Shown: piece by piece, positions 1 to 64,000 of the stretch
How the letters are laid out: every line of letters begins with the position of its first letter
Numbering within the stretch: the stretch's first letter is position 1
DNA from: Actinomadura sp. DC4
GTDB lineage: Bacteria > Actinomycetota > Actinomycetes > Streptosporangiales > Streptosporangiaceae
Direction of reading: 5' to 3'
NCBI RefSeq assembly: GCF_030406325.1
Contig: NZ_JAUEQY010000039.1
Coordinates: 1-64,000 of the forward strand
Length of the DNA: 64,000 nt
Made by a program: the position numbers and the translations under genes
Notes under the pieces: generated by a model
What the model was told of the DNA's origin: nothing
Database searches by the model: none
What the model saw: the letters and a program-made list of their open reading frames with translations, nothing else

Positions 1-208
1 GCCGCCCCCCCCCCCGGCCCCGGGCGGCGACTCGTTGGTGATGTCCCCCCTGTGCGCCCCGGCGCGGGGGCCCCGCGCCCGGGGCCCCCCCCGGCACCCG
101 CCCCGGCGGGGGGTCAAAACGCGGGGCCCCCGGGCGCGGCGGGGGCGGGGGGGGCCCCCGGGGCCCCCCCCACACCCCGCCGGGGGGGCGGGGGGGGCGG
201 GGGCGCCC
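1..208. other. Low-complexity G/C-run sequence at window edge
   Basis: This stretch is almost entirely runs of G and of C, with no codon structure in any frame. Readable coding sequence with normal actinobacterial composition begins abruptly at about position 209. It is most simply a low-quality contig end rather than biology. It hides the true 5' end of the permease gene that follows, and probably the end of an upstream binding-protein gene. Confidence 0.6.
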
Positions 209-238
209 CGCCGCCACGGCCTGCGGGTCCTCGGATTC

Positions 239-1111
239 ATGTCGCCGTGGCTGATCGGGTTCGCGCTGTTCTTCGCCTACCCCCTCGCCGCGACGGTCTA
301 CTTCTCCTTCTACCGCTACAACCTGTTCCAGCTCACGCCGATCGGGCTGACCAACTACCGGTTCCTGCTCCACGACCCGTACGCGTGGACGGCGATCAAG
401 AACACGTTGTGGCTGGTCGTGGTGCTGGTCCCGCTGCGGGTGTTGTTCGGCCTGGGTCTCGCGCAGCTGCTGACCAACATCCGGCAGGGCGGCAACATCC
501 TGCGCTCGATCTTCTACCTGCCGTTCCTGATCCCGCCGGTCGCCGCGACGGTCGCGTTCGTGTTCGTGGTCAACCCGGGCACCGGACCGATCAACGACAT
601 CGCCGCCAAGATCGGCATCAACCTGCCGGACTGGTTCAACGACCCGACCTGGACCAAGCCGGGCCTGACGCTGCTCTCGCTGTGGGCCATCGGCGACGTC
701 ATGATCATCCTGCTGGCGGCGCTGCTCGACGTGCCCAAGACCCTGTACGAGGCCGCCGCGATCGACGGCGCGAACGCCTGGCAGCGGTTCCGGCGCATCA
801 CGCTGCCGACGATCTCGCCGGTGCTGATGTTCTCGGCGGTCACCGGTGTCATCGAGACCCTGCAGTACTTCACGCAGGCGATGGTCGCCGCGCACGTCTC
901 CCAGGGCAACGCCGACCAGGCCGGCACCACCACCGCGCCCGGCTACCCCGACGGCGCCTCGCTCACCTTCCCGCAGGTCCTGTACGACGAGGGGTTCCGG
1001 CAGTTCAACATGGGCTACGCGTGCGTGCTGGCGCTCGTGCTGTTCGCCGTCGCCATGTTCTTCACCCTCATCCTGCTCCGCCAGTTCCACGCGTTCGCCG
1101 ACGACAACTGA
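239..1111 (+). CDS. Sugar ABC transporter permease, MalF/UgpA type
   Basis: Inner-membrane subunit of a binding-protein-dependent sugar importer. From the SPWLIGFALFFAYPL segment the protein shows the usual six hydrophobic helices. The cytoplasmic EAA loop, which docks the ATPase, is clear (EAAAIDGANAWQRFRRITLP, near residue 175). The ATG at 239 gives about 290 residues, normal for the family. The frame stays open to position 35, but sequence before about 209 is G/C runs and cannot be trusted, so the true start may lie a few codons upstream of 239. It is followed after 11 bases by the partner permease. No ATPase gene is present, as is usual in actinomycetes that share one MsiK-type ATPase (general knowledge). 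The binding protein presumably lies upstream of the window. Confidence 0.85.
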   Translation: MSPWLIGFALFFAYPLAATVYFSFYRYNLFQLTPIGLTNYRFLLHDPYAWTAIKNTLWLVVVLVPLRVLFGLGLAQLLTNIRQGGNILRSIFYLPFLIPPVAATVAFVFVVNPGTGPINDIAAKIGINLPDWFNDPTWTKPGLTLLSLWAIGDVMIILLAALLDVPKTLYEAAAIDGANAWQRFRRITLPTISPVLMFSAVTGVIETLQYFTQAMVAAHVSQGNADQAGTTTAPGYPDGASLTFPQVLYDEGFRQFNMGYACVLALVLFAVAMFFTLILLRQFHAFADDN

Positions 1112-1122
1112 AGGGAGGCCCC

Positions 1123-2019
1123 ATGACCAGCACGACTCTCGACGTACGCCGCGCCTCCGCCGCACGCCGCCCGCCGCAGGTCGCCCGGCGGGAACGGCGC
1201 AGGCAGCGCCTGTACTGGATCGCGACGCACGCGGTCGCGATCGCCCTGGCGATCATGTTCCTGGCGCCGCTGATCTTCATGTTCCTGACGGCCGTGATGA
1301 GCAGCAACGAGACCCTCACCGGCAGCCTGTGGCCCAAGAGCTGGCACTGGGAGAACTTCGGCCACGCGCTGACCACCGACCACGGCGCGATGCTGCACTG
1401 GCTGTTCAACACGCTGATGTACGCCGTGCTCGCGACGGTCTTCATGCTCGTCTCCAGCATCCCGGTCGCCTACGCCCTGGCGCGGTTCCGCTTCCGCGGC
1501 CGCAAGCTCGCGTTCGTCCTGGTGATCAGCACGATGATGCTGCCGCCGCAGGTGACGATCGTGCCGATGTACATCATGTGGGCGCGGTTCCACCTGACCG
1601 GGACGCTGTGGCCGCTGATCATCCCGATGCTGTTCGGGGACGCGTTCTCCATCTTCCTGCTGCGGCAGTTCCTGGTGACGATCCCCAAGGAGTACGCCGA
1701 CGCGGCACGGGTGGACGGCTGCGGCGAGCTCCGTACGATGCTGCGGGTCATCCTGCCGATGGCCCGGCCGGCGATCGCCGCGGTCGCGCTGTTCCAGTTC
1801 TTCTACGCCTGGAACGACTACTTCGGGCCGCTGATCTACGCCAAACCGGACTCGTGGACACTGGCCGTGGGCCTGTCGACGTTCCGCGCCGCGCACCACG
1901 TGGAGTGGAACCTCACCATGGCCGCGACGCTCCTCACCGTACTTCCGGTGATCATTGTTTTCTTCCTCGCCCAGCGGGTGTTCATCCAGGGCGTGACCTT
2001 GACGGGAGTGAAGGGTTGA
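1123..2019 (+). CDS. Sugar ABC transporter permease, MalG/UgpE type
   Basis: Second membrane subunit of the same importer, about 298 residues. It has a basic N-terminal tail, then hydrophobic segments starting at IATHAVAIALAIMFLAPL. The EAA loop reads EYADAARVDGCGELRTMLRV (about residue 190). The start ATG has an AAGGGAGG ribosome site five bases upstream. Its stop overlaps the TTG start of the GH4 gene, so the importer and the intracellular glycosidase are translationally coupled. This suggests the transported sugar is the GH4 substrate or its precursor. The substrate cannot be read from the sequence; a beta-glucoside or amino-sugar oligomer is an inference from the neighbours. Confidence 0.88.
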   Translation: MTSTTLDVRRASAARRPPQVARRERRRQRLYWIATHAVAIALAIMFLAPLIFMFLTAVMSSNETLTGSLWPKSWHWENFGHALTTDHGAMLHWLFNTLMYAVLATVFMLVSSIPVAYALARFRFRGRKLAFVLVISTMMLPPQVTIVPMYIMWARFHLTGTLWPLIIPMLFGDAFSIFLLRQFLVTIPKEYADAARVDGCGELRTMLRVILPMARPAIAAVALFQFFYAWNDYFGPLIYAKPDSWTLAVGLSTFRAAHHVEWNLTMAATLLTVLPVIIVFFLAQRVFIQGVTLTGVKG

Positions 2020-3278
2020 AGCTCTGTGTGGTCGGCGGCGGCTCGACGTACACGCCGGAACTCGTGGACGGCATCGCCCGCCTGCGCGACACGCTGCCGG
2101 TCTCCGAGCTCGCGCTCGTCGATCCCGACGAGCGCCGCCTGGAGCTGGTCGGCGGGTTCTCCCGCCGCATCTTCGCGCGGTACGGCCATCCGGGCGTGAT
2201 CCGTACGACGACCGTGCTCGACGAGGGGGTCGAGGGCGCCGGGGCCGTGCTCCTGCAGCTGCGCGTCGGCGGCCAGGCCGCCCGGCACGTGGACGAGACG
2301 CTCCCGCCGACCTGCGGCTGCGTCGGGCAGGAGACGACCGGTGCGGGCGGGCTCGCCAAGGCGCTGCGCACCGTGCCGGTGGTCCTGGACATCGCCGACC
2401 GCGTCGCCGCCCTCGCGCCGGACGCCTGGATCGTCGACTTCACCAACCCGGTCGGCATCGTCACGCGCGCCCTCCTGGACGCCGGGCACCGCGCGGTCGG
2501 GCTGTGCAACGTCGCGATCGGAATCCAGCGGCACGTCGCGAAGCTGCTCGACGTCGCGCCCGCCGACGTCCGGCTCGGCCACGTCGGCCTCAACCACCTG
2601 ACCTGGGAACGCAGCGTGCACGTGGGCGGCGAGGACGTGCTGCCCAAGCTGCTCGCCGACCACGCCGAGGACCTCGCGTCCGGTATCGGCCTGCCTCCCG
2701 CGCTCCTGCGGCGGCTCGGTGTCGTACCGTCCTATTACCTGCGGTACTACTACGAACATGACGCGGTCGTCGCCGAGCAGCTGTCCGCCCCGTCACGCGC
2801 CGAGGAGGTGACGGCCATCGAGGAGCGCCTCCTGGAGATGTACGCCGACCCCTCGCTCGACGTGAAGCCGCAGCTCCTGGAGCAGCGCGGCGGCGCGTAC
2901 TACTCCGAGGCCGCCGTCGACCTCGTCGCGTCCCTGGCCGGCGACCGCGGTGACGTCCAGGTGGTCAACGTGCGCAACGGCGACCGGCTGCCGTTCCTGC
3001 CGCCCGAGGCGGTGATCGAGGTTCCGGCCCGCATCACCTCCGCCGGCGCGGACCCGCTGCCGGTGGACCCGGTCGAGCCGCTGTACGCGGGCCTGATCGC
3101 GCACGTGACCGCCTACGAGGAGCTGGCCCTGGAGGCCGCGCGCAAGGGAGGTGCCGACCGGGTGACCGACGCCCTGCTCGCCCATCCGCTGATCGGGCAG
3201 GTGAGCCTGGCCACCGATCTGGCCGGCCGCCTCATCGCCGCGAACGCGGCCCACCTGCCCTGGGCGGTGGACGCGTGA
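2016..3278 (+). CDS. NAD-dependent 6-phospho-glycosidase, GH4 family
   Basis: Cytosolic glycosidase of about 420 residues. The N-terminal Rossmann motif (VVGGGSTYTPEL) is diagnostic for GH4, whose members use NAD+ and a divalent metal in a redox-assisted hydrolysis. The metal-site Cys lies in GLCNVAIG (near residue 164) and the His in GLNHLTW. TTG at 2016 is chosen because it gives the canonical KLCVVGGG start and overlaps the previous stop. The closest remembered relatives are 6-phospho-beta-glucosidases (BglT/LicH type). GH4 enzymes usually act on phosphorylated sugars delivered by a PTS. Here the uptake system is an ABC importer and a kinase gene follows, so the kinase may supply the phosphate. 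Confidence 0.85.
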   Translation: MKLCVVGGGSTYTPELVDGIARLRDTLPVSELALVDPDERRLELVGGFSRRIFARYGHPGVIRTTTVLDEGVEGAGAVLLQLRVGGQAARHVDETLPPTCGCVGQETTGAGGLAKALRTVPVVLDIADRVAALAPDAWIVDFTNPVGIVTRALLDAGHRAVGLCNVAIGIQRHVAKLLDVAPADVRLGHVGLNHLTWERSVHVGGEDVLPKLLADHAEDLASGIGLPPALLRRLGVVPSYYLRYYYEHDAVVAEQLSAPSRAEEVTAIEERLLEMYADPSLDVKPQLLEQRGGAYYSEAAVDLVASLAGDRGDVQVVNVRNGDRLPFLPPEAVIEVPARITSAGADPLPVDPVEPLYAGLIAHVTAYEELALEAARKGGADRVTDALLAHPLIGQVSLATDLAGRLIAANAAHLPWAVDA

Positions 3279-4240
3279 TCGTCGCGATCGACGGCGGGAA
3301 CAGCAAGACCGACGTGGCGGTCCTCACCACCGGCGGCAAGGTGCTCTCGACCGTACGCGGCGGCGGCTTCCGGCCCGTCGCCGACGGTGTCGAGGCGGCG
3401 GTGAACACCCTCACGGACGCGGTGACGCGCGCCCTGGAGGCCGCCGGGCTGACCGAGTCGTGGCCGGTCGCCGACCACGTGTCGGCCTACCTCGCCAACG
3501 TGGACCTGCCGGAGGAGGAACAGGAGTTCCACCGCATCATCACGGCCTGCAACTGGGGCCGGAACGTACGGGTCGGCAACGACACGTTCGCGCTGCTGCG
3601 CTCGGGCGTCACCGAACGCTGGGGCGTCGCCGTCGTGTGCGGTGCCGGCATCAACTGCGCGGGCGTCGGCCCGGACGGGCAGGTCGCCCGCTTCCCCTCG
3701 ATCGGCCGGGTCACCGGCGACTGGGGCGGCGGCCACCACCTCGGCGAGGAGGCGCTGTGGCACGGCGTACGCGCCGAGGACGGCCGCGGCCCGCAGACGG
3801 CGCTCGCCGGCGCGGTCGCCGCGCACTTCGGCGTGGCCACCGCGCTGGAGGTCGGCCTCGGCATCCACTTCGGGGAGATCTCCGAGGACCGCCTCGGCGA
3901 GCTGTCGCCGGTGCTGTTCTCGGCCGCGGCGGCCGGCGACGAGGTCGCCGCCCGTCTCGTCGAACGCCAGGCGGACGAGGTGACGGCGCTGGCCACGGTC
4001 GTGCTGCGCCGGCTGGGGCTGCTGAACTCGCCGGTGGAGGTGGTCCTCGGCGGCGGCGTCCTGGCGGCGCGGGACGCACTGCTGATGACCGCGATCCAGG
4101 AACGCTTCTCACGCGTCGCACCGCAGGCCAAACTCGTCGTCGTCGACGCGCCGCCCGTCCTCGGCGCCGCACTGCTCGGCCTGGACGCCGCCGGCGCATC
4201 ACCGGAGGCCCACGAGCGCCTGCGCGCCTACTACGCCTGA
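3275..4240 (+). CDS. BadF/BadG/BcrA-type sugar kinase (N-acetylglucosamine kinase-like)
   Basis: ASKHA-fold kinase of 321 residues. The N-terminal phosphate-1 loop is IVAIDGGNSKTDVAVL, and a second glycine-rich segment (CGAGINCAG) follows near residue 125. A GDWGGGHHLGEEAL block, typical of the BadF family's glucosamine/N-acetylglucosamine kinases, is also present. The GTG start overlaps the GH4 stop (GTGA), so the two proteins are co-translated. Likely job: ATP-dependent phosphorylation of an imported sugar or of the monosaccharide released by the GH4 enzyme. Substrate specificity is not readable. It is the last gene of the four-gene operon. Confidence 0.8.
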   Translation: MIVAIDGGNSKTDVAVLTTGGKVLSTVRGGGFRPVADGVEAAVNTLTDAVTRALEAAGLTESWPVADHVSAYLANVDLPEEEQEFHRIITACNWGRNVRVGNDTFALLRSGVTERWGVAVVCGAGINCAGVGPDGQVARFPSIGRVTGDWGGGHHLGEEALWHGVRAEDGRGPQTALAGAVAAHFGVATALEVGLGIHFGEISEDRLGELSPVLFSAAAAGDEVAARLVERQADEVTALATVVLRRLGLLNSPVEVVLGGGVLAARDALLMTAIQERFSRVAPQAKLVVVDAPPVLGAALLGLDAAGASPEAHERLRAYYA

Positions 4241-4515
4241 GGCGCGGGTCTCGTGACGCGATGATCGCGACTGGTCAGTCTTGTTCGCGTGGATGACGTC
4301 CCGGGTGACTTCCTCTCTTCGACCGAACCCGACCGGCTGTGGCTGTCGAAGATCGACGCGTCGCCGACCGTACGTTCGGAGGTGACGGCATCTCCCAGTT
4401 CCTCGACATCGGCACGGGCATCCCGACGGTGGGTCCCACTCACGACATCGCCCAGCGTGTCGACCGAGAGGCCCGGGGTGCCTGGGTCGACAACGACCGT
4501 TGCAAGTCGGATTAT
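4241..4515. other. Intergenic stretch without a convincing gene
   Basis: About 275 bases after the sugar operon. Several short frames are open on both strands, but none has a recognisable domain or ribosome site, and base composition is less GC-biased than the neighbouring genes. No strong terminator hairpin was seen. It leads directly into a transposase remnant. Confidence 0.5.
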
Positions 4516-4716
4516 TCACACCGCAATTAGGACGCGCCGATTACCACGCAGATGTACGACCACCTTCAAGAGGTGAGCGTTGCAGCAGGCGTGTGCGGCG
4601 TGGCCGTAGGTGTCATAAGGAGCCCAGCCGTCATGCACCGCCACCCCGGTGAAGGCGGGCAGGCCCCGAGCGGCGTTCGTCGATCGGACGATGGTGGACC
4701 CCTGCAGGCACTCCAC
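4516..4716 (-). pseudogene. IS66-family transposase fragment
   Basis: A 66-codon open frame whose central part (about 4564-4665) matches the IS66 DDE region: VAVHDGWAPYDTYGHAAHAC followed by CNAHLLK. In intact IS66 transposases this block holds a catalytic Asp (in VHDGW), with the CNAHLLREL helix after it, in a protein of roughly 500 residues. Everything else is missing, and the flanking sequence does not continue the homology in frame. No terminal inverted repeats were found. It is a decayed insertion-sequence relic. Confidence 0.7.
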
Positions 4717-4806
4717 GTCAGCCTGAAGCGGCGTGTGGGGCCTTGATCGTCTTCTGCCGGGGCGGAGTGAGAATGCGGATAGCCCTGCGCCAAGACAAGG
4801 ACGCGC

Positions 4807-5880
4807 GTGGCCGCGTCCAATTGCCAGGGCAGTGATCTATTGGATCCCCTTGCAGAGGGATACATTGAGCACATCTTGCTCAGGCTCGCCGGTGCGACGG
4901 AGGGTGACGTGGCGGATCCGAGGCGCTCAACGCCCAAGTGGGCGAATAAGAAGCGGAGATTACCCGCGGAGAAACCCTGGTACAAACGGACCGTGATTTG
5001 GGTCACCACCGTGATAATGGCCCCCGCACTCGTCGCCGCCATCACCGCAACCATCACCGGCCAGACCCAGAAGCTGATCGACAGACTACCGAAGCCCGGC
5101 TCGTCGACCTCCTCCGGCGTTTCCCCATCCCGCACGGCCGAACCGCCCCTCCTGATCGTGAAAGCGACGGCAGACACATCCGAGGACGCCGGCGGGACCT
5201 GGGCTGCGGCCGGCAAAATCCGGCTGACCAAGGCAGCGATCGCACAGTGGCAGAAGGAGATGGCCACGGAGGGCGGGACCGATGGTTACAGCCGGTTTAT
5301 ACTAGGGCTAGGCGCGGTCACGGCGCACGGCATGGTCATCGATCTGAAGATGTCCACCCTGACATCCCAGCAGGTGCGCCTAGAACGGGTGCGCATGGCC
5401 AAGACCTGCACCGATCCACTCAGCGGGACGCTCTTTTTCAACCCGCCTGCCGGGGGTCCCGGACGGCCTGGCGAAATTGGCTTCGACCTCGATCAGCAGG
5501 TGCCGATCGCACAAGAAGTGCGATTGGAAAATGATTTTCCGGAGTTCACCGGAAGAGACTTCTTCAGGACGCACATTCAGTATTTCACGAAGAACGACGG
5601 TTACGTTTACCACGTTATAGTGCATACCCGAAAGCACTACTGCACTTTCCGGCTGCTGCTGGACGTGACAGGGGACTACAGGTCCGAGACGATCACCGTC
5701 GATGATCACGGAGAGCCGTTCCGCGTCACGGGCGTCTATATGACCACCGACACCCATGGGTTCCCGATCGAAAAGTTCCGAGCCTATAAGAAGGTGTATG
5801 CCACAGCCGCCAGCGGATCGCACGGCCCGGACTGGTGGAACGAGGAAGACCCAAAGACTTTCAAACCGTATGGACCATGA
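4807..5880 (+). CDS. Membrane-anchored protein of unknown function
   Basis: A 357-residue protein not recognised as any family. The first ~70 residues are basic and cytoplasmic (WANKKRRLPAEKPWYKR). One membrane segment follows (about residues 64-88, VIWVTTVIMAPALVAAITAT), then a roughly 265-residue presumably extracytoplasmic part with mixed beta-rich character and two Cys (KTCTDP and HYCTF). The GTG start at 4807 is the furthest upstream; no convincing ribosome site distinguishes it from later starts. Codon use is less GC-biased than in the neighbours, and it lies between two transposase relics, suggesting acquisition by transfer. It stands alone, with no operon partner. Confidence 0.55.
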   Translation: MAASNCQGSDLLDPLAEGYIEHILLRLAGATEGDVADPRRSTPKWANKKRRLPAEKPWYKRTVIWVTTVIMAPALVAAITATITGQTQKLIDRLPKPGSSTSSGVSPSRTAEPPLLIVKATADTSEDAGGTWAAAGKIRLTKAAIAQWQKEMATEGGTDGYSRFILGLGAVTAHGMVIDLKMSTLTSQQVRLERVRMAKTCTDPLSGTLFFNPPAGGPGRPGEIGFDLDQQVPIAQEVRLENDFPEFTGRDFFRTHIQYFTKNDGYVYHVIVHTRKHYCTFRLLLDVTGDYRSETITVDDHGEPFRVTGVYMTTDTHGFPIEKFRAYKKVYATAASGSHGPDWWNEEDPKTFKPYGP

Positions 5881-6096
5881 CAGCTTTGCAATCCACGCAC
5901 ACAACGGGCAACCCGAGAGGCCGGGATCCAGGCGGCAGGTTCTAAGGTGTTCTGGAAGGCGCATCGCTTCTCAAGATGTCTACGCCATCAACTTCGATCA
6001 GTCGAAATCCCAGCCCTGGGAAATCACACACTGCTTTCAGGCCGCTGCCGTCACAGCCGTTTCCTCGATCAGTTTGTTTCCTACCTGCATAACTGA

Positions 6097-6297
6097 TCCG
6101 ACGAAGACTATCGTTTCGAGGCCGCCCTATGGCTGAAGCGTCATGCCGACGACGAGGAATTACGACTCTTCGCCATGACTCTTATCGAAGAGCACCCAGA
6201 TCGACGAGCGCTCCTGAACGAGCGGATGAGACGTGGCGAAATCACAGCCGATGATGTTGTCGAGCTCGGGAGTCCACCCGAGCCACTCGACACCTGA
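6097..6297 (+). other. Short open frame, possible decayed gene
   Basis: A 67-codon stretch with protein-like composition (EAALWLKRHADDEELRLFAM, then an acidic and proline-rich end). It lacks a start codon at its head: the frame is closed by TGA at 6094-6096, and the first in-frame ATG is at 6175, giving only 40 residues. Helical, charged content suggests it was once coding. No family recognised. The rest of 5881-6370 holds nothing I can support. Confidence 0.25.
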
Positions 6298-6370
6298 CGC
6301 GACGCCGTGGGCCCTGCCTCCAGTTTCCCCACACGGTCGGGCCGGGAGTGTCTAATCAACGGCGGATCTG

Positions 6371-6637
6371 ATGATCAAGGAGATGTGTCCGATGACGGAG
6401 ATCGCCGTGGAGAACGAGCAGGCCGACCGGGTTCAGGCACTCTCGAGTGCGGTGCCGGACGAGGAGCTCGTTGCGATGCTGGTCGACCGGGCTCGGAACG
6501 AAAAGCTGCAGCTGACCGGTGCGCCCGCATCCGCAAGGCCATCCGCGCCCGCGGCCACCTTCCCGCTGCACTCAGCTCTTCTCAAGCCACGCGGCACCGT
6601 CGAGGCCGGGACACGGAGCGGCAGACAGTGGTCGTGA
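6371..6637 (+). pseudogene. Internally deleted IS256/mutator-type transposase
   Basis: The frame opens with an acidic leader and then DEELVAMLVDRARNEKLQLTG (6458-6520), the N-terminal block of IS256-type transposases, which normally continues with a glycine-rich LTKxVLExALExE segment. At 6520 the sequence switches to another reading frame encoding CARIRKAIRARGHLP (6520-6564), which resembles the C-terminal block of the same family (RxIRARGHFPxExAALK). The whole DDE core, about 300 residues, is therefore missing and the ends are joined out of frame. This is a non-functional deletion derivative. No terminal repeats were located by eye. Confidence 0.6.
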
Positions 6638-6781
6638 GGTCTACTTCGGCCTTGACGGTGCCGAAAGGCCCATGGTTCGATTCCGGCGATTCGTGACATA
6701 CAACGCAGGCTTTCCCGGGGGAGACACAGGCTCGGGCGTGTCGCCGGACAGCGGCAGCGCCCACAACGCCGGGAGCTGACC

Positions 6782-9085
6782 ATGGGCCGAAGAAGACGTG
6801 TGGCGGCGATCGCGACCGCGCTCATGACGCTCGCCCCCCTGGCCTCCGCCGGGACGCCCGCCGCAGACCCGGCCGACGAGACCGCGATGCGGCCCGCGCG
6901 CCAGGCGGCGGACCAGAACGTCGAGGCCCGCGTCAACGCCCTCCTGTCGCGGATGCGGCTCGACGAGAAGCTCCAGCAGATCCAGCTGCTCTCCGACGGC
7001 CAGGTGACCGACGACGACGCCGAGAAGGGCGTCGGCGGCGTCTTCAGCCTCACCGATCCGCGCAAGATCGATCACCTGCAGCACGTCGCCGTCGAACAGT
7101 CCCGGCTGCACATCCCCATCCTGTTCGCCTACGACACCATCCACGGATACCGGACGGTCTTCCCCACGCCGCTCGGCGCGGCGAGCAGCTTCGACCCCGG
7201 CGTCGCGACCGCCGACGACACGTACGGCGCCCGCGAGTCGGCCGCGGTGGGCATCAAGCAGATCTACTCCCCCATGGTCGACGTCTCCCACGAGCCGCGC
7301 TGGGGGCGGATCGCCGAAGGCGCGGGCGAGGACCCCTACCTCGGGTCGGTGTTCGCGGCGGCCCGCGTCAAGGCCGCGCAGGGCGCCGCCTACAGCGCGC
7401 CGGACAAGGTCGTGACCAGCGTCAAGCACTTCGGCGCGTACGGCCAGCCCGAGGGCGGCCGGGACTACAACACCACGGACATGTCCGAGCAGCGGCTCCG
7501 CAACCTGTATCTGCCGCCGTTCAGGGCCGCGGTCGACGCCGGCGCCGACACCGTGATGTGCTCGTTCAACTCGATCAACGGCTCGCCCGGCTGCGGCGAC
7601 GGCCACACCGAGACCGACATCCTCAAGCGCGAGTGGGGCTTCGACGGGTTCGTCGAGAGCGACTACACGGCGGTCTCGGAGATGCGCACCTGCCCGCCCA
7701 GAACGCCGGACGAGGGCCCCTGCGGCCACGGCGTCGCGGCCGACGGGCCCGGCGCGGGCGCGCTCGCGCTCAACGCCGGCACCGACTCGGAGATGGTCAG
7801 CACCAACATCCGCGACTACGGGAGGCAGCTGCTCGCCGACGGCCGGATCTCCCAGCGCCGCGTCGACGACGCCGTACGGCGGATCCTGCGGGTGAAGTTC
7901 CGCGCCGGGCTGTTCGACCACCCCTACGTCGACCCGGCCAAGGCCGAGGCCGCGCAGCTGCTGCCCGACGCGGTGGCCGCGGCCCGTACGGCGGCCGGCC
8001 GCTCGATGGTCCTGCTGAAGAACGACGGCGACGCGCTGCCGCTCGACCCGGCCAAGTCCACCGCCGTGATCGGGCCGCTCGGCGACGACCAGCACGACAT
8101 GCTCGGCCCCTGGTGGGGACAGGGCCGCGACCAGGACGCCGTGTCGGTCTACGCGGGCCTCAAGGCGCAGAGCCCCAGGACGACCTTCACCCAGGGCTGC
8201 ACGATCGTCGACAAGGACCCGCCGGACAACACGCCCGGTGACGTCTGCGGGTCCGACGCGGGCTTCCCCCAGGCCGTCGCGGCGGCCAAGGCCGCCGACC
8301 AGGTCGTCCTCGCGCTCGGCGAGTCGCGCGGGCAGAGCGGCGAGGCCGCCGCGCGCAGCGACATCGACCTGCCGGGCCGGCAGCAGGAGCTCATCGACGC
8401 GATCAAGGCGACCGGCAAGCCGTTCACCGTCGTGCTGTTCAACGGCCGGCCGCTGACGCTGGCCAAGGTCGCCGCGAGTGCGCCGTCGATCCTGGAGGCC
8501 TGGTTCCCCGGCGTGCAGGCCGGCAACGCGGTCGCCGACGTGCTGTTCGGCAGGGTCGACCCGGGCGGCAAGCTCCCCGTGTCGTTCCCCCGCGCGCTCG
8601 GGCAGGTGCCGATCTACTACGACCACGAGCCGACCGGCCGCCCCTGCGACGCGAGCCAGAAGTACACCTCGCGCTACCGCGACCTGCCCTCCTGCGATCC
8701 GCTCTACCCGTTCGGCTATGGCCTGAGCTACACGACGTTCGACGTCTCCGCGCCGAAACTGAGTTCGTCCACGATGCCGTCGAACGGCCGGATCAGCGCG
8801 ACCGTCGACGTGAAGAACACCGGGAAGCGGACCGGCGACGAGGTCGTACAGCTCTACGTCCACGACCCGGTCGCGAGCATCTCCCAGCCCGTACGCCGCC
8901 TGCGCGGCTTCCAGCGCGTCACGCTCGCCCCCGGCCAGACGAAGCACCTGACGTTCCGGCTCGGCCCGCAGGACGTCGGCTTCTACGACAACGGCGGCCG
9001 TTTCGTCGTCGAGCCCGGCACCATCGACGTCTATGTCGGCGACAGCTCTGCCGCCGGCGAGCACGTCTCCTTCAAGGTCCGCTGA
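6782..9085 (+). CDS. Secreted beta-glucosidase, glycoside hydrolase family 3
   Basis: A 767-residue exported GH3 enzyme. A twin-basic signal peptide (MGRRRRVAAIATALMTLAPL, cut near ASAG) is followed by the TIM-barrel domain with the substrate-binding KHFGAYG. The nucleophile Asp is in GFVESDY (near residue 299). The alpha/beta sandwich domain begins around residue 400 (RSMVLLKNDGDALPL), and a C-terminal fibronectin III-like domain (GDEVVQLYVHDPVASISQP) completes the usual BglX layout. Likely role: releasing glucose or similar sugars from beta-linked oligosaccharides outside the cell. It is monocistronic, separated from the sugar importer operon by the transposon-scarred stretch. Confidence 0.92.
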   Translation: MGRRRRVAAIATALMTLAPLASAGTPAADPADETAMRPARQAADQNVEARVNALLSRMRLDEKLQQIQLLSDGQVTDDDAEKGVGGVFSLTDPRKIDHLQHVAVEQSRLHIPILFAYDTIHGYRTVFPTPLGAASSFDPGVATADDTYGARESAAVGIKQIYSPMVDVSHEPRWGRIAEGAGEDPYLGSVFAAARVKAAQGAAYSAPDKVVTSVKHFGAYGQPEGGRDYNTTDMSEQRLRNLYLPPFRAAVDAGADTVMCSFNSINGSPGCGDGHTETDILKREWGFDGFVESDYTAVSEMRTCPPRTPDEGPCGHGVAADGPGAGALALNAGTDSEMVSTNIRDYGRQLLADGRISQRRVDDAVRRILRVKFRAGLFDHPYVDPAKAEAAQLLPDAVAAARTAAGRSMVLLKNDGDALPLDPAKSTAVIGPLGDDQHDMLGPWWGQGRDQDAVSVYAGLKAQSPRTTFTQGCTIVDKDPPDNTPGDVCGSDAGFPQAVAAAKAADQVVLALGESRGQSGEAAARSDIDLPGRQQELIDAIKATGKPFTVVLFNGRPLTLAKVAASAPSILEAWFPGVQAGNAVADVLFGRVDPGGKLPVSFPRALGQVPIYYDHEPTGRPCDASQKYTSRYRDLPSCDPLYPFGYGLSYTTFDVSAPKLSSSTMPSNGRISATVDVKNTGKRTGDEVVQLYVHDPVASISQPVRRLRGFQRVTLAPGQTKHLTFRLGPQDVGFYDNGGRFVVEPGTIDVYVGDSSAAGEHVSFKVR

Positions 9086-9091
9086 CGGCGA

Positions 9092-9106
9092 TCCCGGTGA
9101 GTGGAA
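9092..9106 (+). promoter_or_regulatory. TCCCG-type palindrome upstream of hsaG
   Basis: TCCCGGTGAGTGGAA lies about 73 bases before the hsaG start. It matches the recurring imperfect palindrome found at eight other places in this window (consensus TCCCGNTGAGYGAGA). It is a weaker copy, with a G to A change in the right arm. Probable operator; the binding protein is not proven. Confidence 0.5.
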
Positions 9107-9178
9107 CTCCGGTCCCGCGCGCGTCCCCGGCTGGGTCAGGCTGAGGCTGCCGACCAGGGACGCTGTCAGGGAGCCGCG

Positions 9179-10144
9179 ATGAGCAAGACCAAGGTGGCCA
9201 TCATCGGGTCCGGCAACATCGGAACCGACCTGATGATCAAAGTGATACGCCTGTCGGAGACGCTGGAGATGGCCGCGATGGTGGGCATCGACCCGGACTC
9301 CGACGGGCTCGCCCGTGCCGCCCGGATGAACGTTCCGACGACCGCCGAGGGCGTCGACGGGCTGATCGCGATCGACGGGTTCGCCGACATCGAGATCATC
9401 TTCGACGCGACCTCGGCGAAGGCGCACGTCGCGAACGCCGAGCGGCTGGCCCCGTACGGCAAGCGGCTCGTCGACCTCACCCCGGCCGCGATCGGCCCGT
9501 ACGTCGTGCCGCCGGTCAACCTCGAGGAGCACCTGCGGCAGGACGCGCCCGACATCGACAACGTCAACATGGTCACCTGCGGCGGCCAGGCCACGATCCC
9601 GATGGTGTACGCGGTGTCCCGTGTCACACCGGTCCCGTACGCCGAGATCGTCGCCTCGATCGCCTCCAAGTCGGCCGGGCCCGGGACGCGGGCCAACATC
9701 GACGAGTTCACCGAGACCACCGCGGCGGCGGTCGCCGAGATCGGCGGCGCCGGCCGCGGCAAGGCCGTCATCGTCCTCAACCCGGCCGAGCCGCCGCTCA
9801 TCATGCGCGACACGATCTTCTGCCTCATCGGCGACGCCGACCACGAGGCGATCCGCGCCTCGGTCGCCGAGATGGCCGAGCGCGTACGGGAGTACGTCCC
9901 CGGCTACCGGCTCAAACAGCAGGTGCAGTTCACCCCGATCGCCGAGGGCGAGCCCGTGCGGGGGCTCCTGCCCGAGGGCGCGGGCCCGGTGAACACCAAG
10001 GTGACGGTGTTCCTCGAGGTCGAGGGCGCCGCGCACTACCTCCCCGCGTACGCGGGGAACCTCGACATCATGACCTCGGCCGCGCTGCGCACCGCCGAGA
10101 GCATCGCCCGCCGGGCGGACCGGCAGACGGAGGTGGCCCGGTGA
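9179..10144 (+). CDS. hsaG: Acetaldehyde/propanal dehydrogenase (acylating), HsaG
   Basis: A 321-residue acylating aldehyde dehydrogenase that turns the aldehyde released by HsaF into an acyl-CoA with NAD+. The Rossmann start is [20 protein letters not shown], and the catalytic Cys is in [11 protein letters not shown] (near residue 135). The ATG at 9179 is chosen because it begins the canonical [13 protein letters not shown]; the upstream extension of the frame is non-homologous. The stop overlaps the GTG of hsaF, matching the known channelling complex between the two enzymes. In steroid degradation it acts on propanal derived from the ring A fragment; the homologous MhpF acts on acetaldehyde. 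The assignment as Hsa rests on the surrounding steroid genes. Confidence 0.9.
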
Positions 10145-11157
10145 CCAGGGTCTACATCCAGGACGTCACCCTCCGGGACGGCATGCACGCCATCCGGCAC
10201 CGCATCAGCCCGCGCGACGTCGGGCGGATCGCGTCCGCCCTCGACCGCGCCGGCGTCGACGCGATCGAGGTCGCGCACGGCGACGGGCTGGCCGGCAGCA
10301 GCCTCAACTACGGCCCCGGCAGCAACACCGACTGGGAGTGGGTCCAGGCCGTCGCGGACAACGTCGAGAACGCCGTCATCACCACGCTGCTGCTGCCGGG
10401 GATCGGCACGATCGCCGAGCTGACGCGGGCGTACGCGCTGGGCGTCCGTTCGGTACGGGTGGCCACGCACTGCACCGAGGCCGACGTGTCCGCGCAGCAC
10501 ATCGCCAAGGCGCGCGAGCTGGGCATGGACGTCTCCGGTTTCTTGATGATGAGCCACATGGCCCCGGCCGCCGACCTCGCCGCGCAGGCGCGGCTGATGG
10601 AGTCCTACGGCGCGCACTGCGTCTACGTCACCGACTCGGGCGGCCGCCTGACCATGGACGGCGTACGAGAACGGATCCGCGCGTACCGCGACGTCCTGGA
10701 CCCCGCGACCCAGCTCGGCATCCACGCGCACCAGAACCTCTCGCTCGCCGTGGCCAACTCGGTGGTCGCGGTCGAGGAGGGCGTCACGCGCGTGGACGCG
10801 TCCCTGGCCGGGCACGGCGCCGGCGCCGGCAACTGCCCGATCGAGCCGTTCGTGGCGGTGGCCGACCTGCAGGGCTGGGAGCACGGCTGTGACGTCTTCG
10901 CGCTGCAGGACGCCGCGGACGACCTCGTACGGCCCCTGCAGGACCGGCCGGTGCGGGTGGACCGGGAGACGCTCACGCTCGGGTACGCCGGGGTGTACTC
11001 CAGCTTCCTCCGGCACGCCGAGAGCGCCGCCGAGCACTACGGCATCGACGTACGGCAGATCCTCCTGGAGGTGGGCCGGCGCGGCCTGGTCGGCGGGCAG
11101 GAGGACATGATCGTCGACATCGCGCTCGACCTGACCGCCGCGACCACGGGCCCATGA
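10141..11157 (+). CDS. hsaF: 4-hydroxy-2-oxoacid aldolase, HsaF
   Basis: A 338-residue class II pyruvate aldolase of the DmpG/MhpE/HsaF family. It splits 4-hydroxy-2-oxohexanoate (steroid pathway) into pyruvate and propanal. The metal and substrate site begins with [12 protein letters not shown] (Arg-Asp near residue 13). Metal-binding histidines are in [15 protein letters not shown] (near residue 200), and the C-terminal dehydrogenase-contacting region ([19 protein letters not shown]) is intact. GTG start overlaps the hsaG stop; the stop overlaps the next gene's ATG. Length equals the family norm. Confidence 0.92.
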
Positions 11158-12719
11158 CGGCTCTCACCCTGCCCGGCGTCCTGCGCGCGACGGCGGGCGC
11201 TCACCCGGACCGACAGGCGATCCTGGACGGCGAGGTCTCCCTGTCGTACGCGGACCTGCACGCCGAGGTCCGCACGACCGCCCGCGCGCTCATCGGGCTC
11301 GGCGTCGAGCCCGGCGACCGGGTCGGCATCTGGGCGCCGAACTCCTGGCGGTGGGCGGTCGCCGCGCTGGCCGTCACCTATGTCGGCGCGGTCCTCGTCC
11401 CGGTGAACAGCCGGTACACCGGGCACGAGACGGCCGACATCGCGCGCCGTACGCGGATGCGGGTCCTGTTCGCCGCTGACGGGTTCCTCGGCCGGAACCA
11501 GTTCGAGGAGCTCCTGAAGGCCGCGGCGGGCGAGGGCCCCGACGCCTCTCCCGTACCCGGCCTGCCCGACCTGACCGCCCTCGTACGCATCCCGTACGCC
11601 GGAGGGGCCGACGGCGTCCTGACGTACGCCGAGCTGCCCGGCCTGGCCGAGAGCGTGCCCCTCGCGGCGGTGGAGGCGCTCGCGGACGCCGTCGCGCCCG
11701 GCGACGACGCCGACATCCTGTTCACCTCCGGGACCACCGGGCGGAGCAAGGGCGCGCGCTCGGCGCACCGCCAGACGGTGAGCACCGCCCGCGCGTGGGC
11801 CGGGCACGGGCGGATGAGCGCGGAGGACCGGTACCTGATCGTCAACCCGTTCTTCCACAGCTTCGGGTACAAGGCGGGCATCCTGGTGTGCCTGCTGCAC
11901 GGCGCGGCGATGCTGCCCCAAGCCGTCTTCGACCTGCCCGAGACACTGCGGATGATCAACGAGGAGAAGGTCACGCTGCTCGCGGGCGCGCCGACCATCT
12001 TCCAGGCGCTGCTGGACGCTCCGGAGCGCGGCGACACCGGCTCCCTGCGGCTCGCGGTGACCGGCGCGACCATCGTCCCGGTCGCGCTGGTCGAGCGCAT
12101 GCAGGCCGAGCTCGGCTTCGACCTCGTGCTGACCGCGTACGGGCTCACCGAGGCCGTGGTCGCCACGATGTGCCGGCCCGGCGACCCCGACGCGCTCGTC
12201 GCCGGCAGCGTCGGCCGCGCGGTGGACGGCTACGAGCTGCGGATCGGCGCGCAGGACGAGGTGCTGCTGCGGAGCGAGAACGTCATGCTCGGCTACCTCG
12301 ACGACCCCGAGGCGACCGCGGCGGCGGTCGACGCGGACGGCTGGCTGCACACCGGCGACGTCGGCCGGGTGGACGAGCGGGGCTACCTCACCATCACCGA
12401 CCGGCTCAAGGACATGTTCATCACGGGCGGCTTCAACGTCTACCCGGCCGAGATCGAACAGGTGCTGGCCCGGCTGGACGGCGTGGTCGAGTCCGCCGCC
12501 ATCGGCGTCCCGGACGGGCGGCTCGGCGAGGTGGGCAAGGTGTTCGTCGTACGGCGCGGCGAGCTGTCCGAGGACGACGTGATCGCGCACTGCCGCGAGC
12601 GCCTCGCGCGCTTCAAGGTGCCACGTCAGGTGGCCTTCGTCGACGCGCTGCCGCGGAACCCGTCCGGCAAGGTGCTCAAGCGGAACCTCCGGCAGGACAC
12701 GGTTGAGGAGCAGGCATGA
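11154..12719 (+). CDS. fadD3: Acyl-CoA synthetase, FadD3-type (HIP-CoA ligase)
   Basis: A 521-residue AMP-forming ligase. The P-loop-like motif is [13 protein letters not shown] (near residue 195), the adenine-binding motif is TAYGLTE, the hinge is [20 protein letters not shown], and the C-terminal Lys is in [31 protein letters not shown] and overall shape fit mycobacterial FadD3, which activates the C/D-ring propanoate HIP with CoA and starts ring C/D breakdown. In mycobacteria fadD3 is in the KstR2 regulon. Here it sits in the hsaGF operon, translationally coupled on both sides. Another substrate cannot be excluded by eye. Confidence 0.75.
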
Positions 12720-13564
12720 CCGAAGAACAGGTGGTCCTCTACGAGCGGCGCGGTCCCGTCGCGCTGGTGACCATGAACCGGCCGGGGTACGGCAACGCGC
12801 AGAACTCGGCGATGACCTACGCCCTGGACGCCGCCTTCACCCGCGCCGTCGACGACGACGAGGTCAAGGTCGTCGTCCTCGCCGGCAGCGGGAAGCACTT
12901 CAGCGGCGGCCACGACATCGGCACCCCCGGCCGTGACATCGACCGGTCGTTCGAGCGCAAGGCCGTGATCCACTGGGACCACGTCGACAAGGAGGGCGTC
13001 GAGTCCCGCTTCGCCCGCGAGTCCGAGGTCTACCTCGGCATGTGCCGCCGCTGGCGCGAGATCCCCAAACCGATGATCGCGATGGTCCACGGCGCCTGCA
13101 TCGCCGGCGGGCTCATGCTCGCCTGGGCGTGCGACTTCATCGTCGCCTCCGACGACGCGTTCTTCTCCGACCCGGTGGTGCGCATGGGCATCCCCGGTGT
13201 GGAGTACTTCGCGCACCCGTGGGTGATGAACCCGCGCGCCGCCAAGGAGTTCCTCTACACCGGCGACCGGGTCCCCGCCGAGCGGGCGCGCGAGCTGGGC
13301 ATGGTCAACCACGTCGTGCCGCGCGCGGACCTGGAGACCACGGTCCTGGGCATCGCGGAACGGATCGGCGCCATGCCGCGGCTCGGGCTGGCCCTCACGA
13401 AGAAGGCGGTGAACCAGGCCGAGGACCTGATGGGCATGCGCAGCGGGATGGACTCGGTCTTCGGCCTGCACCACGCCGCCCACGCCCACAACGCCGAGGT
13501 CGGCCGCGACTCCCTGGCCGGGATGGACGCCCGCGGCATGGCCGAGAAGAACGGCCGTACCTGA
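12716..13564 (+). CDS. Enoyl-CoA hydratase/isomerase family protein
   Basis: A 282-residue crotonase-fold protein, cytosolic. The oxyanion-hole segments are KHFSGGHDIG (near residue 65) and HGACIAGGLMLAWACD (near residue 124). An ordinary crotonase carries catalytic Glu at about positions 115 and 135 of its fold. Here the second Glu region reads FFSDPVVRMGIPGVEY, so classical hydratase chemistry is uncertain. The insert around 85-110 (SFERKAVIHWDHVDKEGVES) is longer than in EchA20. Last gene of the coupled hsaG-hsaF-fadD3 operon, so it presumably acts on a CoA thioester of the HIP branch. No specific Ech number is claimed. Confidence 0.8.
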   Translation: MTEEQVVLYERRGPVALVTMNRPGYGNAQNSAMTYALDAAFTRAVDDDEVKVVVLAGSGKHFSGGHDIGTPGRDIDRSFERKAVIHWDHVDKEGVESRFARESEVYLGMCRRWREIPKPMIAMVHGACIAGGLMLAWACDFIVASDDAFFSDPVVRMGIPGVEYFAHPWVMNPRAAKEFLYTGDRVPAERARELGMVNHVVPRADLETTVLGIAERIGAMPRLGLALTKKAVNQAEDLMGMRSGMDSVFGLHHAAHAHNAEVGRDSLAGMDARGMAEKNGRT

Positions 13565-13604
13565 GGGGTTCAGTCCGCGATGAGGCCCCGCCTCGACCCG
13601 GCTC

Positions 13605-14765
13605 CTAGACGAGGTTGTCCTCGACGGTGAAGCCGAACTCACCGCGGCCGTACATCGCCAGGGCGCGCTCGACGTCGTTGGCGACGTGCACGCCTCCCGC
13701 GTGGGCGTCGCGCCAGGCGCGTTCGATGGGGTTGCCGCGCTTCAGGGAGTTGCCGCCCGCGGTCTTGAACAGGATGTCGATGGCCTCGAGGGCGCGCTCG
13801 GTCCCGCGCACCTGGTCGCGGCGGGTGCGCAGCCGCAGCTCCATCGGGATCTCCTCGCCCGCGGCGGCGCAGGCGTACAGCTCGGCGACGTTGCGGTTGA
13901 GCTGCAGGATCGCCGCGTCGATCTCGGAGGCGGCGCGGGCCACGGCGACCTGGGCGAACTGGTCCTCGGCGAAACGGCCGCCGCCGACGCTGAGGCGGAT
14001 CCGGTCGCGCATCGCCGACAGGTACGCGTCGTAGCAGCCCGTCACCGCGCCGATCACCGGTGCGGTGACGGCCGAAGTGAAGATCGAGGCGAACGGCATG
14101 CGATACAGCGGGGCGGTGTTGACGCGCTGGCCCGGGCCGCGCAGGTGCGCCTGGTCGTGGTTGCGCAGGACGCGATGGTCCGGGACGAAGGCCCGCTCGA
14201 CCACGATGTCGTCGCTGGCGGTCCCGCGCAGCCCGATGACGTCCCAGACCTCCTCGATCGCGTAGTCCGCCCGCGGCACGAGGACCGTGACGAAGTCCCG
14301 GCCCCGCTCCCCCGTCGCCAGGCCGCCGAGCAGGGCCCATGAGGCGTGCCCGCAGCCGGAGGAGAAGCTCCAGTGGCCGGTCAGCTCGTACCCGCCCTCG
14401 GCCGCCGTCAGCCGGCCGGCCGGCGCGTACGAGGACGACACCAGCGTGTCCGGGTCCTCGCCCCACACCTCCCGCTGGGCCCGCTCGTCGAAGAGCGCGA
14501 GCTGCCACGGGTGGACGCCGAGCACGGAGGCGACCCACCCGGTGGAACCGCAGACCCCCGAGATCGCCCGGACGACCTCATAGAAGTGCACCGGGTCGCT
14601 CTCCGCGCCGCCGAAGCGCGCCGGCTGCAGCATCCGCAGCACGCCCGCGGCCGTGAGCTCCTTCATGGTCTCCCCGGCGACGGACCCGCTCGCGTCCGTC
14701 GCCGCCGCCCGCTCGGCGATGCCGGGCAGCAGCGGGCGTACTCGTTCCAGGACCTCGTTCGTCAT
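13605..14765 (-). CDS. HsaA-like flavin-dependent hydroxylase (paralogue 1)
   Basis: A 386-residue protein of the acyl-CoA-dehydrogenase-fold flavin monooxygenases (HsaA/HpaB-C1 group), which need FMNH2 from a separate reductase. Family landmarks: LQPARFGGAESDPVHFYEV, STGWVASVLGVHPWQLALFD, ELTGHWSFSSGCGHASWALL and NPIERAWRDAHAGGVHVAND. The ATG at 14765 starts MTNEVLERV, in register with true HsaA; the frame upstream is non-homologous. It shares a divergent promoter with kshA. It is less like mycobacterial HsaA than the copy at 20291, so it may take a different steroid phenol. A structural relative with another role is possible. Confidence 0.75.
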   Translation of the reverse strand: MTNEVLERVRPLLPGIAERAAATDASGSVAGETMKELTAAGVLRMLQPARFGGAESDPVHFYEVVRAISGVCGSTGWVASVLGVHPWQLALFDERAQREVWGEDPDTLVSSSYAPAGRLTAAEGGYELTGHWSFSSGCGHASWALLGGLATGERGRDFVTVLVPRADYAIEEVWDVIGLRGTASDDIVVERAFVPDHRVLRNHDQAHLRGPGQRVNTAPLYRMPFASIFTSAVTAPVIGAVTGCYDAYLSAMRDRIRLSVGGGRFAEDQFAQVAVARAASEIDAAILQLNRNVAELYACAAAGEEIPMELRLRTRRDQVRGTERALEAIDILFKTAGGNSLKRGNPIERAWRDAHAGGVHVANDVERALAMYGRGEFGFTVEDNLV

Positions 14766-14830
14766 ATCTCCGCTCCGTGAACGCGCGGAAGACTCATCGT
14801 GCTGCGAACCGGATCGGGCGGCGGGGGCGG

Positions 14831-14845
14831 TCCCGCCCAGTGGGA
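14831..14845. promoter_or_regulatory. TCCCG-type palindrome in the hsaA-like/kshA divergent promoter
   Basis: TCCCGCCCAGTGGGA, arms TCCC/GGGA, lies 43 bases before kshA and 66 before the divergent HsaA-like gene. Its reverse complement (TCCCACTGGGCGGGA) differs by one base from the site in front of hsaE. Placed between the two genes, it could control both. Confidence 0.55.
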
Positions 14846-14887
14846 CCTGGGGCCGGGCCCCGCGCTCGCGCCCGTAGCGTGCGGTAC

Positions 14888-16054
14888 ATGACCACAGCCC
14901 CCGAGAGCGGAGTCCGCGCGATCGAGGCCGCAGCGACACCCACACGCTTCGCACGCGGGTGGCACTGCCTGGGCCTGGCCGAGAGGTTCCGCGACGGAAA
15001 GCCGCATTCCATCCACGCCTTCGGGCAGAAGCTGGTCGTCTTCCAGGGCGGCGACGGCAGGCTCAACGTCCTCGATGCCTACTGCCGGCACATGGGCGGC
15101 GACCTGTCCCAGGGCACCGTCAAGGGCAACGAGATCGCCTGCCCCTTCCACGACTGGCGCTGGGGCGGCGACGGGCGGTGCAAGCAGATCCCCTACTCCC
15201 GCCGTGTGCCGCTGCGGGCTCGTACGGCGGCCTGGCCCACGCTCGACCAGGACGGCATGCTGTTCGTCTGGAACGACCCCGAGGGCAGACCTCCGCGCGA
15301 GGAGGAGGCCCTGCCGCGGATCGAGGGCGCGCTCGACGACGAGTGGACCGACTGGCTCTGGTACGAGACCGTCGTCGAGACGAACGTGCGCGAGGTCATC
15401 GACAACAACGCCGACATGGCGCACTTCTTCTACGTGCACCTGACGTTCCCGACCTACTTCAAGAACATCTTCGAGGGCCACATCGCGGCGCAGTACATGA
15501 ACGGGAAGGCCCGCGAGGACGCCCGTCCCCGTCTCCCCGAGGGCAGCCCGCAGCTGATCGGCAACTCCTCGGTGGCCGCCTACTACGGGCCCTCGTTCAT
15601 GACGGACGAGATCACCTACAACTACGACCGCATGGACGTCCGTACGACGCTCATCAACTGCCACTATCCGATCGACGCGAACTCCTTCGTCCTGCAGTAC
15701 GGGATCATCGTCAAGAAGCAGGACGGCCTGGACGAGGAGGCGGCAATGGAGGTCGCCAAGACCCAGGCGATGTACGTCAAGCGCGGTTTCGAGCAGGACG
15801 TCCAGATCTGGAAGAACAAGGCCCGCATCGACAACCCGCTGCTGTGCGAGGAGGACGGGCCGGTCTACCAGCTGCGGCGGTGGTACGAGCAGTTCTACGT
15901 CGACGTCGCCGACATCGAGCCGGAGATGGTGGAGCGGTTCGAGTACGAGCTCGACACCACCAGGCCGAACGAGGTGTGGGAGAAGCAGGTCCAGGACAAC
16001 CTCGCCGCCAAGGCGGCCGCGAAGGCCACCGAGGGCAAGGCCCCGGTCGCGTGA
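14888..16054 (+). CDS. kshA: 3-ketosteroid 9-alpha-hydroxylase, oxygenase component
   Basis: A 388-residue Rieske mononuclear-iron oxygenase. Together with KshB it 9-alpha-hydroxylates androsta-diene-dione-type steroids, which triggers ring B opening. The Rieske ligands are CRHMGG (near residue 66) and CPFHDWRWG (near 87). The mononuclear iron motif is DNNADMAHFFYVH (near 175), followed by long substrate-pocket beta strands. Length matches mycobacterial KshA (386). ATG at 14888 is chosen because it precedes conserved sequence closely and sits just after the divergent promoter. Its stop overlaps the GTG of the small downstream gene. Confidence 0.95.
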   Translation: MTTAPESGVRAIEAAATPTRFARGWHCLGLAERFRDGKPHSIHAFGQKLVVFQGGDGRLNVLDAYCRHMGGDLSQGTVKGNEIACPFHDWRWGGDGRCKQIPYSRRVPLRARTAAWPTLDQDGMLFVWNDPEGRPPREEEALPRIEGALDDEWTDWLWYETVVETNVREVIDNNADMAHFFYVHLTFPTYFKNIFEGHIAAQYMNGKAREDARPRLPEGSPQLIGNSSVAAYYGPSFMTDEITYNYDRMDVRTTLINCHYPIDANSFVLQYGIIVKKQDGLDEEAAMEVAKTQAMYVKRGFEQDVQIWKNKARIDNPLLCEEDGPVYQLRRWYEQFYVDVADIEPEMVERFEYELDTTRPNEVWEKQVQDNLAAKAAAKATEGKAPVA

Positions 16055-16377
16055 TCCGCTCCGACGAGCGGCTCGACGACCTGCCGATGACTCCGGTGGA
16101 GTGCCAGCGGTGCCGGGCCACCGTACGGGTCCGCAAGTCGAGCTGGCAGCAGACCAGCGTGCAGTGGGACGAGGCCGGGACCCGGGCCTGCCCGGAGCGG
16201 CGCTCGCCGGCGGACGCCGGCGGGCCCGTCCGCGAGGCCGACTTCTTCACCTGCGCCGGGCTGCGCGAGTCGATCGCCCAGGCCACCCTGTCGGGGGCGA
16301 TCCCGATGCCGGAGGGCTCAGTGGCGTACGGCGGCACGGCCGGCGCGGCGGCCGAAGAACGCGCCGTCCGCCAGTGA
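16051..16377 (+). CDS. Small cysteine-containing protein coupled to kshA
   Basis: A 108-residue protein (or 96 from the ATG at 16087). It has a CXXC (VECQRCRATV), a conserved-looking RKSSWQQTSVQWDEAGTRAC block, and a third/fourth Cys in RACPERR and FFTCAGLRESI. Similar short proteins near ksh/kstD genes in other actinomycetes are sometimes called ferredoxin, but I see no CX2CX2C cluster spacing, so a zinc-binding fold is as likely. GTG at 16051 overlaps the kshA stop, implying co-translation with the oxygenase. Its last 60 bases overlap the 3' end of the convergent flavoprotein gene. Function unknown; a KshA accessory role is inference from coupling. Confidence 0.65.
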   Translation: MIRSDERLDDLPMTPVECQRCRATVRVRKSSWQQTSVQWDEAGTRACPERRSPADAGGPVREADFFTCAGLRESIAQATLSGAIPMPEGSVAYGGTAGAAAEERAVRQ

Positions 16378-17778
16378 GGTGCCGCTGATGTAACCCGCGC
16401 CATGGATGCCCGAGCTCGCCCGGCCGGCCGCGTACAGGCCGCCGATCGCGACGCCCGAAACGTCCAGGACGGCGCCGTCCGTCGTGGTGCGCAGCCCGCC
16501 GAGGGTGAAACCCGAGACGCCGCCCGACGGGCTCTCGCCGCCGAAGCCGCGGTTCGGGTCGATCGCGGCGTACGGCGCCCGCAGCGGCCGCAGCCAGCGC
16601 CGGTTCTTGTGGAAGTAGGGGTCCTCGCCCTGCTCGGCGTGCCGGTTGTAGGTCGCGACCGCCGTCTCCAGCGAGCCGGGCGGCAGGCCGAGGTCCTTCT
16701 CCAGCCCGTGGAGGGTCTCGTCCGCGAACGCGGGGCGTACGTTCCACCGGTCGCGCTCGGGGATCTCGTCGTACCCCTGCTCGTCGACGATCACCCAGTA
16801 CGGCCGGGGCTGGTGGCGTACGGCGGCGGCGCTCGCCAGGCCGGGGTAGACGTCCTCGTTGATGAAGCGCCGGCCGAGGGCGTTCACCAGCATCCCGCGG
16901 CAGATCATCGCGGGCAGGAACGACGCGGCGATCTGGGTGACCGCCATCCCGCGCGTGGCCGCGCCGATCGCGAGGCCCATCGCGATGCCGCTGCCGTCGT
17001 CGAGCCCGGCGCTCACCTTTCCGTGGCCGAGCAGAACCGGCGCGTGGTCGGCGAGCATCTCCTCGTTGTCGACGAAACCGCCCGTGGTGAGGATGACCGC
17101 CCGGCGCGCCCGGTACGTCACCGGCTCGCCGTACCTGCGCGCGACCACGCCCACGACCCGCCCGCCGTCCAGGACGAGGCGGGAGGCGGCGGTGTCCGTG
17201 TGGTGCCGCGCGCCGGCCGCCGCCACCGCGGCGACCAGCTTCTCCATGAGCAGCCAGCCGCCGAAGGACTCGGTGGCCGGGCGGTGCCCGCGCGGCACGG
17301 GGCGGGCGACCTCGTCGTAGGGATGGGCGTTCTCGCCGAGCCACATCAGGCCGTCCTGGGTCGGCGGCATCCAGCTCTGGCCGTCGTAAAGACTCGGGTT
17401 GAAGGTCAGCCCGATCTCGAGGTACCACTCGAACAGCTCCAGGCTCCCGTCGCAGAACAGCCGGAGCTTGTCCTCATCGCTGCCCGGCCCGAGCGCCGCC
17501 CGCAGGAAGGCGAACATGTTGTCCGCGCTGTCGTCGTACCCGCAGGCGCGCTGCACCGGCGTGCCGCCGCCGAGGTAGAGCTCGCCGCCGGACATCGCCG
17601 CCGAGCCGCCCGGCCCGCCGGCGCGCTCCAGGACCAGCACGTCGGCGCCGGCCCGCGCGGCCTCCCACGCCGCGGCGCCTCCCGCGCACCCGAACCCGAC
17701 CACGAGCACGTCCGCCTCGTGATCGAAGGAGGCGATGTCGGCGGCCCGTACCGGAGCGAAGGAGCGCGCAGGGTCCAT
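16318..17778 (-). CDS. FAD-dependent dehydrogenase of the KstD/fumarate reductase superfamily
   Basis: A 486-residue flavoprotein. The N-terminal FAD-binding motif is VLVVGFGCAGGAAAWEAARA with the Glu-ending strand LVLERA. The SGGELYLGGGT segment, RRAVILTTGGFVDNEEML and the C-terminal FAD contact GLYAAGRASSGIHGAGYISG are also present. It lacks the YPGPGGTIG motif of true KstD (catalytic Tyr/Gly), ending instead with the FRD-like AGYISGTSLADGAFFGRRAG. It resembles mycobacterial Rv0785-type proteins. It may oxidise a steroid ring other than at C1-C2, but the substrate is not readable. It diverges from hsaB across two palindromes. Confidence 0.75.
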   Translation of the reverse strand: MDPARSFAPVRAADIASFDHEADVLVVGFGCAGGAAAWEAARAGADVLVLERAGGPGGSAAMSGGELYLGGGTPVQRACGYDDSADNMFAFLRAALGPGSDEDKLRLFCDGSLELFEWYLEIGLTFNPSLYDGQSWMPPTQDGLMWLGENAHPYDEVARPVPRGHRPATESFGGWLLMEKLVAAVAAAGARHHTDTAASRLVLDGGRVVGVVARRYGEPVTYRARRAVILTTGGFVDNEEMLADHAPVLLGHGKVSAGLDDGSGIAMGLAIGAATRGMAVTQIAASFLPAMICRGMLVNALGRRFINEDVYPGLASAAAVRHQPRPYWVIVDEQGYDEIPERDRWNVRPAFADETLHGLEKDLGLPPGSLETAVATYNRHAEQGEDPYFHKNRRWLRPLRAPYAAIDPNRGFGGESPSGGVSGFTLGGLRTTTDGAVLDVSGVAIGGLYAAGRASSGIHGAGYISGTSLADGAFFGRRAGRAAVRH

Positions 17779-17818
17779 GGCCGGAAAGTAGCGCGCTCTC
17801 CCGTCCGGCGCCCGCCGA

Positions 17819-17833
17819 TCCCGTTGAGCGAGA
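17819..17833. promoter_or_regulatory. TCCCG-type palindrome, copy proximal to the FAD dehydrogenase
   Basis: TCCCGTTGAGCGAGA, 41 bases before the minus-strand flavoprotein start. It matches the window-wide consensus TCCCGNTGAGYGAGA exactly. Confidence 0.6.
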
Positions 17834-17881
17834 TCCCCGCCCGGAGCCCGCGCACGCGCCCGGAGCCCGCTCGCGCGCGGG

Positions 17882-17896
17882 TTTCACTCATCGGGA
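17882..17896. promoter_or_regulatory. TCCCG-type palindrome, copy proximal to hsaB
   Basis: TTTCACTCATCGGGA on the plus strand, that is TCCCGATGAGTGAAA on the minus strand. It lies 67 bases before hsaB and 63 bases (centre to centre) from its sister copy at 17819, about six helical turns, in opposite orientation. Two copies in one divergent promoter would suit cooperative binding. Confidence 0.6.
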
Positions 17897-17962
17897 TGGG
17901 GCCGGGCCGCCCGTACGCCGCGTGTCTACGGTGCTCGCAGGAGCATGGACGGAGGCGGAGAC

Positions 17963-18514
17963 ATGAGCGTCACGACCTCGCCGGGTAAGGAGACCGGTCC
18001 GTCCCCGCAGGAGATGCGCCGGGCCATGGGCGCCTTCGCCAGCGGGGTGACGGTCGTCGCCGGCATCGACGGCGGCGAGCCGGTCGGCTTCGCGTGCCAG
18101 TCCTTCGCCAGCGTGTCCCTCGAACCGCCGCTGATCCTGTTCTGCGCCGACCACCGGGGCCGCTCCTGGCCCCGGATCCGCCCGGCGGGCCGGTTCAACG
18201 TCAGTGTGCTGGCCGAGGGCCAGGACGAGGTCTGCACGCGGTTCGGGTCCGGGCAGGGCCGCAAGTTCGAGGACCTCGCCTGGCACGCCTCGCCCTGGGG
18301 GACGCCGGTCATCGAGGGCGTGCTGCTGCGGGTGGAGTGCGTGGTCCACGACGTGCACGTCGCCGGCGACCACGACGTGGTGATCGGCCGCGTCCTCGCC
18401 GTCGACGCGCCCGGCGAGGAGGCCCAGCCGATGATCTTCTTCCGCGGCGGGTTCGGGCTCGGCCCCGCCGTCGCGGCGCCCGAGCTGTGGGGCTGGGGCG
18501 ACCACTGGGGCTGA
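17963..18514 (+). CDS. hsaB: Flavin reductase component of the 3-HSA hydroxylase, HsaB
   Basis: A 183-residue flavin reductase (HpaC/DIM6 family) that supplies reduced FMN to HsaA. Family landmarks: MRRAMGAFASGVTVVAG (near residue 16), CQSFASVSLEPPLILFCAD (FMN loop) and the terminal GFGLGP region. ATG at 17963 follows GGAGGCGGAGAC at good spacing; an ATG six codons upstream (17945) is possible, but its ribosome site is only one base away. It is the only reductase of this kind in the window and would have to serve all three HsaA-type oxygenases. It stands in its own transcription unit. Confidence 0.9.
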   Translation: MSVTTSPGKETGPSPQEMRRAMGAFASGVTVVAGIDGGEPVGFACQSFASVSLEPPLILFCADHRGRSWPRIRPAGRFNVSVLAEGQDEVCTRFGSGQGRKFEDLAWHASPWGTPVIEGVLLRVECVVHDVHVAGDHDVVIGRVLAVDAPGEEAQPMIFFRGGFGLGPAVAAPELWGWGDHWG

Positions 18515-18529
18515 CCGCCGCACCGGCCG

Positions 18530-19306
18530 TCAGAAGGTGTCTTCGCCGCGCAGGGTCGCGTCCGCGCCGCCGTCGACGAAGACGACCTGGCCGGTCATGT
18601 GGGTGTTCTCCGGGGCGACCAGCCAGAGCAGCGCGTGCGCGATCGCCTCCGGCGGGGCGTACCCGCCCAGCGGCATCGGGACGGACTCATCCACCAGCGC
18701 GCGGCCGTCGTCGGTGGACAGGAGCGCGGCGGTCATCGGGGTGACCACGACGCCCGGGGCGACGGCGTTCAGCGGGATGCCCGCGCCGGCCCAGCCGGGC
18801 TCGACGGACGTACGCCGGACCCAGCGGGCCAGCGCCAGTTTGGAGGCCGCGTACAGCTGGTACCCGCGGCCCTCGGCGACGGCCTTCCCGGCGAGCGACA
18901 GCGCCCGTTCCTCGTCCCGTTCCGCGCAGGCGGCGGCCACGTCCGCGTCGGAGGTCTGGATCGAGGAGATCGAGGAGATGACCGCGGCGCGCGGCTCCTC
19001 CGCGCGCACGAGGCCGGGCCGCAGCGCGCCGAGGAACTCGACCACGCCGAAGTAGTTGACCGCGACGGCCGCCTCGGTCGGCTCGGCCGTGCCGGCGCAG
19101 GCCACGACGGCGTCCACGACGCCGCCGGCGCGCCGCAGCGCGGCACCGGCGGCGTCGCGGCGGCCCTGGCGCGTGGACAGGTCGGCCACCACCTCGGCGT
19201 CGCGCAGGTCGACGCCGATGACCTCGTCGCCGCGCCCGCGCAGCAGGGCTGAGACGGCCGCGCCGATGCCCGACGCCGCTCCCGTGACGACCACCTGACG
19301 CGCCAT
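18530..19306 (-). CDS. 3-alpha-hydroxysteroid dehydrogenase-like SDR
   Basis: A 258-residue classical SDR. NAD-binding TGAASGIG is at residue 8, and the catalytic set is SSISS ... YAASK (Tyr and Lys near residue 153). GVDLRDAEVVADLSTRQGRR corresponds closely to the GIDIRDAEVIADLSTAEGRK stretch I recall from Comamonas testosteroni 3-alpha-HSD/carbonyl reductase, and the length (257) also fits. Predicted reaction: reversible oxidation of a 3-alpha-hydroxyl to the 3-ketone, feeding KstD and KshA. ATG at 19306 begins the fold; in-frame starts upstream add nothing conserved. Last gene of the run kstD-kshB-hsaA-hsaC-SDR. Confidence 0.8.
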   Translation of the reverse strand: MARQVVVTGAASGIGAAVSALLRGRGDEVIGVDLRDAEVVADLSTRQGRRDAAGAALRRAGGVVDAVVACAGTAEPTEAAVAVNYFGVVEFLGALRPGLVRAEEPRAAVISSISSIQTSDADVAAACAERDEERALSLAGKAVAEGRGYQLYAASKLALARWVRRTSVEPGWAGAGIPLNAVAPGVVVTPMTAALLSTDDGRALVDESVPMPLGGYAPPEAIAHALLWLVAPENTHMTGQVVFVDGGADATLRGEDTF

Positions 19307-19343
19307 CGCCGTTTCTCCTTGGTCCGGGCCGGATCGGCCCACG

Positions 19344-20267
19344 TCAGCCGGAGCGGGGAACGAAGGCGGCCAGGGGCTCCGAGCCCGACCAGTCGTGGCC
19401 CCAGTACGAGTCGGAGCTGATCTCCTCGGCCGTGTAGTGGCTCTCGTCGACCCGCAGGCCGTCGGTGCCGTACTCGATGTCCCACCCGCCGGGAGCGCGC
19501 ACGTAGAAGGAGATCATCTTGTCGTTGGTGTGCCGTCCGAGCGTCGAGGACAGCGAGAAGCCGGCCTTGCCGATCCGGTCCAGGGCGCGTCCCACGGCGT
19601 CGAGCGAGTCGACCTCGACCATCATGTGGATCAGGCCGGGCGCGCCGCCGTGCGGCGCCGGGCAGATCGCCAGGCTGTGGTGGCGCTCGTTGACCCCCAT
19701 GAACCGGATCCGCGGCGCCGTGCCGTCCCGGCCCGCCGCGCCCACCTTCATGGCGCCGCGCGGGAGGAAGCCCAGCACGTCCGTGTAGAAGGCCACGGTC
19801 TCCTCCAGGGCCGTGGTGGGCAGCACCACGTGGCCCAGGCCCTGCCCGCCGGTCACGAACCGCTGGCCCAGGGAGCCGACCACCGGGGAGTGGTCCAGCA
19901 CCGGGCCGAAGAAGACCTCGACGGGCACGCCCGCGGGGTCGAGAAAGGTGACCGCCTGCTCGACCCGGCGGTCGGCGCACTCGGCCGCGGGCAGGGGCTT
20001 CACCGCGACCCCGGCGGCCTCCACGGCGGTGCTCACCGCGGCGAGACCGAACTGGTCGCGGACCTCCCAGCCCACCGACAGCACCTGGTCGGTCTCCCCC
20101 GGCAGCACGACGACCCGCGCGGACCGCTCGTCCATCCGCAGGTAGAGCCCGCCGGGGACCGGTCCGGTCCCCTCGGCGAAGCCCAGCGCCTCGACGGTCA
20201 GCTCGCGCCACCGCGCGAGGTCGGTCGCCTGCACTCTGAGGTAGCCCAGGCCGCGGATATCGCTCAT
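19344..20267 (-). CDS. hsaC: 3,4-DHSA extradiol (meta-cleavage) dioxygenase, HsaC
   Basis: A 307-residue two-domain vicinal-oxygen-chelate dioxygenase that cleaves the catechol 3,4-DHSA between C4 and C5 using Fe(II). The N-terminal domain begins IRGLGYLRVQATDLARWREL. The C-terminal catalytic domain carries His in GLGHVVLPT (near residue 148), His in LIHMMVEV (near 218) and Glu in GWDIEYGTDG (near 268), the 2-His-1-Glu iron triad. NERHHSLAI is also conserved. Length equals mycobacterial HsaC (300). It follows hsaA by 23 bases and so receives its product from the neighbouring enzyme. Confidence 0.95.
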   Translation of the reverse strand: MSDIRGLGYLRVQATDLARWRELTVEALGFAEGTGPVPGGLYLRMDERSARVVVLPGETDQVLSVGWEVRDQFGLAAVSTAVEAAGVAVKPLPAAECADRRVEQAVTFLDPAGVPVEVFFGPVLDHSPVVGSLGQRFVTGGQGLGHVVLPTTALEETVAFYTDVLGFLPRGAMKVGAAGRDGTAPRIRFMGVNERHHSLAICPAPHGGAPGLIHMMVEVDSLDAVGRALDRIGKAGFSLSSTLGRHTNDKMISFYVRAPGGWDIEYGTDGLRVDESHYTAEEISSDSYWGHDWSGSEPLAAFVPRSG

Positions 20268-20290
20268 TGCGTCGCCCTTTCCGAACGAGG

Positions 20291-21475
20291 TCAGATCATC
20301 GAGCGCATCGGGCCGGGGGGCGGCTCGATGCCGAGGTTCGTCAGCGCCGACGCGTGGAAGACCGGCCCGGGAACGTGGATCGCGTGCACCAGGCCCATGT
20401 GCGCGTCGCGCCAGAACCGCTGGATCGGGTTGCTCATCCGCATCCCGTTCCCGCCGGAGCGGCCGACGATCTCATCGACCGCCCGTACGGCGCGCCAGGC
20501 CGACTGCGTCTGGATGCGCCGGCCGACCGCGCGTTCCTCGATCGTCGAGCGCACCCCCGCCTCGGCCTGGTCGTAGAACCGGCAGATGTTCTCGATCAGC
20601 GCCGTACGGGAGGCGGCGATCTCGGCGGCGGCCTCGCTGACGGCGTACAGCGAATACGGGTCGTCCTTGATCTTGGTGCCGGTGATCTGCACGCGGGTCC
20701 TCTGGTACGCGAGGTGGTGGGCCAGCGCGCCCTCCGCGATGCCGATCACGGCCGAGGTGATGCCGAGCGGGAACGCCTGGGAGAACGGCACGTGGTAGAG
20801 CGTGCCGGCCAGCCCCGCCTCCTCGGCCGCGGACCCGTCGGATACCTTGGCGAACGGCAGCACCCGGTAGCCGGGCACGAAGGCGTCCTTGACGATGACG
20901 TCCTTGCTGCCCGTCCCCTTGAGCCCCACGACGTCCCAGGAGTCCTCGACGATCTCGTACGAGGCCCGGGGCAGGATCACGTGGTACTGCGTGGGCGGCC
21001 TGGCCATCTTGCCCTCGGCGTCCCCGAGCATGCCGCCGAGGAAGATCCAGTCGCAGTGGTCGGTCCCGGAGGAGAACTGCCAGCGGCCGTTGAAGACATA
21101 GCCCCCGTCGACGGGCCGCAGGATCCCCATGGGCGCGTACGGCGAGGCGATCCACGTGTCGGGGTCCTCTCCCCAGACCTCCTCCTGCACGCGCGGGTCC
21201 GCCATCGCCATCTCCCACGGATGGACCCCGACGACCCCGGCCACCCAGCCGGACGCGCCGTCGAGACTCGCGATCTTCATGATCGTCTCGGCGAACTCCC
21301 GCGGGTGGGCCTCCAGGCCGCCGTGCGTCTTCGGCTGCAGCATCCGGATGACCCCGGCCTCGCGCATGGCCTTGACCGCCTGGTCGTCCAGCCGCCCGAG
21401 GTCCTCGTTCACCGGCCCCAGCGCCGCGATCCGCTCCGCCGACTCCATCACGGCGTCGAGCACGTGGTTGCTCAT
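20291..21475 (-). CDS. hsaA: 3-HSA hydroxylase oxygenase component, HsaA
   Basis: A 394-residue flavin-dependent monooxygenase that converts the phenol 3-HSA to the catechol 3,4-DHSA. Length equals mycobacterial HsaA (394). Diagnostic stretches: GLEAHPREFAETIMKIASLD, GWVAGVVGVHPWEMAMADPR, GRWQFSSGTDHCDWIFLGG and the C-terminal PMRSMI, which I recall as conserved in true HsaA. Of the three related proteins in the window this is the clear orthologue. Context also supports this: it lies between kshB and hsaC on one transcript. It depends on reduced FMN from HsaB (17963). Confidence 0.95.
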   Translation of the reverse strand: MSNHVLDAVMESAERIAALGPVNEDLGRLDDQAVKAMREAGVIRMLQPKTHGGLEAHPREFAETIMKIASLDGASGWVAGVVGVHPWEMAMADPRVQEEVWGEDPDTWIASPYAPMGILRPVDGGYVFNGRWQFSSGTDHCDWIFLGGMLGDAEGKMARPPTQYHVILPRASYEIVEDSWDVVGLKGTGSKDVIVKDAFVPGYRVLPFAKVSDGSAAEEAGLAGTLYHVPFSQAFPLGITSAVIGIAEGALAHHLAYQRTRVQITGTKIKDDPYSLYAVSEAAAEIAASRTALIENICRFYDQAEAGVRSTIEERAVGRRIQTQSAWRAVRAVDEIVGRSGGNGMRMSNPIQRFWRDAHMGLVHAIHVPGPVFHASALTNLGIEPPPGPMRSMI

Positions 21476-21514
21476 GGTCGTCCTCGCTTCGTCGATCGAT
21501 GGAGACGCGCGTCT

Positions 21515-22549
21515 CTACTGGTCATACGTCACCCGGACCGTGTCGCTGCGCGGGATCGACTGGCAGGCCAGGACGATGCCGTCGGCGATGTCCTCTTTCT
21601 CCAGCACCTCGTTGTGCAGCATCTCGACCTCGCCCTCGACGACGATGCACGCGCAGGCGCTGCAGCGGCCCTCGCGGCAGGAGAACGGCGCGTCGAGACC
21701 GGCGGCGAGGAGCACGTCGAGCAGCTTGTTGTTCTCCGGCCAGGCGAGCGTGGTCATCTCCCCGTCCAGCTCGACCTCGACGGTGCCGGCCGCGCCGTCC
21801 TCATCCAGGACGACCTCCGGCTCGGCGAACGGGTCGTTGTCCAGCGACACGAACCGTTCGTGGTGCACGCGCCCGGCCGGCATCCCGAGCCCGGAGACGC
21901 CCTCGGTGACCGCGTCCATGAACGGCGTCGGCCCGCAGATGAACACGTGCCGGGCGGTGTAGGGCCGGGCCAGCTCCCGCAGGGTCGGCACGCTCGGGAT
22001 GCCCTGCACGGACTCCAGCAGGTGGACGGCGTGCAGGCGGCCGGCGTGCTGCTTCTCCAAGGCGACGAGCTCGTCGCGGAAGATCACCGACCGTTCGTCG
22101 CGGTTCGCGTACACGAGGGTCACGTGCCCGCGGCCCGCGTGCAGGGCGGACTTCAGGATCGACATGAGCGGGGTGATCCCGCTGCCGCCGGCGAAGAGCA
22201 GGAGGTCGGTGTCGAGCGTGTGCGGCGTGAACGTGCCCGAGGGCCGGAGGGACTCGATCTCGTCGCCCTCGTGCAGGTTGTCGCAGATCCAGTTCGAGCC
22301 GTAGCCGTCGGCGGTGCGCTTGACCGTGACCTTGAGCCGCTCGCCGAGGACCGGGGAGCTCGACAGGGAGTAGCAGCGGGCCGCGCCGCCCGCGCGGTCG
22401 GTCGGGATGTTGAGGGTGAGGAACTGGCCCGGCCGGTACGCGAGGTCCCCGTCGCCGGCGTCGGCCGGTTCGAAGACGATCGAGTGGGCGTCCTCGGTCT
22501 CGCGCACCACCTCGACCACCCGGAGCCTGAACGAATGCTGTCGGATCAC
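21515..22549 (-). CDS. kshB: 3-ketosteroid 9-alpha-hydroxylase, reductase component
   Basis: A 344-residue iron-sulfur flavoprotein that passes electrons from NADH to the KshA Rieske centre. Order of domains: FAD domain (RCYSLSSSP near residue 60), NAD domain (LLLFAGGSGITPLMSIL near 118), then a C-terminal plant-type 2Fe-2S ferredoxin with CREGRCSACAC (near 292) and a last Cys in VLACQSIP. This order is that of KshB/PaaE-type reductases. It lies 15 bases downstream of kstD and directly upstream of hsaA, so ring-opening steps share one transcript. kshA itself is elsewhere (14888). Confidence 0.95.
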   Translation of the reverse strand: MIRQHSFRLRVVEVVRETEDAHSIVFEPADAGDGDLAYRPGQFLTLNIPTDRAGGAARCYSLSSSPVLGERLKVTVKRTADGYGSNWICDNLHEGDEIESLRPSGTFTPHTLDTDLLLFAGGSGITPLMSILKSALHAGRGHVTLVYANRDERSVIFRDELVALEKQHAGRLHAVHLLESVQGIPSVPTLRELARPYTARHVFICGPTPFMDAVTEGVSGLGMPAGRVHHERFVSLDNDPFAEPEVVLDEDGAAGTVEVELDGEMTTLAWPENNKLLDVLLAAGLDAPFSCREGRCSACACIVVEGEVEMLHNEVLEKEDIADGIVLACQSIPRSDTVRVTYDQ

Positions 22550-22564
22550 GGCCTCCCCGGGTAG

Positions 22565-24247
22565 CTACGCGATCCGCTCGGAGTCGGCCGGCGCCGCGGC
22601 GCGCGCGGCGGCGTGCCGCGCCGCGATGTAGCCGAAGACGATGGACGGGCCGATCGTGCCGCCGGGTCCGGGGTAGTCGTTGCCCATGACCGAGGCGGTG
22701 GTGTTGCCGGTCCCGTACAGGCCCTCGATGGCCGAGCCGTCCGGGCGCAGCACGCGGGAGTTCTCGTCGCACACGAGCCCGCCCTTGGTGCCCAGATCCC
22801 CGGCCTCCACCCGGATCGCGTAGAACGGGCTCTTCTCGATCACGTCGAGGGTGGGGTTGGGCAGGGTCGGGTCGCCGTAGTAGCGGTCGTAGGCGCTGTC
22901 GCCGCGGCCGAAGTCGGTGTCCTTCCCGTCGCGGGCAAAGCGGTTGAAGCGCTCGACGGTCGCGGTCAGCGCGCCGGCGGGCACCCCGATCCGGCCGGCG
23001 AGCTCTTCGAGCGTGCCGGCCCGGTACATGACGCCGCCGTCGTAGAAGGACCGGTGGAACTCCGCGCCCGGCAGCACCTGGGCGAACGGGTAGCGCGCCC
23101 GCGCCGTGGCGTCCATCACGAACCACAGGGGCACGTGCCCGCCGTCGAGCTGGTCGTGCACGAAGTTCACGTACGGGGCCGCCTCGTTGGTGAACCGCTC
23201 CCCGGTCCGGCCCGAGACGATGACCGAGCGCGGGATCGACCGTTCGGAGACCAGCGGGATCACGGCGCCGGACGGGTGCCGTACGGATGGCATCCACCAC
23301 GCGTCGTCCATCAGGTCGACGGCCGCGCCGAGTGCGCGGCCGGCCAGGATGCCCTCGCCGGTGTTGCCGGGCGCGCCGCCGCTGACGTCGGCCTGGCCGC
23401 CCTCGGGCAGGTACTCGCGCCGCATCTCGGCGTTGTGGTCGAAACCGCCGCTCGCCAGCAGCACGCCGTGCCGGGCACCGATGCGCGTCGGCCGGCCGTC
23501 CCGTTCGACGACGACGCCGCGTACCGTCCCGTCCTCGACGACGAGCTCGGTCATCGGCGTCTCCAGCCACAGCGGGACGCCCGCGTCCCTCACGGCCAGC
23601 CGCAGCCGGGTGACGAGCGCGCGCCCGGTCGCGGCCATGTGCCGGCGCCGCACGAGGTTGGTGGAGACCCGCCAGGCCGCGACGACCGATGCCCCGCGGC
23701 CCCGCCACGTCCGCTTGACCATCGCCAGGTCGTGGTAGTTCCGTGCCGTGATCCACAGGCCGAGCGGGCCCTTCAGCCCGTTCCGCGGCAGGGTCGCCTC
23801 GTCCTCCCCGAGCTTTCGGGTGTCGACGGGCAGGGCCTCGATCGAGCGTCCCAGGGGGCTGCCGCCCTCGACCTCGGGGTGGTAGTCCGGGTAGCCCTTC
23901 ACCCAGGCGAACCTCATCCAGCGGTTCTTCTCCAGCAGCTCCAGCGCCGGCGGGCCCTGGTCGACGAACGCGTCGATCCTGGCCTCGGGCACCTTTCCCT
24001 CGGTGAGCCGGCGAAGGTAGGTCCGGATGGTCTCCCGGTCGTCGCCGCGTCCCTTGCGGCGCAGGGCCGGGTTGTCCGGCACCCAGATTCCGCCGCCGGA
24101 CAGCGCGGTCGTCCCGCCGAAGTGCCGGCTCTTCTCGACGATCAGGGTGTCGAGTCCCACGTCGACCGCGGCCAGCGCGGCGGCCATGCCACCGCCGCCG
24201 CTGCCCACGACGAGGAAGTCCACCTCGCGGTCCCAGTCTGCGCTCAT
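22565..24247 (-). CDS. kstD: 3-ketosteroid delta-1-dehydrogenase, KstD
   Basis: A 560-residue FAD enzyme that introduces the C1-C2 double bond into 3-ketosteroids. N-terminal FAD motif VDFLVVGSGGGGMAAALAAV and SRHFGGTTALSGGGIWVP are typical. Mid-region DDAWWMPSV and the C-terminal YPGPGGTIGPSIVFGY carry the catalytic Tyr and Gly known in Rhodococcus KstD. Length is within the KstD range (about 510-565). ATG at 24247 precedes the FAD motif closely; an upstream in-frame start adds 15 non-conserved residues. First gene of kstD-kshB-hsaA-hsaC-SDR, with an exact palindrome operator 45 bases upstream. Confidence 0.93.
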   Translation of the reverse strand: MSADWDREVDFLVVGSGGGGMAAALAAVDVGLDTLIVEKSRHFGGTTALSGGGIWVPDNPALRRKGRGDDRETIRTYLRRLTEGKVPEARIDAFVDQGPPALELLEKNRWMRFAWVKGYPDYHPEVEGGSPLGRSIEALPVDTRKLGEDEATLPRNGLKGPLGLWITARNYHDLAMVKRTWRGRGASVVAAWRVSTNLVRRRHMAATGRALVTRLRLAVRDAGVPLWLETPMTELVVEDGTVRGVVVERDGRPTRIGARHGVLLASGGFDHNAEMRREYLPEGGQADVSGGAPGNTGEGILAGRALGAAVDLMDDAWWMPSVRHPSGAVIPLVSERSIPRSVIVSGRTGERFTNEAAPYVNFVHDQLDGGHVPLWFVMDATARARYPFAQVLPGAEFHRSFYDGGVMYRAGTLEELAGRIGVPAGALTATVERFNRFARDGKDTDFGRGDSAYDRYYGDPTLPNPTLDVIEKSPFYAIRVEAGDLGTKGGLVCDENSRVLRPDGSAIEGLYGTGNTTASVMGNDYPGPGGTIGPSIVFGYIAARHAAARAAAPADSERIA

Positions 24248-24291
24248 GATCCTGCCACGTAACCACCCGTCGCCGGCGGTCGAGCCGGGCA

Positions 24292-24306
24292 TCCCGATGA
24301 GCGAGA
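24292..24306. promoter_or_regulatory. TCCCG-type palindrome between kstD and the third hsaA-like gene
   Basis: TCCCGATGAGCGAGA, an exact consensus copy, lies 45 bases before kstD (minus) and 110 before the HsaA-like/IclR transcript (plus). Its position in the promoter that may drive the iclR gene itself would fit autoregulation. Confidence 0.6.
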
Positions 24307-24415
24307 CCGCCGCCCCCGCACGGGACGAGCCGAGGCGAGGCCCGCATCGACGTGCCCACCTGCCGGGACTACGCTGAGGCTCCCCGCCCGGAGACGATCA
24401 CGCGAGGACTGCAGA

Positions 24416-25588
24416 GTGGCCAGCGATGTTCTCGAGTCCGTTCGTGAGCTGCTGCCCGCCATCCGCGAGCGCGCGTCTCGCACCGAGTCGGAGCGCAGGG
24501 TCCCGGAGGAGACGGTGTCCGCGCTCGTCGACGCCGGATTCTTCGCCATGCTCCGCCCGGCGCGGTACGGCGGTGGCGAGAGCGACCCGGTCGACTACTT
24601 CACGGCCGTACGGCTGCTCGCCTCCGCGTGCCCGTCGACGGGCTGGGTCGCGTCCCTGCTCGGCATCACGCCCTGGCACGTGGCGCTGCTCGAACCCCGG
24701 ATGTGCGCGGACGTCTGGGGCGAGGACCAGCGCGCGCTCGTGTCCTCCTCGTACGCGCCGACCGGCCGCCTGGTACCCGCCGACGGCGGCTACCGGCTGA
24801 CCGGGGCCTGGCGCTCCGCGCCCGGCGCCGAGCACTGCGACTGGATCCTGCTCGGGACCCTGATGATCGGCTCGACCGGCGACCCCGTCGACTACACCGC
24901 GGCCGTGGTGCCCCGCTCGGACTACACGCTGAAGGACGGCTGGAACGTCGTGGGGCTGCGCGGTGCGGGCGGCATGGACGTGCAGGTCGACGACGTCTTC
25001 GTCCCGCCGCACCGGATCTTCGGCGCCGCCGGCCGCCGGCGCATCGCCAAGGTCCAGCGCGGCCCGGACGCCCCGGCGCTCTACCGCGTCCCGTTCGCCG
25101 CCATCCACGGCACGGCCCTCGTCGCGCCGCTGCTCGGCGCGGCCGAGGGCGCCTACCAGTACCACCTCGCCCGCATGCGGCGGCGGAGCGAGCTCAGCCA
25201 CGGCGGGCGCAAGCCGTCCGGCGACGAGTTCGCGCCGGTCGCGGTGGCCCGCGGGTCGGGCGAGATCGACGCGTCCGTGCTGCAGCTGGAGCGCGACCTG
25301 CGGGAGTTCATGGACCACGCGCTCCGCAACGAGCGGACCCCCATCGAGCTCCGCCTGCGGGCGCGGCGCGACCAGGTCCGCAGCGCGGAACGGGCGGCCG
25401 AGGCGGTCGACCTGCTGCTCAAGGCCGCCGGCGGGCACGGCGTACAGGCCGGCAACCCGATCCAGCGCGCCTGGCGGGACGTCCACACCGGCGCGGCGCA
25501 CGTGGTCAACGACGTCGACCAGGGGCTGTCCCTGTACGGCCGCTGGGCCTATGGCCTCGGGGTCGACGACAGCCTGATCCTGGTCTGA
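24416..25588 (+). CDS. HsaA-like flavin-dependent hydroxylase (paralogue 2)
   Basis: A 390-residue member of the same flavin monooxygenase fold. It shows LRPARYGGGESDPVDYFTAV, STGWVASLLGITPWHVALLE, VVGLRGAGGMDVQVDDVFVP and NPIQRAWRDVHTGAAHVVND. It resembles the copy at 13605 more than the canonical HsaA at 20291. The GTG start at 24416 gives ASDVLESVRELLPAIRERA, matching the N-terminus of the paralogue. It is followed after 23 bases by the iclR gene on the same strand. Likely an oxygenase for a variant steroid ring A; needs reduced flavin from elsewhere. Confidence 0.75.
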   Translation: MASDVLESVRELLPAIRERASRTESERRVPEETVSALVDAGFFAMLRPARYGGGESDPVDYFTAVRLLASACPSTGWVASLLGITPWHVALLEPRMCADVWGEDQRALVSSSYAPTGRLVPADGGYRLTGAWRSAPGAEHCDWILLGTLMIGSTGDPVDYTAAVVPRSDYTLKDGWNVVGLRGAGGMDVQVDDVFVPPHRIFGAAGRRRIAKVQRGPDAPALYRVPFAAIHGTALVAPLLGAAEGAYQYHLARMRRRSELSHGGRKPSGDEFAPVAVARGSGEIDASVLQLERDLREFMDHALRNERTPIELRLRARRDQVRSAERAAEAVDLLLKAAGGHGVQAGNPIQRAWRDVHTGAAHVVNDVDQGLSLYGRWAYGLGVDDSLILV

Positions 25589-25611
25589 GACGAGCTGGAG
25601 GTGCACCCGGA

Positions 25612-26460
25612 GTGACCCAGGAGAGTTCGGGCGGGTCCGCCCCGCCGTCGATGATCGAGCGGATGACGCTGATCATGGAGGCGTTCGGCGACCGTTCCGC
25701 GCGGCTGCGGCTGGATGAGATCGCCGCCTGTACCGGGCTGCCCCGGTCGACCTCCCACCGCATCCTCGAACAGCTCGTGCGCCTGGGCTGGCTGCGGCAC
25801 ACGCAGGGCGGGTACGCGCTGGGCCAGCGGGCGCTGCAGCTCGGCGGGTCGGTCAGCGACCACGCGGAGGTACGCGCCGCCGCCGTCCCCCTCCTGGAGG
25901 AGCTGCACGCCAACACCGGGAAGATCATCCACCTCGGCATCCTCGACTTCGCGGACGTCGTCTACCTCGACAAGATCGGCGGGAAGGGCGCTGCGGCGCT
26001 GCCGTCGCGCGTCGGCGGGCGCGCCCCCGCGCACGCCGTCAGCCTGGGCAAGGCGATGCTCGCCTGGCTGCCGCCCGAGGAGGCCGACACCCTCCTCGAA
26101 GGCGGCATGAAGGCCCGTACCCACAACACGATCACCAACCTGATGGTGATGCACCAGGAGCTGCGCCGGATCCGTGGCCGGCACGGGCTGGCCTTCGAAC
26201 GCGACGAGTACGTCGTCGGCATCTCGTGCGTGGGCGCGGCCGTACGGGGGCCGGACGGCGCGGTGGCGGGGATCTCGCTGTGCGGCGAGACCAGCGCCGG
26301 GCCGCTGGACCGCTACGCCCCGCTCGTGCTCGACGTCGCCAAGCGCATCTCGCTGCGGTTGTTCCCGGAGACCTCGCCGGACGACATGCCCTCGACCGTG
26401 TGGTCGGACGGGATGATGGAGCGCATCCTCAGTCTCCTCGACGACGACACTCTGATGTGA
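25612..26460 (+). CDS. IclR-family transcriptional regulator
   Basis: A 282-residue regulator. The N-terminal winged helix-turn-helix runs from MIERMTLIMEAFGDRSARLR with the recognition segment IAACTGLPRSTSHRILEQLV (residues about 39-58). The C-terminal IclR ligand-binding domain includes GKIIHLGILDFADVVYLDKI, PAHAVSLGKAMLAW and VVGISCVGAAVRGPDGAVAG. GTG at 25612 is the furthest plausible start; ATG at 25651 is an alternative just before the HTH. It is embedded in the steroid cluster behind an hsaA-like gene. IclR proteins bind short palindromes, so it is the best local candidate to bind the TCCCG-type sites; this is inference. Confidence 0.85.
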   Translation: MTQESSGGSAPPSMIERMTLIMEAFGDRSARLRLDEIAACTGLPRSTSHRILEQLVRLGWLRHTQGGYALGQRALQLGGSVSDHAEVRAAAVPLLEELHANTGKIIHLGILDFADVVYLDKIGGKGAAALPSRVGGRAPAHAVSLGKAMLAWLPPEEADTLLEGGMKARTHNTITNLMVMHQELRRIRGRHGLAFERDEYVVGISCVGAAVRGPDGAVAGISLCGETSAGPLDRYAPLVLDVAKRISLRLFPETSPDDMPSTVWSDGMMERILSLLDDDTLM

Positions 26461-26470
26461 GCGGGCGTCC

Positions 26471-27220
26471 TCAGAAGCCGGCCCCGGTCGTCATCCCCCC
26501 GTCGACGACGAACTCCGATCCGGTGCAGTAGCTCGAGTCGTCGCAGGCGAGGAACAGCACCACGGTGCTGACCTCCTGGGGCTTGGCGAACCTCGGGATC
26601 GGCAGCCGGGAGATCATCCCCTTCGTGTGCCGCCGGGTGTCGTCGGGGTCGGCGCCGGTCATGGGCGTGGCCACCGCTCCCGGATGCACCGAGTTCACCC
26701 GGATCCCGCGCGGGGCGAGCTCGAGGGCGGCGGACTGGGTCAGTCCGCGGACACCGAACTTGCTCGCGCTGTAGCCGGTCATCCCGGCGCTGCCGACCAG
26801 GCCGTTGACCGAGGAGATGTTGACGATCGAGCCGCCCTCGCCCATCACCGGCGCGGCGTACTTGACGCCGAGCCACTGCGAGACGAGGTTGACGTCCAGG
26901 AACCGGCGGAAGTCGTCCACGCTCATGTCGGCGACGGGTTGGAACCCCAGGATGCCGGCGTTGTTGACCAGGATGTCCAGCCGCCCGAACGTGTCCGTCG
27001 TGTACTCCACGATCGCGGACCAGTCCGCCTCGGAGGTCACGTCCTGCGGGACGAACCGGCAGTCGTCGCCGAGCTTCTCGCCCAGCGCCCGGCCCTCGTC
27101 CTTCAGGACGTCGCCGAAGACGACCTTCGCACCCTCGTCCAGGAAGGTCCGTACGTGCGAGGCGCCCATCCCCCGCGCGCCGCCCGTGACCAGTGCGACC
27201 CTGCCGTCCAGCTTGCCCAT
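26471..27220 (-). CDS. SDR dehydrogenase, 3-alpha/20-beta-hydroxysteroid dehydrogenase-like
   Basis: A 249-residue classical SDR. TGGARGMGASHVRTFLDEGA binds NAD(P). NNAGI, SSVNG and YSASKFGVRGL give the catalytic Ser-Tyr-Lys. GARGMG, a full-length classical fold and the VDGGMT end resemble Streptomyces 20-beta-HSD and mycobacterial FabG3 (Rv2002). Probably interconverts a steroid hydroxyl and ketone. The ATG overlaps the stop of the upstream NTF2-fold gene (ATGA), and that gene in turn follows a KstD-type dehydrogenase, so the three work together. Confidence 0.82.
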   Translation of the reverse strand: MGKLDGRVALVTGGARGMGASHVRTFLDEGAKVVFGDVLKDEGRALGEKLGDDCRFVPQDVTSEADWSAIVEYTTDTFGRLDILVNNAGILGFQPVADMSVDDFRRFLDVNLVSQWLGVKYAAPVMGEGGSIVNISSVNGLVGSAGMTGYSASKFGVRGLTQSAALELAPRGIRVNSVHPGAVATPMTGADPDDTRRHTKGMISRLPIPRFAKPQEVSTVVLFLACDDSSYCTGSEFVVDGGMTTGAGF

Positions 27221-27696
27221 CACCGCACCTCCGGAGCGGCGAAGCGGTCCTCGGTGAGCCGGAACGTCGGTGTGTCGTCCAAGGAGACCTCCGACTCGTA
27301 GAGCCGTTCGTAGGTGGTCCGCGCGATCCGCCAGGCGCCGTCGGCGCCGCGACGGTACCGGTCCCGGTAGATGGACGCGCCGTCCAGCAGGACCCGGTCC
27401 CGCTTGCGGATCACGCGGTCCGTCAAGGCCCACACGCCGGTCGCCTCGTCGCCGTCGATCGCGATCTCGGGCTGGCTCAGGCGGTGCACGGTGATGATGT
27501 CGTCGGTCATGATCCGGCTCAGTGTCCGGACCAGCTTCTGGGCGCCCTCGAAGGTGAGCCGGTGGCCGTACTCCGCGGTGACGCCGGGCTCCAGCGTCGA
27601 GGCGAGCAGGTCCCAGTCCTTGGTGTCGACCGCGCGCATGTAGCGGTACTTCAGCTCCTCGATCGCCCGGTACTCGACCAGGTCCTGGACGTCCAT
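27220..27696 (-). CDS. SnoaL/NTF2-fold protein, ketosteroid-isomerase-like
   Basis: A 158-residue cone-shaped NTF2-fold protein. Helix one reads IEELKYRYMRAVDTKDWDLL and lines up without gaps on the start of Comamonas ketosteroid isomerase: the catalytic Tyr16 has a Tyr counterpart, but the general base Asp40 falls on Tyr (TAEYGH). Later strands include HRLSQPEIAIDGDEATGVW and GAWRIARTTYERLY. It lies between a KstD-type gene and an SDR with overlapping or near-overlapping ends. It may be an isomerase, hydratase or binding protein for a steroid intermediate; the fold alone does not decide. Confidence 0.7.
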   Translation of the reverse strand: MDVQDLVEYRAIEELKYRYMRAVDTKDWDLLASTLEPGVTAEYGHRLTFEGAQKLVRTLSRIMTDDIITVHRLSQPEIAIDGDEATGVWALTDRVIRKRDRVLLDGASIYRDRYRRGADGAWRIARTTYERLYESEVSLDDTPTFRLTEDRFAAPEVR

Positions 27697-27706
27697 CGAC
27701 CCCTCC

Positions 27707-29251
27707 TTATCGGCCCGCGGCCATGTCGAGCGCCGCCAGGTGAGCGAAGACCATCGCGGATCCGATCGGGGTGCCGCCGCCCGGGTAGACGGTGCCGCTG
27801 ACCGCCGCCATGGAGTTGCCCGCGGCGTACAGGCCCTTGATCACCCGTCCGGAGGTGTCGAGCACCCGCGCCGTCGCGTCGGTGCGCAGGCCGCCCTTGG
27901 TGCCGAGGTCGGACAGGCCGAACGCGGCGGCGTGGAAGGGCGCCCGCTCGACCGGGACCAGGGGCGAGGCGCCGTCGGAGAAGGACCGGTCGTACGGCTC
28001 GTCGCCGCGGCCGAAGTCCTCGTCCCGGCCCGTGCGGGCGAACGCGTTGAACCTCGTCACCGTCGCGGCGAGCGTGTCCGCGGGCACGCCGATCCGGCCC
28101 GCGAGCTCCTCGATCGTGGCGCCGCTCACCCATAGTCCCGCGTCCTCGTACGCCTGCGTCTCTCCCATCGGGACGCTGGTCGAGCGCACCGGCGGGCGCG
28201 CGCCGTGGCGGTCGTCGTAGACCATCCAGAACGGCAGGCTCAGGAGGCCCTGGTCCATGCGCTCGATGGCCACCCGGCCGATCCGGTCGTAGGGCCACGA
28301 CTCGTTGACGAAGCGCTCCCCGTCGTCGCCGACGAAGATCCCGCCGGTGAACCACAGGGAGAAGGTCGAGGTCCCGTCCGGGTGAGTGAGGCCCGGCGAC
28401 CACCAGGCCTCCGACATCAGGTCGGTGGCGGCGCCGGCGTCGATCCCGGCCTGGAGCGCCCGGCCGAGGTTGCCGGCCGGGCCCATCGCGTCCCGGACGT
28501 CCCCGGGGACGCGGTGCTCGGCCCGCATCTCGGCGTTCCGCTCGAACCCTCCGGCGGCCACGAGCACGCCCCGCCGGGTCCGGATCCGGTGCCGCCGCCC
28601 CTGGCTCGTGACCACGGCGCCGGCGATCGTGTCGCCGGTACGGACGAGCTCGTCGCAGACCGTCTCGGTCCGCAGCTCGGCGGACTCGTGCCTGGACAGC
28701 GCGAGCAGCAGCCGGCCGATGAGCGCCTGGCCTCCGCTGACGAGGTCGGGCAGCGGCCGTCCGGCGCGGTCGGCGCCGAGCGGCGGCCGCAGCACGTCAC
28801 GGAGCGCGCCGAGCCGTTCGGGCTTGAGCGGGCGCGGCATGATGTGCCGCCCGGTCGGGCTCGCCTTCGGCGCGGACCCGAAGTAGTCCGGCCACGGGTA
28901 GACCATGAAGGCGAAGTCGTCGTCGCCCTCCAGGTAGTCGACCAGCGGCGCGCCGCCCTCGAGGAACGCGTCCTGCAGGTCGCGGGGCGTACGGTCGCCG
29001 ACGACGGCGCGGAAGTAGGCCTTGGCGTCGTCCAGGCTGTCGGTGTCCCCGGCGCGCCGGAGCACCGCGTTGCACGGGAACCACAGGCCGCCGCCGGAGT
29101 AGGCGGTCGTGCCGCCGAACCGGTCGGTCGCCTCGACGACGATCACCGAGAGTCCTTCGCGGGCGGCCGTGTACGCGCCGGTCAGCGCGCCGCCGCCCGA
29201 GCCGGCCACGAGAACGTCGCACTCTTCGTCCCAGGTCCGCTCCGCCGTCAT
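27707..29251 (-). CDS. KstD-type FAD-dependent 3-ketosteroid dehydrogenase (paralogue)
   Basis: A 514-residue flavoprotein. It starts WDEECDVLVAGSGGGALTGAYTAA, with FGGTTAYSGGGLWFPCNAVL, RRGVLVAAGGFERNAEMRAE and LGTKGGLRTDATARVLDTSG. The catalytic-end motif is YPGGGTPIGSAMVFAH, a variant of the KstD YPGPGGTIGP. This belongs to the second KstD branch (KstD2/KstD3 or delta-4(5-alpha)-dehydrogenase-like) rather than the enzyme at 22565. ATG at 29251 is chosen over a start 17 codons upstream because the FAD motif then begins at residue 11. It heads a three-gene transcript with the NTF2-fold protein and SDR. Confidence 0.82.
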   Translation of the reverse strand: MTAERTWDEECDVLVAGSGGGALTGAYTAAREGLSVIVVEATDRFGGTTAYSGGGLWFPCNAVLRRAGDTDSLDDAKAYFRAVVGDRTPRDLQDAFLEGGAPLVDYLEGDDDFAFMVYPWPDYFGSAPKASPTGRHIMPRPLKPERLGALRDVLRPPLGADRAGRPLPDLVSGGQALIGRLLLALSRHESAELRTETVCDELVRTGDTIAGAVVTSQGRRHRIRTRRGVLVAAGGFERNAEMRAEHRVPGDVRDAMGPAGNLGRALQAGIDAGAATDLMSEAWWSPGLTHPDGTSTFSLWFTGGIFVGDDGERFVNESWPYDRIGRVAIERMDQGLLSLPFWMVYDDRHGARPPVRSTSVPMGETQAYEDAGLWVSGATIEELAGRIGVPADTLAATVTRFNAFARTGRDEDFGRGDEPYDRSFSDGASPLVPVERAPFHAAAFGLSDLGTKGGLRTDATARVLDTSGRVIKGLYAAGNSMAAVSGTVYPGGGTPIGSAMVFAHLAALDMAAGR

Positions 29252-29292
29252 GGGCACATGGTCACCGGCGCCCGTACGCCTGTCTCGCCCGG

Positions 29293-29307
29293 TCTCACTC
29301 AACAGGA
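29293..29307. promoter_or_regulatory. TCCCG-type palindrome between the kstD paralogue and an NTF2-fold gene
   Basis: TCTCACTCAACAGGA on the plus strand (TCCTGTTGAGTGAGA on the minus strand), 42 bases before the minus-strand kstD paralogue and 64 before the plus-strand gene. One base of the left arm departs from consensus. Confidence 0.55.
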
Positions 29308-29370
29308 CCGCCGCACCGGGGTACGCCCCGGGCGATCCATGCTTGTACGCCCCCCGCCGAAGGAGGCTCC

Positions 29371-29790
29371 GTGCTGGACCTAGGCCAACTCTCGGACCGG
29401 ATCGAGATCGCCGACCTGCTCACCTCTTACACGCGGGCGGTCGACCTCGGCGAGTGGGACCGGCTGGACGCGGTCTTCACCCCGGACGCGCACATCGACT
29501 ACCGGGCCACGGGCGGCATCGAGGGCACGCTCCCGGCGGTGAAGGCCTGGCTGGCGGAGGTGCTGACGGCGTTCGTCCGCCGCCAGCACGTCATGGGCCA
29601 GTCCGAGGTCGTCCTCGACGGCGACGCGGCGAAGGTGACGGCGTACTTCGCGAACCCGATGATCAGCCTCGGCGGGGACGGCGGCGAACGCCTGTTCGCC
29701 TGCGGCGGCTACTACCATCACGACCTCGTACGGACCGGTGAGGGCTGGCGCTCGCGCAGCCTCGTCCAGGAGCTCACCTGGACCCGCTGA
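29371..29790 (+). CDS. SnoaL/NTF2-fold protein, ketosteroid-isomerase-like
   Basis: A 139-residue NTF2-fold protein. IEIADLLTSYTRAVDLGEWD aligns gap-free with ketosteroid isomerase helix one, keeping a Tyr at the Tyr16 position. HIDYRATGG places Tyr at the Asp40 position with an Asp just before it. The later VRRQHVMGQSEVVLDGDAAK and YYHHDLVRTGEGWRSRSL strands are typical SnoaL-like. GTG at 29371 follows AAGGAGGCTCC, an excellent ribosome site. It is a single-gene transcript divergent from the kstD paralogue. It shares the domain with the gene at 27220 but little obvious sequence. Confidence 0.72.
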   Translation: MLDLGQLSDRIEIADLLTSYTRAVDLGEWDRLDAVFTPDAHIDYRATGGIEGTLPAVKAWLAEVLTAFVRRQHVMGQSEVVLDGDAAKVTAYFANPMISLGGDGGERLFACGGYYHHDLVRTGEGWRSRSLVQELTWTR

Positions 29791-29800
29791 CCGGTTCGGC

Positions 29801-30427
29801 TCAGCCGCGGGCGTGTGACGGCGCGGACGTGAGCGTGTCCCAGGCGGCCATCGCGCAGGTGATGACCGCCTCCAGCTCGGCGCGGTCGGCGCCGTCGCGA
29901 GCCTGTACGGACAGGCCCTGCACCACGGTGGTGTAGTAGCGGGCGATGGCGTCGAGGCCGGCGGCCGGCACGGTGAGGTCGCCGTCGGCGGCGCCACGGG
30001 CGAGCCGGTCCCTGACGGTCGTGAACATGTCGCGCCGGATGCCGGCCAGGAACTCCCGGACCGAGTGGTTCTCCACGGCGCCGGTGGGCGCGGCGAGGAT
30101 GAGCATGCAGTAGTGCGGGGCCTCGGGGCGGGTGATCTCGTCGGCGGTGGCGCGCAGCATGGCGTGGATCGCGCCGCGCGTGGTCGGTTGCTCGCGCAGC
30201 GCGCGCCTGGGCGGCTCGCCCGAGGTCGCGCCGTAGAGCGCCATGACCTTGCGGAACAGGTCCTCCTTGCTGCCGAAGTAGGCGTAGATGCTGGCCGAGG
30301 CGATCCCCATCGCCTGCGCCAGGTCGTTGAGCGAGGTGCCCTCGTAGCCCCGCTCCCAGAACACGTCCAGTGCCTGGCGCAGAGCGGTGTCCGGGTCGAA
30401 GGTGCGCGGCCTGCCGCGGGTGGCCAT
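29801..30427 (-). CDS. TetR-family transcriptional regulator
   Basis: A 208-residue regulator. The N-terminal HTH is GRPRTFDPDTALRQALDVFW to YEGTSLNDLAQAMGIASASI followed by YAYFGSKEDLFRKVMALY. The helix-rich C-terminal half has the TetR_C pattern seen in AcrR-like repressors (EAPHYCMLILAAPTGAVENH). ATG at 30427 begins MATRGRPRTF, standard for the family; the longer frame above it overlaps the operator. It diverges from the quinone-oxidoreductase gene across two copies of a 16-base repeat, the usual layout of a local repressor with its target. Confidence 0.85.
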   Translation of the reverse strand: MATRGRPRTFDPDTALRQALDVFWERGYEGTSLNDLAQAMGIASASIYAYFGSKEDLFRKVMALYGATSGEPPRRALREQPTTRGAIHAMLRATADEITRPEAPHYCMLILAAPTGAVENHSVREFLAGIRRDMFTTVRDRLARGAADGDLTVPAAGLDAIARYYTTVVQGLSVQARDGADRAELEAVITCAMAAWDTLTSAPSHARG

Positions 30428-30442
30428 CGAGATGCACCTCCA

Positions 30443-30458
30443 TTTGTTTGTCGTTCGA
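30443..30458. promoter_or_regulatory. Operator repeat, copy 1, tetR side
   Basis: TTTGTTTGTCGTTCGA, identical over 16 bases to a second copy 56 bases downstream. It lies 16 bases before the tetR start, so binding would block tetR transcription (autorepression inferred). Confidence 0.6.
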
Positions 30459-30498
30459 CCAAGTTTACCTTGATCCGCACTGAAGAGGTGTGACACGG

Positions 30499-30522
30499 TT
30501 TGTTTGTCGTTCGATAATCAAA
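30499..30522. promoter_or_regulatory. Operator repeat, copy 2, oxidoreductase side
   Basis: The 16-base repeat (30499-30514) extends here into an imperfect 24-base palindrome of the form TTTGnTTnTCGnnCGAnAAn followed by CAAA. It ends 15 bases before the oxidoreductase ATG. Probable TetR operator. Confidence 0.6.
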
Positions 30523-30537
30523 AGGAAGCCGATCATC

Positions 30538-31536
30538 ATGAGCGTTCCCTCGACCATGCGCGCCCTGCGGCAGACGTCGCTGAACGGCCCACAGGACCTG
30601 CGCCTGATCACCGACGCGCCGGTGCCACGCCCGGGTCCGGGCGAGGTCCTGATCCGCGTCACCGCCGCCGGAGTCAACTTCGTCGACATCTCGCAGGGCC
30701 GCGGAACGTTCGCGGGTGGCCCGCGGCCGCCGTACCTGGCGGGCATCGAGGGCGCCGGTGAGGTCACCGCCGCCGGCGAGGGGGTGACCGGCCTGGAGCC
30801 CGGCGCCCATGTGATCGGCGTGGGCATGGGCGGCGGCGCCTTCGCCGAGTACATGGTGCTGCCCGCGGCCGGCGCGATGCCGGTGCCGGCGGGCTGGACG
30901 GACGAGCAGGCGCTGGGCCTGGTCGTGAATCTTCCGACCGCGCTGGCGGCGCTCAAGCCGCTGGGCGGCGTCACCGCGGGGCAGACCGTGCTGATCCACG
31001 CCGCGGCGGGCGGGACCGGCCAGGCCGCGGTGACGATGGCCAAGCACTACGGCGCGACGGTCATCGCCACGGCGTCGCCGGGCAAGCACGAGGTGGTACG
31101 GGCGCTCGGCGCCGACCACGTCCTCGACTCCCGCGGCGCCGGCATCGCCGCCGAGGTCCGGCGGCTGACCGGCGGCGCGGGCGCCGACCTTGTGCTGGAG
31201 TCGGTCGGCGGCGCCACCCTCGAGGCCGGTCTGGCGGCGGCCAAGCGGGTCACCGGCCGGGTCGTCGTCTACGGCATGGCCGGCGGCGAAGCCGCGATCA
31301 CCAACTGGGAGCTGGTCTACAAGCACCAGATCCACGTCATCGGCCTGAACATCGGCACCCTGATCCAGGCCGCACCGCAGATCTTCGGCGAGGTCATGGG
31401 CGAGTTGTCCGGGCTTCTCGCGGCCGGGGTGCTCGGCCCCGGCCGGCCCACCGTGTACGAGCTGGCGGAGGGGCCGAAGGCGCTCGCGGAACTCGAGGCG
31501 CGGGCCACCGTGGGCAAGCTGGCGCTGGTGCCCTGA
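30538..31536 (+). CDS. Zinc-independent quinone oxidoreductase / MDR-type NADPH reductase
   Basis: A 332-residue medium-chain dehydrogenase/reductase of the QOR group. N-terminal GroES-like domain (GPGEVLIRVTAAGVNFVDIS, YLAGIEGAGEV) and Rossmann domain (VLIHAAAGGTGQAAVTMAKH, near residue 157). The zinc-ligand residues of alcohol dehydrogenases are absent, as expected for QORs, which reduce quinones or enones with NADPH. ATG at 30538 follows AAAGGAAG. Neighbouring divergent tetR and shared repeats suggest induction by an electrophile or steroid intermediate. Membership of the steroid pathway is only by position; it ends 15 bases from convergent hsaD. Confidence 0.82.
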   Translation: MSVPSTMRALRQTSLNGPQDLRLITDAPVPRPGPGEVLIRVTAAGVNFVDISQGRGTFAGGPRPPYLAGIEGAGEVTAAGEGVTGLEPGAHVIGVGMGGGAFAEYMVLPAAGAMPVPAGWTDEQALGLVVNLPTALAALKPLGGVTAGQTVLIHAAAGGTGQAAVTMAKHYGATVIATASPGKHEVVRALGADHVLDSRGAGIAAEVRRLTGGAGADLVLESVGGATLEAGLAAAKRVTGRVVVYGMAGGEAAITNWELVYKHQIHVIGLNIGTLIQAAPQIFGEVMGELSGLLAAGVLGPGRPTVYELAEGPKALAELEARATVGKLALVP

Positions 31537-31551
31537 CCGTGACGCCTGGGG

Positions 31552-32397
31552 CTACTTCCTGGTCAGGAAGGCCAGGACGACGCTCTCCCAGGCGTCCTTC
31601 TGCTCGATCATCGCCCAGTGGCCGCAGTCGGGGAAGACGTGGAGCTCGGCGTCCGGGATGGTGCGCATCGGCACGATCGCCATGTCGAGCGGGCTGACCC
31701 GGTCGTCGCGGCCCCACGTGATGAGGGTCTTGGCGGTGATCTTGTGCAGCATCGCCCAGTACGGCGGGACGTCTCCGGGCGGGCGGGCCGCCATCGCCTT
31801 GCGGCCGTACATGCGGCGGGCGCTCGCCAGCGTGGCCGGGTCGGTGGCCTGGGTCCAGCGCTCCTCGATCAGCTCCTCGGTGATCAGGGCGGGGTCGTGG
31901 ACCATGGAGTTCAGCCACTGGACGAGCCGCTCGCGGGTGGGGTCCTCGGTGAACTCCACCAGCAGCCGGATGCCCTCGCTCGGGCCGGGGCTGAACAGGT
32001 TGCGGCCCACGCCGCCGATCGTCACCAGCCGCCGTACGCGGTCGGGCTGGGCGCTCGCGACCTGGGCGGCGACGATGCCGCCCATGGAGTTGCCGATGAC
32101 GTCGACCTGCTCCAGCCCGAGCTCGTCGAGGAAACGGATCACGGACTCGGGGGCGGCGACCATCGGGTGCCGGTCGGTCGGGTCACTGACGCCGAAGCCG
32201 GGGAACTCCAGGACCATGCAGTGGAACCACTCGGCGAACACCGGGAGGTTCCCCCGGAAGTTGCGCCACCCGGTCACGCCGGGGCCCGAGCCGTGCAACA
32301 TCAGCAGCGGCGGGCCGTCGCCGGCCTCGTGGTAGCGCAGCGTTCCCTTGTCCGTCCGCAGTTCACGCAGCGTGGAGTCGTGGTTGAGTTCCGCCAT
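31552..32397 (-). CDS. hsaD: 4,9-DSHA hydrolase (meta-cleavage product hydrolase), HsaD
   Basis: A 281-residue alpha/beta hydrolase that cuts the C-C bond of the ring A meta-cleavage product, giving HIP precursor DOHNAA and a dienoate. LHGSGPGVTGWRNFRGNLPV forms the oxyanion region. Nucleophile Ser is in GNSMGG (near residue 103), acid Asp in WGRDDRVSPLDM (near 231) and His in DCGHWAMIEQ (near 259). ATG at 32397. It shares a divergent promoter containing an exact palindrome site with an SDR gene. Its partner HsaC is 11 kb away but carries the same type of operator. Confidence 0.94.
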   Translation of the reverse strand: MAELNHDSTLRELRTDKGTLRYHEAGDGPPLLMLHGSGPGVTGWRNFRGNLPVFAEWFHCMVLEFPGFGVSDPTDRHPMVAAPESVIRFLDELGLEQVDVIGNSMGGIVAAQVASAQPDRVRRLVTIGGVGRNLFSPGPSEGIRLLVEFTEDPTRERLVQWLNSMVHDPALITEELIEERWTQATDPATLASARRMYGRKAMAARPPGDVPPYWAMLHKITAKTLITWGRDDRVSPLDMAIVPMRTIPDAELHVFPDCGHWAMIEQKDAWESVVLAFLTRK

Positions 32398-32469
32398 CGT
32401 CGACCTCAGCTCCTCCGCGAACGTGTTGCGGGCACGTTAACCGGGACCGGGTACGGACGGCCGCGATCA

Positions 32470-32484
32470 TCCCGATCAGCGAGA
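32470..32484. promoter_or_regulatory. TCCCG-type palindrome in the hsaD/SDR divergent promoter
   Basis: TCCCGATCAGCGAGA, one base from consensus, 73 bases before hsaD and 43 before the SDR. Strong candidate operator for both genes. Confidence 0.6.
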
Positions 32485-32526
32485 CCACGGCCCCGTACGC
32501 CGCCGGTCGTCCCCGACCCTGGCGGG

Positions 32527-33297
32527 ATGGACTCCCGCTCTGAGGACTTCGCCGGCCGCCGTGGAGCGGCGCTCGTGCTCGGTGCCAGCGGCGGGCTGGG
32601 GGCCGAGATCGCCGGGACGCTGATCCGCCGGGGCGGCTCGGTCGCGCTGACGTTCCGGCGCGAGTCGCCCCGGATCGAGGAGCTGCTCGGGACGTCGGCG
32701 GCGGCGCGGGCCTACCGGCTGGACCTGGGAGACCCGGAGGCGTGCGCGAAGGTCGTCGACACGGTCGTGGCCGACTTCGGCGGCCTGCACACGCTCGTGT
32801 ACGCCGCGGGCCCTCACGTGCCGATGGTCCACCTCAGCAAGGTGACCCCGGAGCGGTTCCGCGCGCAGGTGCTCGACGACGCCGTCGCGTTCTTCAACGC
32901 CCTGAGCCCGGCCCTGCCCCACCTGCGTACGGCGGGCGGCTCGATCGTGGCGGTGACCACCGCGGCGACGAGCCGGTTCCCCGTACGTGACGGGCTCTCG
33001 TCGGCGCCCAAGGGCGCGGTCGAGGCGCTCGTACGCGGCATCGCCGCCGAGGAGGGGCGGTTCGGCGTCCGCGCCAACTGCGTCGGGCCCGGCATGCTGA
33101 CCGACGGGATGGCCGAACGGCTCATCGCCTCCGGCGAGCTGGACGACCGCGCCCTCGACGCCGCCCGCGCTCGCATCCCGCTGCCGCGCTTCGGCACGGC
33201 CGCCGACGTCGCCGAGGCCGTCTGCTTCCTCGCCTCCGACCGGGCCGGCTTCATCACCGGCCAGAAGCTCGACGTCGACGGCGGTTACGGCGTGTAG
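32527..33297 (+). CDS. SDR-family oxidoreductase
   Basis: A 256-residue SDR. The cofactor loop is LVLGASGGLGAEIAGTLIRR, a slight variant of TGxxxGxG. YAAGPHV stands where NNAG is usual, the catalytic Ser is in VTTAATSRF, and the tetrad Tyr position reads SSAPKGAVEALV with Ala-Pro before Lys. That lack of a clear YxxxK makes ordinary dehydrogenase activity doubtful. The C-terminal VDGGYGV is standard. It is co-regulated with hsaD through the shared promoter and ends five bases from convergent hsaE. Substrate unknown. Confidence 0.75.
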   Translation: MDSRSEDFAGRRGAALVLGASGGLGAEIAGTLIRRGGSVALTFRRESPRIEELLGTSAAARAYRLDLGDPEACAKVVDTVVADFGGLHTLVYAAGPHVPMVHLSKVTPERFRAQVLDDAVAFFNALSPALPHLRTAGGSIVAVTTAATSRFPVRDGLSSAPKGAVEALVRGIAAEEGRFGVRANCVGPGMLTDGMAERLIASGELDDRALDAARARIPLPRFGTAADVAEAVCFLASDRAGFITGQKLDVDGGYGV

Positions 33298-33301
33298 GTC
33301 G

Positions 33302-34084
33302 CTACTTGAACGTCAGCGAGACGGAGCCGAGCCCGGTGAAGTCGGCGGTGAAGGTCTGCCCGCGCGCCGCGTCGATCGCCCGGGTGCACGACCCGGGCAG
33401 CACCACGTGCCCCGCGTGCAGGCGGACGCCGAAGGAGGCGACCTTGCGGGCCAGCCAGGCGACCGCGATGACCGGATCGCCCAGCACCGCGTCGGAGCGG
33501 CCGGCGACGACGAACTCGCCGTCGCGGCGCAGCGTGGCCTCGATCGCGGTCAGGTCCAGGCCGGCGGGCGGCACGCCCTCCCCGATCACGTAGCCGGCCG
33601 AGGAGGCGTTGTCGGCGATGGTGTCGGCGAGCTTGATGCGCCAGTCGGCGATCCGGCTGTCGATGAGCTCGATCGCCGGGACGACGCGTTCGGTGGCGGC
33701 GAGCACGTCGGCCTCGGTGCAATCCTCACCGGGCAGGTCCGCGCCGAGCACGAAGCCGACCTCGACCTCCACGCGGGGGTAGCAGTAGCGGTCGGCGGCC
33801 ACCGGCTCGTCCTGACGCAACGCCATGTCGGCGAGCAGGTGGCCGTAGTCGGGCTCGTCCACGCCCATCATCTGCTGCATCGCCTCGGACGACAGCCCGA
33901 CCTTGTGCCCGTTGACGGCACCACCGGCCGCGAGACGACGCCGGATGTTGACGAGCTGGATCTCGTAGGCGTCCACCGCGTCGATGTCCGGATGGGTCTC
34001 GGTGAGCGGGGGAATCGGCGCCCGCTCCCGCTCGGCGGCCCGCAGCCGATCGGCGATCTCCACGCGCTGTTCCTCGGTCAGCAT
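33302..34084 (-). CDS. hsaE: 2-hydroxypenta/hexa-2,4-dienoate hydratase, HsaE
   Basis: A 260-residue hydratase of the MhpD/HsaE family (FAH-superfamily fold). It adds water to the dienoate released by HsaD, giving the substrate of aldolase HsaF. Recognisable blocks: NGHKVGLSSEAMQQMMGVDE (near residue 58), PRVEVEVGFVLGADL with metal-binding Glu residues (near 105), and VVPAIELIDSRIADW (near 138). Length matches the family. hsaF and hsaG are 23 kb away in the window but carry the same operator type. Confidence 0.92.
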   Translation of the reverse strand: MLTEEQRVEIADRLRAAERERAPIPPLTETHPDIDAVDAYEIQLVNIRRRLAAGGAVNGHKVGLSSEAMQQMMGVDEPDYGHLLADMALRQDEPVAADRYCYPRVEVEVGFVLGADLPGEDCTEADVLAATERVVPAIELIDSRIADWRIKLADTIADNASSAGYVIGEGVPPAGLDLTAIEATLRRDGEFVVAGRSDAVLGDPVIAVAWLARKVASFGVRLHAGHVVLPGSCTRAIDAARGQTFTADFTGLGSVSLTFK

Positions 34085-34125
34085 GCCGTGACGCTACCCG
34101 CGCCGCCCCGCGCGGACCGCCCCGA

Positions 34126-34140
34126 TCCCACTGGCCGGGA
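34126..34140. promoter_or_regulatory. TCCCG-type palindrome upstream of hsaE
   Basis: TCCCACTGGCCGGGA, 42 bases before the hsaE start. It has arms TCCC/GGGA and is nearly identical to the reverse complement of the kshA-promoter site. Confidence 0.55.
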
Positions 34141-34151
34141 ACATCACCTCG

Positions 34152-34238
34152 GCCCCCGGACACCGGGAGAGCCGGCGCCGCCTTCACCACCGGGCCCGGC
34201 TCGGCCGGACCGCAACGGGCGCCCTTGTCAGCGGCCGT
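34152..34238 (-). pseudogene. Relic of a duplicated SDR C-terminus
   Basis: Translating the minus strand gives TAADKGARCGPAEPGPVV, then KAAPALPVSGG. This mirrors the end of the intact SDR just upstream (STDKGARWDPADLGPVV, then TSLVAKAAPAIPVFGA). The remainder of the copy is gone. It is the scar of a tandem duplication followed by deletion, lying between the SDR's terminator hairpin and hsaE. Confidence 0.65.
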
Positions 34239-34317
34239 CCTGTGCCCGGCGACGTCCGCGAAGGACACCCCGGACGGGCGGCCGGGCCTGCTGGTAATGG
34301 CCCTCGGACGCAGGTGA

Positions 34318-34341
34318 CCGGCGGGCCGGCTCGCCCGCCGG
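34318..34341 (-). terminator. Hairpin after the SDR gene
   Basis: A perfect nine-base stem (CCGGCGGGC / GCCCGCCGG) with six-base loop, beginning nine bases beyond the SDR stop. No run of U follows, so termination may be inefficient or Rho-assisted. Confidence 0.45.
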
Positions 34342-34349
34342 CCGCTCTT

Positions 34350-35258
34350 TCAGGCTCCGAAGACCGGAATCGCGGGTGCCGCCTTCGCCACCAGGCTCGT
34401 GACCACCGGGCCCAGGTCGGCAGGGTCCCAGCGGGCGCCCTTGTCGGTGGACGGGCCGTGGCGGAAGCCGTCGACCACGCAGATCTCGCCGCCCTTGACC
34501 TCGAACACCCGGCCCGTGACCTCGCCCGACTCCGCCGAGCCCAGCCAGGTCACCAGCGGTGAGACGTTCTCCGGGGCCATGACGTCGAACGCGCCCTCCT
34601 CCTCCGGCGCGGCCATCATGTCGTCGAAGAGTCCCTCCGTCATCCGCGTCCGGGCCGCCGGGGCGATCGCGTTGACGGTCACGCCGTAGCGGGCCAGTTC
34701 GGCGGCGGCCACGAGAGTCAGCCCGACGATGCCGGCCTTGGCCGCCGAGTAGTTGGCCTGCCCGACGTTGCCGTACAAGCCGGCGCCGGAGGAGGTGTTG
34801 ATGACCCGGGCCGCCACCGGCCGCCCGGCCTTGGTCTCGGCCCGCCAGTGCGCGGCGGCGTTCCTCAGCGGCAGGAAGTGGCCCTTGAGGTGCACGCGCA
34901 TGACCGCGTCCCACTCGTCCTCGCCGAGGTTGACCAGCATCCGGTCGCGCAGGAACCCGGCGTTGTTGACGAGCGTGTCGAGCCGGCCGAACGACGAGAC
35001 GGTGGTGGCGACCAGCGCCGCGGCGCCGTCGGCCGTGGCGACGTCGTGGTCGCTCGCCACCGCACGGCCGCCGAGCGCCTCGATCTCGTGCACCACGTCG
35101 TGGGCGGGGCCCTCGCCGGCGGACCCGGCACCGTCCCGCGTCACCCCGAGGTCGTTGACGACGACGGCGGCCCCCTGCCGGGCGAACTCCAGGGCGTGCG
35201 CCCGCCCGAGACCGCGTCCGGCACCGGTCACGATGACGACTCGTCCCGCGCAGATCAT
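34350..35258 (-). CDS. SDR dehydrogenase, Rv3548c-like (HIP/ring D branch)
   Basis: A 302-residue SDR of the HSD17B4-type (longer) group. VVIVTGAGRGLGRAHALEFA binds the cofactor. VNNAGFLRDRMLVNLGEDEW, VMRVHLKGHFLPLRNAAAHW and YSAAKAGIVGLTLVAAAELA are typical of the multifunctional-enzyme SDR domain, and the C-terminal tail GPSTDKGARW is extra. In Mycobacterium tuberculosis a protein of this kind (Rv3548c) is in the KstR2 regulon beside echA20. Here it also diverges from echA20 across a KstR2-like box. Reaction probably oxidation of a hydroxyacyl-CoA in ring C/D degradation. Confidence 0.82.
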   Translation of the reverse strand: MICAGRVVIVTGAGRGLGRAHALEFARQGAAVVVNDLGVTRDGAGSAGEGPAHDVVHEIEALGGRAVASDHDVATADGAAALVATTVSSFGRLDTLVNNAGFLRDRMLVNLGEDEWDAVMRVHLKGHFLPLRNAAAHWRAETKAGRPVAARVINTSSGAGLYGNVGQANYSAAKAGIVGLTLVAAAELARYGVTVNAIAPAARTRMTEGLFDDMMAAPEEEGAFDVMAPENVSPLVTWLGSAESGEVTGRVFEVKGGEICVVDGFRHGPSTDKGARWDPADLGPVVTSLVAKAAPAIPVFGA

Positions 35259-35287
35259 CGCGTGGCCTCCTCTGCTAGATTCCTTCT

Positions 35288-35301
35288 AACAAATGTTTGG
35301 T
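35288..35301. promoter_or_regulatory. KstR2-type operator between the SDR and echA20
   Basis: AACAAATGTTTGGT fits the pattern AnCAAAnnTTTGnT, that is the published KstR2 motif AnCAAGnnCTTGnT with G and C changed to A and T. It lies 29 bases before the SDR and 14 before echA20, and recurs in front of fadE31. A wider block (TTCTAACAA-TGTTTGGT) is shared by both sites. Confidence 0.7.
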
Positions 35302-35315
35302 GGAAAGGTAGCACT

Positions 35316-36068
35316 ATGGGAGTCTCCACCACAGTCCACCCGGACGGGGTGGCCGAGATCGTCGTGGCCGTGCCGCCGGTGAACGCGCTCACCGTGCGGG
35401 GCTGGTACGACCTGGCCGACGCGGTCACCGCCGCGGGCCGTGACCACCGGGTTCGCGCCGTGGTGCTGCGCGCGGACGGCCGGGGCTTCAACGCCGGCGT
35501 GGACATCAAGGAGATGCAGGCCGCGGAGGGCTTCGAGGCGCTGCTGGGCGCCAACCGGGGCTGCGCCGCCGCGTTCGCCGCCGTCTACGAGTGCGAGGTC
35601 CCGGTCATCGCCGCCGTGCACGGCTTCTGCCTGGGCGGCGGCATCGGCCTGGCCGGCAACGCCGACATCATCGTGGCCAGCGAGGACGCCACCTTCGGGC
35701 TGCCCGAAGTGGACCAGGGCGCCCTCGGCGCCGCCACCCACCTGGCCCGGCTCGTCCCCCAGCACCTGATGCGCGCCATGGTCTACACGTGCCGCACCGC
35801 GACCGCCCGGCAGCTCCACCAGTACGGCTCGGTGCTGGAGGTCGTGCCGCAGGCCGAGCTGCGCGAGACGGCGATGGAGGTGGCCGGGCGGATCGCGGGC
35901 AAGGACCCGCTGGTGATCCGGCGGGCCAAGGAGTCGCTCAACGGCATCGACCCGGTCGACGTCCGGCGCAGCTACCGGTTCGAGCAGGGCTTCACCTTCG
36001 AGCTCAACCTCGCCGGCGCCGGCGACCGGCACCGCGACGCGTTCGTCGCCCGGAAGGAGCGGACGTGA
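35316..36068 (+). CDS. echA20: Crotonase-fold ring D hydrolase, EchA20
   Basis: A 250-residue crotonase-family protein. Oxyanion blocks are GRGFNAGVDIKEMQ (near residue 62) and HGFCLGGGIGLAGNADIIVA (near 105). ATFGLPEVDQGALGAATHLA carries the acidic active-site position. Size, GVDIKEMQ and position before ipdAB fit mycobacterial EchA20, which hydrolytically opens steroid ring D in the HIP pathway. ATG at 35316 after GGAAAGG. Its stop overlaps the GTG of ipdA. Controlled by the KstR2-like box 14 bases upstream. Confidence 0.88.
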   Translation: MGVSTTVHPDGVAEIVVAVPPVNALTVRGWYDLADAVTAAGRDHRVRAVVLRADGRGFNAGVDIKEMQAAEGFEALLGANRGCAAAFAAVYECEVPVIAAVHGFCLGGGIGLAGNADIIVASEDATFGLPEVDQGALGAATHLARLVPQHLMRAMVYTCRTATARQLHQYGSVLEVVPQAELRETAMEVAGRIAGKDPLVIRRAKESLNGIDPVDVRRSYRFEQGFTFELNLAGAGDRHRDAFVARKERT

Positions 36069-36904
36069 AGGTCATGTCGATCGAGGAGATCGTCGGCTCG
36101 CTGGAGAGCGGGATGACGATCGGGATCGGCGGCTGGGGGTCGCGGCGCAAGCCGATGGCGCTGGTCCGGGCGATCTGCCGCTCGCCGCTCACCGACCTCA
36201 CCGTCATCTCCTACGGAGGCCCCGACGTCGGCCTGCTGTGCGCGTACGGGAAGGTCCGGCGAGTCGTCGCCCCGTTCGTCACGCTCGACTCGATCCCGCT
36301 GGAACCGCACTTCCGCGCCGCGCGGCGCGACGGGTCGATCGCCTTCACCGAGTACGACGAGGGCATGTTCATGTTCGGCCTGTACGCGGCGGCGCACCGG
36401 CTGCCGTTCCTGCCCACCCGCGCCGGGCTCGGCTCGGACGTGATGCGGGTCAACCCGGAGCTGCGCACCGTCCGCTCCCCCTACGACGACGGCGAGGAGC
36501 TCGTGGCCGTGCCGGCGTTGACGATGGACGTCGCCCTCGTCCACATGAACCGCGCCGACGCGCGCGGCAACGCCCGCTACCTCGGCCCGGACCCGTACCT
36601 GGACGACCTGTTCGTGAAGGCGGCGACGACGGCCTCCTACGTGTCCTGTGAACGCCTCGTGGACACCGCGGACCTGCTCGGGGACGGCCACGTACGGTCG
36701 CTGCTGATCAGCCGCGTCCACGTGACCGGCGTGACCGAGACGCCGCGCGGCGCTCACTTCACCGACTGCGAGCCCGACCACGGGCGCGACGAGGCGTTCC
36801 AGCGCGCGTACGTGGAGGCCGCGGCCGACCCGGACGCGTGGGAGGCGTTCCGGCGGCGCTACCTCGACGGGGACGAAAAGGCTTACCAGGAGGCGATCCG
36901 ATGA
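36065..36904 (+). CDS. ipdA: Ring C-opening hydrolase alpha subunit, IpdA
   Basis: A 279-residue subunit with a class I CoA-transferase fold. With IpdB it forms the enzyme that hydrolytically opens ring C of COCHEA-CoA. The N-terminal GMTIGIGGWGSRRKPMALVR is the glycine loop of the fold. EYDEGMFMFGLYAAAHRLPF, GLGSDVMRVNP and DVALVHMNRADARGN are IpdA-like. GTG at 36065 overlaps the echA20 stop, and the stop overlaps ipdB's ATG, as expected for subunits made in equal amount. Confidence 0.92.
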   Translation: MKVMSIEEIVGSLESGMTIGIGGWGSRRKPMALVRAICRSPLTDLTVISYGGPDVGLLCAYGKVRRVVAPFVTLDSIPLEPHFRAARRDGSIAFTEYDEGMFMFGLYAAAHRLPFLPTRAGLGSDVMRVNPELRTVRSPYDDGEELVAVPALTMDVALVHMNRADARGNARYLGPDPYLDDLFVKAATTASYVSCERLVDTADLLGDGHVRSLLISRVHVTGVTETPRGAHFTDCEPDHGRDEAFQRAYVEAAADPDAWEAFRRRYLDGDEKAYQEAIR

Positions 36905-37626
36905 CGGCGACCCGTGCCGAGGTGTGCGTGACGGCGTGCGCCGAGGCCTGGCGCGGCGACGGGGAGGTCCTGGCCGCGGCGATGGGCACCTGCTCTGTCC
37001 TCGGGGCGCGGCTGGCCCGGCTGACGTTCGAGCCCGCGCTGCTCACCACGGACGGCGGCGCGCTGCTCACCGCCGAGCCGATCCCGCTCGGCGCGGAGGC
37101 GGGCGCCATCGAGGGCGGCCTGCCGTTCCGCGACCACCTGTGGCTGGTCGCGGCCGGGCGGCGGCACGTGATGATGGGCGCGAGCCAGATCGACCGCCGC
37201 GGCAACACCAACATCTCCGCGATCGGCGACTGGGAGCGGCCCAAGTCCCAGCTCCTCGGCGCGCGTGGCGCGCCCGGCAACACGCGCTGCAACCCGACGA
37301 GCTACTGGATCCCCCGCCACTCGACTCGCGTGTTCGTGGAGCGGGTCGACTTCGTCAGCGGCGTCGGCACCGACCGCGGCGCGTTCGACCTGCGCCGGGT
37401 CGTCACCGACCTGGGCGTCCTCGACTTCGCCGGGCCGGACGCCACGATGCGGCTGGTCTCGGTGCACCCCGGCGTCACGGTGGAGCAGGTCGTGGCCGCG
37501 ACCGGCTTCGCGCTGGACGTCCCCGCCGACGTGCCCGAGACCCGTACGCCCACCGAGGAGGAGCTGCGGCTGCTGCGGGAGTTCCTCGACCCGGGCTCTC
37601 AGCGCGATCGCGAGGTGCGGACATGA
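36901..37626 (+). CDS. ipdB: Ring C-opening hydrolase beta subunit, IpdB
   Basis: A 241-residue partner of IpdA. TRAEVCVTACAEAWRGDGEV starts the fold; GTCSVLGARLARLTFEPALL and the MMGASQIDRRGNTNISAIGD block (near residue 88) are characteristic. EGGLPFRDHL contributes the acidic residue near the active site in this family. The ATG at 36901 forms an ATGA overlap; an upstream in-frame start exists inside ipdA but lacks support. Coupled to ipdC downstream by another overlap. Confidence 0.92.
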   Translation: MTATRAEVCVTACAEAWRGDGEVLAAAMGTCSVLGARLARLTFEPALLTTDGGALLTAEPIPLGAEAGAIEGGLPFRDHLWLVAAGRRHVMMGASQIDRRGNTNISAIGDWERPKSQLLGARGAPGNTRCNPTSYWIPRHSTRVFVERVDFVSGVGTDRGAFDLRRVVTDLGVLDFAGPDATMRLVSVHPGVTVEQVVAATGFALDVPADVPETRTPTEEELRLLREFLDPGSQRDREVRT

Positions 37627-38693
37627 TCCGCACCGCGCTCACCGAGCTCACCGGCGTCCGGCACCCCGTCGTGCAGACGGGGATGGGCTGGGTGGCCGGG
37701 CCGCGGCTGGTGTCGGCGGTGGCCGAGGCCGGCGGGCTCGGCGTGCTGGGGTCCGCGACGATGACGACCGGGGAGCTCGCGTCCGCGATCGGCGAGGTCA
37801 AGGACCGTACCGGCGCGCCGTTCGGGGTCAACCTGCGGGCCGACGCCGGCGACGCCGCCGAGCGCGTCGACCTGCTGATCCGCGAGGGCGTCAAGGTCGC
37901 CTCGTTCGCGCTGGCGCCGAGCCGGGACCTGATCGGCCGGCTGAAGGACGCGGGCGTCGTGGTGATCCCGTCCGTGGGCGCGCGGCGGCACGCGGAGAAG
38001 GTCGCGGGCTGGGGCGCGGACGCGGTCCTGGTGCAGGGCGGCGAGGGCGGGGGGCACACCGGCCCGGTCGCCACCACGCTCCTGCTCCCCCAGGTGGTCG
38101 ACGCCGTGGACATCCCGGTGATCGCGGCCGGTGGCTTCTTCGACGGCCGCGGACTCGCCGCCGCGCTCGCGTACGGCGCGGCGGGAGTGGGGATGGGCAC
38201 GCGGTTCCTGCTCACCTCCGACAGCTCCGTGCCGGACGCCGTCAAGCAGGTCTATCTGAGCATGGCCGAGACCGTCGTGACCCGGCAGGTGGACGGGCTG
38301 CCGCACCGGGTGCTGCGGACCGGCCTCATCGAAGCGCTGGAGACGCGCGGGCGGGTACGGCGGCTGTCCGGGGCGATGCGCAACGCCGCCCGGTTCCGGC
38401 GGCTGTCCGGCATGAGCGTACGGGCCATGCTGCGCGACGGGATGGCGATGCGGCACGGCAAGGACCTGTCGTGGTCGCAGGTGCTGATGGCGGCCAACAC
38501 CCCGATGCTGTTGAAGGCGGCCATGGTGGACGGCCGCCCGGACCTGGGCGTGATGGCCTCCGGGCAGGTCGTCGGCGTGATCGAGGACCTGCCCTCGTGC
38601 GCGGAGCTGATCGGGCGGATCGTGCGTCAGGCCGCCGAGGCGATCGAGGCCTCCCACGGCCTCCTGCGGCAGGACGTCACAGGCGCTCGATGA
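37623..38693 (+). CDS. ipdC: NADH:flavin oxidoreductase, nitronate-monooxygenase fold, IpdC
   Basis: A 356-residue TIM-barrel flavoenzyme. HPVVQTGMGWVAGPRLVSAV, GVNLRADAGDA, VLVQGGEGGGHTGPV (FMN phosphate region, near residue 140) and VIAAGGFFDGRGLAAALAYG are typical of 2-nitropropane-dioxygenase-like proteins. The gene position after ipdB and the RRLSGAMRNAARFRRLSGMS extension match mycobacterial IpdC (Rv3553), needed for HIP degradation (5-OH-HIP branch). The 3' end overlaps the convergent fadA6 by 17 bases. Confidence 0.9.
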   Translation: MIRTALTELTGVRHPVVQTGMGWVAGPRLVSAVAEAGGLGVLGSATMTTGELASAIGEVKDRTGAPFGVNLRADAGDAAERVDLLIREGVKVASFALAPSRDLIGRLKDAGVVVIPSVGARRHAEKVAGWGADAVLVQGGEGGGHTGPVATTLLLPQVVDAVDIPVIAAGGFFDGRGLAAALAYGAAGVGMGTRFLLTSDSSVPDAVKQVYLSMAETVVTRQVDGLPHRVLRTGLIEALETRGRVRRLSGAMRNAARFRRLSGMSVRAMLRDGMAMRHGKDLSWSQVLMAANTPMLLKAAMVDGRPDLGVMASGQVVGVIEDLPSCAELIGRIVRQAAEAIEASHGLLRQDVTGAR

Positions 38694-39825
38694 CGGTCAC
38701 GTTGGCCTGACCGCCGCCCTCGCACATGGTCTGCAGGCCGTAACGCCCGCCGGTGCGCTCCAGGTGGTGGAGCAGCGTCGTCATCAGGCGCGCTCCGGTG
38801 GCGCCCAGGGGGTGGCCCAGCGCGATCGCGCCGCCGTTGGGGTTGACGCACGCCGGGTCGGCGCCGGTCTCCTTGATCCAGGCCAGCACGACGCTGGCGA
38901 ACGCCTCGTTGATCTCCACGGTGTCGATCTGCCCGATGGTCATGCCCGCCTTCTTCAGCGCGTACGCGGTAGCGGGGATGGGCGCGGACAGCATCCGGAT
39001 CGGGTCCTCGCCGCGGACGGACAGGTGGTGGACGCGGGCGCGCGGGGTCAGCCCGTGGTCACGGACGGCCTGCTCGGAGGCGATCAGCAGCGCGGCGGCG
39101 CCGTCGGAGATCTGCGAGGACACCGCGGCGGTCAGCCGCCCGCCGTCGACCAGGGTCTTCAGCCCGGCCATCTTCTCCAGCGAGGTGTCGCGGCGCGGCC
39201 CCTCGTCGGTCGTGACGTCCTCGTACGGGGCGATCTCCTTCTCGAACAGGCCGCCGTCGATCGCCCGCAGCGCCCGAGTGTGGGACTCGTAGGCGAACCG
39301 CTCCATGTCATCGCGGCCGATGTCCCAGTCACGGGCGATCATCTCCGCGCCGTTGAACTGGGAGACCTCCTCGTCGCCGTAGCGGGCGGTCCAGCCCTTC
39401 GATCCGTGGAAGGGCCCCTCGGGGTAGCCGATCGTGGCACCGCCCGCCGTACCGATCGGGACCTGCGACATGTTCTGCACGCCGCCGGCGACCACCAGCT
39501 CGGCGGTGCCCGACATGACGGCCTGGGCGGCGAAGTGCACCGCCTGCTGGGACGAGCCGCACTGGCGGTCGACGGTGACCCCGGGCACCTCCTCGGGCAG
39601 CCCGGCCGCGAGCCAGCAGGTGCGGGCGACGTCGCCGGCCTGCGGGCCGAGCGTGTCGACGCACCCGAAGATCACGTCCTCGACCGCGGCGGGGTCGGCG
39701 CCGGTCCGCTCCATGAGTGCGCGCAGCACGTGGGCGCCCAGGTCGGCGGGGTGCACCGTGGACAGCCCGCCGCCACGCCGGCCCACGGGGGTGCGGACCG
39801 CCTCGACGATGTAGGCCTCGGCCAT
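38677..39825 (-). CDS. fadA6: Thiolase, FadA6
   Basis: A 382-residue thiolase that cleaves a beta-ketoacyl-CoA in the last steps of ring C/D breakdown. Nucleophile Cys is in VDRQCGSSQQAVHF (near residue 92). His is in NPNGGAIALGHPLGATGAR (near 340), and the second Cys in QTMCEGGGQANV (near 371). NEAFASV is also conserved. ATG at 39825 follows AGGAG. It is third in the transcript ipdF-kstR2-fadA6. FadA6 is the KstR2-regulon thiolase in mycobacteria. Confidence 0.9.
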   Translation of the reverse strand: MAEAYIVEAVRTPVGRRGGGLSTVHPADLGAHVLRALMERTGADPAAVEDVIFGCVDTLGPQAGDVARTCWLAAGLPEEVPGVTVDRQCGSSQQAVHFAAQAVMSGTAELVVAGGVQNMSQVPIGTAGGATIGYPEGPFHGSKGWTARYGDEEVSQFNGAEMIARDWDIGRDDMERFAYESHTRALRAIDGGLFEKEIAPYEDVTTDEGPRRDTSLEKMAGLKTLVDGGRLTAAVSSQISDGAAALLIASEQAVRDHGLTPRARVHHLSVRGEDPIRMLSAPIPATAYALKKAGMTIGQIDTVEINEAFASVVLAWIKETGADPACVNPNGGAIALGHPLGATGARLMTTLLHHLERTGGRYGLQTMCEGGGQANVTVIERL

Positions 39826-39836
39826 CGCGTTTCTCC

Positions 39837-40466
39837 TCAGCTCTCGGGTGCCGCCTGGATCCCTTCGAGGACCATGGCGAGATACTGCTTGGCGACCTCG
39901 GCCGGCGACAGCCGCTCGCCGGGCTGGTACCAGCTCGCGGCGACCCACACGGCGTCGCGGATGAACCGGTAGACCAGCGACCGGTCCAGGTCGGCGCGGA
40001 AGTCGCCCTCGGTCACGCCGCGTTCGAGCAGCCCCAGCCACATGTCCTGGTGGCGGCGCCACGACTCGGCGAGGAAACCGAAGCGCTCCCAGGAGGCGGC
40101 GAGGTAGCGCGACTCCCTCTGGTAGATCATGACCGCGTGGCGGTGCTCGTCCATGCACCGGAACGACTCGGCGACCAGTGCCTCAAGGGTCTGCCGGGCG
40201 CCGAGACCGGCGTCCAGGACGCGCTCGAACCCGGCCCACATGTCGCCCAGGAAGGTGGCCAGGATCTCCTCCACCATCGACTCCTTGGAGTCGAAGTGGT
40301 AGTAAAGGCTGCCGCCCAGGATGCCGGCCGCGTCGGCCACCTCGCGGACGGTCGTGGCGGCGTAGCCCCGCTCGGCGAAGACCTCGGCCGCCGCGGAGAG
40401 CAGCTCGGCACGCCGGACCGCGCGGGCGCTGGTCGTGCCTTCGGCGTCGCGGCGTCGTGGACTCAT
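39837..40466 (-). CDS. kstR2: TetR-family repressor of HIP catabolism, KstR2
   Basis: A 209-residue TetR regulator. HTH: VFAERGYAATTVREVADAAG, then ILGGSLYYHFDSKESMVEEI. The C-terminal domain matches what I recall of mycobacterial KstR2: VMIYQRESRYLAASW, LERGVTEGDFRADLDRSLVY, RFIRDAVWVAASWYQPG and KQYLAMVLEGI. KstR2 is released from DNA by HIP-CoA, the FadD3 product. Its operators here are presumably the two boxes at 35288 and 41300; the second drives its own transcript, so it is probably autoregulated. Confidence 0.9.
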   Translation of the reverse strand: MSPRRRDAEGTTSARAVRRAELLSAAAEVFAERGYAATTVREVADAAGILGGSLYYHFDSKESMVEEILATFLGDMWAGFERVLDAGLGARQTLEALVAESFRCMDEHRHAVMIYQRESRYLAASWERFGFLAESWRRHQDMWLGLLERGVTEGDFRADLDRSLVYRFIRDAVWVAASWYQPGERLSPAEVAKQYLAMVLEGIQAAPES

Positions 40467-40489
40467 CGAAGAGGCTCTCCTGGTCTGTC

Positions 40490-41287
40490 TCAGGGATGCT
40501 GGCTGGACACGGAGACGACCTCCCCGGTCAGGTACGAGGAGTAGCCGCTCGCCAGGAACACTATGACGTTGGCCACCTCCCACGGCTCGGCGGACCGCCC
40601 GAACGCCTCGCGGGCGGTCAGCTCCTCCAGCACCTCGGGTGAGGTGACCTTCACCAGATGCGGGTGCATCGCGAGGGACGGCGCGACCGCGTTGACGCGC
40701 ACGCGGTAGTCCGCCGCCTCGAGTGCCGCGCACCGGGTCAGCGCCATCACGCCCGCCTTGGCGGCGGCGTAGTGCGACTGGCCGCGCTGGGCCCGCCAGC
40801 CGACGACCGAGGCGTTGTTGACGATCACGCCGCCGTCGTCCTGGCGCCGCATCGCCCGCAGGGCCGCGCGGGTGCAGCGCATCGTGCCGTTCAGCGTGAC
40901 GTCCAGGACGCGGTCCCACTGGTCGTCGGCCATGTCCACCAGGTCGGTGGTGCCGCCCAGGCCGGCGTTGTTGACCGCCACGTCGATGCGGCCGAACCTG
41001 TCCAGCGCCGCGTCGTACAGCGCCCGTACCTGCTCGTCGGAGGTGACGTCGCAGGGCCGCGCGGCGACCCGCTCCGCGCCGAACTCCGCGGCCAGCGCCT
41101 CCCGCGACGCCTCCAGCCTCCGCTCGTGCGCGTCGCTGACGAACACGCGGGCGCCCTCTTCGAGGCAGCGGCGGGCGGTGGCTCCGCCGATGCCCGCCCC
41201 GGCCGCCGCGGTGATCACCACGACGTCGTCGCGAAGGAGTCCGTGCGCGGGAACGGGAGGCGGGGCCCCCTTCTGCTGTTCCGTCAC
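40490..41287 (-). CDS. ipdF: 5-OH-HIP-CoA dehydrogenase SDR, IpdF
   Basis: A 265-residue SDR. ITAAAGAGIGGATARRCLEE is an unusual cofactor loop shared with mycobacterial IpdF (Rv3559c), as are NNAGLGGTTDLVDMADDQWD, NNASVVGWRAQRGQSHYAAA and the C-terminal SSYLTGEVVSVSSQHP. Catalytic Ser, Tyr and Lys are in NNASVVGW and SHYAAAKAG. The reaction known for IpdF is oxidation of the 5-hydroxyl of HIP-type CoA thioesters. First gene of ipdF-kstR2-fadA6, with the KstR2-type box 13 bases upstream. Confidence 0.9.
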   Translation of the reverse strand: MTEQQKGAPPPVPAHGLLRDDVVVITAAAGAGIGGATARRCLEEGARVFVSDAHERRLEASREALAAEFGAERVAARPCDVTSDEQVRALYDAALDRFGRIDVAVNNAGLGGTTDLVDMADDQWDRVLDVTLNGTMRCTRAALRAMRRQDDGGVIVNNASVVGWRAQRGQSHYAAAKAGVMALTRCAALEAADYRVRVNAVAPSLAMHPHLVKVTSPEVLEELTAREAFGRSAEPWEVANVIVFLASGYSSYLTGEVVSVSSQHP

Positions 41288-41299
41288 GTCGGTTACTCT

Positions 41300-41313
41300 A
41301 CCAAACAGTTGTT
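41300..41313. promoter_or_regulatory. KstR2-type operator between ipdF and fadE31
   Basis: ACCAAACAGTTGTT fits AnCAAAnnnTTGnT and is one base from the inverted copy at 35288 across the wider 17-base block CCAAACA-TTGTTAGAA. It lies 13 bases before ipdF and 15 before fadE31, close enough to block both promoters. Confidence 0.7.
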
Positions 41314-41327
41314 AGAAAGAAGGCCTC

Positions 41328-42458
41328 ATGGACCTGGATTTCGGCCCCGCCGAGGAGGAGTTCCGCGCCGAGACGCGCGCCTGGCTGCACGAGCACGTGC
41401 CGGCCGAGCCGCTGCCGTCGCTGGAGACCGAGGCGGGCTTCGCCGCACACCGGCAGTGGGAGCGCACCCTGGGCGAGGCCCGGCTGGTGGCGGTGTCATG
41501 GCCCGAGGAGTACGGCGGCCGCGGCGTGACCCCGCTGCAGTGGCTCGTCTTCGAGGAGGAGTACTACGCCGCGGGCGCGCCCGGGCGGGTCAACCAGAAC
41601 GGCACCGACCTGCTCGCCACCACGCTCTTCCGTCACGGCACGCCTGAGCAGCTCGCGCGGATCCTGCCGCCGATCGCGGCCGGCGAGGTGATCTGGGCGC
41701 AGGCGTGGTCGGAGCCGGGGGCGGGCAGCGACCTGGCCGGGCTCCGCTCGACCGCCACCCGCGCCGACGGCGGCTGGCTGCTCCACGGGCAGAAGACCTG
41801 GAGCTCGCGGGCGCCCTTCGCCGACCGGGCGTTCGGGCTGTTCCGCTCCGACTCCGAGGCCGGCCGGCACCGGGGCCTGACGTACGTGATGTTCCCGCTG
41901 GACGCCGAGGGCCTGACCGTACGGCCGATCGGCCGTCTCGACGGCAAGCCCGCGTTCGCCGAGCTCTTCTTCGACGGAGTGTTCGTGCCCGACCACGAGG
42001 TCATCGGGACGGCCGGCGAGGGCTGGACCGCCGCGATGAGCACGGCGGGCAACGAGCGCGGGCTCACGCTGCGGCCGCCGGGGCGGTTCATGGCCTCGGT
42101 CGACCGGCTGGCGGCACTGTGGCGGGAGCGGGCCGACCCCTCCGACTCCGCGCTGCGCGACCGGCTCGCCGACATCTGGATCCGGTCGCGGGCGTACCGG
42201 CTCAAGGGCTTCGAGACGATCTCCCGCGAGGAGGACGTCGGCATGGAGGCCAGCCTGACCAAGGTGTTCTGGTCGGAGCTGGACGTGGCGCTGCACGAGA
42301 CCGCGCTCGACCTGCTCGGCCCGGACGGCGAGCTGGACTCGCCCTGGCTGGAGGGCTACGTCTTCTCGCTGGCCGGGACGATCTACGCGGGCACGAACGA
42401 GATCCAGCGGAACGTCATCGCCGAGCGGCTGCTCGGCCTGCCGAGGGGAGCACGGTGA
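41328..42458 (+). CDS. fadE31: Acyl-CoA dehydrogenase subunit, FadE31
   Basis: A 376-residue acyl-CoA dehydrogenase-type flavoprotein. WAQAWSEPGAGSDLAGLRST (FAD/substrate), WLLHGQKTWSSRAPF, RSDSEAGRHRGLTYVMFPLD and TKVFWSELDVALHETALDLL follow mycobacterial FadE31 closely. At the position of the MCAD catalytic Glu (YEGT) it has YAGTNEIQ, so the base must come from elsewhere or the partner. In mycobacteria FadE31 pairs with FadE32 or FadE33 as a heterotetramer, and a short partner gene follows here with GTGA overlap. Acts on a HIP-derived CoA ester. Confidence 0.88.
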   Translation: MDLDFGPAEEEFRAETRAWLHEHVPAEPLPSLETEAGFAAHRQWERTLGEARLVAVSWPEEYGGRGVTPLQWLVFEEEYYAAGAPGRVNQNGTDLLATTLFRHGTPEQLARILPPIAAGEVIWAQAWSEPGAGSDLAGLRSTATRADGGWLLHGQKTWSSRAPFADRAFGLFRSDSEAGRHRGLTYVMFPLDAEGLTVRPIGRLDGKPAFAELFFDGVFVPDHEVIGTAGEGWTAAMSTAGNERGLTLRPPGRFMASVDRLAALWRERADPSDSALRDRLADIWIRSRAYRLKGFETISREEDVGMEASLTKVFWSELDVALHETALDLLGPDGELDSPWLEGYVFSLAGTIYAGTNEIQRNVIAERLLGLPRGAR

Positions 42459-43435
42459 AGTTCGTCCTGGACGCCGAGCAGCGGCTGTTCGCCGAGACCC
42501 TGCACACGCTGCTGGCCGACGCCGGCACCGCGCCGGCCGTACGCGCGTGGGCGGCCGGGGACGCCAAGCCCGGCCGTGCTCTGTGGTCGGCGCTCGCCGA
42601 CGCCGGCGTGTTCGCGCTCGCCGTTCCGGAGGCGCACGGCGGCGCCGGGACGCTGCCGGTGGAGCTGGTCTGCGCGGCGGAGCAGCTCGGCCGCCACGCC
42701 GTGCCCGGGCCGTACGTGGAGACGCTCGCCGCCGCCGAGCTGCTCGGCCGCCTCGGCGACGTCCCGCTCGCCGCGACATGGCTCCCCCGGATCGCCGCCG
42801 GCGACGCGCTCGTCTCGCTCGCGCTGCCGCCCGCGGTCCCGTACGCGCTGGACGGCGACGTCGCCGACCTGGTGCTGACCGCCGATGACTCCGTACGCGA
42901 GGCGGCGGTGCGCGGCGGCACGCCCTCGCTCGACCCGGCGCGCCGGTTGCTGCCGGTCGTGCCCGGTGAGGCGCTGGCCACCGGGACGGGCGAGGCGACG
43001 GCGGCGGCCTACGACCTCGGCGCGCTGGTGTGCGCGGCGCAGCAGTTCGGGCTGGGCCGTGCGCTGCTGGACGTGTCGGTGGAGTACGCGAAGACGCGGC
43101 GGCAGTTCGGGCGCCCGATCGGGGAGTTCCAGGCGGTCAAGCACCACCTCGCGGGCGTCCTGGTGGAGCTGGAGTTCACCCGCCCGCTCCTCTTCGGCGC
43201 GGCGCTGTCGTACCGCACGCCGGACTTCTCCCGCGACGTGTCCGCCGCCAAGGCCGCCGCGTCGGCCGCCTCCTACACCGCGGCCCGGGTCGCGCTGCAG
43301 GTGCACGGCGCCATCGGCTACACCGACGAGTACGACCCCTCGCTGTGGATACGGAAGGCGCGGGCGCTGTACGCGGCGTGGGGCTCCCCCGCCGTGCACC
43401 GGGCCCGGGTCGTCGACGCGCTGTCCGCCCGATGA
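42455..43435 (+). CDS. Acyl-CoA dehydrogenase partner subunit, FadE32/FadE33 type
   Basis: A 326-residue shortened acyl-CoA dehydrogenase homologue. N-terminal helical domain (KFVLDAEQRLFAETLHTLLA), a reduced mid-domain, and the C-terminal four-helix part with YAKTRRQFGRPIGEFQAVKH (near residue 208) and QVHGAIGYTDEYDPSLWIRK. Such short forms pair with a full subunit, here FadE31 encoded just upstream with overlapping stop and start. Whether it is the FadE32 or FadE33 counterpart cannot be told by eye; only one such gene is present instead of two. Confidence 0.85.
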   Translation: MKFVLDAEQRLFAETLHTLLADAGTAPAVRAWAAGDAKPGRALWSALADAGVFALAVPEAHGGAGTLPVELVCAAEQLGRHAVPGPYVETLAAAELLGRLGDVPLAATWLPRIAAGDALVSLALPPAVPYALDGDVADLVLTADDSVREAAVRGGTPSLDPARRLLPVVPGEALATGTGEATAAAYDLGALVCAAQQFGLGRALLDVSVEYAKTRRQFGRPIGEFQAVKHHLAGVLVELEFTRPLLFGAALSYRTPDFSRDVSAAKAAASAASYTAARVALQVHGAIGYTDEYDPSLWIRKARALYAAWGSPAVHRARVVDALSAR

Positions 43436-44199
43436 GCGCGGCGGCGGACTTCGGCGGCCGCGCCGTCCTGGTCACCGGAGGAACGCGCGGCATCGGGGCG
43501 GCCATCGCGCGGTCCTTCCTGGACGCCGGCGCCGAGGTCGTGGTGTGCGGGCGGCACGACCCCGCCTCGCCGCCGGAGGCGGGCGGCCGCACGGCGCGGT
43601 TCCTGGCCGCCGACATCCGCGACCCGGACGCGGCGGCGGAGCTGGTGGAGCGGGCGGCCGGGCTGATGGGCCGGCTGGACGTACTGGTCAACAACGCCGG
43701 CGGCTCACCGGACGCGGACGCGGCGACGGTCTCACCCCGGTTCGTCCAGGGGGTCGTACGGCTGAACCTGCTCGCCCCGTTCTACGTCGCGCAGCCCGCC
43801 AACAAGATCATGCAGGGCCAGCCGGACGGCGGGGTGATCATCAACATCGGCAGCGTCTCGGGCGAGGACCCGCAGCCGGGCACCGCCTTCTACAGCGCCG
43901 CCAAGGCGGGCCTCCTGGCCCTGACCCGTGCCCTGGCGCTGGAGTGGTCCCCGAAGGTGCGGATCAACCACGTCACCGTCGGCCCGGTACGGACCGAGGA
44001 CGCCGCGGCCCGCTACGGCGAGGACGGCGGCCAGGCGATCGGCGACGTCATCGCGATGGGCCGGCTGGCCGACCCGCAGGACGTCGCCAATGCCTGCCTC
44101 TATCTGGCCGGCGGCCTGGCGTCGTACGTGACCGGCGCGGACCTCGCCGTCCACGGAGGCGGCGAGGTCCCGGCGCGTTACGTCGCGACTCGGAACTGA
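43432..44199 (+). CDS. SDR-family dehydrogenase of the fadE31 operon
   Basis: A 255-residue classical SDR: LVTGGTRGIGAAIARSFLDA (NAD(P) loop), VNNAGGSPDADAATVS, IGSVSGEDPQPGTAFYSAAK (Ser, Tyr, Lys), and an extended C-terminus GADLAVHGGGEVPARY. ATG overlaps the preceding stop, so it belongs to the fadE31 transcript and is likely under KstR2. Similar SDRs (for example Rv3549c) occur in the mycobacterial KstR2 regulon, but I cannot assign orthology. Its 3' end overlaps the convergent MaoC gene by 22 bases. Confidence 0.8.
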   Translation: MSAAADFGGRAVLVTGGTRGIGAAIARSFLDAGAEVVVCGRHDPASPPEAGGRTARFLAADIRDPDAAAELVERAAGLMGRLDVLVNNAGGSPDADAATVSPRFVQGVVRLNLLAPFYVAQPANKIMQGQPDGGVIINIGSVSGEDPQPGTAFYSAAKAGLLALTRALALEWSPKVRINHVTVGPVRTEDAAARYGEDGGQAIGDVIAMGRLADPQDVANACLYLAGGLASYVTGADLAVHGGGEVPARYVATRN

Positions 44200-44999
44200 G
44201 CCCGGCCGTCCGTGAGCACGGTCGTCCCGTCGACGGCCGCCTCGAACAGCAGGGCGTCTTCTTCGTGCCAGCCGCTCACCCGGAGCCGGTCGCCGGGGAA
44301 CACCGGCGCGGCGAACCGCCCGTCCAGCGCCACCAGGTCGGCCGGGTGCGCCCCGATCTCACCGGCCAGCGGGAGCGTGACCGCGGCCAGCGTGCACAAA
44401 CCGTGCAGGATCGGGCGGGGCATCCCGGCGGCCCGCGCGGCCTCCGGGTCGATGTGCAGGTGGTGACGGTCGCCGAGCAGCCGGTACAGCGCGGCCTGGC
44501 CGGGCGCGGTGGCCACGTCGAACTCCAGGTCGGGCGGGCCGTCCGGCCTACGCCGCGCCGAGGGGCCGCGCTCGCCGCCGAAACCGCCGTGGCCGGGGGC
44601 GAACAGCGACCAGGTGGCCTCGAAGTACGCGCATTCCACGACGACCTCGAAGATCGCCGCGCTGCCCTTGTCCCAGACCTCCCCCACGCGGGCGGTCAGC
44701 TCCAGCTCGCCCTCCCGCGGCAGCGGCGCGCGCACCCGGAGCCGCTGCGACCCGTGGACCGCGGTCGCGACGTCGAAGGCGCCGGCCGAGCCGAGGACGT
44801 CCGGAGCCCACTGCGCGCACGTGAGCGCGAACGTGGGCAGCACCCGCAGCCGCTCCTCGAACACCAGGTCCAGGTCGGCCGCCGCCGCGCCGACGGCGAG
44901 CGCGTACAGGATCGCGTCGCGGTCGTCGTAGCGGACCGTACGGGTCCCGAGGTCGCGGTGGCGCCACCGTGCCGCGCTCGCCGGTTCACGCAGATCCAT
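44178..44999 (-). CDS. Double hot-dog (R)-enoyl-CoA hydratase, MaoC/HSD4-like
   Basis: A 273-residue protein with two hot-dog domains. The first (DAILYALAVGAAAADLDLVF, ERLRVLPTFALT) lacks the active site. The second carries the hydratase-2 motif in GDRHHLHIDPEAARAAGMPR followed by PILHGLCTLA (near residue 185). The layout matches the eukaryotic multifunctional-enzyme hydratase domain and mycobacterial Rv3538-type proteins of steroid side-chain degradation. ATG at 44999; it follows the FadD17-like gene by 10 bases, so ligase and hydratase are co-transcribed. Substrate may be a steroid side-chain enoyl-CoA. Confidence 0.85.
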   Translation of the reverse strand: MDLREPASAARWRHRDLGTRTVRYDDRDAILYALAVGAAAADLDLVFEERLRVLPTFALTCAQWAPDVLGSAGAFDVATAVHGSQRLRVRAPLPREGELELTARVGEVWDKGSAAIFEVVVECAYFEATWSLFAPGHGGFGGERGPSARRRPDGPPDLEFDVATAPGQAALYRLLGDRHHLHIDPEAARAAGMPRPILHGLCTLAAVTLPLAGEIGAHPADLVALDGRFAAPVFPGDRLRVSGWHEEDALLFEAAVDGTTVLTDGRAQFRVAT

Positions 45000-45009
45000 G
45001 GACGCCCTT

Positions 45010-46665
45010 TCAGGGGAGGAAGCGGTGGCGGCCGTTCGCGGCGAACTCCTCGCGCAGCGCCGCCTTGTCTTCGGGGGTCATCAGCGCGTACTCGGGCGCG
45101 CCGCGGCCGGCCCAGCGGTACACCGGGTCGGTGGTGCGCCAGCCCTCGACCTGCACCTGGCTGCGGCCGACCTTGCCCGAGCCGGTGGTGGGCAGGGCGT
45201 GGGAGACGCGTACGAAGCGCGGGGCGCCCTTGGTGCCGAGGTCGGCCTGGCGGGCCAGGAAGGCCGCCAGGCCGAGGTCGTCGAAACCGGTGCCCTCCGG
45301 CACCTCGATCGCCGCCATCACCTGGTCGCCCGACCGGGGGTCGGGCACGCCGAACGCGACGGCGTCGATGACCTTCGGGTGCCGGCGCAGCGCCGCCTGG
45401 GTCGGCAGCGCGGAGATGTTCTCTGAGTCCACCCGGATCCAGTCGCCCGAGCGGCCCGCGAAGTACAGGAAACCGGCGGTGTCGACGTAGCCGAGGTCGC
45501 CGGTCCAGTACCAGCCGTGCCGGACCCGCTCGGCGTCGGCCTCGGGGTTGTCGTAGTAGCCCTCGAACCGGGCCGCGCCCTCGACGTCGACGATCTCGCC
45601 GACGGCCTCCTCGGCGTTGGCCACCCGGCCGTGCTCGTCCAGGACCGCGCGGGCGCAGGTCTCCCGCGTCCGCGGGTCGACGATCCGCACGCCCTCGCGC
45701 GCGGGACGGCCGAGCGCGGCGGGCGGGGTGTCCTGCGGCCGTACGATCATGCCCGCGCTCTCGCTGGAGCCGTACCCCTCCATCAGCCGGCAGCCGAAAC
45801 GGCGCTCGAACGCGGCCTGGTCCTCCGGGGAGGCCTCGGTGCCGAACGCGTGGGTGAGCGGGTTGTCGCCGTCGCCGGGCCGCTCCGGCGTCGCCAGGAC
45901 GTAGGCGACGGCCTTGCCGACATAGGAGAAGAACGTCGCGCCGAAGTAACGTACGTCCGGCAGGAAGCCCGTCGCGGAGAAGCGCGGGGTGAGCGCGACG
46001 GTCGCCCCGGCGACCAGCGCCGGCGCCCACAGCGCCATCAGCGCGTTGCCGTGGAACAGCGGCATCGGGCAATAGCAGACGTCGTCGCGCGTGACGTCGT
46101 ACTTGGCGCTCATGACGTGCGCGCGGTCGGCGAGCCTGCCCTGTGAGCACCGGGCCGCCTTGGACGCGCCCGTGGTCCCGGAGGTGAACAGCAGCAGCAT
46201 CTGCGTGGCCGCCGTGATCGAGGGGTCGCGTACGGGCTCGCCCGCGTGCCCGGCGACCCGCGCGGCGTAGGCGTCGTCGTCCACGAGCAGGAACCGGCCG
46301 GGCGGGACGCCGACGTCCAGCCCGTCCAGCAGCGCCAGCCCGGGCCGGTCGGTGACCAGAAGCTGGAGGTCGGTGTGGCGTACCTCCTGTTCGAGGTTCG
46401 CGCCGCGCCGGGTGGAGTTGACGCCGACGACCGTGGCACCGCCGAGGGCCGCCGCGCCGAGCCAGAAGACGTACTCGGCGACGTTGTCGAGCAGGACGCC
46501 GACGTGGAACGGGCCGTCCCGGCGCAGCTCCGCCGCCAGCGAGGCGCGCGCCGCGCTCTCGCGTACGACCTCGTCCCACGTCCAGTCCCGCTCGCGGGTC
46601 CGCAGCCCCGGCCGCCCGTCGCCGAGCCGGTCGAGCAGCAGATCCGCGATGGTGTCGTGCGTCAT
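45010..46665 (-). CDS. Acyl-CoA synthetase, FadD17-like
   Basis: A 551-residue AMP-forming ligase. ATP motif [20 protein letters not shown] (near residue 157), YCPMPLFHGNALMALWAPAL, adenine motif EGYGSSESAGM (near 293), and YWTGDLGYVDTAGFLYFAGR then GDWIRVDSENI. The C-terminal catalytic Lys is in TTGSGKVGRSQ. The shape and VGVLLDNVAEYVFWLGAAAL recall FadD17, a KstR-regulon ligase that activates steroid side-chain acids. It carries the TCCCG-type box 44 bases upstream, linking it to the ring A/B genes rather than KstR2. Substrate not readable. Confidence 0.75.
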   Translation of the reverse strand: MTHDTIADLLLDRLGDGRPGLRTRERDWTWDEVVRESAARASLAAELRRDGPFHVGVLLDNVAEYVFWLGAAALGGATVVGVNSTRRGANLEQEVRHTDLQLLVTDRPGLALLDGLDVGVPPGRFLLVDDDAYAARVAGHAGEPVRDPSITAATQMLLLFTSGTTGASKAARCSQGRLADRAHVMSAKYDVTRDDVCYCPMPLFHGNALMALWAPALVAGATVALTPRFSATGFLPDVRYFGATFFSYVGKAVAYVLATPERPGDGDNPLTHAFGTEASPEDQAAFERRFGCRLMEGYGSSESAGMIVRPQDTPPAALGRPAREGVRIVDPRTRETCARAVLDEHGRVANAEEAVGEIVDVEGAARFEGYYDNPEADAERVRHGWYWTGDLGYVDTAGFLYFAGRSGDWIRVDSENISALPTQAALRRHPKVIDAVAFGVPDPRSGDQVMAAIEVPEGTGFDDLGLAAFLARQADLGTKGAPRFVRVSHALPTTGSGKVGRSQVQVEGWRTTDPVYRWAGRGAPEYALMTPEDKAALREEFAANGRHRFLP

Positions 46666-46708
46666 GGTCGCCGACGCTAGCCAGGCGCACGCCCTTACGG
46701 CCGCAGCG

Positions 46709-46723
46709 TCCCGCTGACCGGGA
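46709..46723. promoter_or_regulatory. TCCCG-type palindrome upstream of the fadD17-like gene
   Basis: TCCCGCTGACCGGGA, the most symmetric copy (arms TCCCG/CGGGA). It lies 44 bases before the FadD start and just inside the 37 bases after the LamG gene stop, hence between two same-strand genes. Confidence 0.6.
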
Positions 46724-46729
46724 AACCGC

Positions 46730-47692
46730 TCAGCGCCGTCGCTCCACCGCCCGGTGGTACTGCCGCCACACCTCCCCCGGCGTCACGACGCGATCGAGGA
46801 ACATCAGGGCGTCCATGCGGCAGTCGCACGGGTTCTTCTCCTCGGTGTTCTGCGGGAAGCTGCCCCCGATCTTGATGCCACGGGGGTCGGTCGCCGAGGT
46901 GAGGTCGGGCTCCGGCGGCCCGGCGACGGCCCACGGGTCGCCGGGCAGCACGTACGAGCCCGCCAGCGGCCTCCCGTTCTTGTACAGCCGCATGGTCCCG
47001 TCGTCGAAGTCGAACGTCGCGGCCAGGAAGACCCACGTGTCCGGCGGCAGCACGCTCTGCCAGTCGCCGTCCGCGGCGAAGGTCTGGGAGCTGCCGGTGT
47101 CGATGCGCCGGCCGAGGGCGACCACGCGCAGCTCCCCCGACACGCTGATCACTTCGAGCAGCGCCCGTACGTTGTGGCCCTGGGAGTCGCCGCTGAGGAG
47201 GCCCGCCAGGCCGACCGCGTCGTAGTGGTCGGACGGGTCCGGGGTGGTGGTGTTCAGGCCCGGGTTCGGGCCGGTCGTCTTGAACCACCCCATGATCGAG
47301 GCTTCCCGCACGCCGTTGAAGGCGTGCAGGCCGGGCACGCCGGTCGCCGAGTAGACGCCGGCCTTCCAGTCGTCGTTGCCGGTGACCGCGGGGGCGACCT
47401 GACGCGTCTGGATCGAGTGGCGGCCGCCCGGGAACGCGGCGTCGCGCACGCGCATCGCGGCGCCGCCGTTGACGAGGCCGATGTCCGTGCCCGACCGGCC
47501 CTGGTCCCGCTCGACTGCGGGATCGCCCGGGGCCGGGTGCTCGAAGTCGTAGTAGGCGACGAGGTTCGGTCTCAGGGCGGGCGGCACCGCCGGTCCGGGG
47601 TGCGCCTGCGCGGCCGCCGGGGTCAGCGGCGCGCACACCAGCGCGAACGCGAGAGCCGTACGCCGCCACCGGCGGCCGGGGCAGGAGCGCAT
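46730..47692 (-). CDS. Secreted LamG/concanavalin A-like domain protein
   Basis: A 320-residue exported protein. Signal peptide with basic start ([20 protein letters not shown], cut near AAAQA). The rest is one jelly-roll domain: LVAYYDFEHP (first strand, near residue 47), EASIMGWFKTTG, WVFLAATFDFDDGTMRLYKN (near 225) and MDALMFLDRVVTPGEVWRQY (last strand). LamG domains bind carbohydrates or matrix; no catalytic motif is seen. It follows the PQQ-type dehydrogenase by 12 bases and is likely co-transcribed under the LacI-type operator. Confidence 0.8.
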   Translation of the reverse strand: MRSCPGRRWRRTALAFALVCAPLTPAAAQAHPGPAVPPALRPNLVAYYDFEHPAPGDPAVERDQGRSGTDIGLVNGGAAMRVRDAAFPGGRHSIQTRQVAPAVTGNDDWKAGVYSATGVPGLHAFNGVREASIMGWFKTTGPNPGLNTTTPDPSDHYDAVGLAGLLSGDSQGHNVRALLEVISVSGELRVVALGRRIDTGSSQTFAADGDWQSVLPPDTWVFLAATFDFDDGTMRLYKNGRPLAGSYVLPGDPWAVAGPPEPDLTSATDPRGIKIGGSFPQNTEEKNPCDCRMDALMFLDRVVTPGEVWRQYHRAVERRR

Positions 47693-47704
47693 GTCTCTCC
47701 CCGA

Positions 47705-49777
47705 TCAGCCGGTCGCGGCGGTGCCGGTGACCGTGAGGTGGCGCACCCGCCCGATGTTGTCGAACGACCCGAACCCGACCCGCCCGGACGTGAACGTCCT
47801 GTCGACGGCCGTCATCAACGGGTTCCTGGAGTGGTCGAGGTACACCGCGATCTCACCGGTGTCGGCGTGGCGGACGACCTGGACGTGATGCCACTTCGTG
47901 TCGGTGATGGCGGGCGGCGCGCCCCGCGAGCGGACCGCGTCCCACTGGTCCTCGATCCGGAGCCGGTCGGCGTCGTTCACGACGAAGACGCCGTTGTGCG
48001 GGTAGATCGAATTGTCCTGCGACAGATGGGCGTAGTAGAAGTGCGTGTCGGACTGGTAGCCGAACACGATGATCACGTCACGGTTACTGACGTCCGTGGG
48101 GGTGTCGATCCGCACGTCGGCGTCGATCCGTTCGGTGCCGTACGCGGGGCCCTTCGTCAGCACTGCGTACTCAAACGGGCGGCGCGGGCCGGGGCGTTCG
48201 ACGCCGGCCTCGGCCAGGATCACCTGGCCGTTCTCGAACCTCCACTTCGGCGGGGTGACCGGGGCCCAGTTCGCCGCGGTCGCCGTGCCGGAGACGTGGG
48301 TACGGCCGACCGGGCCGGCGGCGAAGTGACGCGTGCCGACGACCTTCCAGATCTTGCCGTTCGCCTTCGAGATGAGGTAAAGCTCGCCCTTGCTGTCACG
48401 GCCGAAGCGCAGGTCGACCCGGGTGTCCCCGGCCAGCTGCCGCATCGTCACGCGCTTGCCGGTCCGATCGAAGACCATGAGCTTGTGGATCGGGGCGCGC
48501 GGGGCGCCGCGGCGCATCTCCCGCTCGTTGGTGTAGAACACGCTGCCGTCGACGAGGTCGCCGAAGACGTACTTGCCGTAGAGCTCGGGCAGCTTGTGGC
48601 CGCGGTAGACGTAGCCGCCGGAGATCGCGCGACCGATGTCGGCGTCGCAGGTCCAGTCCGGCGGCGGGTCGTGGTCGTAGGCGGCCACCGGGTAGTCGTA
48701 GTGGTACTGCGCGTCGTCGGCGGGCAGCGGGTACAGGTTGCACCGGTCGGCCTTGTCGAAGACGAACGGCCCTTCCCGGTTCGGCCAGCCGAGGTTGTCG
48801 CCCGCGCGTACGTCCCACACGCCCTCGATGGCGTGCTCGCCGATGTGCCCCAGGAACAACCGGTGCGCCCCTCCGGTGTCCCAGCTGAAGCGGTGCGGGT
48901 CGCGCATGCCGTACGCGTAGATCTCGCCGATGTGACCGGGCTGACCCACGAACGGGTTCGAGGCCGGGACGCCGTACCTGCCGTTGGCGCTGTTCGTGCC
49001 GTGCGGGTCGATCCGCAGGATCTTCCCCTGCGGGATGGCGAGGTTCTGGGGGTCGGTGTTGCCCGCCGCCTGTCCCTGGCCGCCGTCTCCGGCGGCGATG
49101 TAGAGCAGACCGTAGTCCGCGTCGCCGCGCTCGGCGTTCGGGTTGAAGCCGATCTCCTGGATGCCGTGGATCTGGCCGGCGAACCCGAGCCGCAGGACCT
49201 CGCGCCGGGTTCCGTGGAAGGTGCTCGCGGCGGGGTCGTCCGCCGTCCACTCGTCGATGACGCCGTGGTAGATCGTGTTCGGCTGGGGCGTCAGGTCCGG
49301 GACCTTCGTGGTCATGGAGGCCAGCTCGGTATGGACCGTGTAGAACTTGCCGTTCCGCTTGTAGCCGGGGTCGAAGGCCACGATGCCGAAGCCCTGCCCG
49401 AGGCCGCGGCCGGAGAAGAACTGCGGGGCGAACGTGGCGCCGACGTCGAGGTACTCCTGCGGAGTGCCGTGATCGAGGAGGTACATCTTGCCGTTGAGGT
49501 CGGGCACGTACATGCGTCCCGAGCCGTCCGGGATCTCACCGATGTAGTTGATCCTGGCCCAGCGCATCAGCCGGGGGTCGACCGGCGCGGGGGTCGGCTC
49601 CGACTTGGGGAACGAGGCGAACTCCTGGACCGTGAGCCCTAAGTCGGAGGTGATCGGGCTCTCCGGGATCGGATCGGTGATCGGCTGACCGGCCGCTCTC
49701 GCCGCCGGCCGCGGCACTGCGACCAGTGCCGCGAGCACGGCGACGATGGTCAGCAGGCACCGAAGGGACTTCGTCAT
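47705..49777 (-). CDS. Secreted PQQ-type sugar dehydrogenase with C-terminal jelly-roll domain
   Basis: A 690-residue exported protein. Signal peptide LRCLLTIVAVLAALVAVPRP. A six-bladed propeller of the glucose/sorbosone dehydrogenase family spans about residues 60-480 (GLGQGFGIVAFDPGY, LYIAAGDGGQGQAAGNTDPQ, IYAYGMRDPHRFSWD, GHIGEHAIEGVWDV, SGGYVYRG, YVFGDLVDGSVFYTN). A C-terminal domain (about 510-690) resembles DUF1080/LamG (KWHHVQVVRHADTGEIAVYL). Probably oxidises or binds sugars in the cell envelope; the PQQ residues cannot be verified by eye. ATG at 49777 chosen over the non-ATG start three codons upstream. Confidence 0.82.
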   Translation of the reverse strand: MTKSLRCLLTIVAVLAALVAVPRPAARAAGQPITDPIPESPITSDLGLTVQEFASFPKSEPTPAPVDPRLMRWARINYIGEIPDGSGRMYVPDLNGKMYLLDHGTPQEYLDVGATFAPQFFSGRGLGQGFGIVAFDPGYKRNGKFYTVHTELASMTTKVPDLTPQPNTIYHGVIDEWTADDPAASTFHGTRREVLRLGFAGQIHGIQEIGFNPNAERGDADYGLLYIAAGDGGQGQAAGNTDPQNLAIPQGKILRIDPHGTNSANGRYGVPASNPFVGQPGHIGEIYAYGMRDPHRFSWDTGGAHRLFLGHIGEHAIEGVWDVRAGDNLGWPNREGPFVFDKADRCNLYPLPADDAQYHYDYPVAAYDHDPPPDWTCDADIGRAISGGYVYRGHKLPELYGKYVFGDLVDGSVFYTNEREMRRGAPRAPIHKLMVFDRTGKRVTMRQLAGDTRVDLRFGRDSKGELYLISKANGKIWKVVGTRHFAAGPVGRTHVSGTATAANWAPVTPPKWRFENGQVILAEAGVERPGPRRPFEYAVLTKGPAYGTERIDADVRIDTPTDVSNRDVIIVFGYQSDTHFYYAHLSQDNSIYPHNGVFVVNDADRLRIEDQWDAVRSRGAPPAITDTKWHHVQVVRHADTGEIAVYLDHSRNPLMTAVDRTFTSGRVGFGSFDNIGRVRHLTVTGTAATG

Positions 49778-49799
49778 CTCTGCCACCCGGGGGGTTGCT

Positions 49800-49815
49800 G
49801 GGAAAGCGCTTTCCC
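49800..49815. promoter_or_regulatory. LacI-family operator (perfect palindrome)
   Basis: GGGAAAGCGCTTTCCC, a perfect 16-base palindrome with the central CG of LacI/GalR-family operators, 22 bases before the dehydrogenase start. No LacI-type gene is in the window, so the regulator acts from elsewhere. Confidence 0.75.
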
Positions 49816-49867
49816 GAACGTAAGAGACGATCTAGGAGGCGTCAAGGATCAAAATCGTGCGCGCCGG

Positions 49868-50506
49868 TCACTCCGGCCACGGAGAGTTGAGAATGATCTC
49901 GACGAAGTCCTGACGGGTGAAACCGGGGACGAAGTGCGCGAGGACGTCGTCGTTCATGGTCCCGAACGTGGTGTCCGGGCGGTCCTTCATGCCTTCGGTG
50001 AAGGCCCGCAGGATGTTCTGCTTGAAGTCCGGCCGCTCGTGCGCGGCGGTGACCGCCGCGACGTCCCGGTCCTCGATCTCCTCCAGCTCGAAGCCGAGCA
50101 CGTCGGTCTCGACGCCGGCGGTGACGAGGGCGACCTCGGGCCCGAGGTGTTCGGGCACGCCGGGCGTGGTGTGCAGGGCGATGCCCAGCCAGACGGCGCG
50201 GGCCTCGGCCTCCGTACGGCCGTGCCGTAGCAGGAAGTCACGGGCCAGGTCGGCGCCGTCGATCTCGAACCGCTGGTCCGTACGGCGGTAACGTTCGGTG
50301 AGGCCCAGGTCGTGGAACATCGCGCCGACGTAGAGCAGTTCGGGGTCGGCGTGGAGGCCTCGGTGGCGGCCCTTGAGGCTGCCGAAGAGGAACACGCGGC
50401 GGGAGTGGTCGAACAGCACGGGCGTGGCCGCCTCGCGTACGAGCTCGGTGGCCTCGCGGGCCAGCGGGGTGTCGGGGATCGCGATCCCGGCGATGGTCTG
50501 GGTCAT
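49868..50506 (-). CDS. HD-domain phosphohydrolase-like protein (cyanamide hydratase-like)
   Basis: A 212-residue HD-fold protein. VLFDHSRRVFLFGSLKGRHR contributes the first His, YVGAMFHDLGLTERYR the His-Asp pair (near residue 78), and WLGIALHTTPGVPEHLGPEV the distal His. Such proteins are often annotated as cyanamide hydratase-like; the true substrate is usually unknown. It diverges from a GlxA-type regulator, a common pairing in actinomycetes, suggesting the regulator controls it. ATG at 50506. Confidence 0.82.
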   Translation of the reverse strand: MTQTIAGIAIPDTPLAREATELVREAATPVLFDHSRRVFLFGSLKGRHRGLHADPELLYVGAMFHDLGLTERYRRTDQRFEIDGADLARDFLLRHGRTEAEARAVWLGIALHTTPGVPEHLGPEVALVTAGVETDVLGFELEEIEDRDVAAVTAAHERPDFKQNILRAFTEGMKDRPDTTFGTMNDDVLAHFVPGFTRQDFVEIILNSPWPE

Positions 50507-50594
50507 CGGTCGTCTCCGTTGGTGTGGTCGGTCGTTGCGGGCCTGTTCCCAGCCTGGCGACGGCGGCCGTTCGCCGCCCCCCGCCGACGGCCAG

Positions 50595-50609
50595 GTTTCG
50601 CACGGAAAC
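50595..50609. promoter_or_regulatory. Inverted repeat before the GlxA-type regulator
   Basis: GTTTC-GCACG-GAAAC, five-base arms with five-base spacer, 20 bases before the regulator start and 89 from the divergent HD gene. Possible autoregulatory site. Confidence 0.4.
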
Positions 50610-50629
50610 GGACACGAAAGGAGCGCGCA

Positions 50630-51604
50630 GTGCAGCACCGGGTCGGGGTCGTGGTCTTCGACGGCGTCAAGATGCTCGACGTCGCCGGGCCCAGCGAGGT
50701 GTTCGCCGAGAGCAACCGGCACGGCGCGGACTACGGGCTGTCGGTCTGCGCCGTGGGCGGAGGCTCGGTCATGTCCTCGACCGGCATGCGGATCACCGCC
50801 GACACCGACGCGAGCGCCGACGGTCTCGGGTTCGACACCCTGCTGGTCGCGGGCGGCGACCTGCTGCCGACCCGCCCCATCGACCCCGCACTGCTCCGGG
50901 CCGTCCGCGGCCTGGCCGCCCGGTCCCGGCGGGTCTGTTCGATCTGCACGGGAGCGTTCATCCTGGCCGCGGCCGGGCTCCTGGACGGTCACCGGGCGAC
51001 GACCCACTGGCAGCATACCCGGCTGCTCGCCGATGCCTACGCCTCGATCACCGTCGAGCCGGACGCGATCTTCGTACGGGACGGCGACCTGTTCAGCTCC
51101 GCCGGCGTCACCGCGGGCATCGACCTGGCCCTGGCGCTGCTGGAAGACGACCACGGCGAGGGACCGGCGCGGCAGGTGGCCCGGTCGCTCGTCGTCTTCC
51201 TGCAGCGCCCGGGCGGCCAGTCGCAGTTCTCGCCGGCGCTGCGCGGGCCGCGCCCGCGCACGCCGGTGCTGCGCGCCGTCTTCGACGGCATCGTCGCCGA
51301 CCCCGCCGCGGACCACTCGGCCGCGGCGCTGGCCGCGCGGGCGTCGGTCAGCACCCGGCACCTGACCCGGCTGTTCCGAGACGAGCTGGGCACGACGCCC
51401 GCGAAGTACGTCGAGGCCGTACGGTTCGACAGCGCGAAGGCGGCCCTCGACGGCGGCCTCGGCGTCGGCGCGGCGGCCGAACGGGCCGGCTACGGCAGCC
51501 CGGAGTCGTTGCGCCGCGCGTTCGTCAGCCGGCTCGGCGTGTCGCCGCGGGCGTACCAGCAGCGGTTCGCTCGTCCCGGCGCCACGACGCGTGATCGCCG
51601 CTAG
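50630..51604 (+). CDS. GlxA-family (DJ-1/PfpI plus AraC) transcriptional regulator
   Basis: A 324-residue regulator. N-terminal DJ-1/PfpI domain (VGVVVFDGVKMLDVAGPSEV; nucleophile-elbow Cys in SICTGAFILAAAGLLDGHRA, near residue 105). C-terminal AraC double HTH (ALAARASVSTRHLTRLFRDE, TPAKYVEAVRFDSAKAAL, YGSPESLRRAFVSRLGVSPR). GTG start at 50630 follows AAAGGAG at ideal spacing. The four-base overlap of its stop with the convergent lipoprotein gene is tail-to-tail. Likely controls the divergent HD gene; inducer unknown. Confidence 0.88.
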   Translation: MQHRVGVVVFDGVKMLDVAGPSEVFAESNRHGADYGLSVCAVGGGSVMSSTGMRITADTDASADGLGFDTLLVAGGDLLPTRPIDPALLRAVRGLAARSRRVCSICTGAFILAAAGLLDGHRATTHWQHTRLLADAYASITVEPDAIFVRDGDLFSSAGVTAGIDLALALLEDDHGEGPARQVARSLVVFLQRPGGQSQFSPALRGPRPRTPVLRAVFDGIVADPAADHSAAALAARASVSTRHLTRLFRDELGTTPAKYVEAVRFDSAKAALDGGLGVGAAAERAGYGSPESLRRAFVSRLGVSPRAYQQRFARPGATTRDRR

Positions 51605-52026
51605 GAGGAGACCTCGCTGATGCCGGGCGTCGGGCAGAGCATCTTCTTCTCCGCGTGGAACTCCTTCTCGGCCGCCCAGGGCACCGTCTTGCCGGGCGCC
51701 ACGGGGACGAGGGCCTCGGCGTAGTCCAGCGTCGTCGCCTGCCTCGTGGTGAAGTGCACCGTGATCTTGTACGTCACCGGCTTCTTGCCGGGGTTGGTGG
51801 CGGTCCCCTCCGCGCTCCAGCCGCCGGGGATCTCCGCGCACTTGGTCAGTGCGACGTTCTTGCGGACCTTCGGCTCATTGGCGATCTTCGTCGGAACCGG
51901 GTTCGTGGCGTTCGAGGACACCGCGGCGGTGTTGCGCACCGGGTGGTCGTCCGATGAGCACCCCGTCACCGCCGCGCCCGCGAGCGTTCCGAGTGCGACG
52001 ATGCTGACAACGTTTCGCATGTTCAT
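51601..52026 (-). CDS. Small lipoprotein of unknown function
   Basis: A 141-residue exported protein. N-terminus MNMRNVVSIVALGTLAGAAV ends in the lipobox-like VTGC (Cys near 23), then SSDDHPVRNTAAVSSNATNP linker. The mature domain has two Cys (ALTKCAEIPGGWSAEGTATN, KMLCPTPG) that could form a disulphide and a sequence (NPGKKPVTYKITVHF) like small Ig-fold FxLYD/DUF-type domains. ATG at 52026 has CAGGAG at good spacing; ATG at 52020 is the alternative. No family firmly recognised. Confidence 0.7.
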   Translation of the reverse strand: MNMRNVVSIVALGTLAGAAVTGCSSDDHPVRNTAAVSSNATNPVPTKIANEPKVRKNVALTKCAEIPGGWSAEGTATNPGKKPVTYKITVHFTTRQATTLDYAEALVPVAPGKTVPWAAEKEFHAEKKMLCPTPGISEVSS

Positions 52027-52158
52027 CGAATTACTCCTGACTGCGCTACGGCCGATACGACACACGGTTCACGAACGCGGCGTGCGGGCGCGCGTACCGG
52101 CGTTGTTCTTTGTCGTAAATGACCGCGATTTGATGAGCGGTCTCTGTTCGGGGCCCTT

Positions 52159-52674
52159 TCAGTGCCGGCGGTGGCCCTTGTGGTGCCGGTGCTGGTGGTG
52201 CCGTACGTGGTGGTGCCCGTGGTGACTCACCCGGTGTCCGTGGTCCTGACGGTCGCGCGGAGCCGACCACCGTGCCGTCCGGGAGCGTGCCCGTGGCGAC
52301 CGCGCCGTTGACGATGCCCCCGCGTTGACGTCGGCCCGGCTCGTGACGTACGTCCCGGTGCAGGTCACGGTCCGCCTCGCGCCGAGCGTCGTCGTCGGGC
52401 ACGTGATGACCGGCGGTGTGCCCGTGCCGGAGAACGCCGGAACGAGTAGGTCACCGTCTGGCCCGCCGCCGTCACCGACGACGGAGCGGGCCGTCTTGAG
52501 GAGCCGGATCGCCGGACCGGGCGTCGTGGTCACCGTCGCCGTCGACGGAGCCGACGTCACCGCCGGGCCGGTCGGCGGCGTGCCGGAGGCGGTCGCGCTG
52601 TTGACGATCACCCTGCCGGTTGCCCGGTGTCCGTCTCCGGGTGCAGTAACGGGGGGGTGTGTTCGCGCCGCCAC
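52159..52674 (-). pseudogene. Frameshifted DUF11-repeat surface protein remnant
   Basis: Minus-strand frames piece together one to two repeats of the DUF11/DUF7507 type: [32 protein letters not shown], then in another frame [12 protein letters not shown], back to [37 protein letters not shown], then in a third frame [20 protein letters not shown]. The original frame ends in a His-rich tail ([15 protein letters not shown]). At least three frame changes and an internal deletion make it non-functional, unless some are sequencing errors. Intact relatives are long secreted repeat proteins. The next 156 bases upstream show nothing recognisable. Confidence 0.6.
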
Positions 52675-52830
52675 GATCTTGAGCGCGACCCTAGGAATAG
52701 CCGGCTTGAAAAGACCTGGAGCAACGACGATTCATTTCAGATCCAAGCCGTCCAACTAGGCCGTTATCAGCTACTTATGTCGCAATGGCTCGCCGCCGTG
52801 TCCCGGCCAATTCCGGACAGATCTGCCGGT

Positions 52831-53940
52831 CTAGAGCTCGTTGCCCCAGTAGTAACGGGCGGCCGTCTCGACGAGCTCGAGCCGGGCGTGCTGGCCGGCC
52901 CAGCTCACCCGGCCCGGAGCGCCGGCGGCCGGGGCGAAGCCGCCGTTGGTGCTGATCGCGATGTCTTCCAGGTCGAGGACCGAGGACGCCGTGTCGATCC
53001 GGTCCAGCAGGTCCTCGACGGACTCCGGCGAGGCGGAGCCGACGTCGACGACGCCGAGCGCGATGACGCGTCCCGCCGGGACGAGTTCGAGCGGGAAGCG
53101 GGAGTTCACCGCCTCCGGGTACTCCACGTGGATCCGGCCCACCGCGAGCCGTTCGAAGAAACGCGTCACGGCCGTGGCGTCGTACCCGTCGGCGAGGACC
53201 GGGGCGCCACCCGTGGTGAGGTCCAGGCTGACGCGGAAGTCCTCCCCCACGTCCAGCGCGACGATCGAGGCGGCGTCCGTGTCGGTCATCCGGTCGAGCA
53301 GCTCGTCCGGGTCGGCGCCGGCGGCGCGCAGCCGTTCCCGGCCGGCGCTCGCCAGGACCAGCGCGTACGCGGGGTTGGCCAGGCGGACGTGGTCGATCCC
53401 GTCGCCGGCCAGCGCCTGGACCTCCTCGCGGATTACGCGGGCGAGCTCCGCGCCCAGGAGGCCCGGCGAGGCGTACGCCGCCGAGGACCGGTCGGCGTCG
53501 AAGGACCGCTCCGTGACGAAGGCGGCGGACGGGAGCGTCACGACCGTCGAGCGCCGGGTGGCGCTCCGCAGGAACGACGCCTCGTGCGCGGCGAGCCGGC
53601 CGGCCGGCTCCAGCTTGGCGACGGCCGCCGGGCCGGGCGGCAGGGAGGCGATCTCGGCGAACAGCTCCGCGAGCGGCGTGGCCGCGGTCCCGCCGAAGCC
53701 CTTGACGGCGTCGTAGACGACGGAGGTCGTGTCGTCCCGGCGGTACTCGCCGTCGCCGATCGCGGACAGGCCGATCCGGCGCTGCAGCCGGGCGGCCTCC
53801 GCGACGGCCTCATCCTCGGCGGCCCTGACCTCCGCGTCGCCGGCCCGGCCGGCGGCGCGCGCCTGGCGGGCCTCGATCAGGGCGGGCGGCCGGACCAGGC
53901 TCCCGGCGTGGTCGATGTGGTACTTGAAATCGTCAGCCAT
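52831..53940 (-). CDS. MetE-like (UROD/MetE superfamily) protein lacking zinc ligands
   Basis: A 369-residue TIM-barrel protein aligned to the C-terminal half of cobalamin-independent methionine synthase (HAGSLVRPPALIEARQA, IGLSAIGDGEYRRDD, GIDHVRLANPAYALVL). The zinc residues of active family members appear lost: the His-X-Cys stretch is replaced by SLDLTTGGAPVLADGY, and the late Cys (CG in NPDCG) reads ISTNGGF. So methyl transfer to a thiol is unlikely. It is the last gene of the catabolic operon starting at 58791, suggesting a lyase- or transferase-type step in that pathway. Function unknown. Confidence 0.7.
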   Translation of the reverse strand: MADDFKYHIDHAGSLVRPPALIEARQARAAGRAGDAEVRAAEDEAVAEAARLQRRIGLSAIGDGEYRRDDTTSVVYDAVKGFGGTAATPLAELFAEIASLPPGPAAVAKLEPAGRLAAHEASFLRSATRRSTVVTLPSAAFVTERSFDADRSSAAYASPGLLGAELARVIREEVQALAGDGIDHVRLANPAYALVLASAGRERLRAAGADPDELLDRMTDTDAASIVALDVGEDFRVSLDLTTGGAPVLADGYDATAVTRFFERLAVGRIHVEYPEAVNSRFPLELVPAGRVIALGVVDVGSASPESVEDLLDRIDTASSVLDLEDIAISTNGGFAPAAGAPGRVSWAGQHARLELVETAARYYWGNEL

Positions 53941-53968
53941 GACGGCTCCTCACGATGGGGAACGGCGG

Positions 53969-54415
53969 TCAGGAACGCTTGGCTCCCGCCCACGCCTGGA
54001 AGGTCATGTCGAAACCCGCTCCGGCGACGACGGCCGAGCAGATCTCCTCGTCCTCGTCCGGGCTGCCGCCCGACACCCCGAAGCCGCCGAGGAACTCATC
54101 CCCGCGCTTGAGGGTGTAGCCGCCGCGGGTGGCCACGATCGGGTGGTGGCCCATGCGCGCGACCTGCCCGAAGAACACCGGGTCGGAGGCCGACCAGTCC
54201 TTGAGGAGTGCGCTGGGCCGCTGCATCACGGCCGCGGTGTAGGCCTTGGCGGTGGCGATGCTCGGGGTCATCGGGCGCGCTCCGTCCATGCGTTCGAGCG
54301 CCACCAGGAAACCGCCGGCGTCGACGACGCAGAAGGTCATCGCCTTGCCGAGGGCGGCGGCCCGGCCGCGTCCGTCGTCGATCAGCGCGCGCGCCTCTTC
54401 CGACGTGATCCTCAC
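53969..54415 (-). CDS. GlcG/HbpS-family heme-binding-like protein
   Basis: A 148-residue protein of the GlcG/HbpS family. ITSEEARALIDDGRGRAAAL, MTFCVVDAGGFLVALERMDG, SIATAKAYTAAVMQRPSALL and DEFLGGFGVSGGSPDEDEEI are the conserved blocks. No signal peptide is visible, so it acts in the cytoplasm. Family members bind heme or cobalamin or occur beside diol and aromatic catabolic enzymes with unknown roles. GTG at 54415 overlaps the stop of the upstream hydrolase, showing co-translation. Confidence 0.8.
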   Translation of the reverse strand: MRITSEEARALIDDGRGRAAALGKAMTFCVVDAGGFLVALERMDGARPMTPSIATAKAYTAAVMQRPSALLKDWSASDPVFFGQVARMGHHPIVATRGGYTLKRGDEFLGGFGVSGGSPDEDEEICSAVVAGAGFDMTFQAWAGAKRS

Positions 54416-55230
54416 ACTCGCACCGGCCCATCCGTGTCCGTCATCGTTTCGGGGTCGCGCTCGTGGACGCGTCGTAGGACGCGCTCGACGGCGGAGTTGA
54501 ACTTCTCCGGCGCCTCCCAGTACATCGAGTGGGGCGCGCCCGCCACGACGTCGAGGTGGGAGCCGGTCACGACCCGCGCCGCGCGTTCGACGGTCGCGAC
54601 GCTCAGCACCGCGTCCAGCTCGCCGGCGAGGAAGAACACCGCGATCCCGGACGCGACGACCTGCTCGACGGTCGGGCCGTCGGCGTTCAGGTTGCGCAGG
54701 TCGGCCATCTTCGCGGTGTTGAAGGTGCCCATCTGCCGGAACAGGAAGGTCAGGTCCGGGTGCTCGTCGCGGAACCGCGCGCTGAGCAGACGGTCGAGGA
54801 CGGGCAGCCGCGTGGCCGCCTCGCGGTCGGCCGCCACGAGCCGCGCGAGCTCGGGATGGTCGATGCCGCCGAGCGAGTGGGCCAGGACCACTCCCGCCGC
54901 GCTCTCCGGCCGCGCGATCGCGGCCTTCAGCGCCGCCGCGGCCCCGATGGACTGGCCGACGAGGAGCACGCGGCCGGCCTGCGCCGCCTCGATCACCGCC
55001 AGGATGTCCGACGGGAAGGCCCGCGCGTCGAACTCCTCCATCGAGGAGTCCGACAGGCCGAAGCCCCGCAGGTCGACGGTGATGACGGTGTAGCGATCCC
55101 GCAGCGCGGCGACCTGCTGCCACCAGGCGGCATGGTGACCGCCGGACCCGTGCACGAACAGGACCGCCGGCCCGTCGCCGTGCTTTTCGAAGTAGACGCG
55201 CGTGCCGTCCTCAGCCGTGGTGAAGGGCAT
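54412..55230 (-). CDS. Alpha/beta hydrolase
   Basis: A 272-residue hydrolase. Oxyanion segment LFVHGSGGHHAAWWQQVAAL, nucleophile Ser in GQSIGAAAAL (near residue 93), Asp in AGELDAVLS (near 215) and His in GAPHSMYWEAP (near 242). In a meta-cleavage operon such an enzyme would split the ring-cleavage product, as HsaD does, but it is not a close HsaD relative. Overlaps the VOC gene upstream by 20 bases and the GlcG gene downstream by four. Confidence 0.85.
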   Translation of the reverse strand: MPFTTAEDGTRVYFEKHGDGPAVLFVHGSGGHHAAWWQQVAALRDRYTVITVDLRGFGLSDSSMEEFDARAFPSDILAVIEAAQAGRVLLVGQSIGAAAALKAAIARPESAAGVVLAHSLGGIDHPELARLVAADREAATRLPVLDRLLSARFRDEHPDLTFLFRQMGTFNTAKMADLRNLNADGPTVEQVVASGIAVFFLAGELDAVLSVATVERAARVVTGSHLDVVAGAPHSMYWEAPEKFNSAVERVLRRVHERDPETMTDTDGPVRV

Positions 55231-55633
55231 TCCCCGCCCCTTCCTTGACCGCCTGCGGCGCGGTGTAGTCCCGGCGGCGGTGGTGGACGAGCTCGATCAT
55301 CGTGTGGTCGGGGTCGTGGACATAGCAGAACTTCGACTGGTTCTCCGGGCGCTCGATCGGCCGGGTGTGGCGGACGCCGAGCGTGTGCAGGTGCTCGAGG
55401 AAGCCGTCCCAGTCCTCCACCTCGATGGCGAAGTGGTACGGCGACATCCGGTCCATCTCCTCGACCGGCGTGAAGTGCAGGTCGAAGTTGCCCCGGGTCA
55501 TCAGGACGACCTTGGTGTTGCTCTTCGGCGTGATCGCCTTCATGCCGAAGACCTTGGAGTACCACTCCTTGGTGCGTTCGGGATCGGTCGTCGGGAAGTT
55601 GACGTGATGGATGTAGGCCGGTCGATCGCTCAT
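55211..55633 (-). CDS. Small VOC-superfamily (glyoxalase-fold) protein
   Basis: A 140-residue single-domain VOC protein. IHHVNFPTTDPERTKEWYSK carries the first metal His. MSPYHFAIEVEDWDGFLEHL contributes another, and DPDHTMIELVHHRRRDY ends with the Glu. These could form a 2-His-1-Glu metal centre. Possible roles: isomerase, small dioxygenase or accessory protein. ATG at 55633 overlaps the FAH gene stop (ATGA). Confidence 0.8.
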   Translation of the reverse strand: MSDRPAYIHHVNFPTTDPERTKEWYSKVFGMKAITPKSNTKVVLMTRGNFDLHFTPVEEMDRMSPYHFAIEVEDWDGFLEHLHTLGVRHTRPIERPENQSKFCYVHDPDHTMIELVHHRRRDYTAPQAVKEGAGNALHHG

Positions 55634-56406
55634 TTCTGCTCCTTGACGGGGTTGCGCAGCGTGCCGAGCCCGCTGATGACCACGCTGACGACGTCTCCGG
55701 GCTCCATGCCGACCGCGCCGTCCGCGCCCATCCACAGGACGTCGCCCGGCCGGAGGGTGATGTAGCGCGCGATCTCCTCGATGTAGTCGAAGGGGTCGAA
55801 GATCATCGCGCCGGTGGGGAAGGACGCACGGGTCTCGCCGTTCACCCGCACCGTCGTGGTCGCCGACAGGGGGTCGGCGTCGGTGTCGATCCAGGGGCCC
55901 ATCGGCTTGAAGGTGTCGCTGTTCTTGGCCCGCCACAGGGTGCGGTCGCCGTGCTGCCACTCCCGGGCGCTCACGTCGTTGCCGATCGTCCAGCCCCACA
56001 CGCCGTCGCGGGCCTCGTCACGCGAACAGTGGCGCAGCGTACGGCCGATCACCGCGACGAGCTCGCCCTCGGTCTCGAAGCGCCCCCGGCAGCCGGCCGG
56101 CCTGACGATCGCCTCTCCGTCGCCGATGAGGGCGCTGTTCGCGCGGTACCCCACCTCGGGGCGGTCGGGAAAGGCCACGGCGTGCCCGGCCTCCTGGGCG
56201 TGCCGGATGTGGTCGGCGTAGTTGAGGCCGACGCAGAAGAAGGTTCCGGGGACGACCGGGGGCAGCAGCCGGACGCCGCCGAGCGTGGACGACACGCCCG
56301 TCAGGCGAGGCCCCTCGAAGGGGCCGCCCTCGGCCTCCAGGATCGTCTCGTCCTCGACGATCCCGTTCCTGACCTGGCCTTCGGCGAGGTAGCGGCACCA
56401 TCTCAT
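55630..56406 (-). CDS. Fumarylacetoacetate-hydrolase (FAH) family protein
   Basis: A 258-residue FAH-fold enzyme. VPGTFFCVGLNYADHIRHAQ (active-site His) and FETEGELVAVIGRTLRHCSR (metal Glu pair) are present, followed by GWTIGNDVSAREWQ, FKPMGPWIDT and LRPGDVLWMGADGAVGMEPG. Members hydrolyse, decarboxylate or hydrate 2-oxo-dienoates in aromatic meta-cleavage pathways. ATG at 56406 is chosen because it starts the N-terminal domain (MRWCRYLAEG) just after the upstream ALDH gene, ten bases away. Confidence 0.87.
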   Translation of the reverse strand: MRWCRYLAEGQVRNGIVEDETILEAEGGPFEGPRLTGVSSTLGGVRLLPPVVPGTFFCVGLNYADHIRHAQEAGHAVAFPDRPEVGYRANSALIGDGEAIVRPAGCRGRFETEGELVAVIGRTLRHCSRDEARDGVWGWTIGNDVSAREWQHGDRTLWRAKNSDTFKPMGPWIDTDADPLSATTTVRVNGETRASFPTGAMIFDPFDYIEEIARYITLRPGDVLWMGADGAVGMEPGDVVSVVISGLGTLRNPVKEQK

Positions 56407-56416
56407 CGCCCGCGCC

Positions 56417-57892
56417 TCATCCGCGGAGCCGGTGCGAGACGCGCTTGGTGACCAGATAGCCGTCCAGCCCTTCGGGGCCGCCCTCGCGTCCGTAGCCGCT
56501 CTCCTTGACGCCGCCCGACGGGGCCTGCGGGACGGAGCCGCCCACGTGGTTGATGGACAAGATGCCCGCCTCGAACTCGTGCACGAGCCGGTCGGCGACG
56601 TCGGCGGAGCGGGTGAAGCCGTACGCGGCCAGGCCGTAGGGCAACGCGTTGGCGATCGCGAGGGCCTCGTCCAGGTCGGTGAACGGCATGATCGGTGCGA
56701 CCGGCCCGAACGGCTCCTCATGGAGGATCGCCGCGCCGGCCGGCACGCCGGTCAGCACGGTCGGGGCGTAGAAGAAGCCGGGCCCGTCGATCGGGTGGCC
56801 GCCGGTCAGGACGTCCGCGCCGGCGTCTCGCGCGCCGGCGACGAGCCGGTCCACGGCGTCCCGCCGCCGCGCCCCGATCATGGGGCCCATCTGGACGCCG
56901 TCCTCCAGGCCGTTGCCGACCTTCATCGACTCCGCCGCCGCGACGAAGGCCGCCACGAACCGGTCGTGGACGGCCTCGTGCACGAGGAACCGGCTCGGCG
57001 AGGTGCAGACCTGCCCGGCGTTGGCGAACTTCCCCCGTACGCACTCGGCCGCGGCGGCCTCGGGGTCGGTGTCCTCGCAGACGATGACCGGGGCGTGCCC
57101 GCCGAGCTCCATGGCGGCCGGTTTCATCACGGCGGCGGCCAGCCCGGCCAGGCGCTTGCCCACCGGGATGGACCCGGTGAAGGCGACGAAGCGGATCTCG
57201 GGGGCGGCGATCAGGTGCTCGGAGACCTCGGCCGGCACGCCGAAGACGAGGTTCAGGACCCCGGCCGGCACGCCCGCCTCCTCCAGGCAGCGGACGAGCG
57301 CGCACGCGGTGCCCGGGACCTCCTCCGAAGCCTTGATCACGATCGAGCACCCGGCCGACAGCGCCGCGGCGATCTTGCGCATCGGGCCGCCCGCCGGGAA
57401 GTTCCACGGGACCAGGGCGGCGACCGGGCCGACCGGCACCCTGGACACGCTGAGCCGCTGGTCGCGGCCTGCGGGGATGATCCGGCCGTACGCGCGGCGC
57501 CCCTCCTCGCAGTCCCACTCGAGCAGCGTTGCCGCCCGCATGACCTCGCCGGTCGCCTCCCGCAGCGGCTTGCCCTCCTCCCGCGTCATGATCCGGCCGA
57601 TCTCTCCGGCCCGTGCCCGCATCAGCGCGGCGGCGTCGTGGAGGATCGCGGACCGGCGGTCGACCGGGACGTCGCGCCACAGCCGGAACCCGCGCGCTGC
57701 GGCGGCCACCGCCCTCTCCAGGTGCGCGGCGTCGGCGAGCGGGACCTCCGCGAGGACCTCCTCGGTGGCGGGGTCGATCACGGGCTCACCGCGCGTGCTG
57801 CCGGCCGTCCATTCGCCGTCGATGTACAGCGCGGGCCGCGGATAGCCGTCCGCGGGTCCGCGGACCGGCGCGCGGTCTTCCGTCGTCGTCAT
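56417..57892 (-). CDS. NAD(P)-dependent aldehyde dehydrogenase
   Basis: A 491-residue ALDH. LVPWNFPAGGPMRKIAAALS (cofactor site), FTGSIPVGKRLAGLAAAVMK, catalytic Glu in MELGGHAP (near residue 259) and catalytic Cys in NAGQVCTSPSRF (near 293). EEPFGPVAPIMPFTDLDEAL is typical. Closest general type: semialdehyde dehydrogenases (succinate or 2-hydroxymuconate semialdehyde). In this operon it probably oxidises a ring-cleavage semialdehyde. ATG at 57892 overlaps the dioxygenase-like gene stop (ATGA). Confidence 0.88.
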   Translation of the reverse strand: MTTTEDRAPVRGPADGYPRPALYIDGEWTAGSTRGEPVIDPATEEVLAEVPLADAAHLERAVAAAARGFRLWRDVPVDRRSAILHDAAALMRARAGEIGRIMTREEGKPLREATGEVMRAATLLEWDCEEGRRAYGRIIPAGRDQRLSVSRVPVGPVAALVPWNFPAGGPMRKIAAALSAGCSIVIKASEEVPGTACALVRCLEEAGVPAGVLNLVFGVPAEVSEHLIAAPEIRFVAFTGSIPVGKRLAGLAAAVMKPAAMELGGHAPVIVCEDTDPEAAAAECVRGKFANAGQVCTSPSRFLVHEAVHDRFVAAFVAAAESMKVGNGLEDGVQMGPMIGARRRDAVDRLVAGARDAGADVLTGGHPIDGPGFFYAPTVLTGVPAGAAILHEEPFGPVAPIMPFTDLDEALAIANALPYGLAAYGFTRSADVADRLVHEFEAGILSINHVGGSVPQAPSGGVKESGYGREGGPEGLDGYLVTKRVSHRLRG

Positions 57893-58791
57893 TCGCCTTC
57901 GCCTCTCGTCGTGCGCACCGTCCACAGGTGATGCGGCGGCGCGGTCTCCCACGTGCGCGTGGGGTAGGTGTCGTCGACCCGGTCCATGTCCGCCGCGAAC
58001 TCCACCCGGCCGCCGCAGGGGGCGTGGATGAACCGGAACACGTTGGACCCGATGGTGTGCCGGCCGAGCCGGCGGGCCTCGTGCCAGCCGCGCTCGATCA
58101 TCTGGTTGGCTCCGACGATCACCTCGTCGAAGCTGCCGACCTCGTACGCCGTGTGGTTGACGCCCGCGCGGTCGGGCCGGTGGCACAGCAGCAGGGTGTG
58201 CTGGTCGGCGTCGCCCTCACACCGCATGAACACCCCCATGTCGAGCACGCGGTCGGTGGCGAAGAAGCCCAGCCGCCGCAGGTAGAAGTCGACGGCCGCC
58301 TCCCGGCCCTCTTTGGGGATGTTGAGGGCGATGTGGCAGATGCGCAGCGGGCGGACCTCGCCGACGGGCTCGACCGGGCGGTTCCAGCGGGTGGTCCGGC
58401 CGTGGGTGTTGTCGGCTCCGTCGCGCGGATCCGCCTCGACGGGGCGCGCGACGGCGAATCCGAGCCCGAAACCGGTCTCGTCGCGGGTGTGGACGTCGCC
58501 CTCGGCGTCCGTCCGCACCTCGCGGTCGCGGCTCAGGTCGGCGGCGATGGCGTCGAGGGCCTCCTGGGAGTCGACCCCCCAGACCACCTCGCGCAGGGTG
58601 GAGGCGGCCTCCAGTGCCGGCGGCAGGCCGGGGTCGTCGCCGGCGCGCAGCTCGACGTGCTGGCCGGTGCGCGTCCGGAGCGCGACGCCCGGTCCTGCGA
58701 CGTGTTCGAGGCCGAAGTCCTCGAAGAAGCGCGTACAGGTGTCCACGTCGGTAACGCCGTACACGACGCGCTCAATGCGCAGAATTGCCAT
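57889..58791 (-). CDS. Two-domain extradiol dioxygenase-like VOC protein
   Basis: A 300-residue protein with two VOC modules, the layout of type I extradiol dioxygenases (BphC/HsaC size). N-terminal domain IERVVYGVTDVDTCTRFFED. Putative iron ligands in the C-terminal domain: His in RICHIALNIPK (near residue 150), His in GVNHTAYEVGS (near 211) and Glu in GGRVEFAADMDRVDD (near 262). First gene of the seven-gene operon behind a pair of inverted repeats. It probably cleaves a catechol-like ring. Sequence is distant from HsaC, so the substrate is not a standard steroid catechol. Confidence 0.8.
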   Translation of the reverse strand: MAILRIERVVYGVTDVDTCTRFFEDFGLEHVAGPGVALRTRTGQHVELRAGDDPGLPPALEAASTLREVVWGVDSQEALDAIAADLSRDREVRTDAEGDVHTRDETGFGLGFAVARPVEADPRDGADNTHGRTTRWNRPVEPVGEVRPLRICHIALNIPKEGREAAVDFYLRRLGFFATDRVLDMGVFMRCEGDADQHTLLLCHRPDRAGVNHTAYEVGSFDEVIVGANQMIERGWHEARRLGRHTIGSNVFRFIHAPCGGRVEFAADMDRVDDTYPTRTWETAPPHHLWTVRTTRGEGE

Positions 58792-58867
58792 TGGAAATCA
58801 CAAAGCCTTTCGTGCGGCATTCGCTGAACGACCTTGCCGCCGGGCGACAGATCCAGCCTAGGGGCGA

Positions 58868-58889
58868 CGGTATGCTTTTCTCAATACCG
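58868..58889. promoter_or_regulatory. Inverted repeat, putative LysR site
   Basis: CGGTAT-N10-ATACCG, 77 bases before the dioxygenase-like gene, where LysR-type activators usually bind (around -60 to -80). The GTAT/ATAC arms resemble LysR-family recognition sites. Confidence 0.5.
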
Positions 58890-58904
58890 CACCGTCTTCA
58901 TGCA

Positions 58905-58927
58905 GGAACCCTTAAGTTTCGGGTTCC
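58905..58927. promoter_or_regulatory. Second inverted repeat downstream of lysR
   Basis: GGAACCC-N9-GGGTTCC, 16 bases after the lysR stop. It could terminate lysR or be an additional operator; no U-run follows. Confidence 0.4.
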
Positions 58928-58942
58928 GTGCTTGACAGGAAG

Positions 58943-59908
58943 TCAGGCTGTTTTCAGTGGCCTGGACGGCGTCATCGGGTTCTTCAGGAACCATTCAGAA
59001 ATGTAGTCGAGGAAGACTTTTACCTTCTGCACCCGCTGGCCGCCGGGCGAGTAGATGGCATAGAGGGAGCGGTTCGGCACCTCATAGGCGGGCAGGACCC
59101 GCACCAGTCGCCGTTCCGCCACGTCGTCGCAGACGGTCCGCATCGGCAGCAGGCCGATGCCCCGTCCCCGTACGGCCGCCTTCTGCAATGTCAGGTAGCT
59201 GTTGGAGGAATAGACGGCGTTGAGCACCTTGATATTGTGCTTGCGGCCGTCCTGCGACAGGTGCCACACCGGGTCGTTGGTGTTCACCAGGCAGTCGTGC
59301 TCGGCCAGGTCGCTCGCCTCTTCGGGCGGGCCCACCTGCTCGAGGTAGTCAGGGGCCGCGCACAGCAGGAATTCGAGCGAGGCCACCTTTTTGATGAGCA
59401 GCGACGAGTCGCGCAGCTCCCTGGTGTGGAACGCGATGTCGTAGCCGTCGCCCAGGAAGTCATAGTTGCGGTCCGACATGCCACCGACCTCGAACCGCAC
59501 GTGGATCTTGGGATGGTCCACGGCGAACGACGCGATGGCCTCGCCCAGGTCGAGGTGGCCTATCCATTTGGGGCAGATGATGGACAGCTGCCCCTCGACC
59601 TTGTCGCGCAGGCCCTGCAGGGCGGCCTCCTCGGCGTCGATCTCGGCGAGGACGCGTTCGCAGAACTCGAAGTAGTGCTGTCCGGGCTCGGTGAGGCTGA
59701 CGGCGCGCGCGGTGCGGTTGAAGAGCCGCACGCCGAGCTGGCTCTCCAGATCGGCGATGTGCCGGGAGACCAGCGACCGGGAGATGCCCAGGGACCGGGC
59801 GGCGTGGCTGAAGCTCTTCGCCTGGGCGACACCGACGAAGCTCCGCATGCCCGTGAGCCGGTCCACTCCGTGCTCCCTCCCGCGAGTCTTTCGCGAGTCT
59901 ACGTTCAT
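58943..59908 (-). CDS. LysR-family transcriptional regulator
   Basis: A 321-residue LysR protein. Winged HTH: LTGMRSFVGVAQAKSFSHAA and LGISRSLVSRHIADLESQLG. The effector domain follows from about residue 105 (GQLSIICPKWIGHLDLGEAI, GLLPMRTVCDDVAERRLVRV). The ATG at 59908 makes an ATGA overlap with the ABC ATPase stop. A GTG at 59866 with GGAGGGAG upstream gives the more usual VDRLTGMRSF start and 307 residues, and may be the real one. It sits between transporter and catabolic operon on the same strand and probably activates the latter. Confidence 0.87.
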   Translation of the reverse strand: MNVDSRKTRGREHGVDRLTGMRSFVGVAQAKSFSHAARSLGISRSLVSRHIADLESQLGVRLFNRTARAVSLTEPGQHYFEFCERVLAEIDAEEAALQGLRDKVEGQLSIICPKWIGHLDLGEAIASFAVDHPKIHVRFEVGGMSDRNYDFLGDGYDIAFHTRELRDSSLLIKKVASLEFLLCAAPDYLEQVGPPEEASDLAEHDCLVNTNDPVWHLSQDGRKHNIKVLNAVYSSNSYLTLQKAAVRGRGIGLLPMRTVCDDVAERRLVRVLPAYEVPNRSLYAIYSPGGQRVQKVKVFLDYISEWFLKNPMTPSRPLKTA

Positions 59909-61590
59909 GTGCGCTCCGCCGACCAACGCTGAGCTGGGCGAAGAGGGAGCTTCGCAGAACTGTAGATCATTTCGGCGACAATGTCCGCGCTCAGTGGAGC
60001 GCGCAGGACCGTGCCGATCACGCCCTGGTCCAGGACGACCACACGGTCGCAGAGAGCGGCCATCTCCTCCTCGTCCGCGCCCGCTACGAGGACGCCGCAC
60101 CCGTCCTCGGTCGCGGCCCGTACCGCCGCGATGATGTCGCGCCGGGCGCCGACGTCCACGGCCTGGGTCGGCTCGTGGAGGACGAGCAGGTCCGGCCGCG
60201 TCGCCAGCCACTTCGCCAGGAGGACCTTCTGGCGGTTGCCGCCGCTCAGCGCGCTGACCGGCATCTCGGGCACCGGGGGCCGGACGCCGAGCCGCTGGAG
60301 CAGCGACCGTACCTCCTCCCGCTCCCAGCGGCGGTCGACGCGCAGTGCGGTGCCGCGGGCGCGGACCTGCGGAAGCGTGATGTTCTCCGCCACGCTCATC
60401 GCGCCGGCCAGGCCGTCGGCGTCACGGTCCTCGGGTACGAGCGCCAGGCCGGCCGTGAGGCACTCGCCGCAGCCGCAGCGCGTCAGGTCGAGACGGGTGC
60501 CGCCGATCGTGAGCGTCCCGGCCCCGGCCCGCCTGACGCCGCTCACCAGGTAGGGCAGCTCCTCGTGCCCGGAGCCGACGAGACCGGTCACCCCGACGAC
60601 CTCGCCGCACTCGATCGTCAGCGTGAGGTCCCGCAGCACCTCTCCGGTGAGGCCGGTGATCCGCGCGGCGACCCGCTCCCCCGGGCCGGCCTCGGGCCGG
60701 CGTACGGCGGCCGGGGGCGTCTCGGCGTGCGCCCCGCCCGGGCGGCGCCCGGCCGGGCGGTGGGAGCCCGCCCGCCGGGCCCGCGGCCGGTCGGCGCCGT
60801 TCTGCCCCTGACCCGGGCGGACGGTACGCGGGGTGTAGCCCAACATGGTCTTCACGAGCCGCGCGTGGTCCAGGTCCGCGGTCCGCGCGCCGGACTCCAT
60901 CACCTCGCCGTCCCGCAGGACGGTGACGGCGTCGGTGACCTGCAGGACCTCGTCCAGCCGGTGGCTGATCAGCAAGACCGCCGTACCCGTCGCGAGCACG
61001 CCCTCGACCAGCTCGTAGAAGTGGCCCAGGGAGTCGCGGCCGAGCGCGCGCGTCGACTCGTCGAAGATCACGATGCCCTCGCCGTCGCGCGCCTGCTGCA
61101 GCGCGCGGGCGATCGCCACGGTCGCCTTGTCCTCGGCGGACAGCGCACCGACGCGCGCGTCGAGCCGGACCGAGCGCCCGAGCGCGGCGAGCACGTCGCC
61201 GGCGGCCTCGCGCTCCCGGTCCCACTGGATCCGCCGGGACCAGCGCGTCGCGCCGAACCGCCCGATGCGGATGTTGTCCAGGACGGTCGCGTCCTCGAAC
61301 AGCCCGAGCGTCTGGTGCACCACCGCGAGCCCGAGGTCGCGCGCCTGGCGGAGCCGTACGGGAAGCCGCAGCGGCTCCCCGTCGATGCGGACCGCGGCGC
61401 CGGGGTCCGGGTCGTGGAAGCCCGTGAGGATCTTGGCCAGCGTGGACTTGCCCGAGCCGTTCTGCCCGACCAGCCCGTGCAGCTCGCCGGGCATGATGCG
61501 CAGCCGTACGTCGCGCAGGGCGCGGTGGCGCCCGAACGTCTTGGAGACGCCCTCCAGCTCCAGCCGCGGGACGGTGGAGTGCCCGGTCAT
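59905..61590 (-). CDS. Sugar-type ABC transporter ATPase, RbsA/MglA family
   Basis: A 561-residue tandem ATPase. First domain: Walker A GQNGSGKST (near residue 40), signature LSAEDKATVAIARAL (degenerate LSGGQ), and Walker B VIFDEST with Ser for Pro. A long Arg/Gly/Pro-rich linker (about 260-310) follows. Second domain: the usual degenerate Walker A GLVGSGHEELPYL, good signature LSGGNRQKV and Walker B LVLHEPTQAVDVG, with His replacing Asp. Energises the importer with the permease and binding protein upstream; ATG overlaps the binding-protein stop. Confidence 0.9.
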   Translation of the reverse strand: MTGHSTVPRLELEGVSKTFGRHRALRDVRLRIMPGELHGLVGQNGSGKSTLAKILTGFHDPDPGAAVRIDGEPLRLPVRLRQARDLGLAVVHQTLGLFEDATVLDNIRIGRFGATRWSRRIQWDREREAAGDVLAALGRSVRLDARVGALSAEDKATVAIARALQQARDGEGIVIFDESTRALGRDSLGHFYELVEGVLATGTAVLLISHRLDEVLQVTDAVTVLRDGEVMESGARTADLDHARLVKTMLGYTPRTVRPGQGQNGADRPRARRAGSHRPAGRRPGGAHAETPPAAVRRPEAGPGERVAARITGLTGEVLRDLTLTIECGEVVGVTGLVGSGHEELPYLVSGVRRAGAGTLTIGGTRLDLTRCGCGECLTAGLALVPEDRDADGLAGAMSVAENITLPQVRARGTALRVDRRWEREEVRSLLQRLGVRPPVPEMPVSALSGGNRQKVLLAKWLATRPDLLVLHEPTQAVDVGARRDIIAAVRAATEDGCGVLVAGADEEEMAALCDRVVVLDQGVIGTVLRAPLSADIVAEMIYSSAKLPLRPAQRWSAERT

Positions 61591-62738
61591 CCGACGCCCC
61601 AGACGCTCTTGTACTCCGACGCGTAGCCGGCGGGCCCGAACCACTCGCCGGAGTCCTGCGCCGCGTTGGTGAGCGTGAGGCCGCCGACGTTGTCGCGGGT
61701 GAAGAGACGGAGCGGGGTGGCGATCGGGTCGACCGGCTTCTTGAGCATCAGGCGCAGCGCCGCGTCGGTGTCCGCCCAGCCCTGGTACGCCGAGGCCTGG
61801 CCGACGGTGGCCCACAGCAGGCCCTTGGCCTTGAGCATCTGCAGCCCGCCGAGCTGCGCCGCCGTGCTCACCAGCTTGATCTTCTGCGCCTTGCCGGACT
61901 GCTGGACGCCGCCCAGGGTCGGCTGGAGGTACTGCTCGAACTCGGAGACGACGTAGGTGATCTTCGGGTTGCGCAGCAGCGCCGAGCTGGTCGAGGAGGC
62001 GATCAGCGAGAAGTTGGCCGAGGAGATCTTGTTGACGGTGATCTCGCAGTCCGGGCAGTGCGCCGTGAACTCCTGCTGGGCGGCGGCGACGTAGGCGATC
62101 GTGGACGGGGAGTCCGTGCTCTGGTTGATCAGGACGTGGGCCGAGCCCCTGGAGTCGGCGGTGATCCAGTCGGCCGCCGTCACGAGCTGGGCGCGGCCGG
62201 CGCCCTCGGCGTAGGCGAGCGACGCGCTCGCCGGGTGCGCCGGATCGGGGATCTGGTCGGTGATCAGGACCGGAATCTTCTTGCGCTGCGCCGCGTCCAG
62301 CGCGTTGGCCGCCATGCCGTACGGGATGGAGTCGGTGATGATCGCGCCGGCGCTCGCGCCGGCGGCCTGGTCGACGCACGCCGACACCTGGGAGGGGTTG
62401 GAGTTGCCGTTGCAGACCTGCAGTGACAGGCCGGCGGCGGCCAGCGCCTTCTTCAGACCCGCCGCGGTCGTGGCGAACTGCGGCGCCTGCTGGGTGATCG
62501 GCACGTAGTAGACGGTCTTGCCGTGCAGCGAGGAGACGCCGCTCAGCCTGTCCTTCGGGAGCGGATAGGTCGTGAGCGGCGCCTGGGCCGTGGCGACCGC
62601 CTGGGCCGCGTGCGCGTCGGTGCCCGGCCCGGTGCCGGCCTTGGCCGTGCCGTCCGACGACGAACCGCACGCCGACGCGGCCAGCAGGGTGACGGCGAGG
62701 AGGCCGGCGGCGGCCGGGCCGGTGGATCTGGAACTCAT
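61587..62738 (-). CDS. Substrate-binding lipoprotein of the RbsB-like importer
   Basis: A 383-residue exported lipoprotein. Signal peptide GPAAAGLLAVTLLAASAC with the lipobox Cys, then a Ser/Thr/Gly linker. Periplasmic-binding-protein type 1 fold: TVYYVPITQQAPQFATTAAG, GAIITDSIPYGMAANALDAA, KKIPVLITDQIPD and TYVVSEFEQYLQPTLGG. QVCNGNSNPSQVSACVDQAA holds two Cys that may form a disulphide. The ligand is unknown; clusters of this type import sugars but also other small polar molecules. ATG at 62738 follows GGACACCCCACC. Confidence 0.87.
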   Translation of the reverse strand: MSSRSTGPAAAGLLAVTLLAASACGSSSDGTAKAGTGPGTDAHAAQAVATAQAPLTTYPLPKDRLSGVSSLHGKTVYYVPITQQAPQFATTAAGLKKALAAAGLSLQVCNGNSNPSQVSACVDQAAGASAGAIITDSIPYGMAANALDAAQRKKIPVLITDQIPDPAHPASASLAYAEGAGRAQLVTAADWITADSRGSAHVLINQSTDSPSTIAYVAAAQQEFTAHCPDCEITVNKISSANFSLIASSTSSALLRNPKITYVVSEFEQYLQPTLGGVQQSGKAQKIKLVSTAAQLGGLQMLKAKGLLWATVGQASAYQGWADTDAALRLMLKKPVDPIATPLRLFTRDNVGGLTLTNAAQDSGEWFGPAGYASEYKSVWGVG

Positions 62739-62766
62739 GGTGGGGTGTCCTTCCGACGTGCGCATG

Positions 62767-63804
62767 TCATGCCACGCGGGCGCGGAGCAGAGTGGAGATG
62801 GTGACGGCGACGACGAGCACGCCGCCGTAGAAGACGTCGGAGACCCAGCCGGCCACGCCGAAGAGCTGGAGCCCGAGGATGCCGGTCGCCAGGAAGTAGA
62901 CGGCGACGAAGGTGCCGATCGGGTTGAACCGTCCCGGCTGGATGACCGCCGTGCCCAGGAAGGTCGCGGCGAAGGTGGGCATCAGGTAGCTCTGCGACAC
63001 GGTCGGGTCGAACCCGCCGGTCGCCGCCGACGCCAGCACGCCGCCGACCCCGCAGATGAGCCCGGCGAAGACGAACGCGCCGAACCTGATGCGCTTGACG
63101 CGTACGCCGGCCAGGCGGCTGACCTCGCGGTTCGCGCCGACGAACCGCATGTGGCGGCCGAGCGGGGTGCGGTCCACCACGTACGCGAAGATCAGCACGA
63201 GGACGACGCCGTAGTAGAACGACAGCGGGAGCCCGGCGAGGTTCTTCAGCGCGATGTCGCCGAAGCCGGCGCTGAGCCCGCTGATCGCGGTGAGGCCGCT
63301 GATCCACAGCCCGACGCCGAGCAGCAGCGTGCCCATGCCGAGGGTCACGACGATGGTGTTGACCCCGAGGCGTACGACGAGCCATCCGTTGACCGCGCCG
63401 GCGGCCGCGCCGACGGCGATGGCGACGACGCTCGCCATCAGGGGGTTCCAGCCGTGGTGGACGACGAGCACGGGCACGACGATCGCCGCGAGGCCAAGGT
63501 TCGAGGCGACCGACAGGTCGACGAACTCGCCGACGCAGACCGTGCACAGCAGCGCCGCGGTGAGGAACACCAGGGCCTGCTGCGAGCTGAAGATCGTCTG
63601 GAAGGTCTCCCGGGTCATGAAGCGGTCCGGCTCGAACAGGCCGTACACGCCGATCATCAGGATCCAGATGACCACCACGGCGAACCGCGCGCTGCCCTCG
63701 GACAGCAGCCCGGCCGCGTGACGGCCCCGCTTCGTCTCGGCGCCGTCCGGCCGGCCGGCCACCTCACCGGACTCGGGCGTCTTCGCGCCCGCCCACGTGG
63801 TCAT
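62767..63804 (-). CDS. ABC transporter permease, RbsC family
   Basis: A 345-residue membrane protein with a ~40-residue charged cytoplasmic head and about ten hydrophobic segments. ALLCTVCVGEFVDLSVASNL, GAAAGAVNGWLVVRLGVNTI and VVTLGMGTLLLGVGLW correspond to the conserved RbsC core (GxIDLSVG / NAxFIVTLG). VGANREVSRLAGVRVKRIRF is the ATPase-facing loop. First gene in the window of the transporter-regulator-catabolic run, starting only three bases after the CMD gene stop, so the CMD gene belongs to the same transcript. Confidence 0.9.
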   Translation of the reverse strand: MTTWAGAKTPESGEVAGRPDGAETKRGRHAAGLLSEGSARFAVVVIWILMIGVYGLFEPDRFMTRETFQTIFSSQQALVFLTAALLCTVCVGEFVDLSVASNLGLAAIVVPVLVVHHGWNPLMASVVAIAVGAAAGAVNGWLVVRLGVNTIVVTLGMGTLLLGVGLWISGLTAISGLSAGFGDIALKNLAGLPLSFYYGVVLVLIFAYVVDRTPLGRHMRFVGANREVSRLAGVRVKRIRFGAFVFAGLICGVGGVLASAATGGFDPTVSQSYLMPTFAATFLGTAVIQPGRFNPIGTFVAVYFLATGILGLQLFGVAGWVSDVFYGGVLVVAVTISTLLRARVA

Positions 63805-63807
63805 CTC

Positions 63808-64000
63808 TCACACCTCCGCGGCCGGGACGCGCTCGTGGCCGCGCACGTCTGGGAAGGGCGGCGTGCGGCCCGGCTGCAGGTCCACCTGGCAGGCGTTCAG
63901 CAGCATCGCGAGCATCGAGAAGTTGCCGAGGCTGCCCAGGAGGTCGACGACCCCCTGCTCGCCGAGTTCCTCCAGGGCCAGGGCGAAGGTGGCGTCGGAG
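63808..64000 (-). CDS. Carboxymuconolactone decarboxylase-family protein (partial)
   Basis: Only the last 63 residues lie in the window. They read ALALEELGEQGVVDLLGSLG, NFSMLAMLLNACQVDLQPGR and a hydrophilic tail, the typical C-terminus of CMD/AhpD-fold proteins, which often occur beside aromatic or sugar-acid catabolic genes. The N-terminal part with the catalytic Cys pair or CMD active site is outside. Stop is three bases from the RbsC-type permease start. Confidence 0.75.
   Translation of the reverse strand, partial: SDATFALALEELGEQGVVDLLGSLGNFSMLAMLLNACQVDLQPGRTPPFPDVRGHERVPAAEV

Follow-up and report, generated by a model that had tools for sequence, protein, structure and literature searches.

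A conserved palindrome at a fixed distance from the -10 hexamer of actinobacterial steroid ring A/B genes and its candidate IclR-family regulator

The window analysed here, viz. a stretch of 64,000 nucleotides from Actinomadura sp. DC4, carries genes for the degradation of steroid rings A and B (Table 1). The kstD-like gene heading one of the gene runs exceeds the cut-off for a general FAD-binding model only, as its score with the 3-oxosteroid 1-dehydrogenase model (653 bits) is below the cut-off of 788. By our own gene calls, 9.2% of the window is intergenic, and in this fraction a 15-bp palindrome is present in nine copies, each of whose sequences was found by a letter check to occur singly at its coordinate and strand. 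All of these sites are located upstream of steroid genes, as the initial annotation had stated, and five of the site stretches (14831, 17819/17882, 24292, 29293 and 32470) are flanked by divergent gene pairs. The site at 46709 does precede a ligase gene, which had been described as a FadD gene, but the product of this gene is better identified as a CasI-type steroid-22-oyl-CoA synthetase (973 bits, cut-off 900).

Table 1. Palindromic sites, steroid genes and candidate regulator gene in the window
Feature	Position	Strand	Remarks
Site before hsaG-hsaF-fadD3-like-echA genes	9092..9106	+	CAGGCT at -10 position
Site between hsaA1 (-) and kshA (+)	14831..14845	+	TAGCGT 14875-14880, ATG 14888
Site for kstD-like gene 16318-17778 (-)	17819..17833	+	TACTTT offset 29, then ATG after 6 nt
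Site for hsaB (+)	17882..17896	-	TACGGT offset 31
Site between kstD560 gene run (-) and hsaA3-iclR (+)	24292..24306	+	
Site between kstD514 (-) and gene 29371 (+)	29293..29307	-	
Site before hsaD (-), also upstream of SDR 32527 (+)	32470..32484	+	TANNNT offset 31, hsaD side
Site before hsaE (-)	34126..34140	+	TAGCGT offset 30, then ATG after 6 nt
Site before casI/fadD19-type ligase (-)	46709..46723	+	TAGCGT offset 30, then ATG after 8 nt
hsaG + hsaF	9179..11157	+	Acetaldehyde dehydrogenase and 4-hydroxy-2-oxovalerate aldolase, both above cut-off
hsaA1	13605..14765	-	HsaA equivalog 631 bits, cut-off 450
kshA	14879..16054	+	Pfam KshA_C and Rieske; true start probably ATG 14888
hsaB-like flavin reductase	17963..18514	+	179 bits, below cut-off 230
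hsaC-like extradiol dioxygenase	19344..20267	-	345 bits, below cut-off 450
kstD-like gene heading run kstD560-kshB-like-hsaA2-hsaC	22565..24247	-	
IclR-family regulator, candidate binder	25612..26460	+	Pfam HTH_IclR and IclR_C
hsaD-like hydrolase	31552..32397	-	280 bits, below cut-off 400
hsaE-like hydratase	33302..34084	-	Best models, none reaching its cut-off: HpaH (260 bits) and 2-oxopent-4-enoate hydratase (240 bits)

When the window is scanned with a matrix built from the nine sites, eight of them are the eight top-scoring places, and the weakest, at 34126, ranks 12th, after two coding places (28159 and 42364) and an uncalled stretch (5414); in leave-one-out scoring it reaches 7.6 bits, a weak score, and the site at 14831 reaches 12.8 bits. 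When 26 sites from other genera are used to build a symmetrised matrix, ranks 1-9 among 63,986 window positions all go to the nine sites, although this test is partly circular because the 26 sites came from a scan with the nine-site matrix itself and were retained for their -10 hexamer. Matrices with permuted columns (60 permutations, same cut-off) gave a mean of 0.27 intergenic hits and a maximum of 3, versus 9 for the real matrix. The exact pattern TCCCGNTSAGYGRRA is present at 7 places in the 10.67-Mb genome, 6 of them within the window, and the looser pattern TYYCRNYSRNYGRRA at 132 places, of which 10 (eight of the nine sites and two coding places) are in the window, versus about 0.8 expected pro rata; a still looser palindrome, TCNCGNTSANCGNGA with one mismatch, matched 1705 places and is useless as a genome-wide probe. 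Based on these counts and on permuted matrices, both for the window and for the 80 loci described below, a chance motif is rejected, and the concern raised in the initial annotation that the motif might be equally common elsewhere in the genome was not borne out by the scan. Among the matches listed, 15 high-scoring places outside the window were picked by hand, of which 13 are coding and 2 intergenic; as regards a wider regulon, the neighbours of these two match no gene of the window. Past the end of the window, at 64001-89359 of the contig, no site reaches the cut-off.

The palindrome recurs across many actinobacteria. In a panel of 200 genomes of the family, 32 of which carry hsaD, a site is present at -78 to -96 of the hsaD promoter in all 30 loci returned, and the remaining two hsaD genomes (G041 and G216) also carry the site. 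At least two sites are found in 27 of these 30 loci, and hsaB is called adjacent in 25. Identical 15 bases are seen upstream of hsaG in G006 for the site at 9092, and in both G004 and G006 for that at 24292. Further, in 80 named loci anchored on the IclR gene, which overlap with the family panel, a site is present at 61 of 62 hsaD promoters (the two hsaD sets likewise overlap), so that the motif is not absent from the orthologous promoters of relatives. These 80 loci contain 271 intergenic and 19 coding sites, versus 2.7 intergenic sites for permuted matrices, with at least one site in 72 loci and none in 8; both the 80-locus and the 62-promoter counts include L197 and L207, called 62% and 95% intergenic by our home-made gene caller, which was trained on the window (72% G+C) and fails on loci of lower G+C. 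No site was found in the 40 kb around the IclR gene of G022, whose hsaD, 26 kb away, has one, nor in 20 kb in G137, where the IclR gene adjoins an hsaA1 homologue. In three of four loci, distant hsaD paralogues located beside distant IclR homologues display the same arrangement of site and spacing, a hint that this pairing may be old.

The sites are also placed at a fixed distance from a -10 hexamer, a feature which the initial annotation overlooked and which provides the main clue to the mechanism. In a set of 69 sites (63 of them intergenic) from 12 regions, leaving out the siteless 40-kb region of G022, the hexamer TANNNT starts 29-32 nt past the site in 40 cases, versus a mean of 1.5 and a maximum of 7 in 1000 shuffled runs, and YANNNT is found at this offset in 51 cases versus 4.9 expected; TANNNT is thus missing from the expected offset in 29 of the 69 sites and even YANNNT in 18. 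In the named loci, whose genomes are partly shared with this set, 116 TANNNT hexamers start at offsets 30-32 versus 41 over the other 61 offsets. Across promoters, no column of the 22 nt preceding the hexamer exceeds 53%, i.e. there is no recognisable -35 element. An alignment of hsaD promoters only has some conserved columns between the site and the hexamer (e.g. +5 at 87% and +28 at 80%), and due to these a cryptic element in the -35 region is possible. The fixed distance from site to hexamer, together with the lack of any discernible -35, is suggestive of an activator, in contrast to KstR, which is a repressor. At 24292 the hexamer (TTACGT) is present on the kstD side only, and no such hexamer serves the right-hand genes of this site and of that at 32470 (hsaA3-iclR and SDR 32527, respectively). 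In other genera the sites before iclR mostly lack the spacing, one in L229 having it, and due to this the autoregulation of iclR may be by repression. From the order of its hexamer and ATG (Table 1), the kshA mRNA looks leaderless.

The protein encoded by the IclR-family gene within the window has both domains of this family (PF09339, 46.5 bits, cut-off 22; PF01614, 113.5 bits, cut-off 24). Its best-scoring NCBIfam model is TIGR02431, the PcaU/PobR/PcaR subfamily of ring-cleavage regulators, among which there are activators; however, its 125.8 bits fall short of the curated cut-off (284.75), and by that model it is not a member. In the 200 family genomes, hsaD (E<1e-140) is present in 32 and an IclR orthologue (E<1e-80) in 34, with 31 having both, at cut-offs chosen after the lists were seen. 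At the looser E<=1e-50, an HsaD relative is present in 57 genomes, of which 35 have an IclR relative; in the other 22, many of the HsaD relatives are hydrolases matching at 38-45%. The motif number averages 8.8 in the 34 genomes with the orthologue versus 2.9 in the 166 without it, whereas the reversed pattern gives 0.76 versus 0.69. Kinship among the genomes is partly handled by a test within the nine mixed genera (26 genomes with the orthologue, 37 without), where the numbers are 8.3 versus 3.1 (p ~1e-5); the genus g6 has no contrast and g23 and g96 have little. G216, which has hsaD without the orthologue, carries a 42% IclR homologue 8 kb away, with the same sites and spacing. In a plasmid search, IclR homologues were present in 14 records, the best of them at 53%; a single plasmid region was inspected, and it contained no hsa genes by name. 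The co-occurrence and the tracking of the motif make the IclR protein encoded nearby, which the initial annotation had named for binding tests, the leading candidate for the regulator.

Actinobacterial steroid degradation has mainly been described in terms of two TetR repressors, KstR and KstR2, the former being the textbook controller of ring A/B enzymes in mycobacteria and rhodococci. The same enzymes are concerned in the KstR regulon, but with a TetR repressor and another operator. As the initial annotation had noted, the palindrome is unlike the KstR box, and no such box is seen at the promoters described here: the sole full match to TnnAACnnGTTnnA in the window lies inside the gene 239-1111, far from ring A/B promoters, and in the stretch separating hsaD from its neighbour there is, at 32420, just the AACnnGTT core, with the outer bases missing. 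With no box at any of the 30 panel and 62 named hsaD promoters either, KstR is rejected as the regulator of these promoters. However, the further claim of a regulator different from that of mycobacteria, while agreeing with the shared non-KstR palindrome, has to be qualified in that a KstR homologue is present in the genome, viz. a TetR protein on contig G000:C25 (E 1.2e-30 against PDB KstR; Pfam TetR_C_20). Since this homologue is accompanied by intergenic KstR-like boxes elsewhere in the genome, the regulatory work looks divided. Its relatives are found in 177 of the 200 family genomes, many of them without hsaD. The window also has a KstR2-like gene adjoining C/D-ring genes, although AnCAAGnnCTTGnT, which we take to be the KstR2 box, was not found in the window. 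The C/D-ring genes have another shared palindrome in front of them.

The description of the motif as new-looking could not be upheld. A prediction published in 2020 for lithocholate-induced genes of Nocardioides simplex VKM Ac-2033D (PMC7593942) already contains the same palindrome, TCCCGGT[C/G]ACCGGGA, under the name Lcin1. There it precedes the hsaEGF operon as well as genes of the cholate type, a kshA among them, in cluster E, which also carries a KstR motif. The window genes hsaG, hsaE and kshA likewise have sites, that at 46709 is one base off Lcin1, those at 34126 and 14831 differ at more bases, and examples from Nocardioides loci are TCCCGATCACCGGGA and TCCCGTTGACCGGGA. However, the passages of that paper which describe Lcin1 leave its regulator open and give no promoter spacing, whereas the sites described here show a fixed spacing, cover nearly all ring A/B genes and are linked to an IclR gene. 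The core YCR-N5-YGR, described for operators of IclR group 1 (PMC8222616), is present in eight of the nine window sites (that at 29293 being the sole exception) and in 59 of the 63 intergenic sites of the 12 regions; with this core and the IclR HTH and effector domains the system resembles group 1, but the outer bases TCC/GGA differ from the types listed in that paper, in whose main text "steroid", "cholest" and "Streptosporang" do not occur. The initial observation is thus confirmed, its overall interpretation is partly supported, and what is new is the assignment to IclR, the promoter architecture and the spread of a known motif.

We consider it likely that the nine sites are operators of the IclR protein and that it activates the ring A/B genes. 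In the mechanism that we infer from these sequences, an IclR dimer (or a pair of dimers) would bind the palindrome TCCCRNYSRNYGGGA, the downstream end of which would lie 28-31 nt before the -10 hexamer YANNNT. Counted from the predicted transcription start, the site would span roughly positions -57 to -43 and would immediately precede a promoter in which no -35 is recognisable. Upon a signal from the steroid pathway, the bound protein would aid RNA polymerase, and kshA, the kstD-type genes, hsaA-G and the side-chain CoA ligase would be switched on jointly; the KstR-type and KstR2-type TetR proteins of the cell would probably serve other parts of the breakdown of steroids or lipids. Many proteins of the IclR family are repressors, and the sites before iclR which mostly lack the -10 spacing would also suit a repressor that is released by a steroid intermediate, as with KstR. 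However, a fixed distance upstream of the -35 region, with no recognisable -35, is the usual arrangement for activators and an unusual one for repressors, and repression by the IclR protein at these sites is in our view unlikely. Binding of the palindrome by a TetR-type regulator, either the "KstR3" of cholate clusters or the TetR protein 29801-30427, is more improbable still, although KR76_18060, a "KstR3 orthologue", is tentatively named for Lcin1 (PMC7593942), a KstR homologue is encoded in the cholate cluster of R. jostii according to a passage in a review (PMC8399759), and KstR3 is used as the name of a TetR/AcrR repressor in Mycolicibacterium neoaurum (PMC10398937). Against this, TetR genes related to KstR, KstR2 or TetR 29801 are found in just 19 of the 80 IclR-anchored loci, TetR 29801 has (as read by eye) its own direct repeat in front, and the motif both carries the core of IclR group 1 and varies in number with the IclR gene; further, if the "KstR3" of cholate clusters is the IclR protein itself, this alternative merges with activation by IclR. 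That the palindrome is an extended promoter element read by a sigma factor, as its fixed distance to the hexamer might suggest, is scarcely credible and is rejected on spacing, as the gap of about 28-31 nt far exceeds the -35 to -10 spacer (~16-19 nt), and the element is palindromic with a number that tracks the IclR gene.

It is possible, although doubtful, that in the majority of Actinomycetota that degrade steroids the cleavage of rings A/B is generally switched by an IclR activator which is inherited together with the hsa genes and senses a ring intermediate. If so, there would be a three-way split, with KstR-type proteins controlling the side chain and uptake, IclR rings A/B and KstR2-type proteins rings C/D, and the KstR control of hsa genes in mycobacteria would be a special case. 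Steroid degradation by actinobacteria is used in making steroid drugs and in the removal of environmental hormones and bile acids. An IclR activator widely conserved at the ring-opening step would account for gene sets without KstR sites and would supply the orphan Lcin1 motif with its regulator; strain engineering and steroid biosensors would gain a point of positive control.

All nine of the 15-bp palindromes described in the initial annotation were confirmed in the window at the positions claimed (see the table below), and by our own gene calls (made with a codon-usage script, with genes named via NCBIfam and Pfam) 9/9 of them are intergenic, where the intergenic share of the window is 9.2%. 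With a matrix built from these sites, eight of the nine are the top eight positions in the window and the site at 34126 ranks 12th, while a matrix made from 26 sites in other genera ranks them first to ninth, a result which is partly circular, as those 26 sites came from a scan with the nine-site matrix. Genome-wide (10.67 Mb), TCCCGNTSAGYGRRA as an exact pattern occurs at 7 places, 6 of them in the window, and the looser palindrome TYYCRNYSRNYGRRA at 132, of which 10 are in the window. Among 15 high-scoring places outside the window, hand-picked from the matches listed, 13 are coding and 2 intergenic; one intergenic site, on contig C29, has TANNNT at offset 31 and precedes a gene of unknown function. 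On contig C28, a paralogous IclR gene (38%) belongs to a gene run headed, ~2.7 kb away, by two palindromes (TTCC-N7-GGAA and TTTC-N7-GGAA types), which we read as a related operator that differs in its outer bases. The window cluster also encodes HsaA-type oxygenases and KstD-like dehydrogenases, three of each, which suggests several steroid substrates.

Palindromes, repeats and associated genes in the window and elsewhere in the source genome
Feature	Position	Strand	Context
Palindrome	9092		upstream of hsaG-hsaF
Palindrome	14831		between hsaA1 and kshA
Two palindromes	17819, 17882		between kstD-like gene and hsaB
Palindrome	24292		between kstD560-kshB-like-hsaA2-hsaC run and hsaA3-iclR
Palindrome	29293		between another kstD-like gene and small gene
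Palindrome	32470		upstream of hsaD
Palindrome	34126		upstream of hsaE
Palindrome	46709		upstream of CasI-type steroid CoA ligase
iclR	25612-26460	+	candidate binder of the nine sites
HsaA-type oxygenases	13605-14765, 20291-21475, 24416-25588
Second palindrome CCAAACANTTGTTAGAA	35284-35300	-	before ipd-type (ring C/D) run
Second palindrome CCAAACANTTGTTAGAA	41301-41317	+	before ipd-type (ring C/D) run
Direct repeat TTTGTTTGTCGTTCGA	30443-30458, 30499-30514		between TetR gene 29801-30427 and quinone-oxidoreductase-like gene 30556
Intergenic site	C29:96416-96430
Paralogous IclR gene	C28 (L069):10151-10954
TTCC/TTTC-type palindromes	C28:~13584-13687		head of paralogue's run

The IclR proteins of two same-genus genomes are 94% and 90% identical to that of the window, and those of seven more family genomes, each of a separate genus, 55-58%. 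In 6/7 of the latter the gene order is unlike that of the window, yet sites recur at hsaB/hsaD, and in some of these six at hsaC, hsaE or kshA too. The seventh, G022, has no site in a 40-kb region round its IclR gene, but its hsaD, 26 kb from that gene, does carry one. The 32 hsaD genomes of the 200-genome family panel yielded 30 loci, all with an hsaD site at -78 to -96 (30/30), 27/30 with two or more sites and 0/30 with a KstR box. A profile search of genome contigs with the IclR alignment, of which the best 80 of 413 relatives were used (partly from the same genomes), reached Nocardioides, Rhodococcus, Prescottella, Streptomyces, Geodermatophilus, Blastococcus, Saccharopolyspora and Microbispora, among others. 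At these 80 loci, the site is present in 61/62 hsaD promoters and a KstR box in 0/62; 72/80 have at least one intergenic site, and there are 271 intergenic versus 19 coding sites, permuted matrices giving 2.7 intergenic. The comparison with related genera, which the initial annotation had proposed, finds the palindrome at nearly all of these hsaD promoters. The regulon is real and widely conserved.

When hsaD promoters are aligned on the site, a conserved TANNNT hexamer is seen ~31 nt downstream. For 69 sites (63 intergenic) from 12 regions, TANNNT starts 29-32 nt past the site in 40, versus a mean of 1.5 when the sequence is shuffled (the highest count over 1000 runs being 7), and YANNNT in 51, versus 4.9 expected; the 80 loci have 116 TANNNT at offsets 30-32 versus 41 over the other 61 offsets combined. 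A recognisable -35 was not seen across all promoters (maximum column 53% in the 22 nt upstream of the hexamer), and in hsaD orthologues alone some single columns before the hexamer are conserved. The mRNAs of kshA (14888), hsaE (34084), casI (46665) and the kstD-like gene 16318 (17778) are predicted to be leaderless, since their ATG codons lie 6-8 nt past this -10 hexamer. If transcription starts 6-7 nt past it, the site would be at about -57 to -43, which would be an activator's place; we infer activation from this position, and repression by the site-bound protein is possible. At four loci (L227, L229, L230, L231), hsaD paralogues (56-62% identity) occur near more distant IclR homologues (38-49%), and palindromes of a similar kind, with the -10 spacing unchanged, are present at all of them except L227.

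As to the protein that binds the sites, hsaD (E<1e-140) is found in 32 of the 200 family genomes, the IclR orthologue (E<1e-80) in 34 and both in 31. In G216, the genome with hsaD but no orthologue, the promoter design is the same and a more distant IclR homologue lies 8 kb away; of three genomes with the IclR gene and no hsaD, one (G137) has no site in 20 kb. At E<=1e-50, HsaD relatives occur in 57 genomes, 35 of them with an IclR relative. The mean motif number is 8.8 with the orthologue (n=34) versus 2.9 without (n=166), reversed-pattern controls giving 0.76 and 0.69; within the nine genera (63 genomes) that include genomes with and without the orthologue, the figures are 8.3 and 3.1 (permutation p ~1e-5), with no contrast in genus g6 and little in g23 and g96. 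The group-1 IclR consensus core given in PMC8222616, viz. YCR-N5-YGR, is present in 8/9 window sites and 59/63 intergenic sites. Only 19/80 loci contain any TetR gene related to KstR, KstR2 or the one at 29801. It is probable that the IclR protein runs this regulon as an activator.

The absence of a KstR box noted in the initial annotation holds for the hsaD promoters of relatives, but the genome does encode a KstR homologue (contig C25; PDB KstR, E 1.2e-30); a steroid 3-ketoacyl-CoA thiolase gene and a pair of P450 genes with KstR-like boxes lie ~9 kb away. Because KstR-type boxes number 34 genome-wide versus 23 for a control pattern, and relatives of this homologue occur in 177/200 family genomes, its steroid role is only likely. 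A TetR gene at 39837, beside ipd genes, matches KstR2 (PDB 4w97, E 1.2e-52); in the window scan the IclR palindrome is absent from the ipd promoters (35258-35316 and 41221-41328), and both contain CCAAACANTTGTTAGAA, found in G006 as well, which may be the KstR2 box of this lineage and is unlike the mycobacterial one. The repeat TTTGTTTGTCGTTCGA, read by eye, is perhaps the operator of its neighbouring TetR gene.

In Nocardioides simplex, a palindrome Lcin1, TCCCGGT[C/G]ACCGGGA, was predicted on hsaEGF and on cluster E, a set of genes induced by lithocholate that has a kshA among them; a KstR motif is also reported within cluster E, and the Lcin1 regulator was left to later research, the candidate named being KR76_18060, a KstR3 orthologue (PMC7593942). 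As our Nocardioides loci have Lcin1-like sites beside an IclR gene, the motif, thought new-looking in the initial annotation, had already appeared in print once. Our searches of open-licence PMC papers turned up neither an assignment to IclR nor the activator-like promoter layout nor so broad a distribution. For KstR3, the work cited is Mohn et al. 2012, reportedly on the Rhodococcus cholate cluster. The steroid genes described for Rhodococcus ruber include an iclR, with no regulatory claim in the passages that list it (PMC6498646), and the cholate genes of R. jostii, whose cluster encodes a KstR homologue, are described as responding to cholate, not cholesterol, with their regulation little understood (PMC8399759). 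The ring A/B regulon, probably run by the IclR protein, represents a known type of system, and its setting is new and useful.
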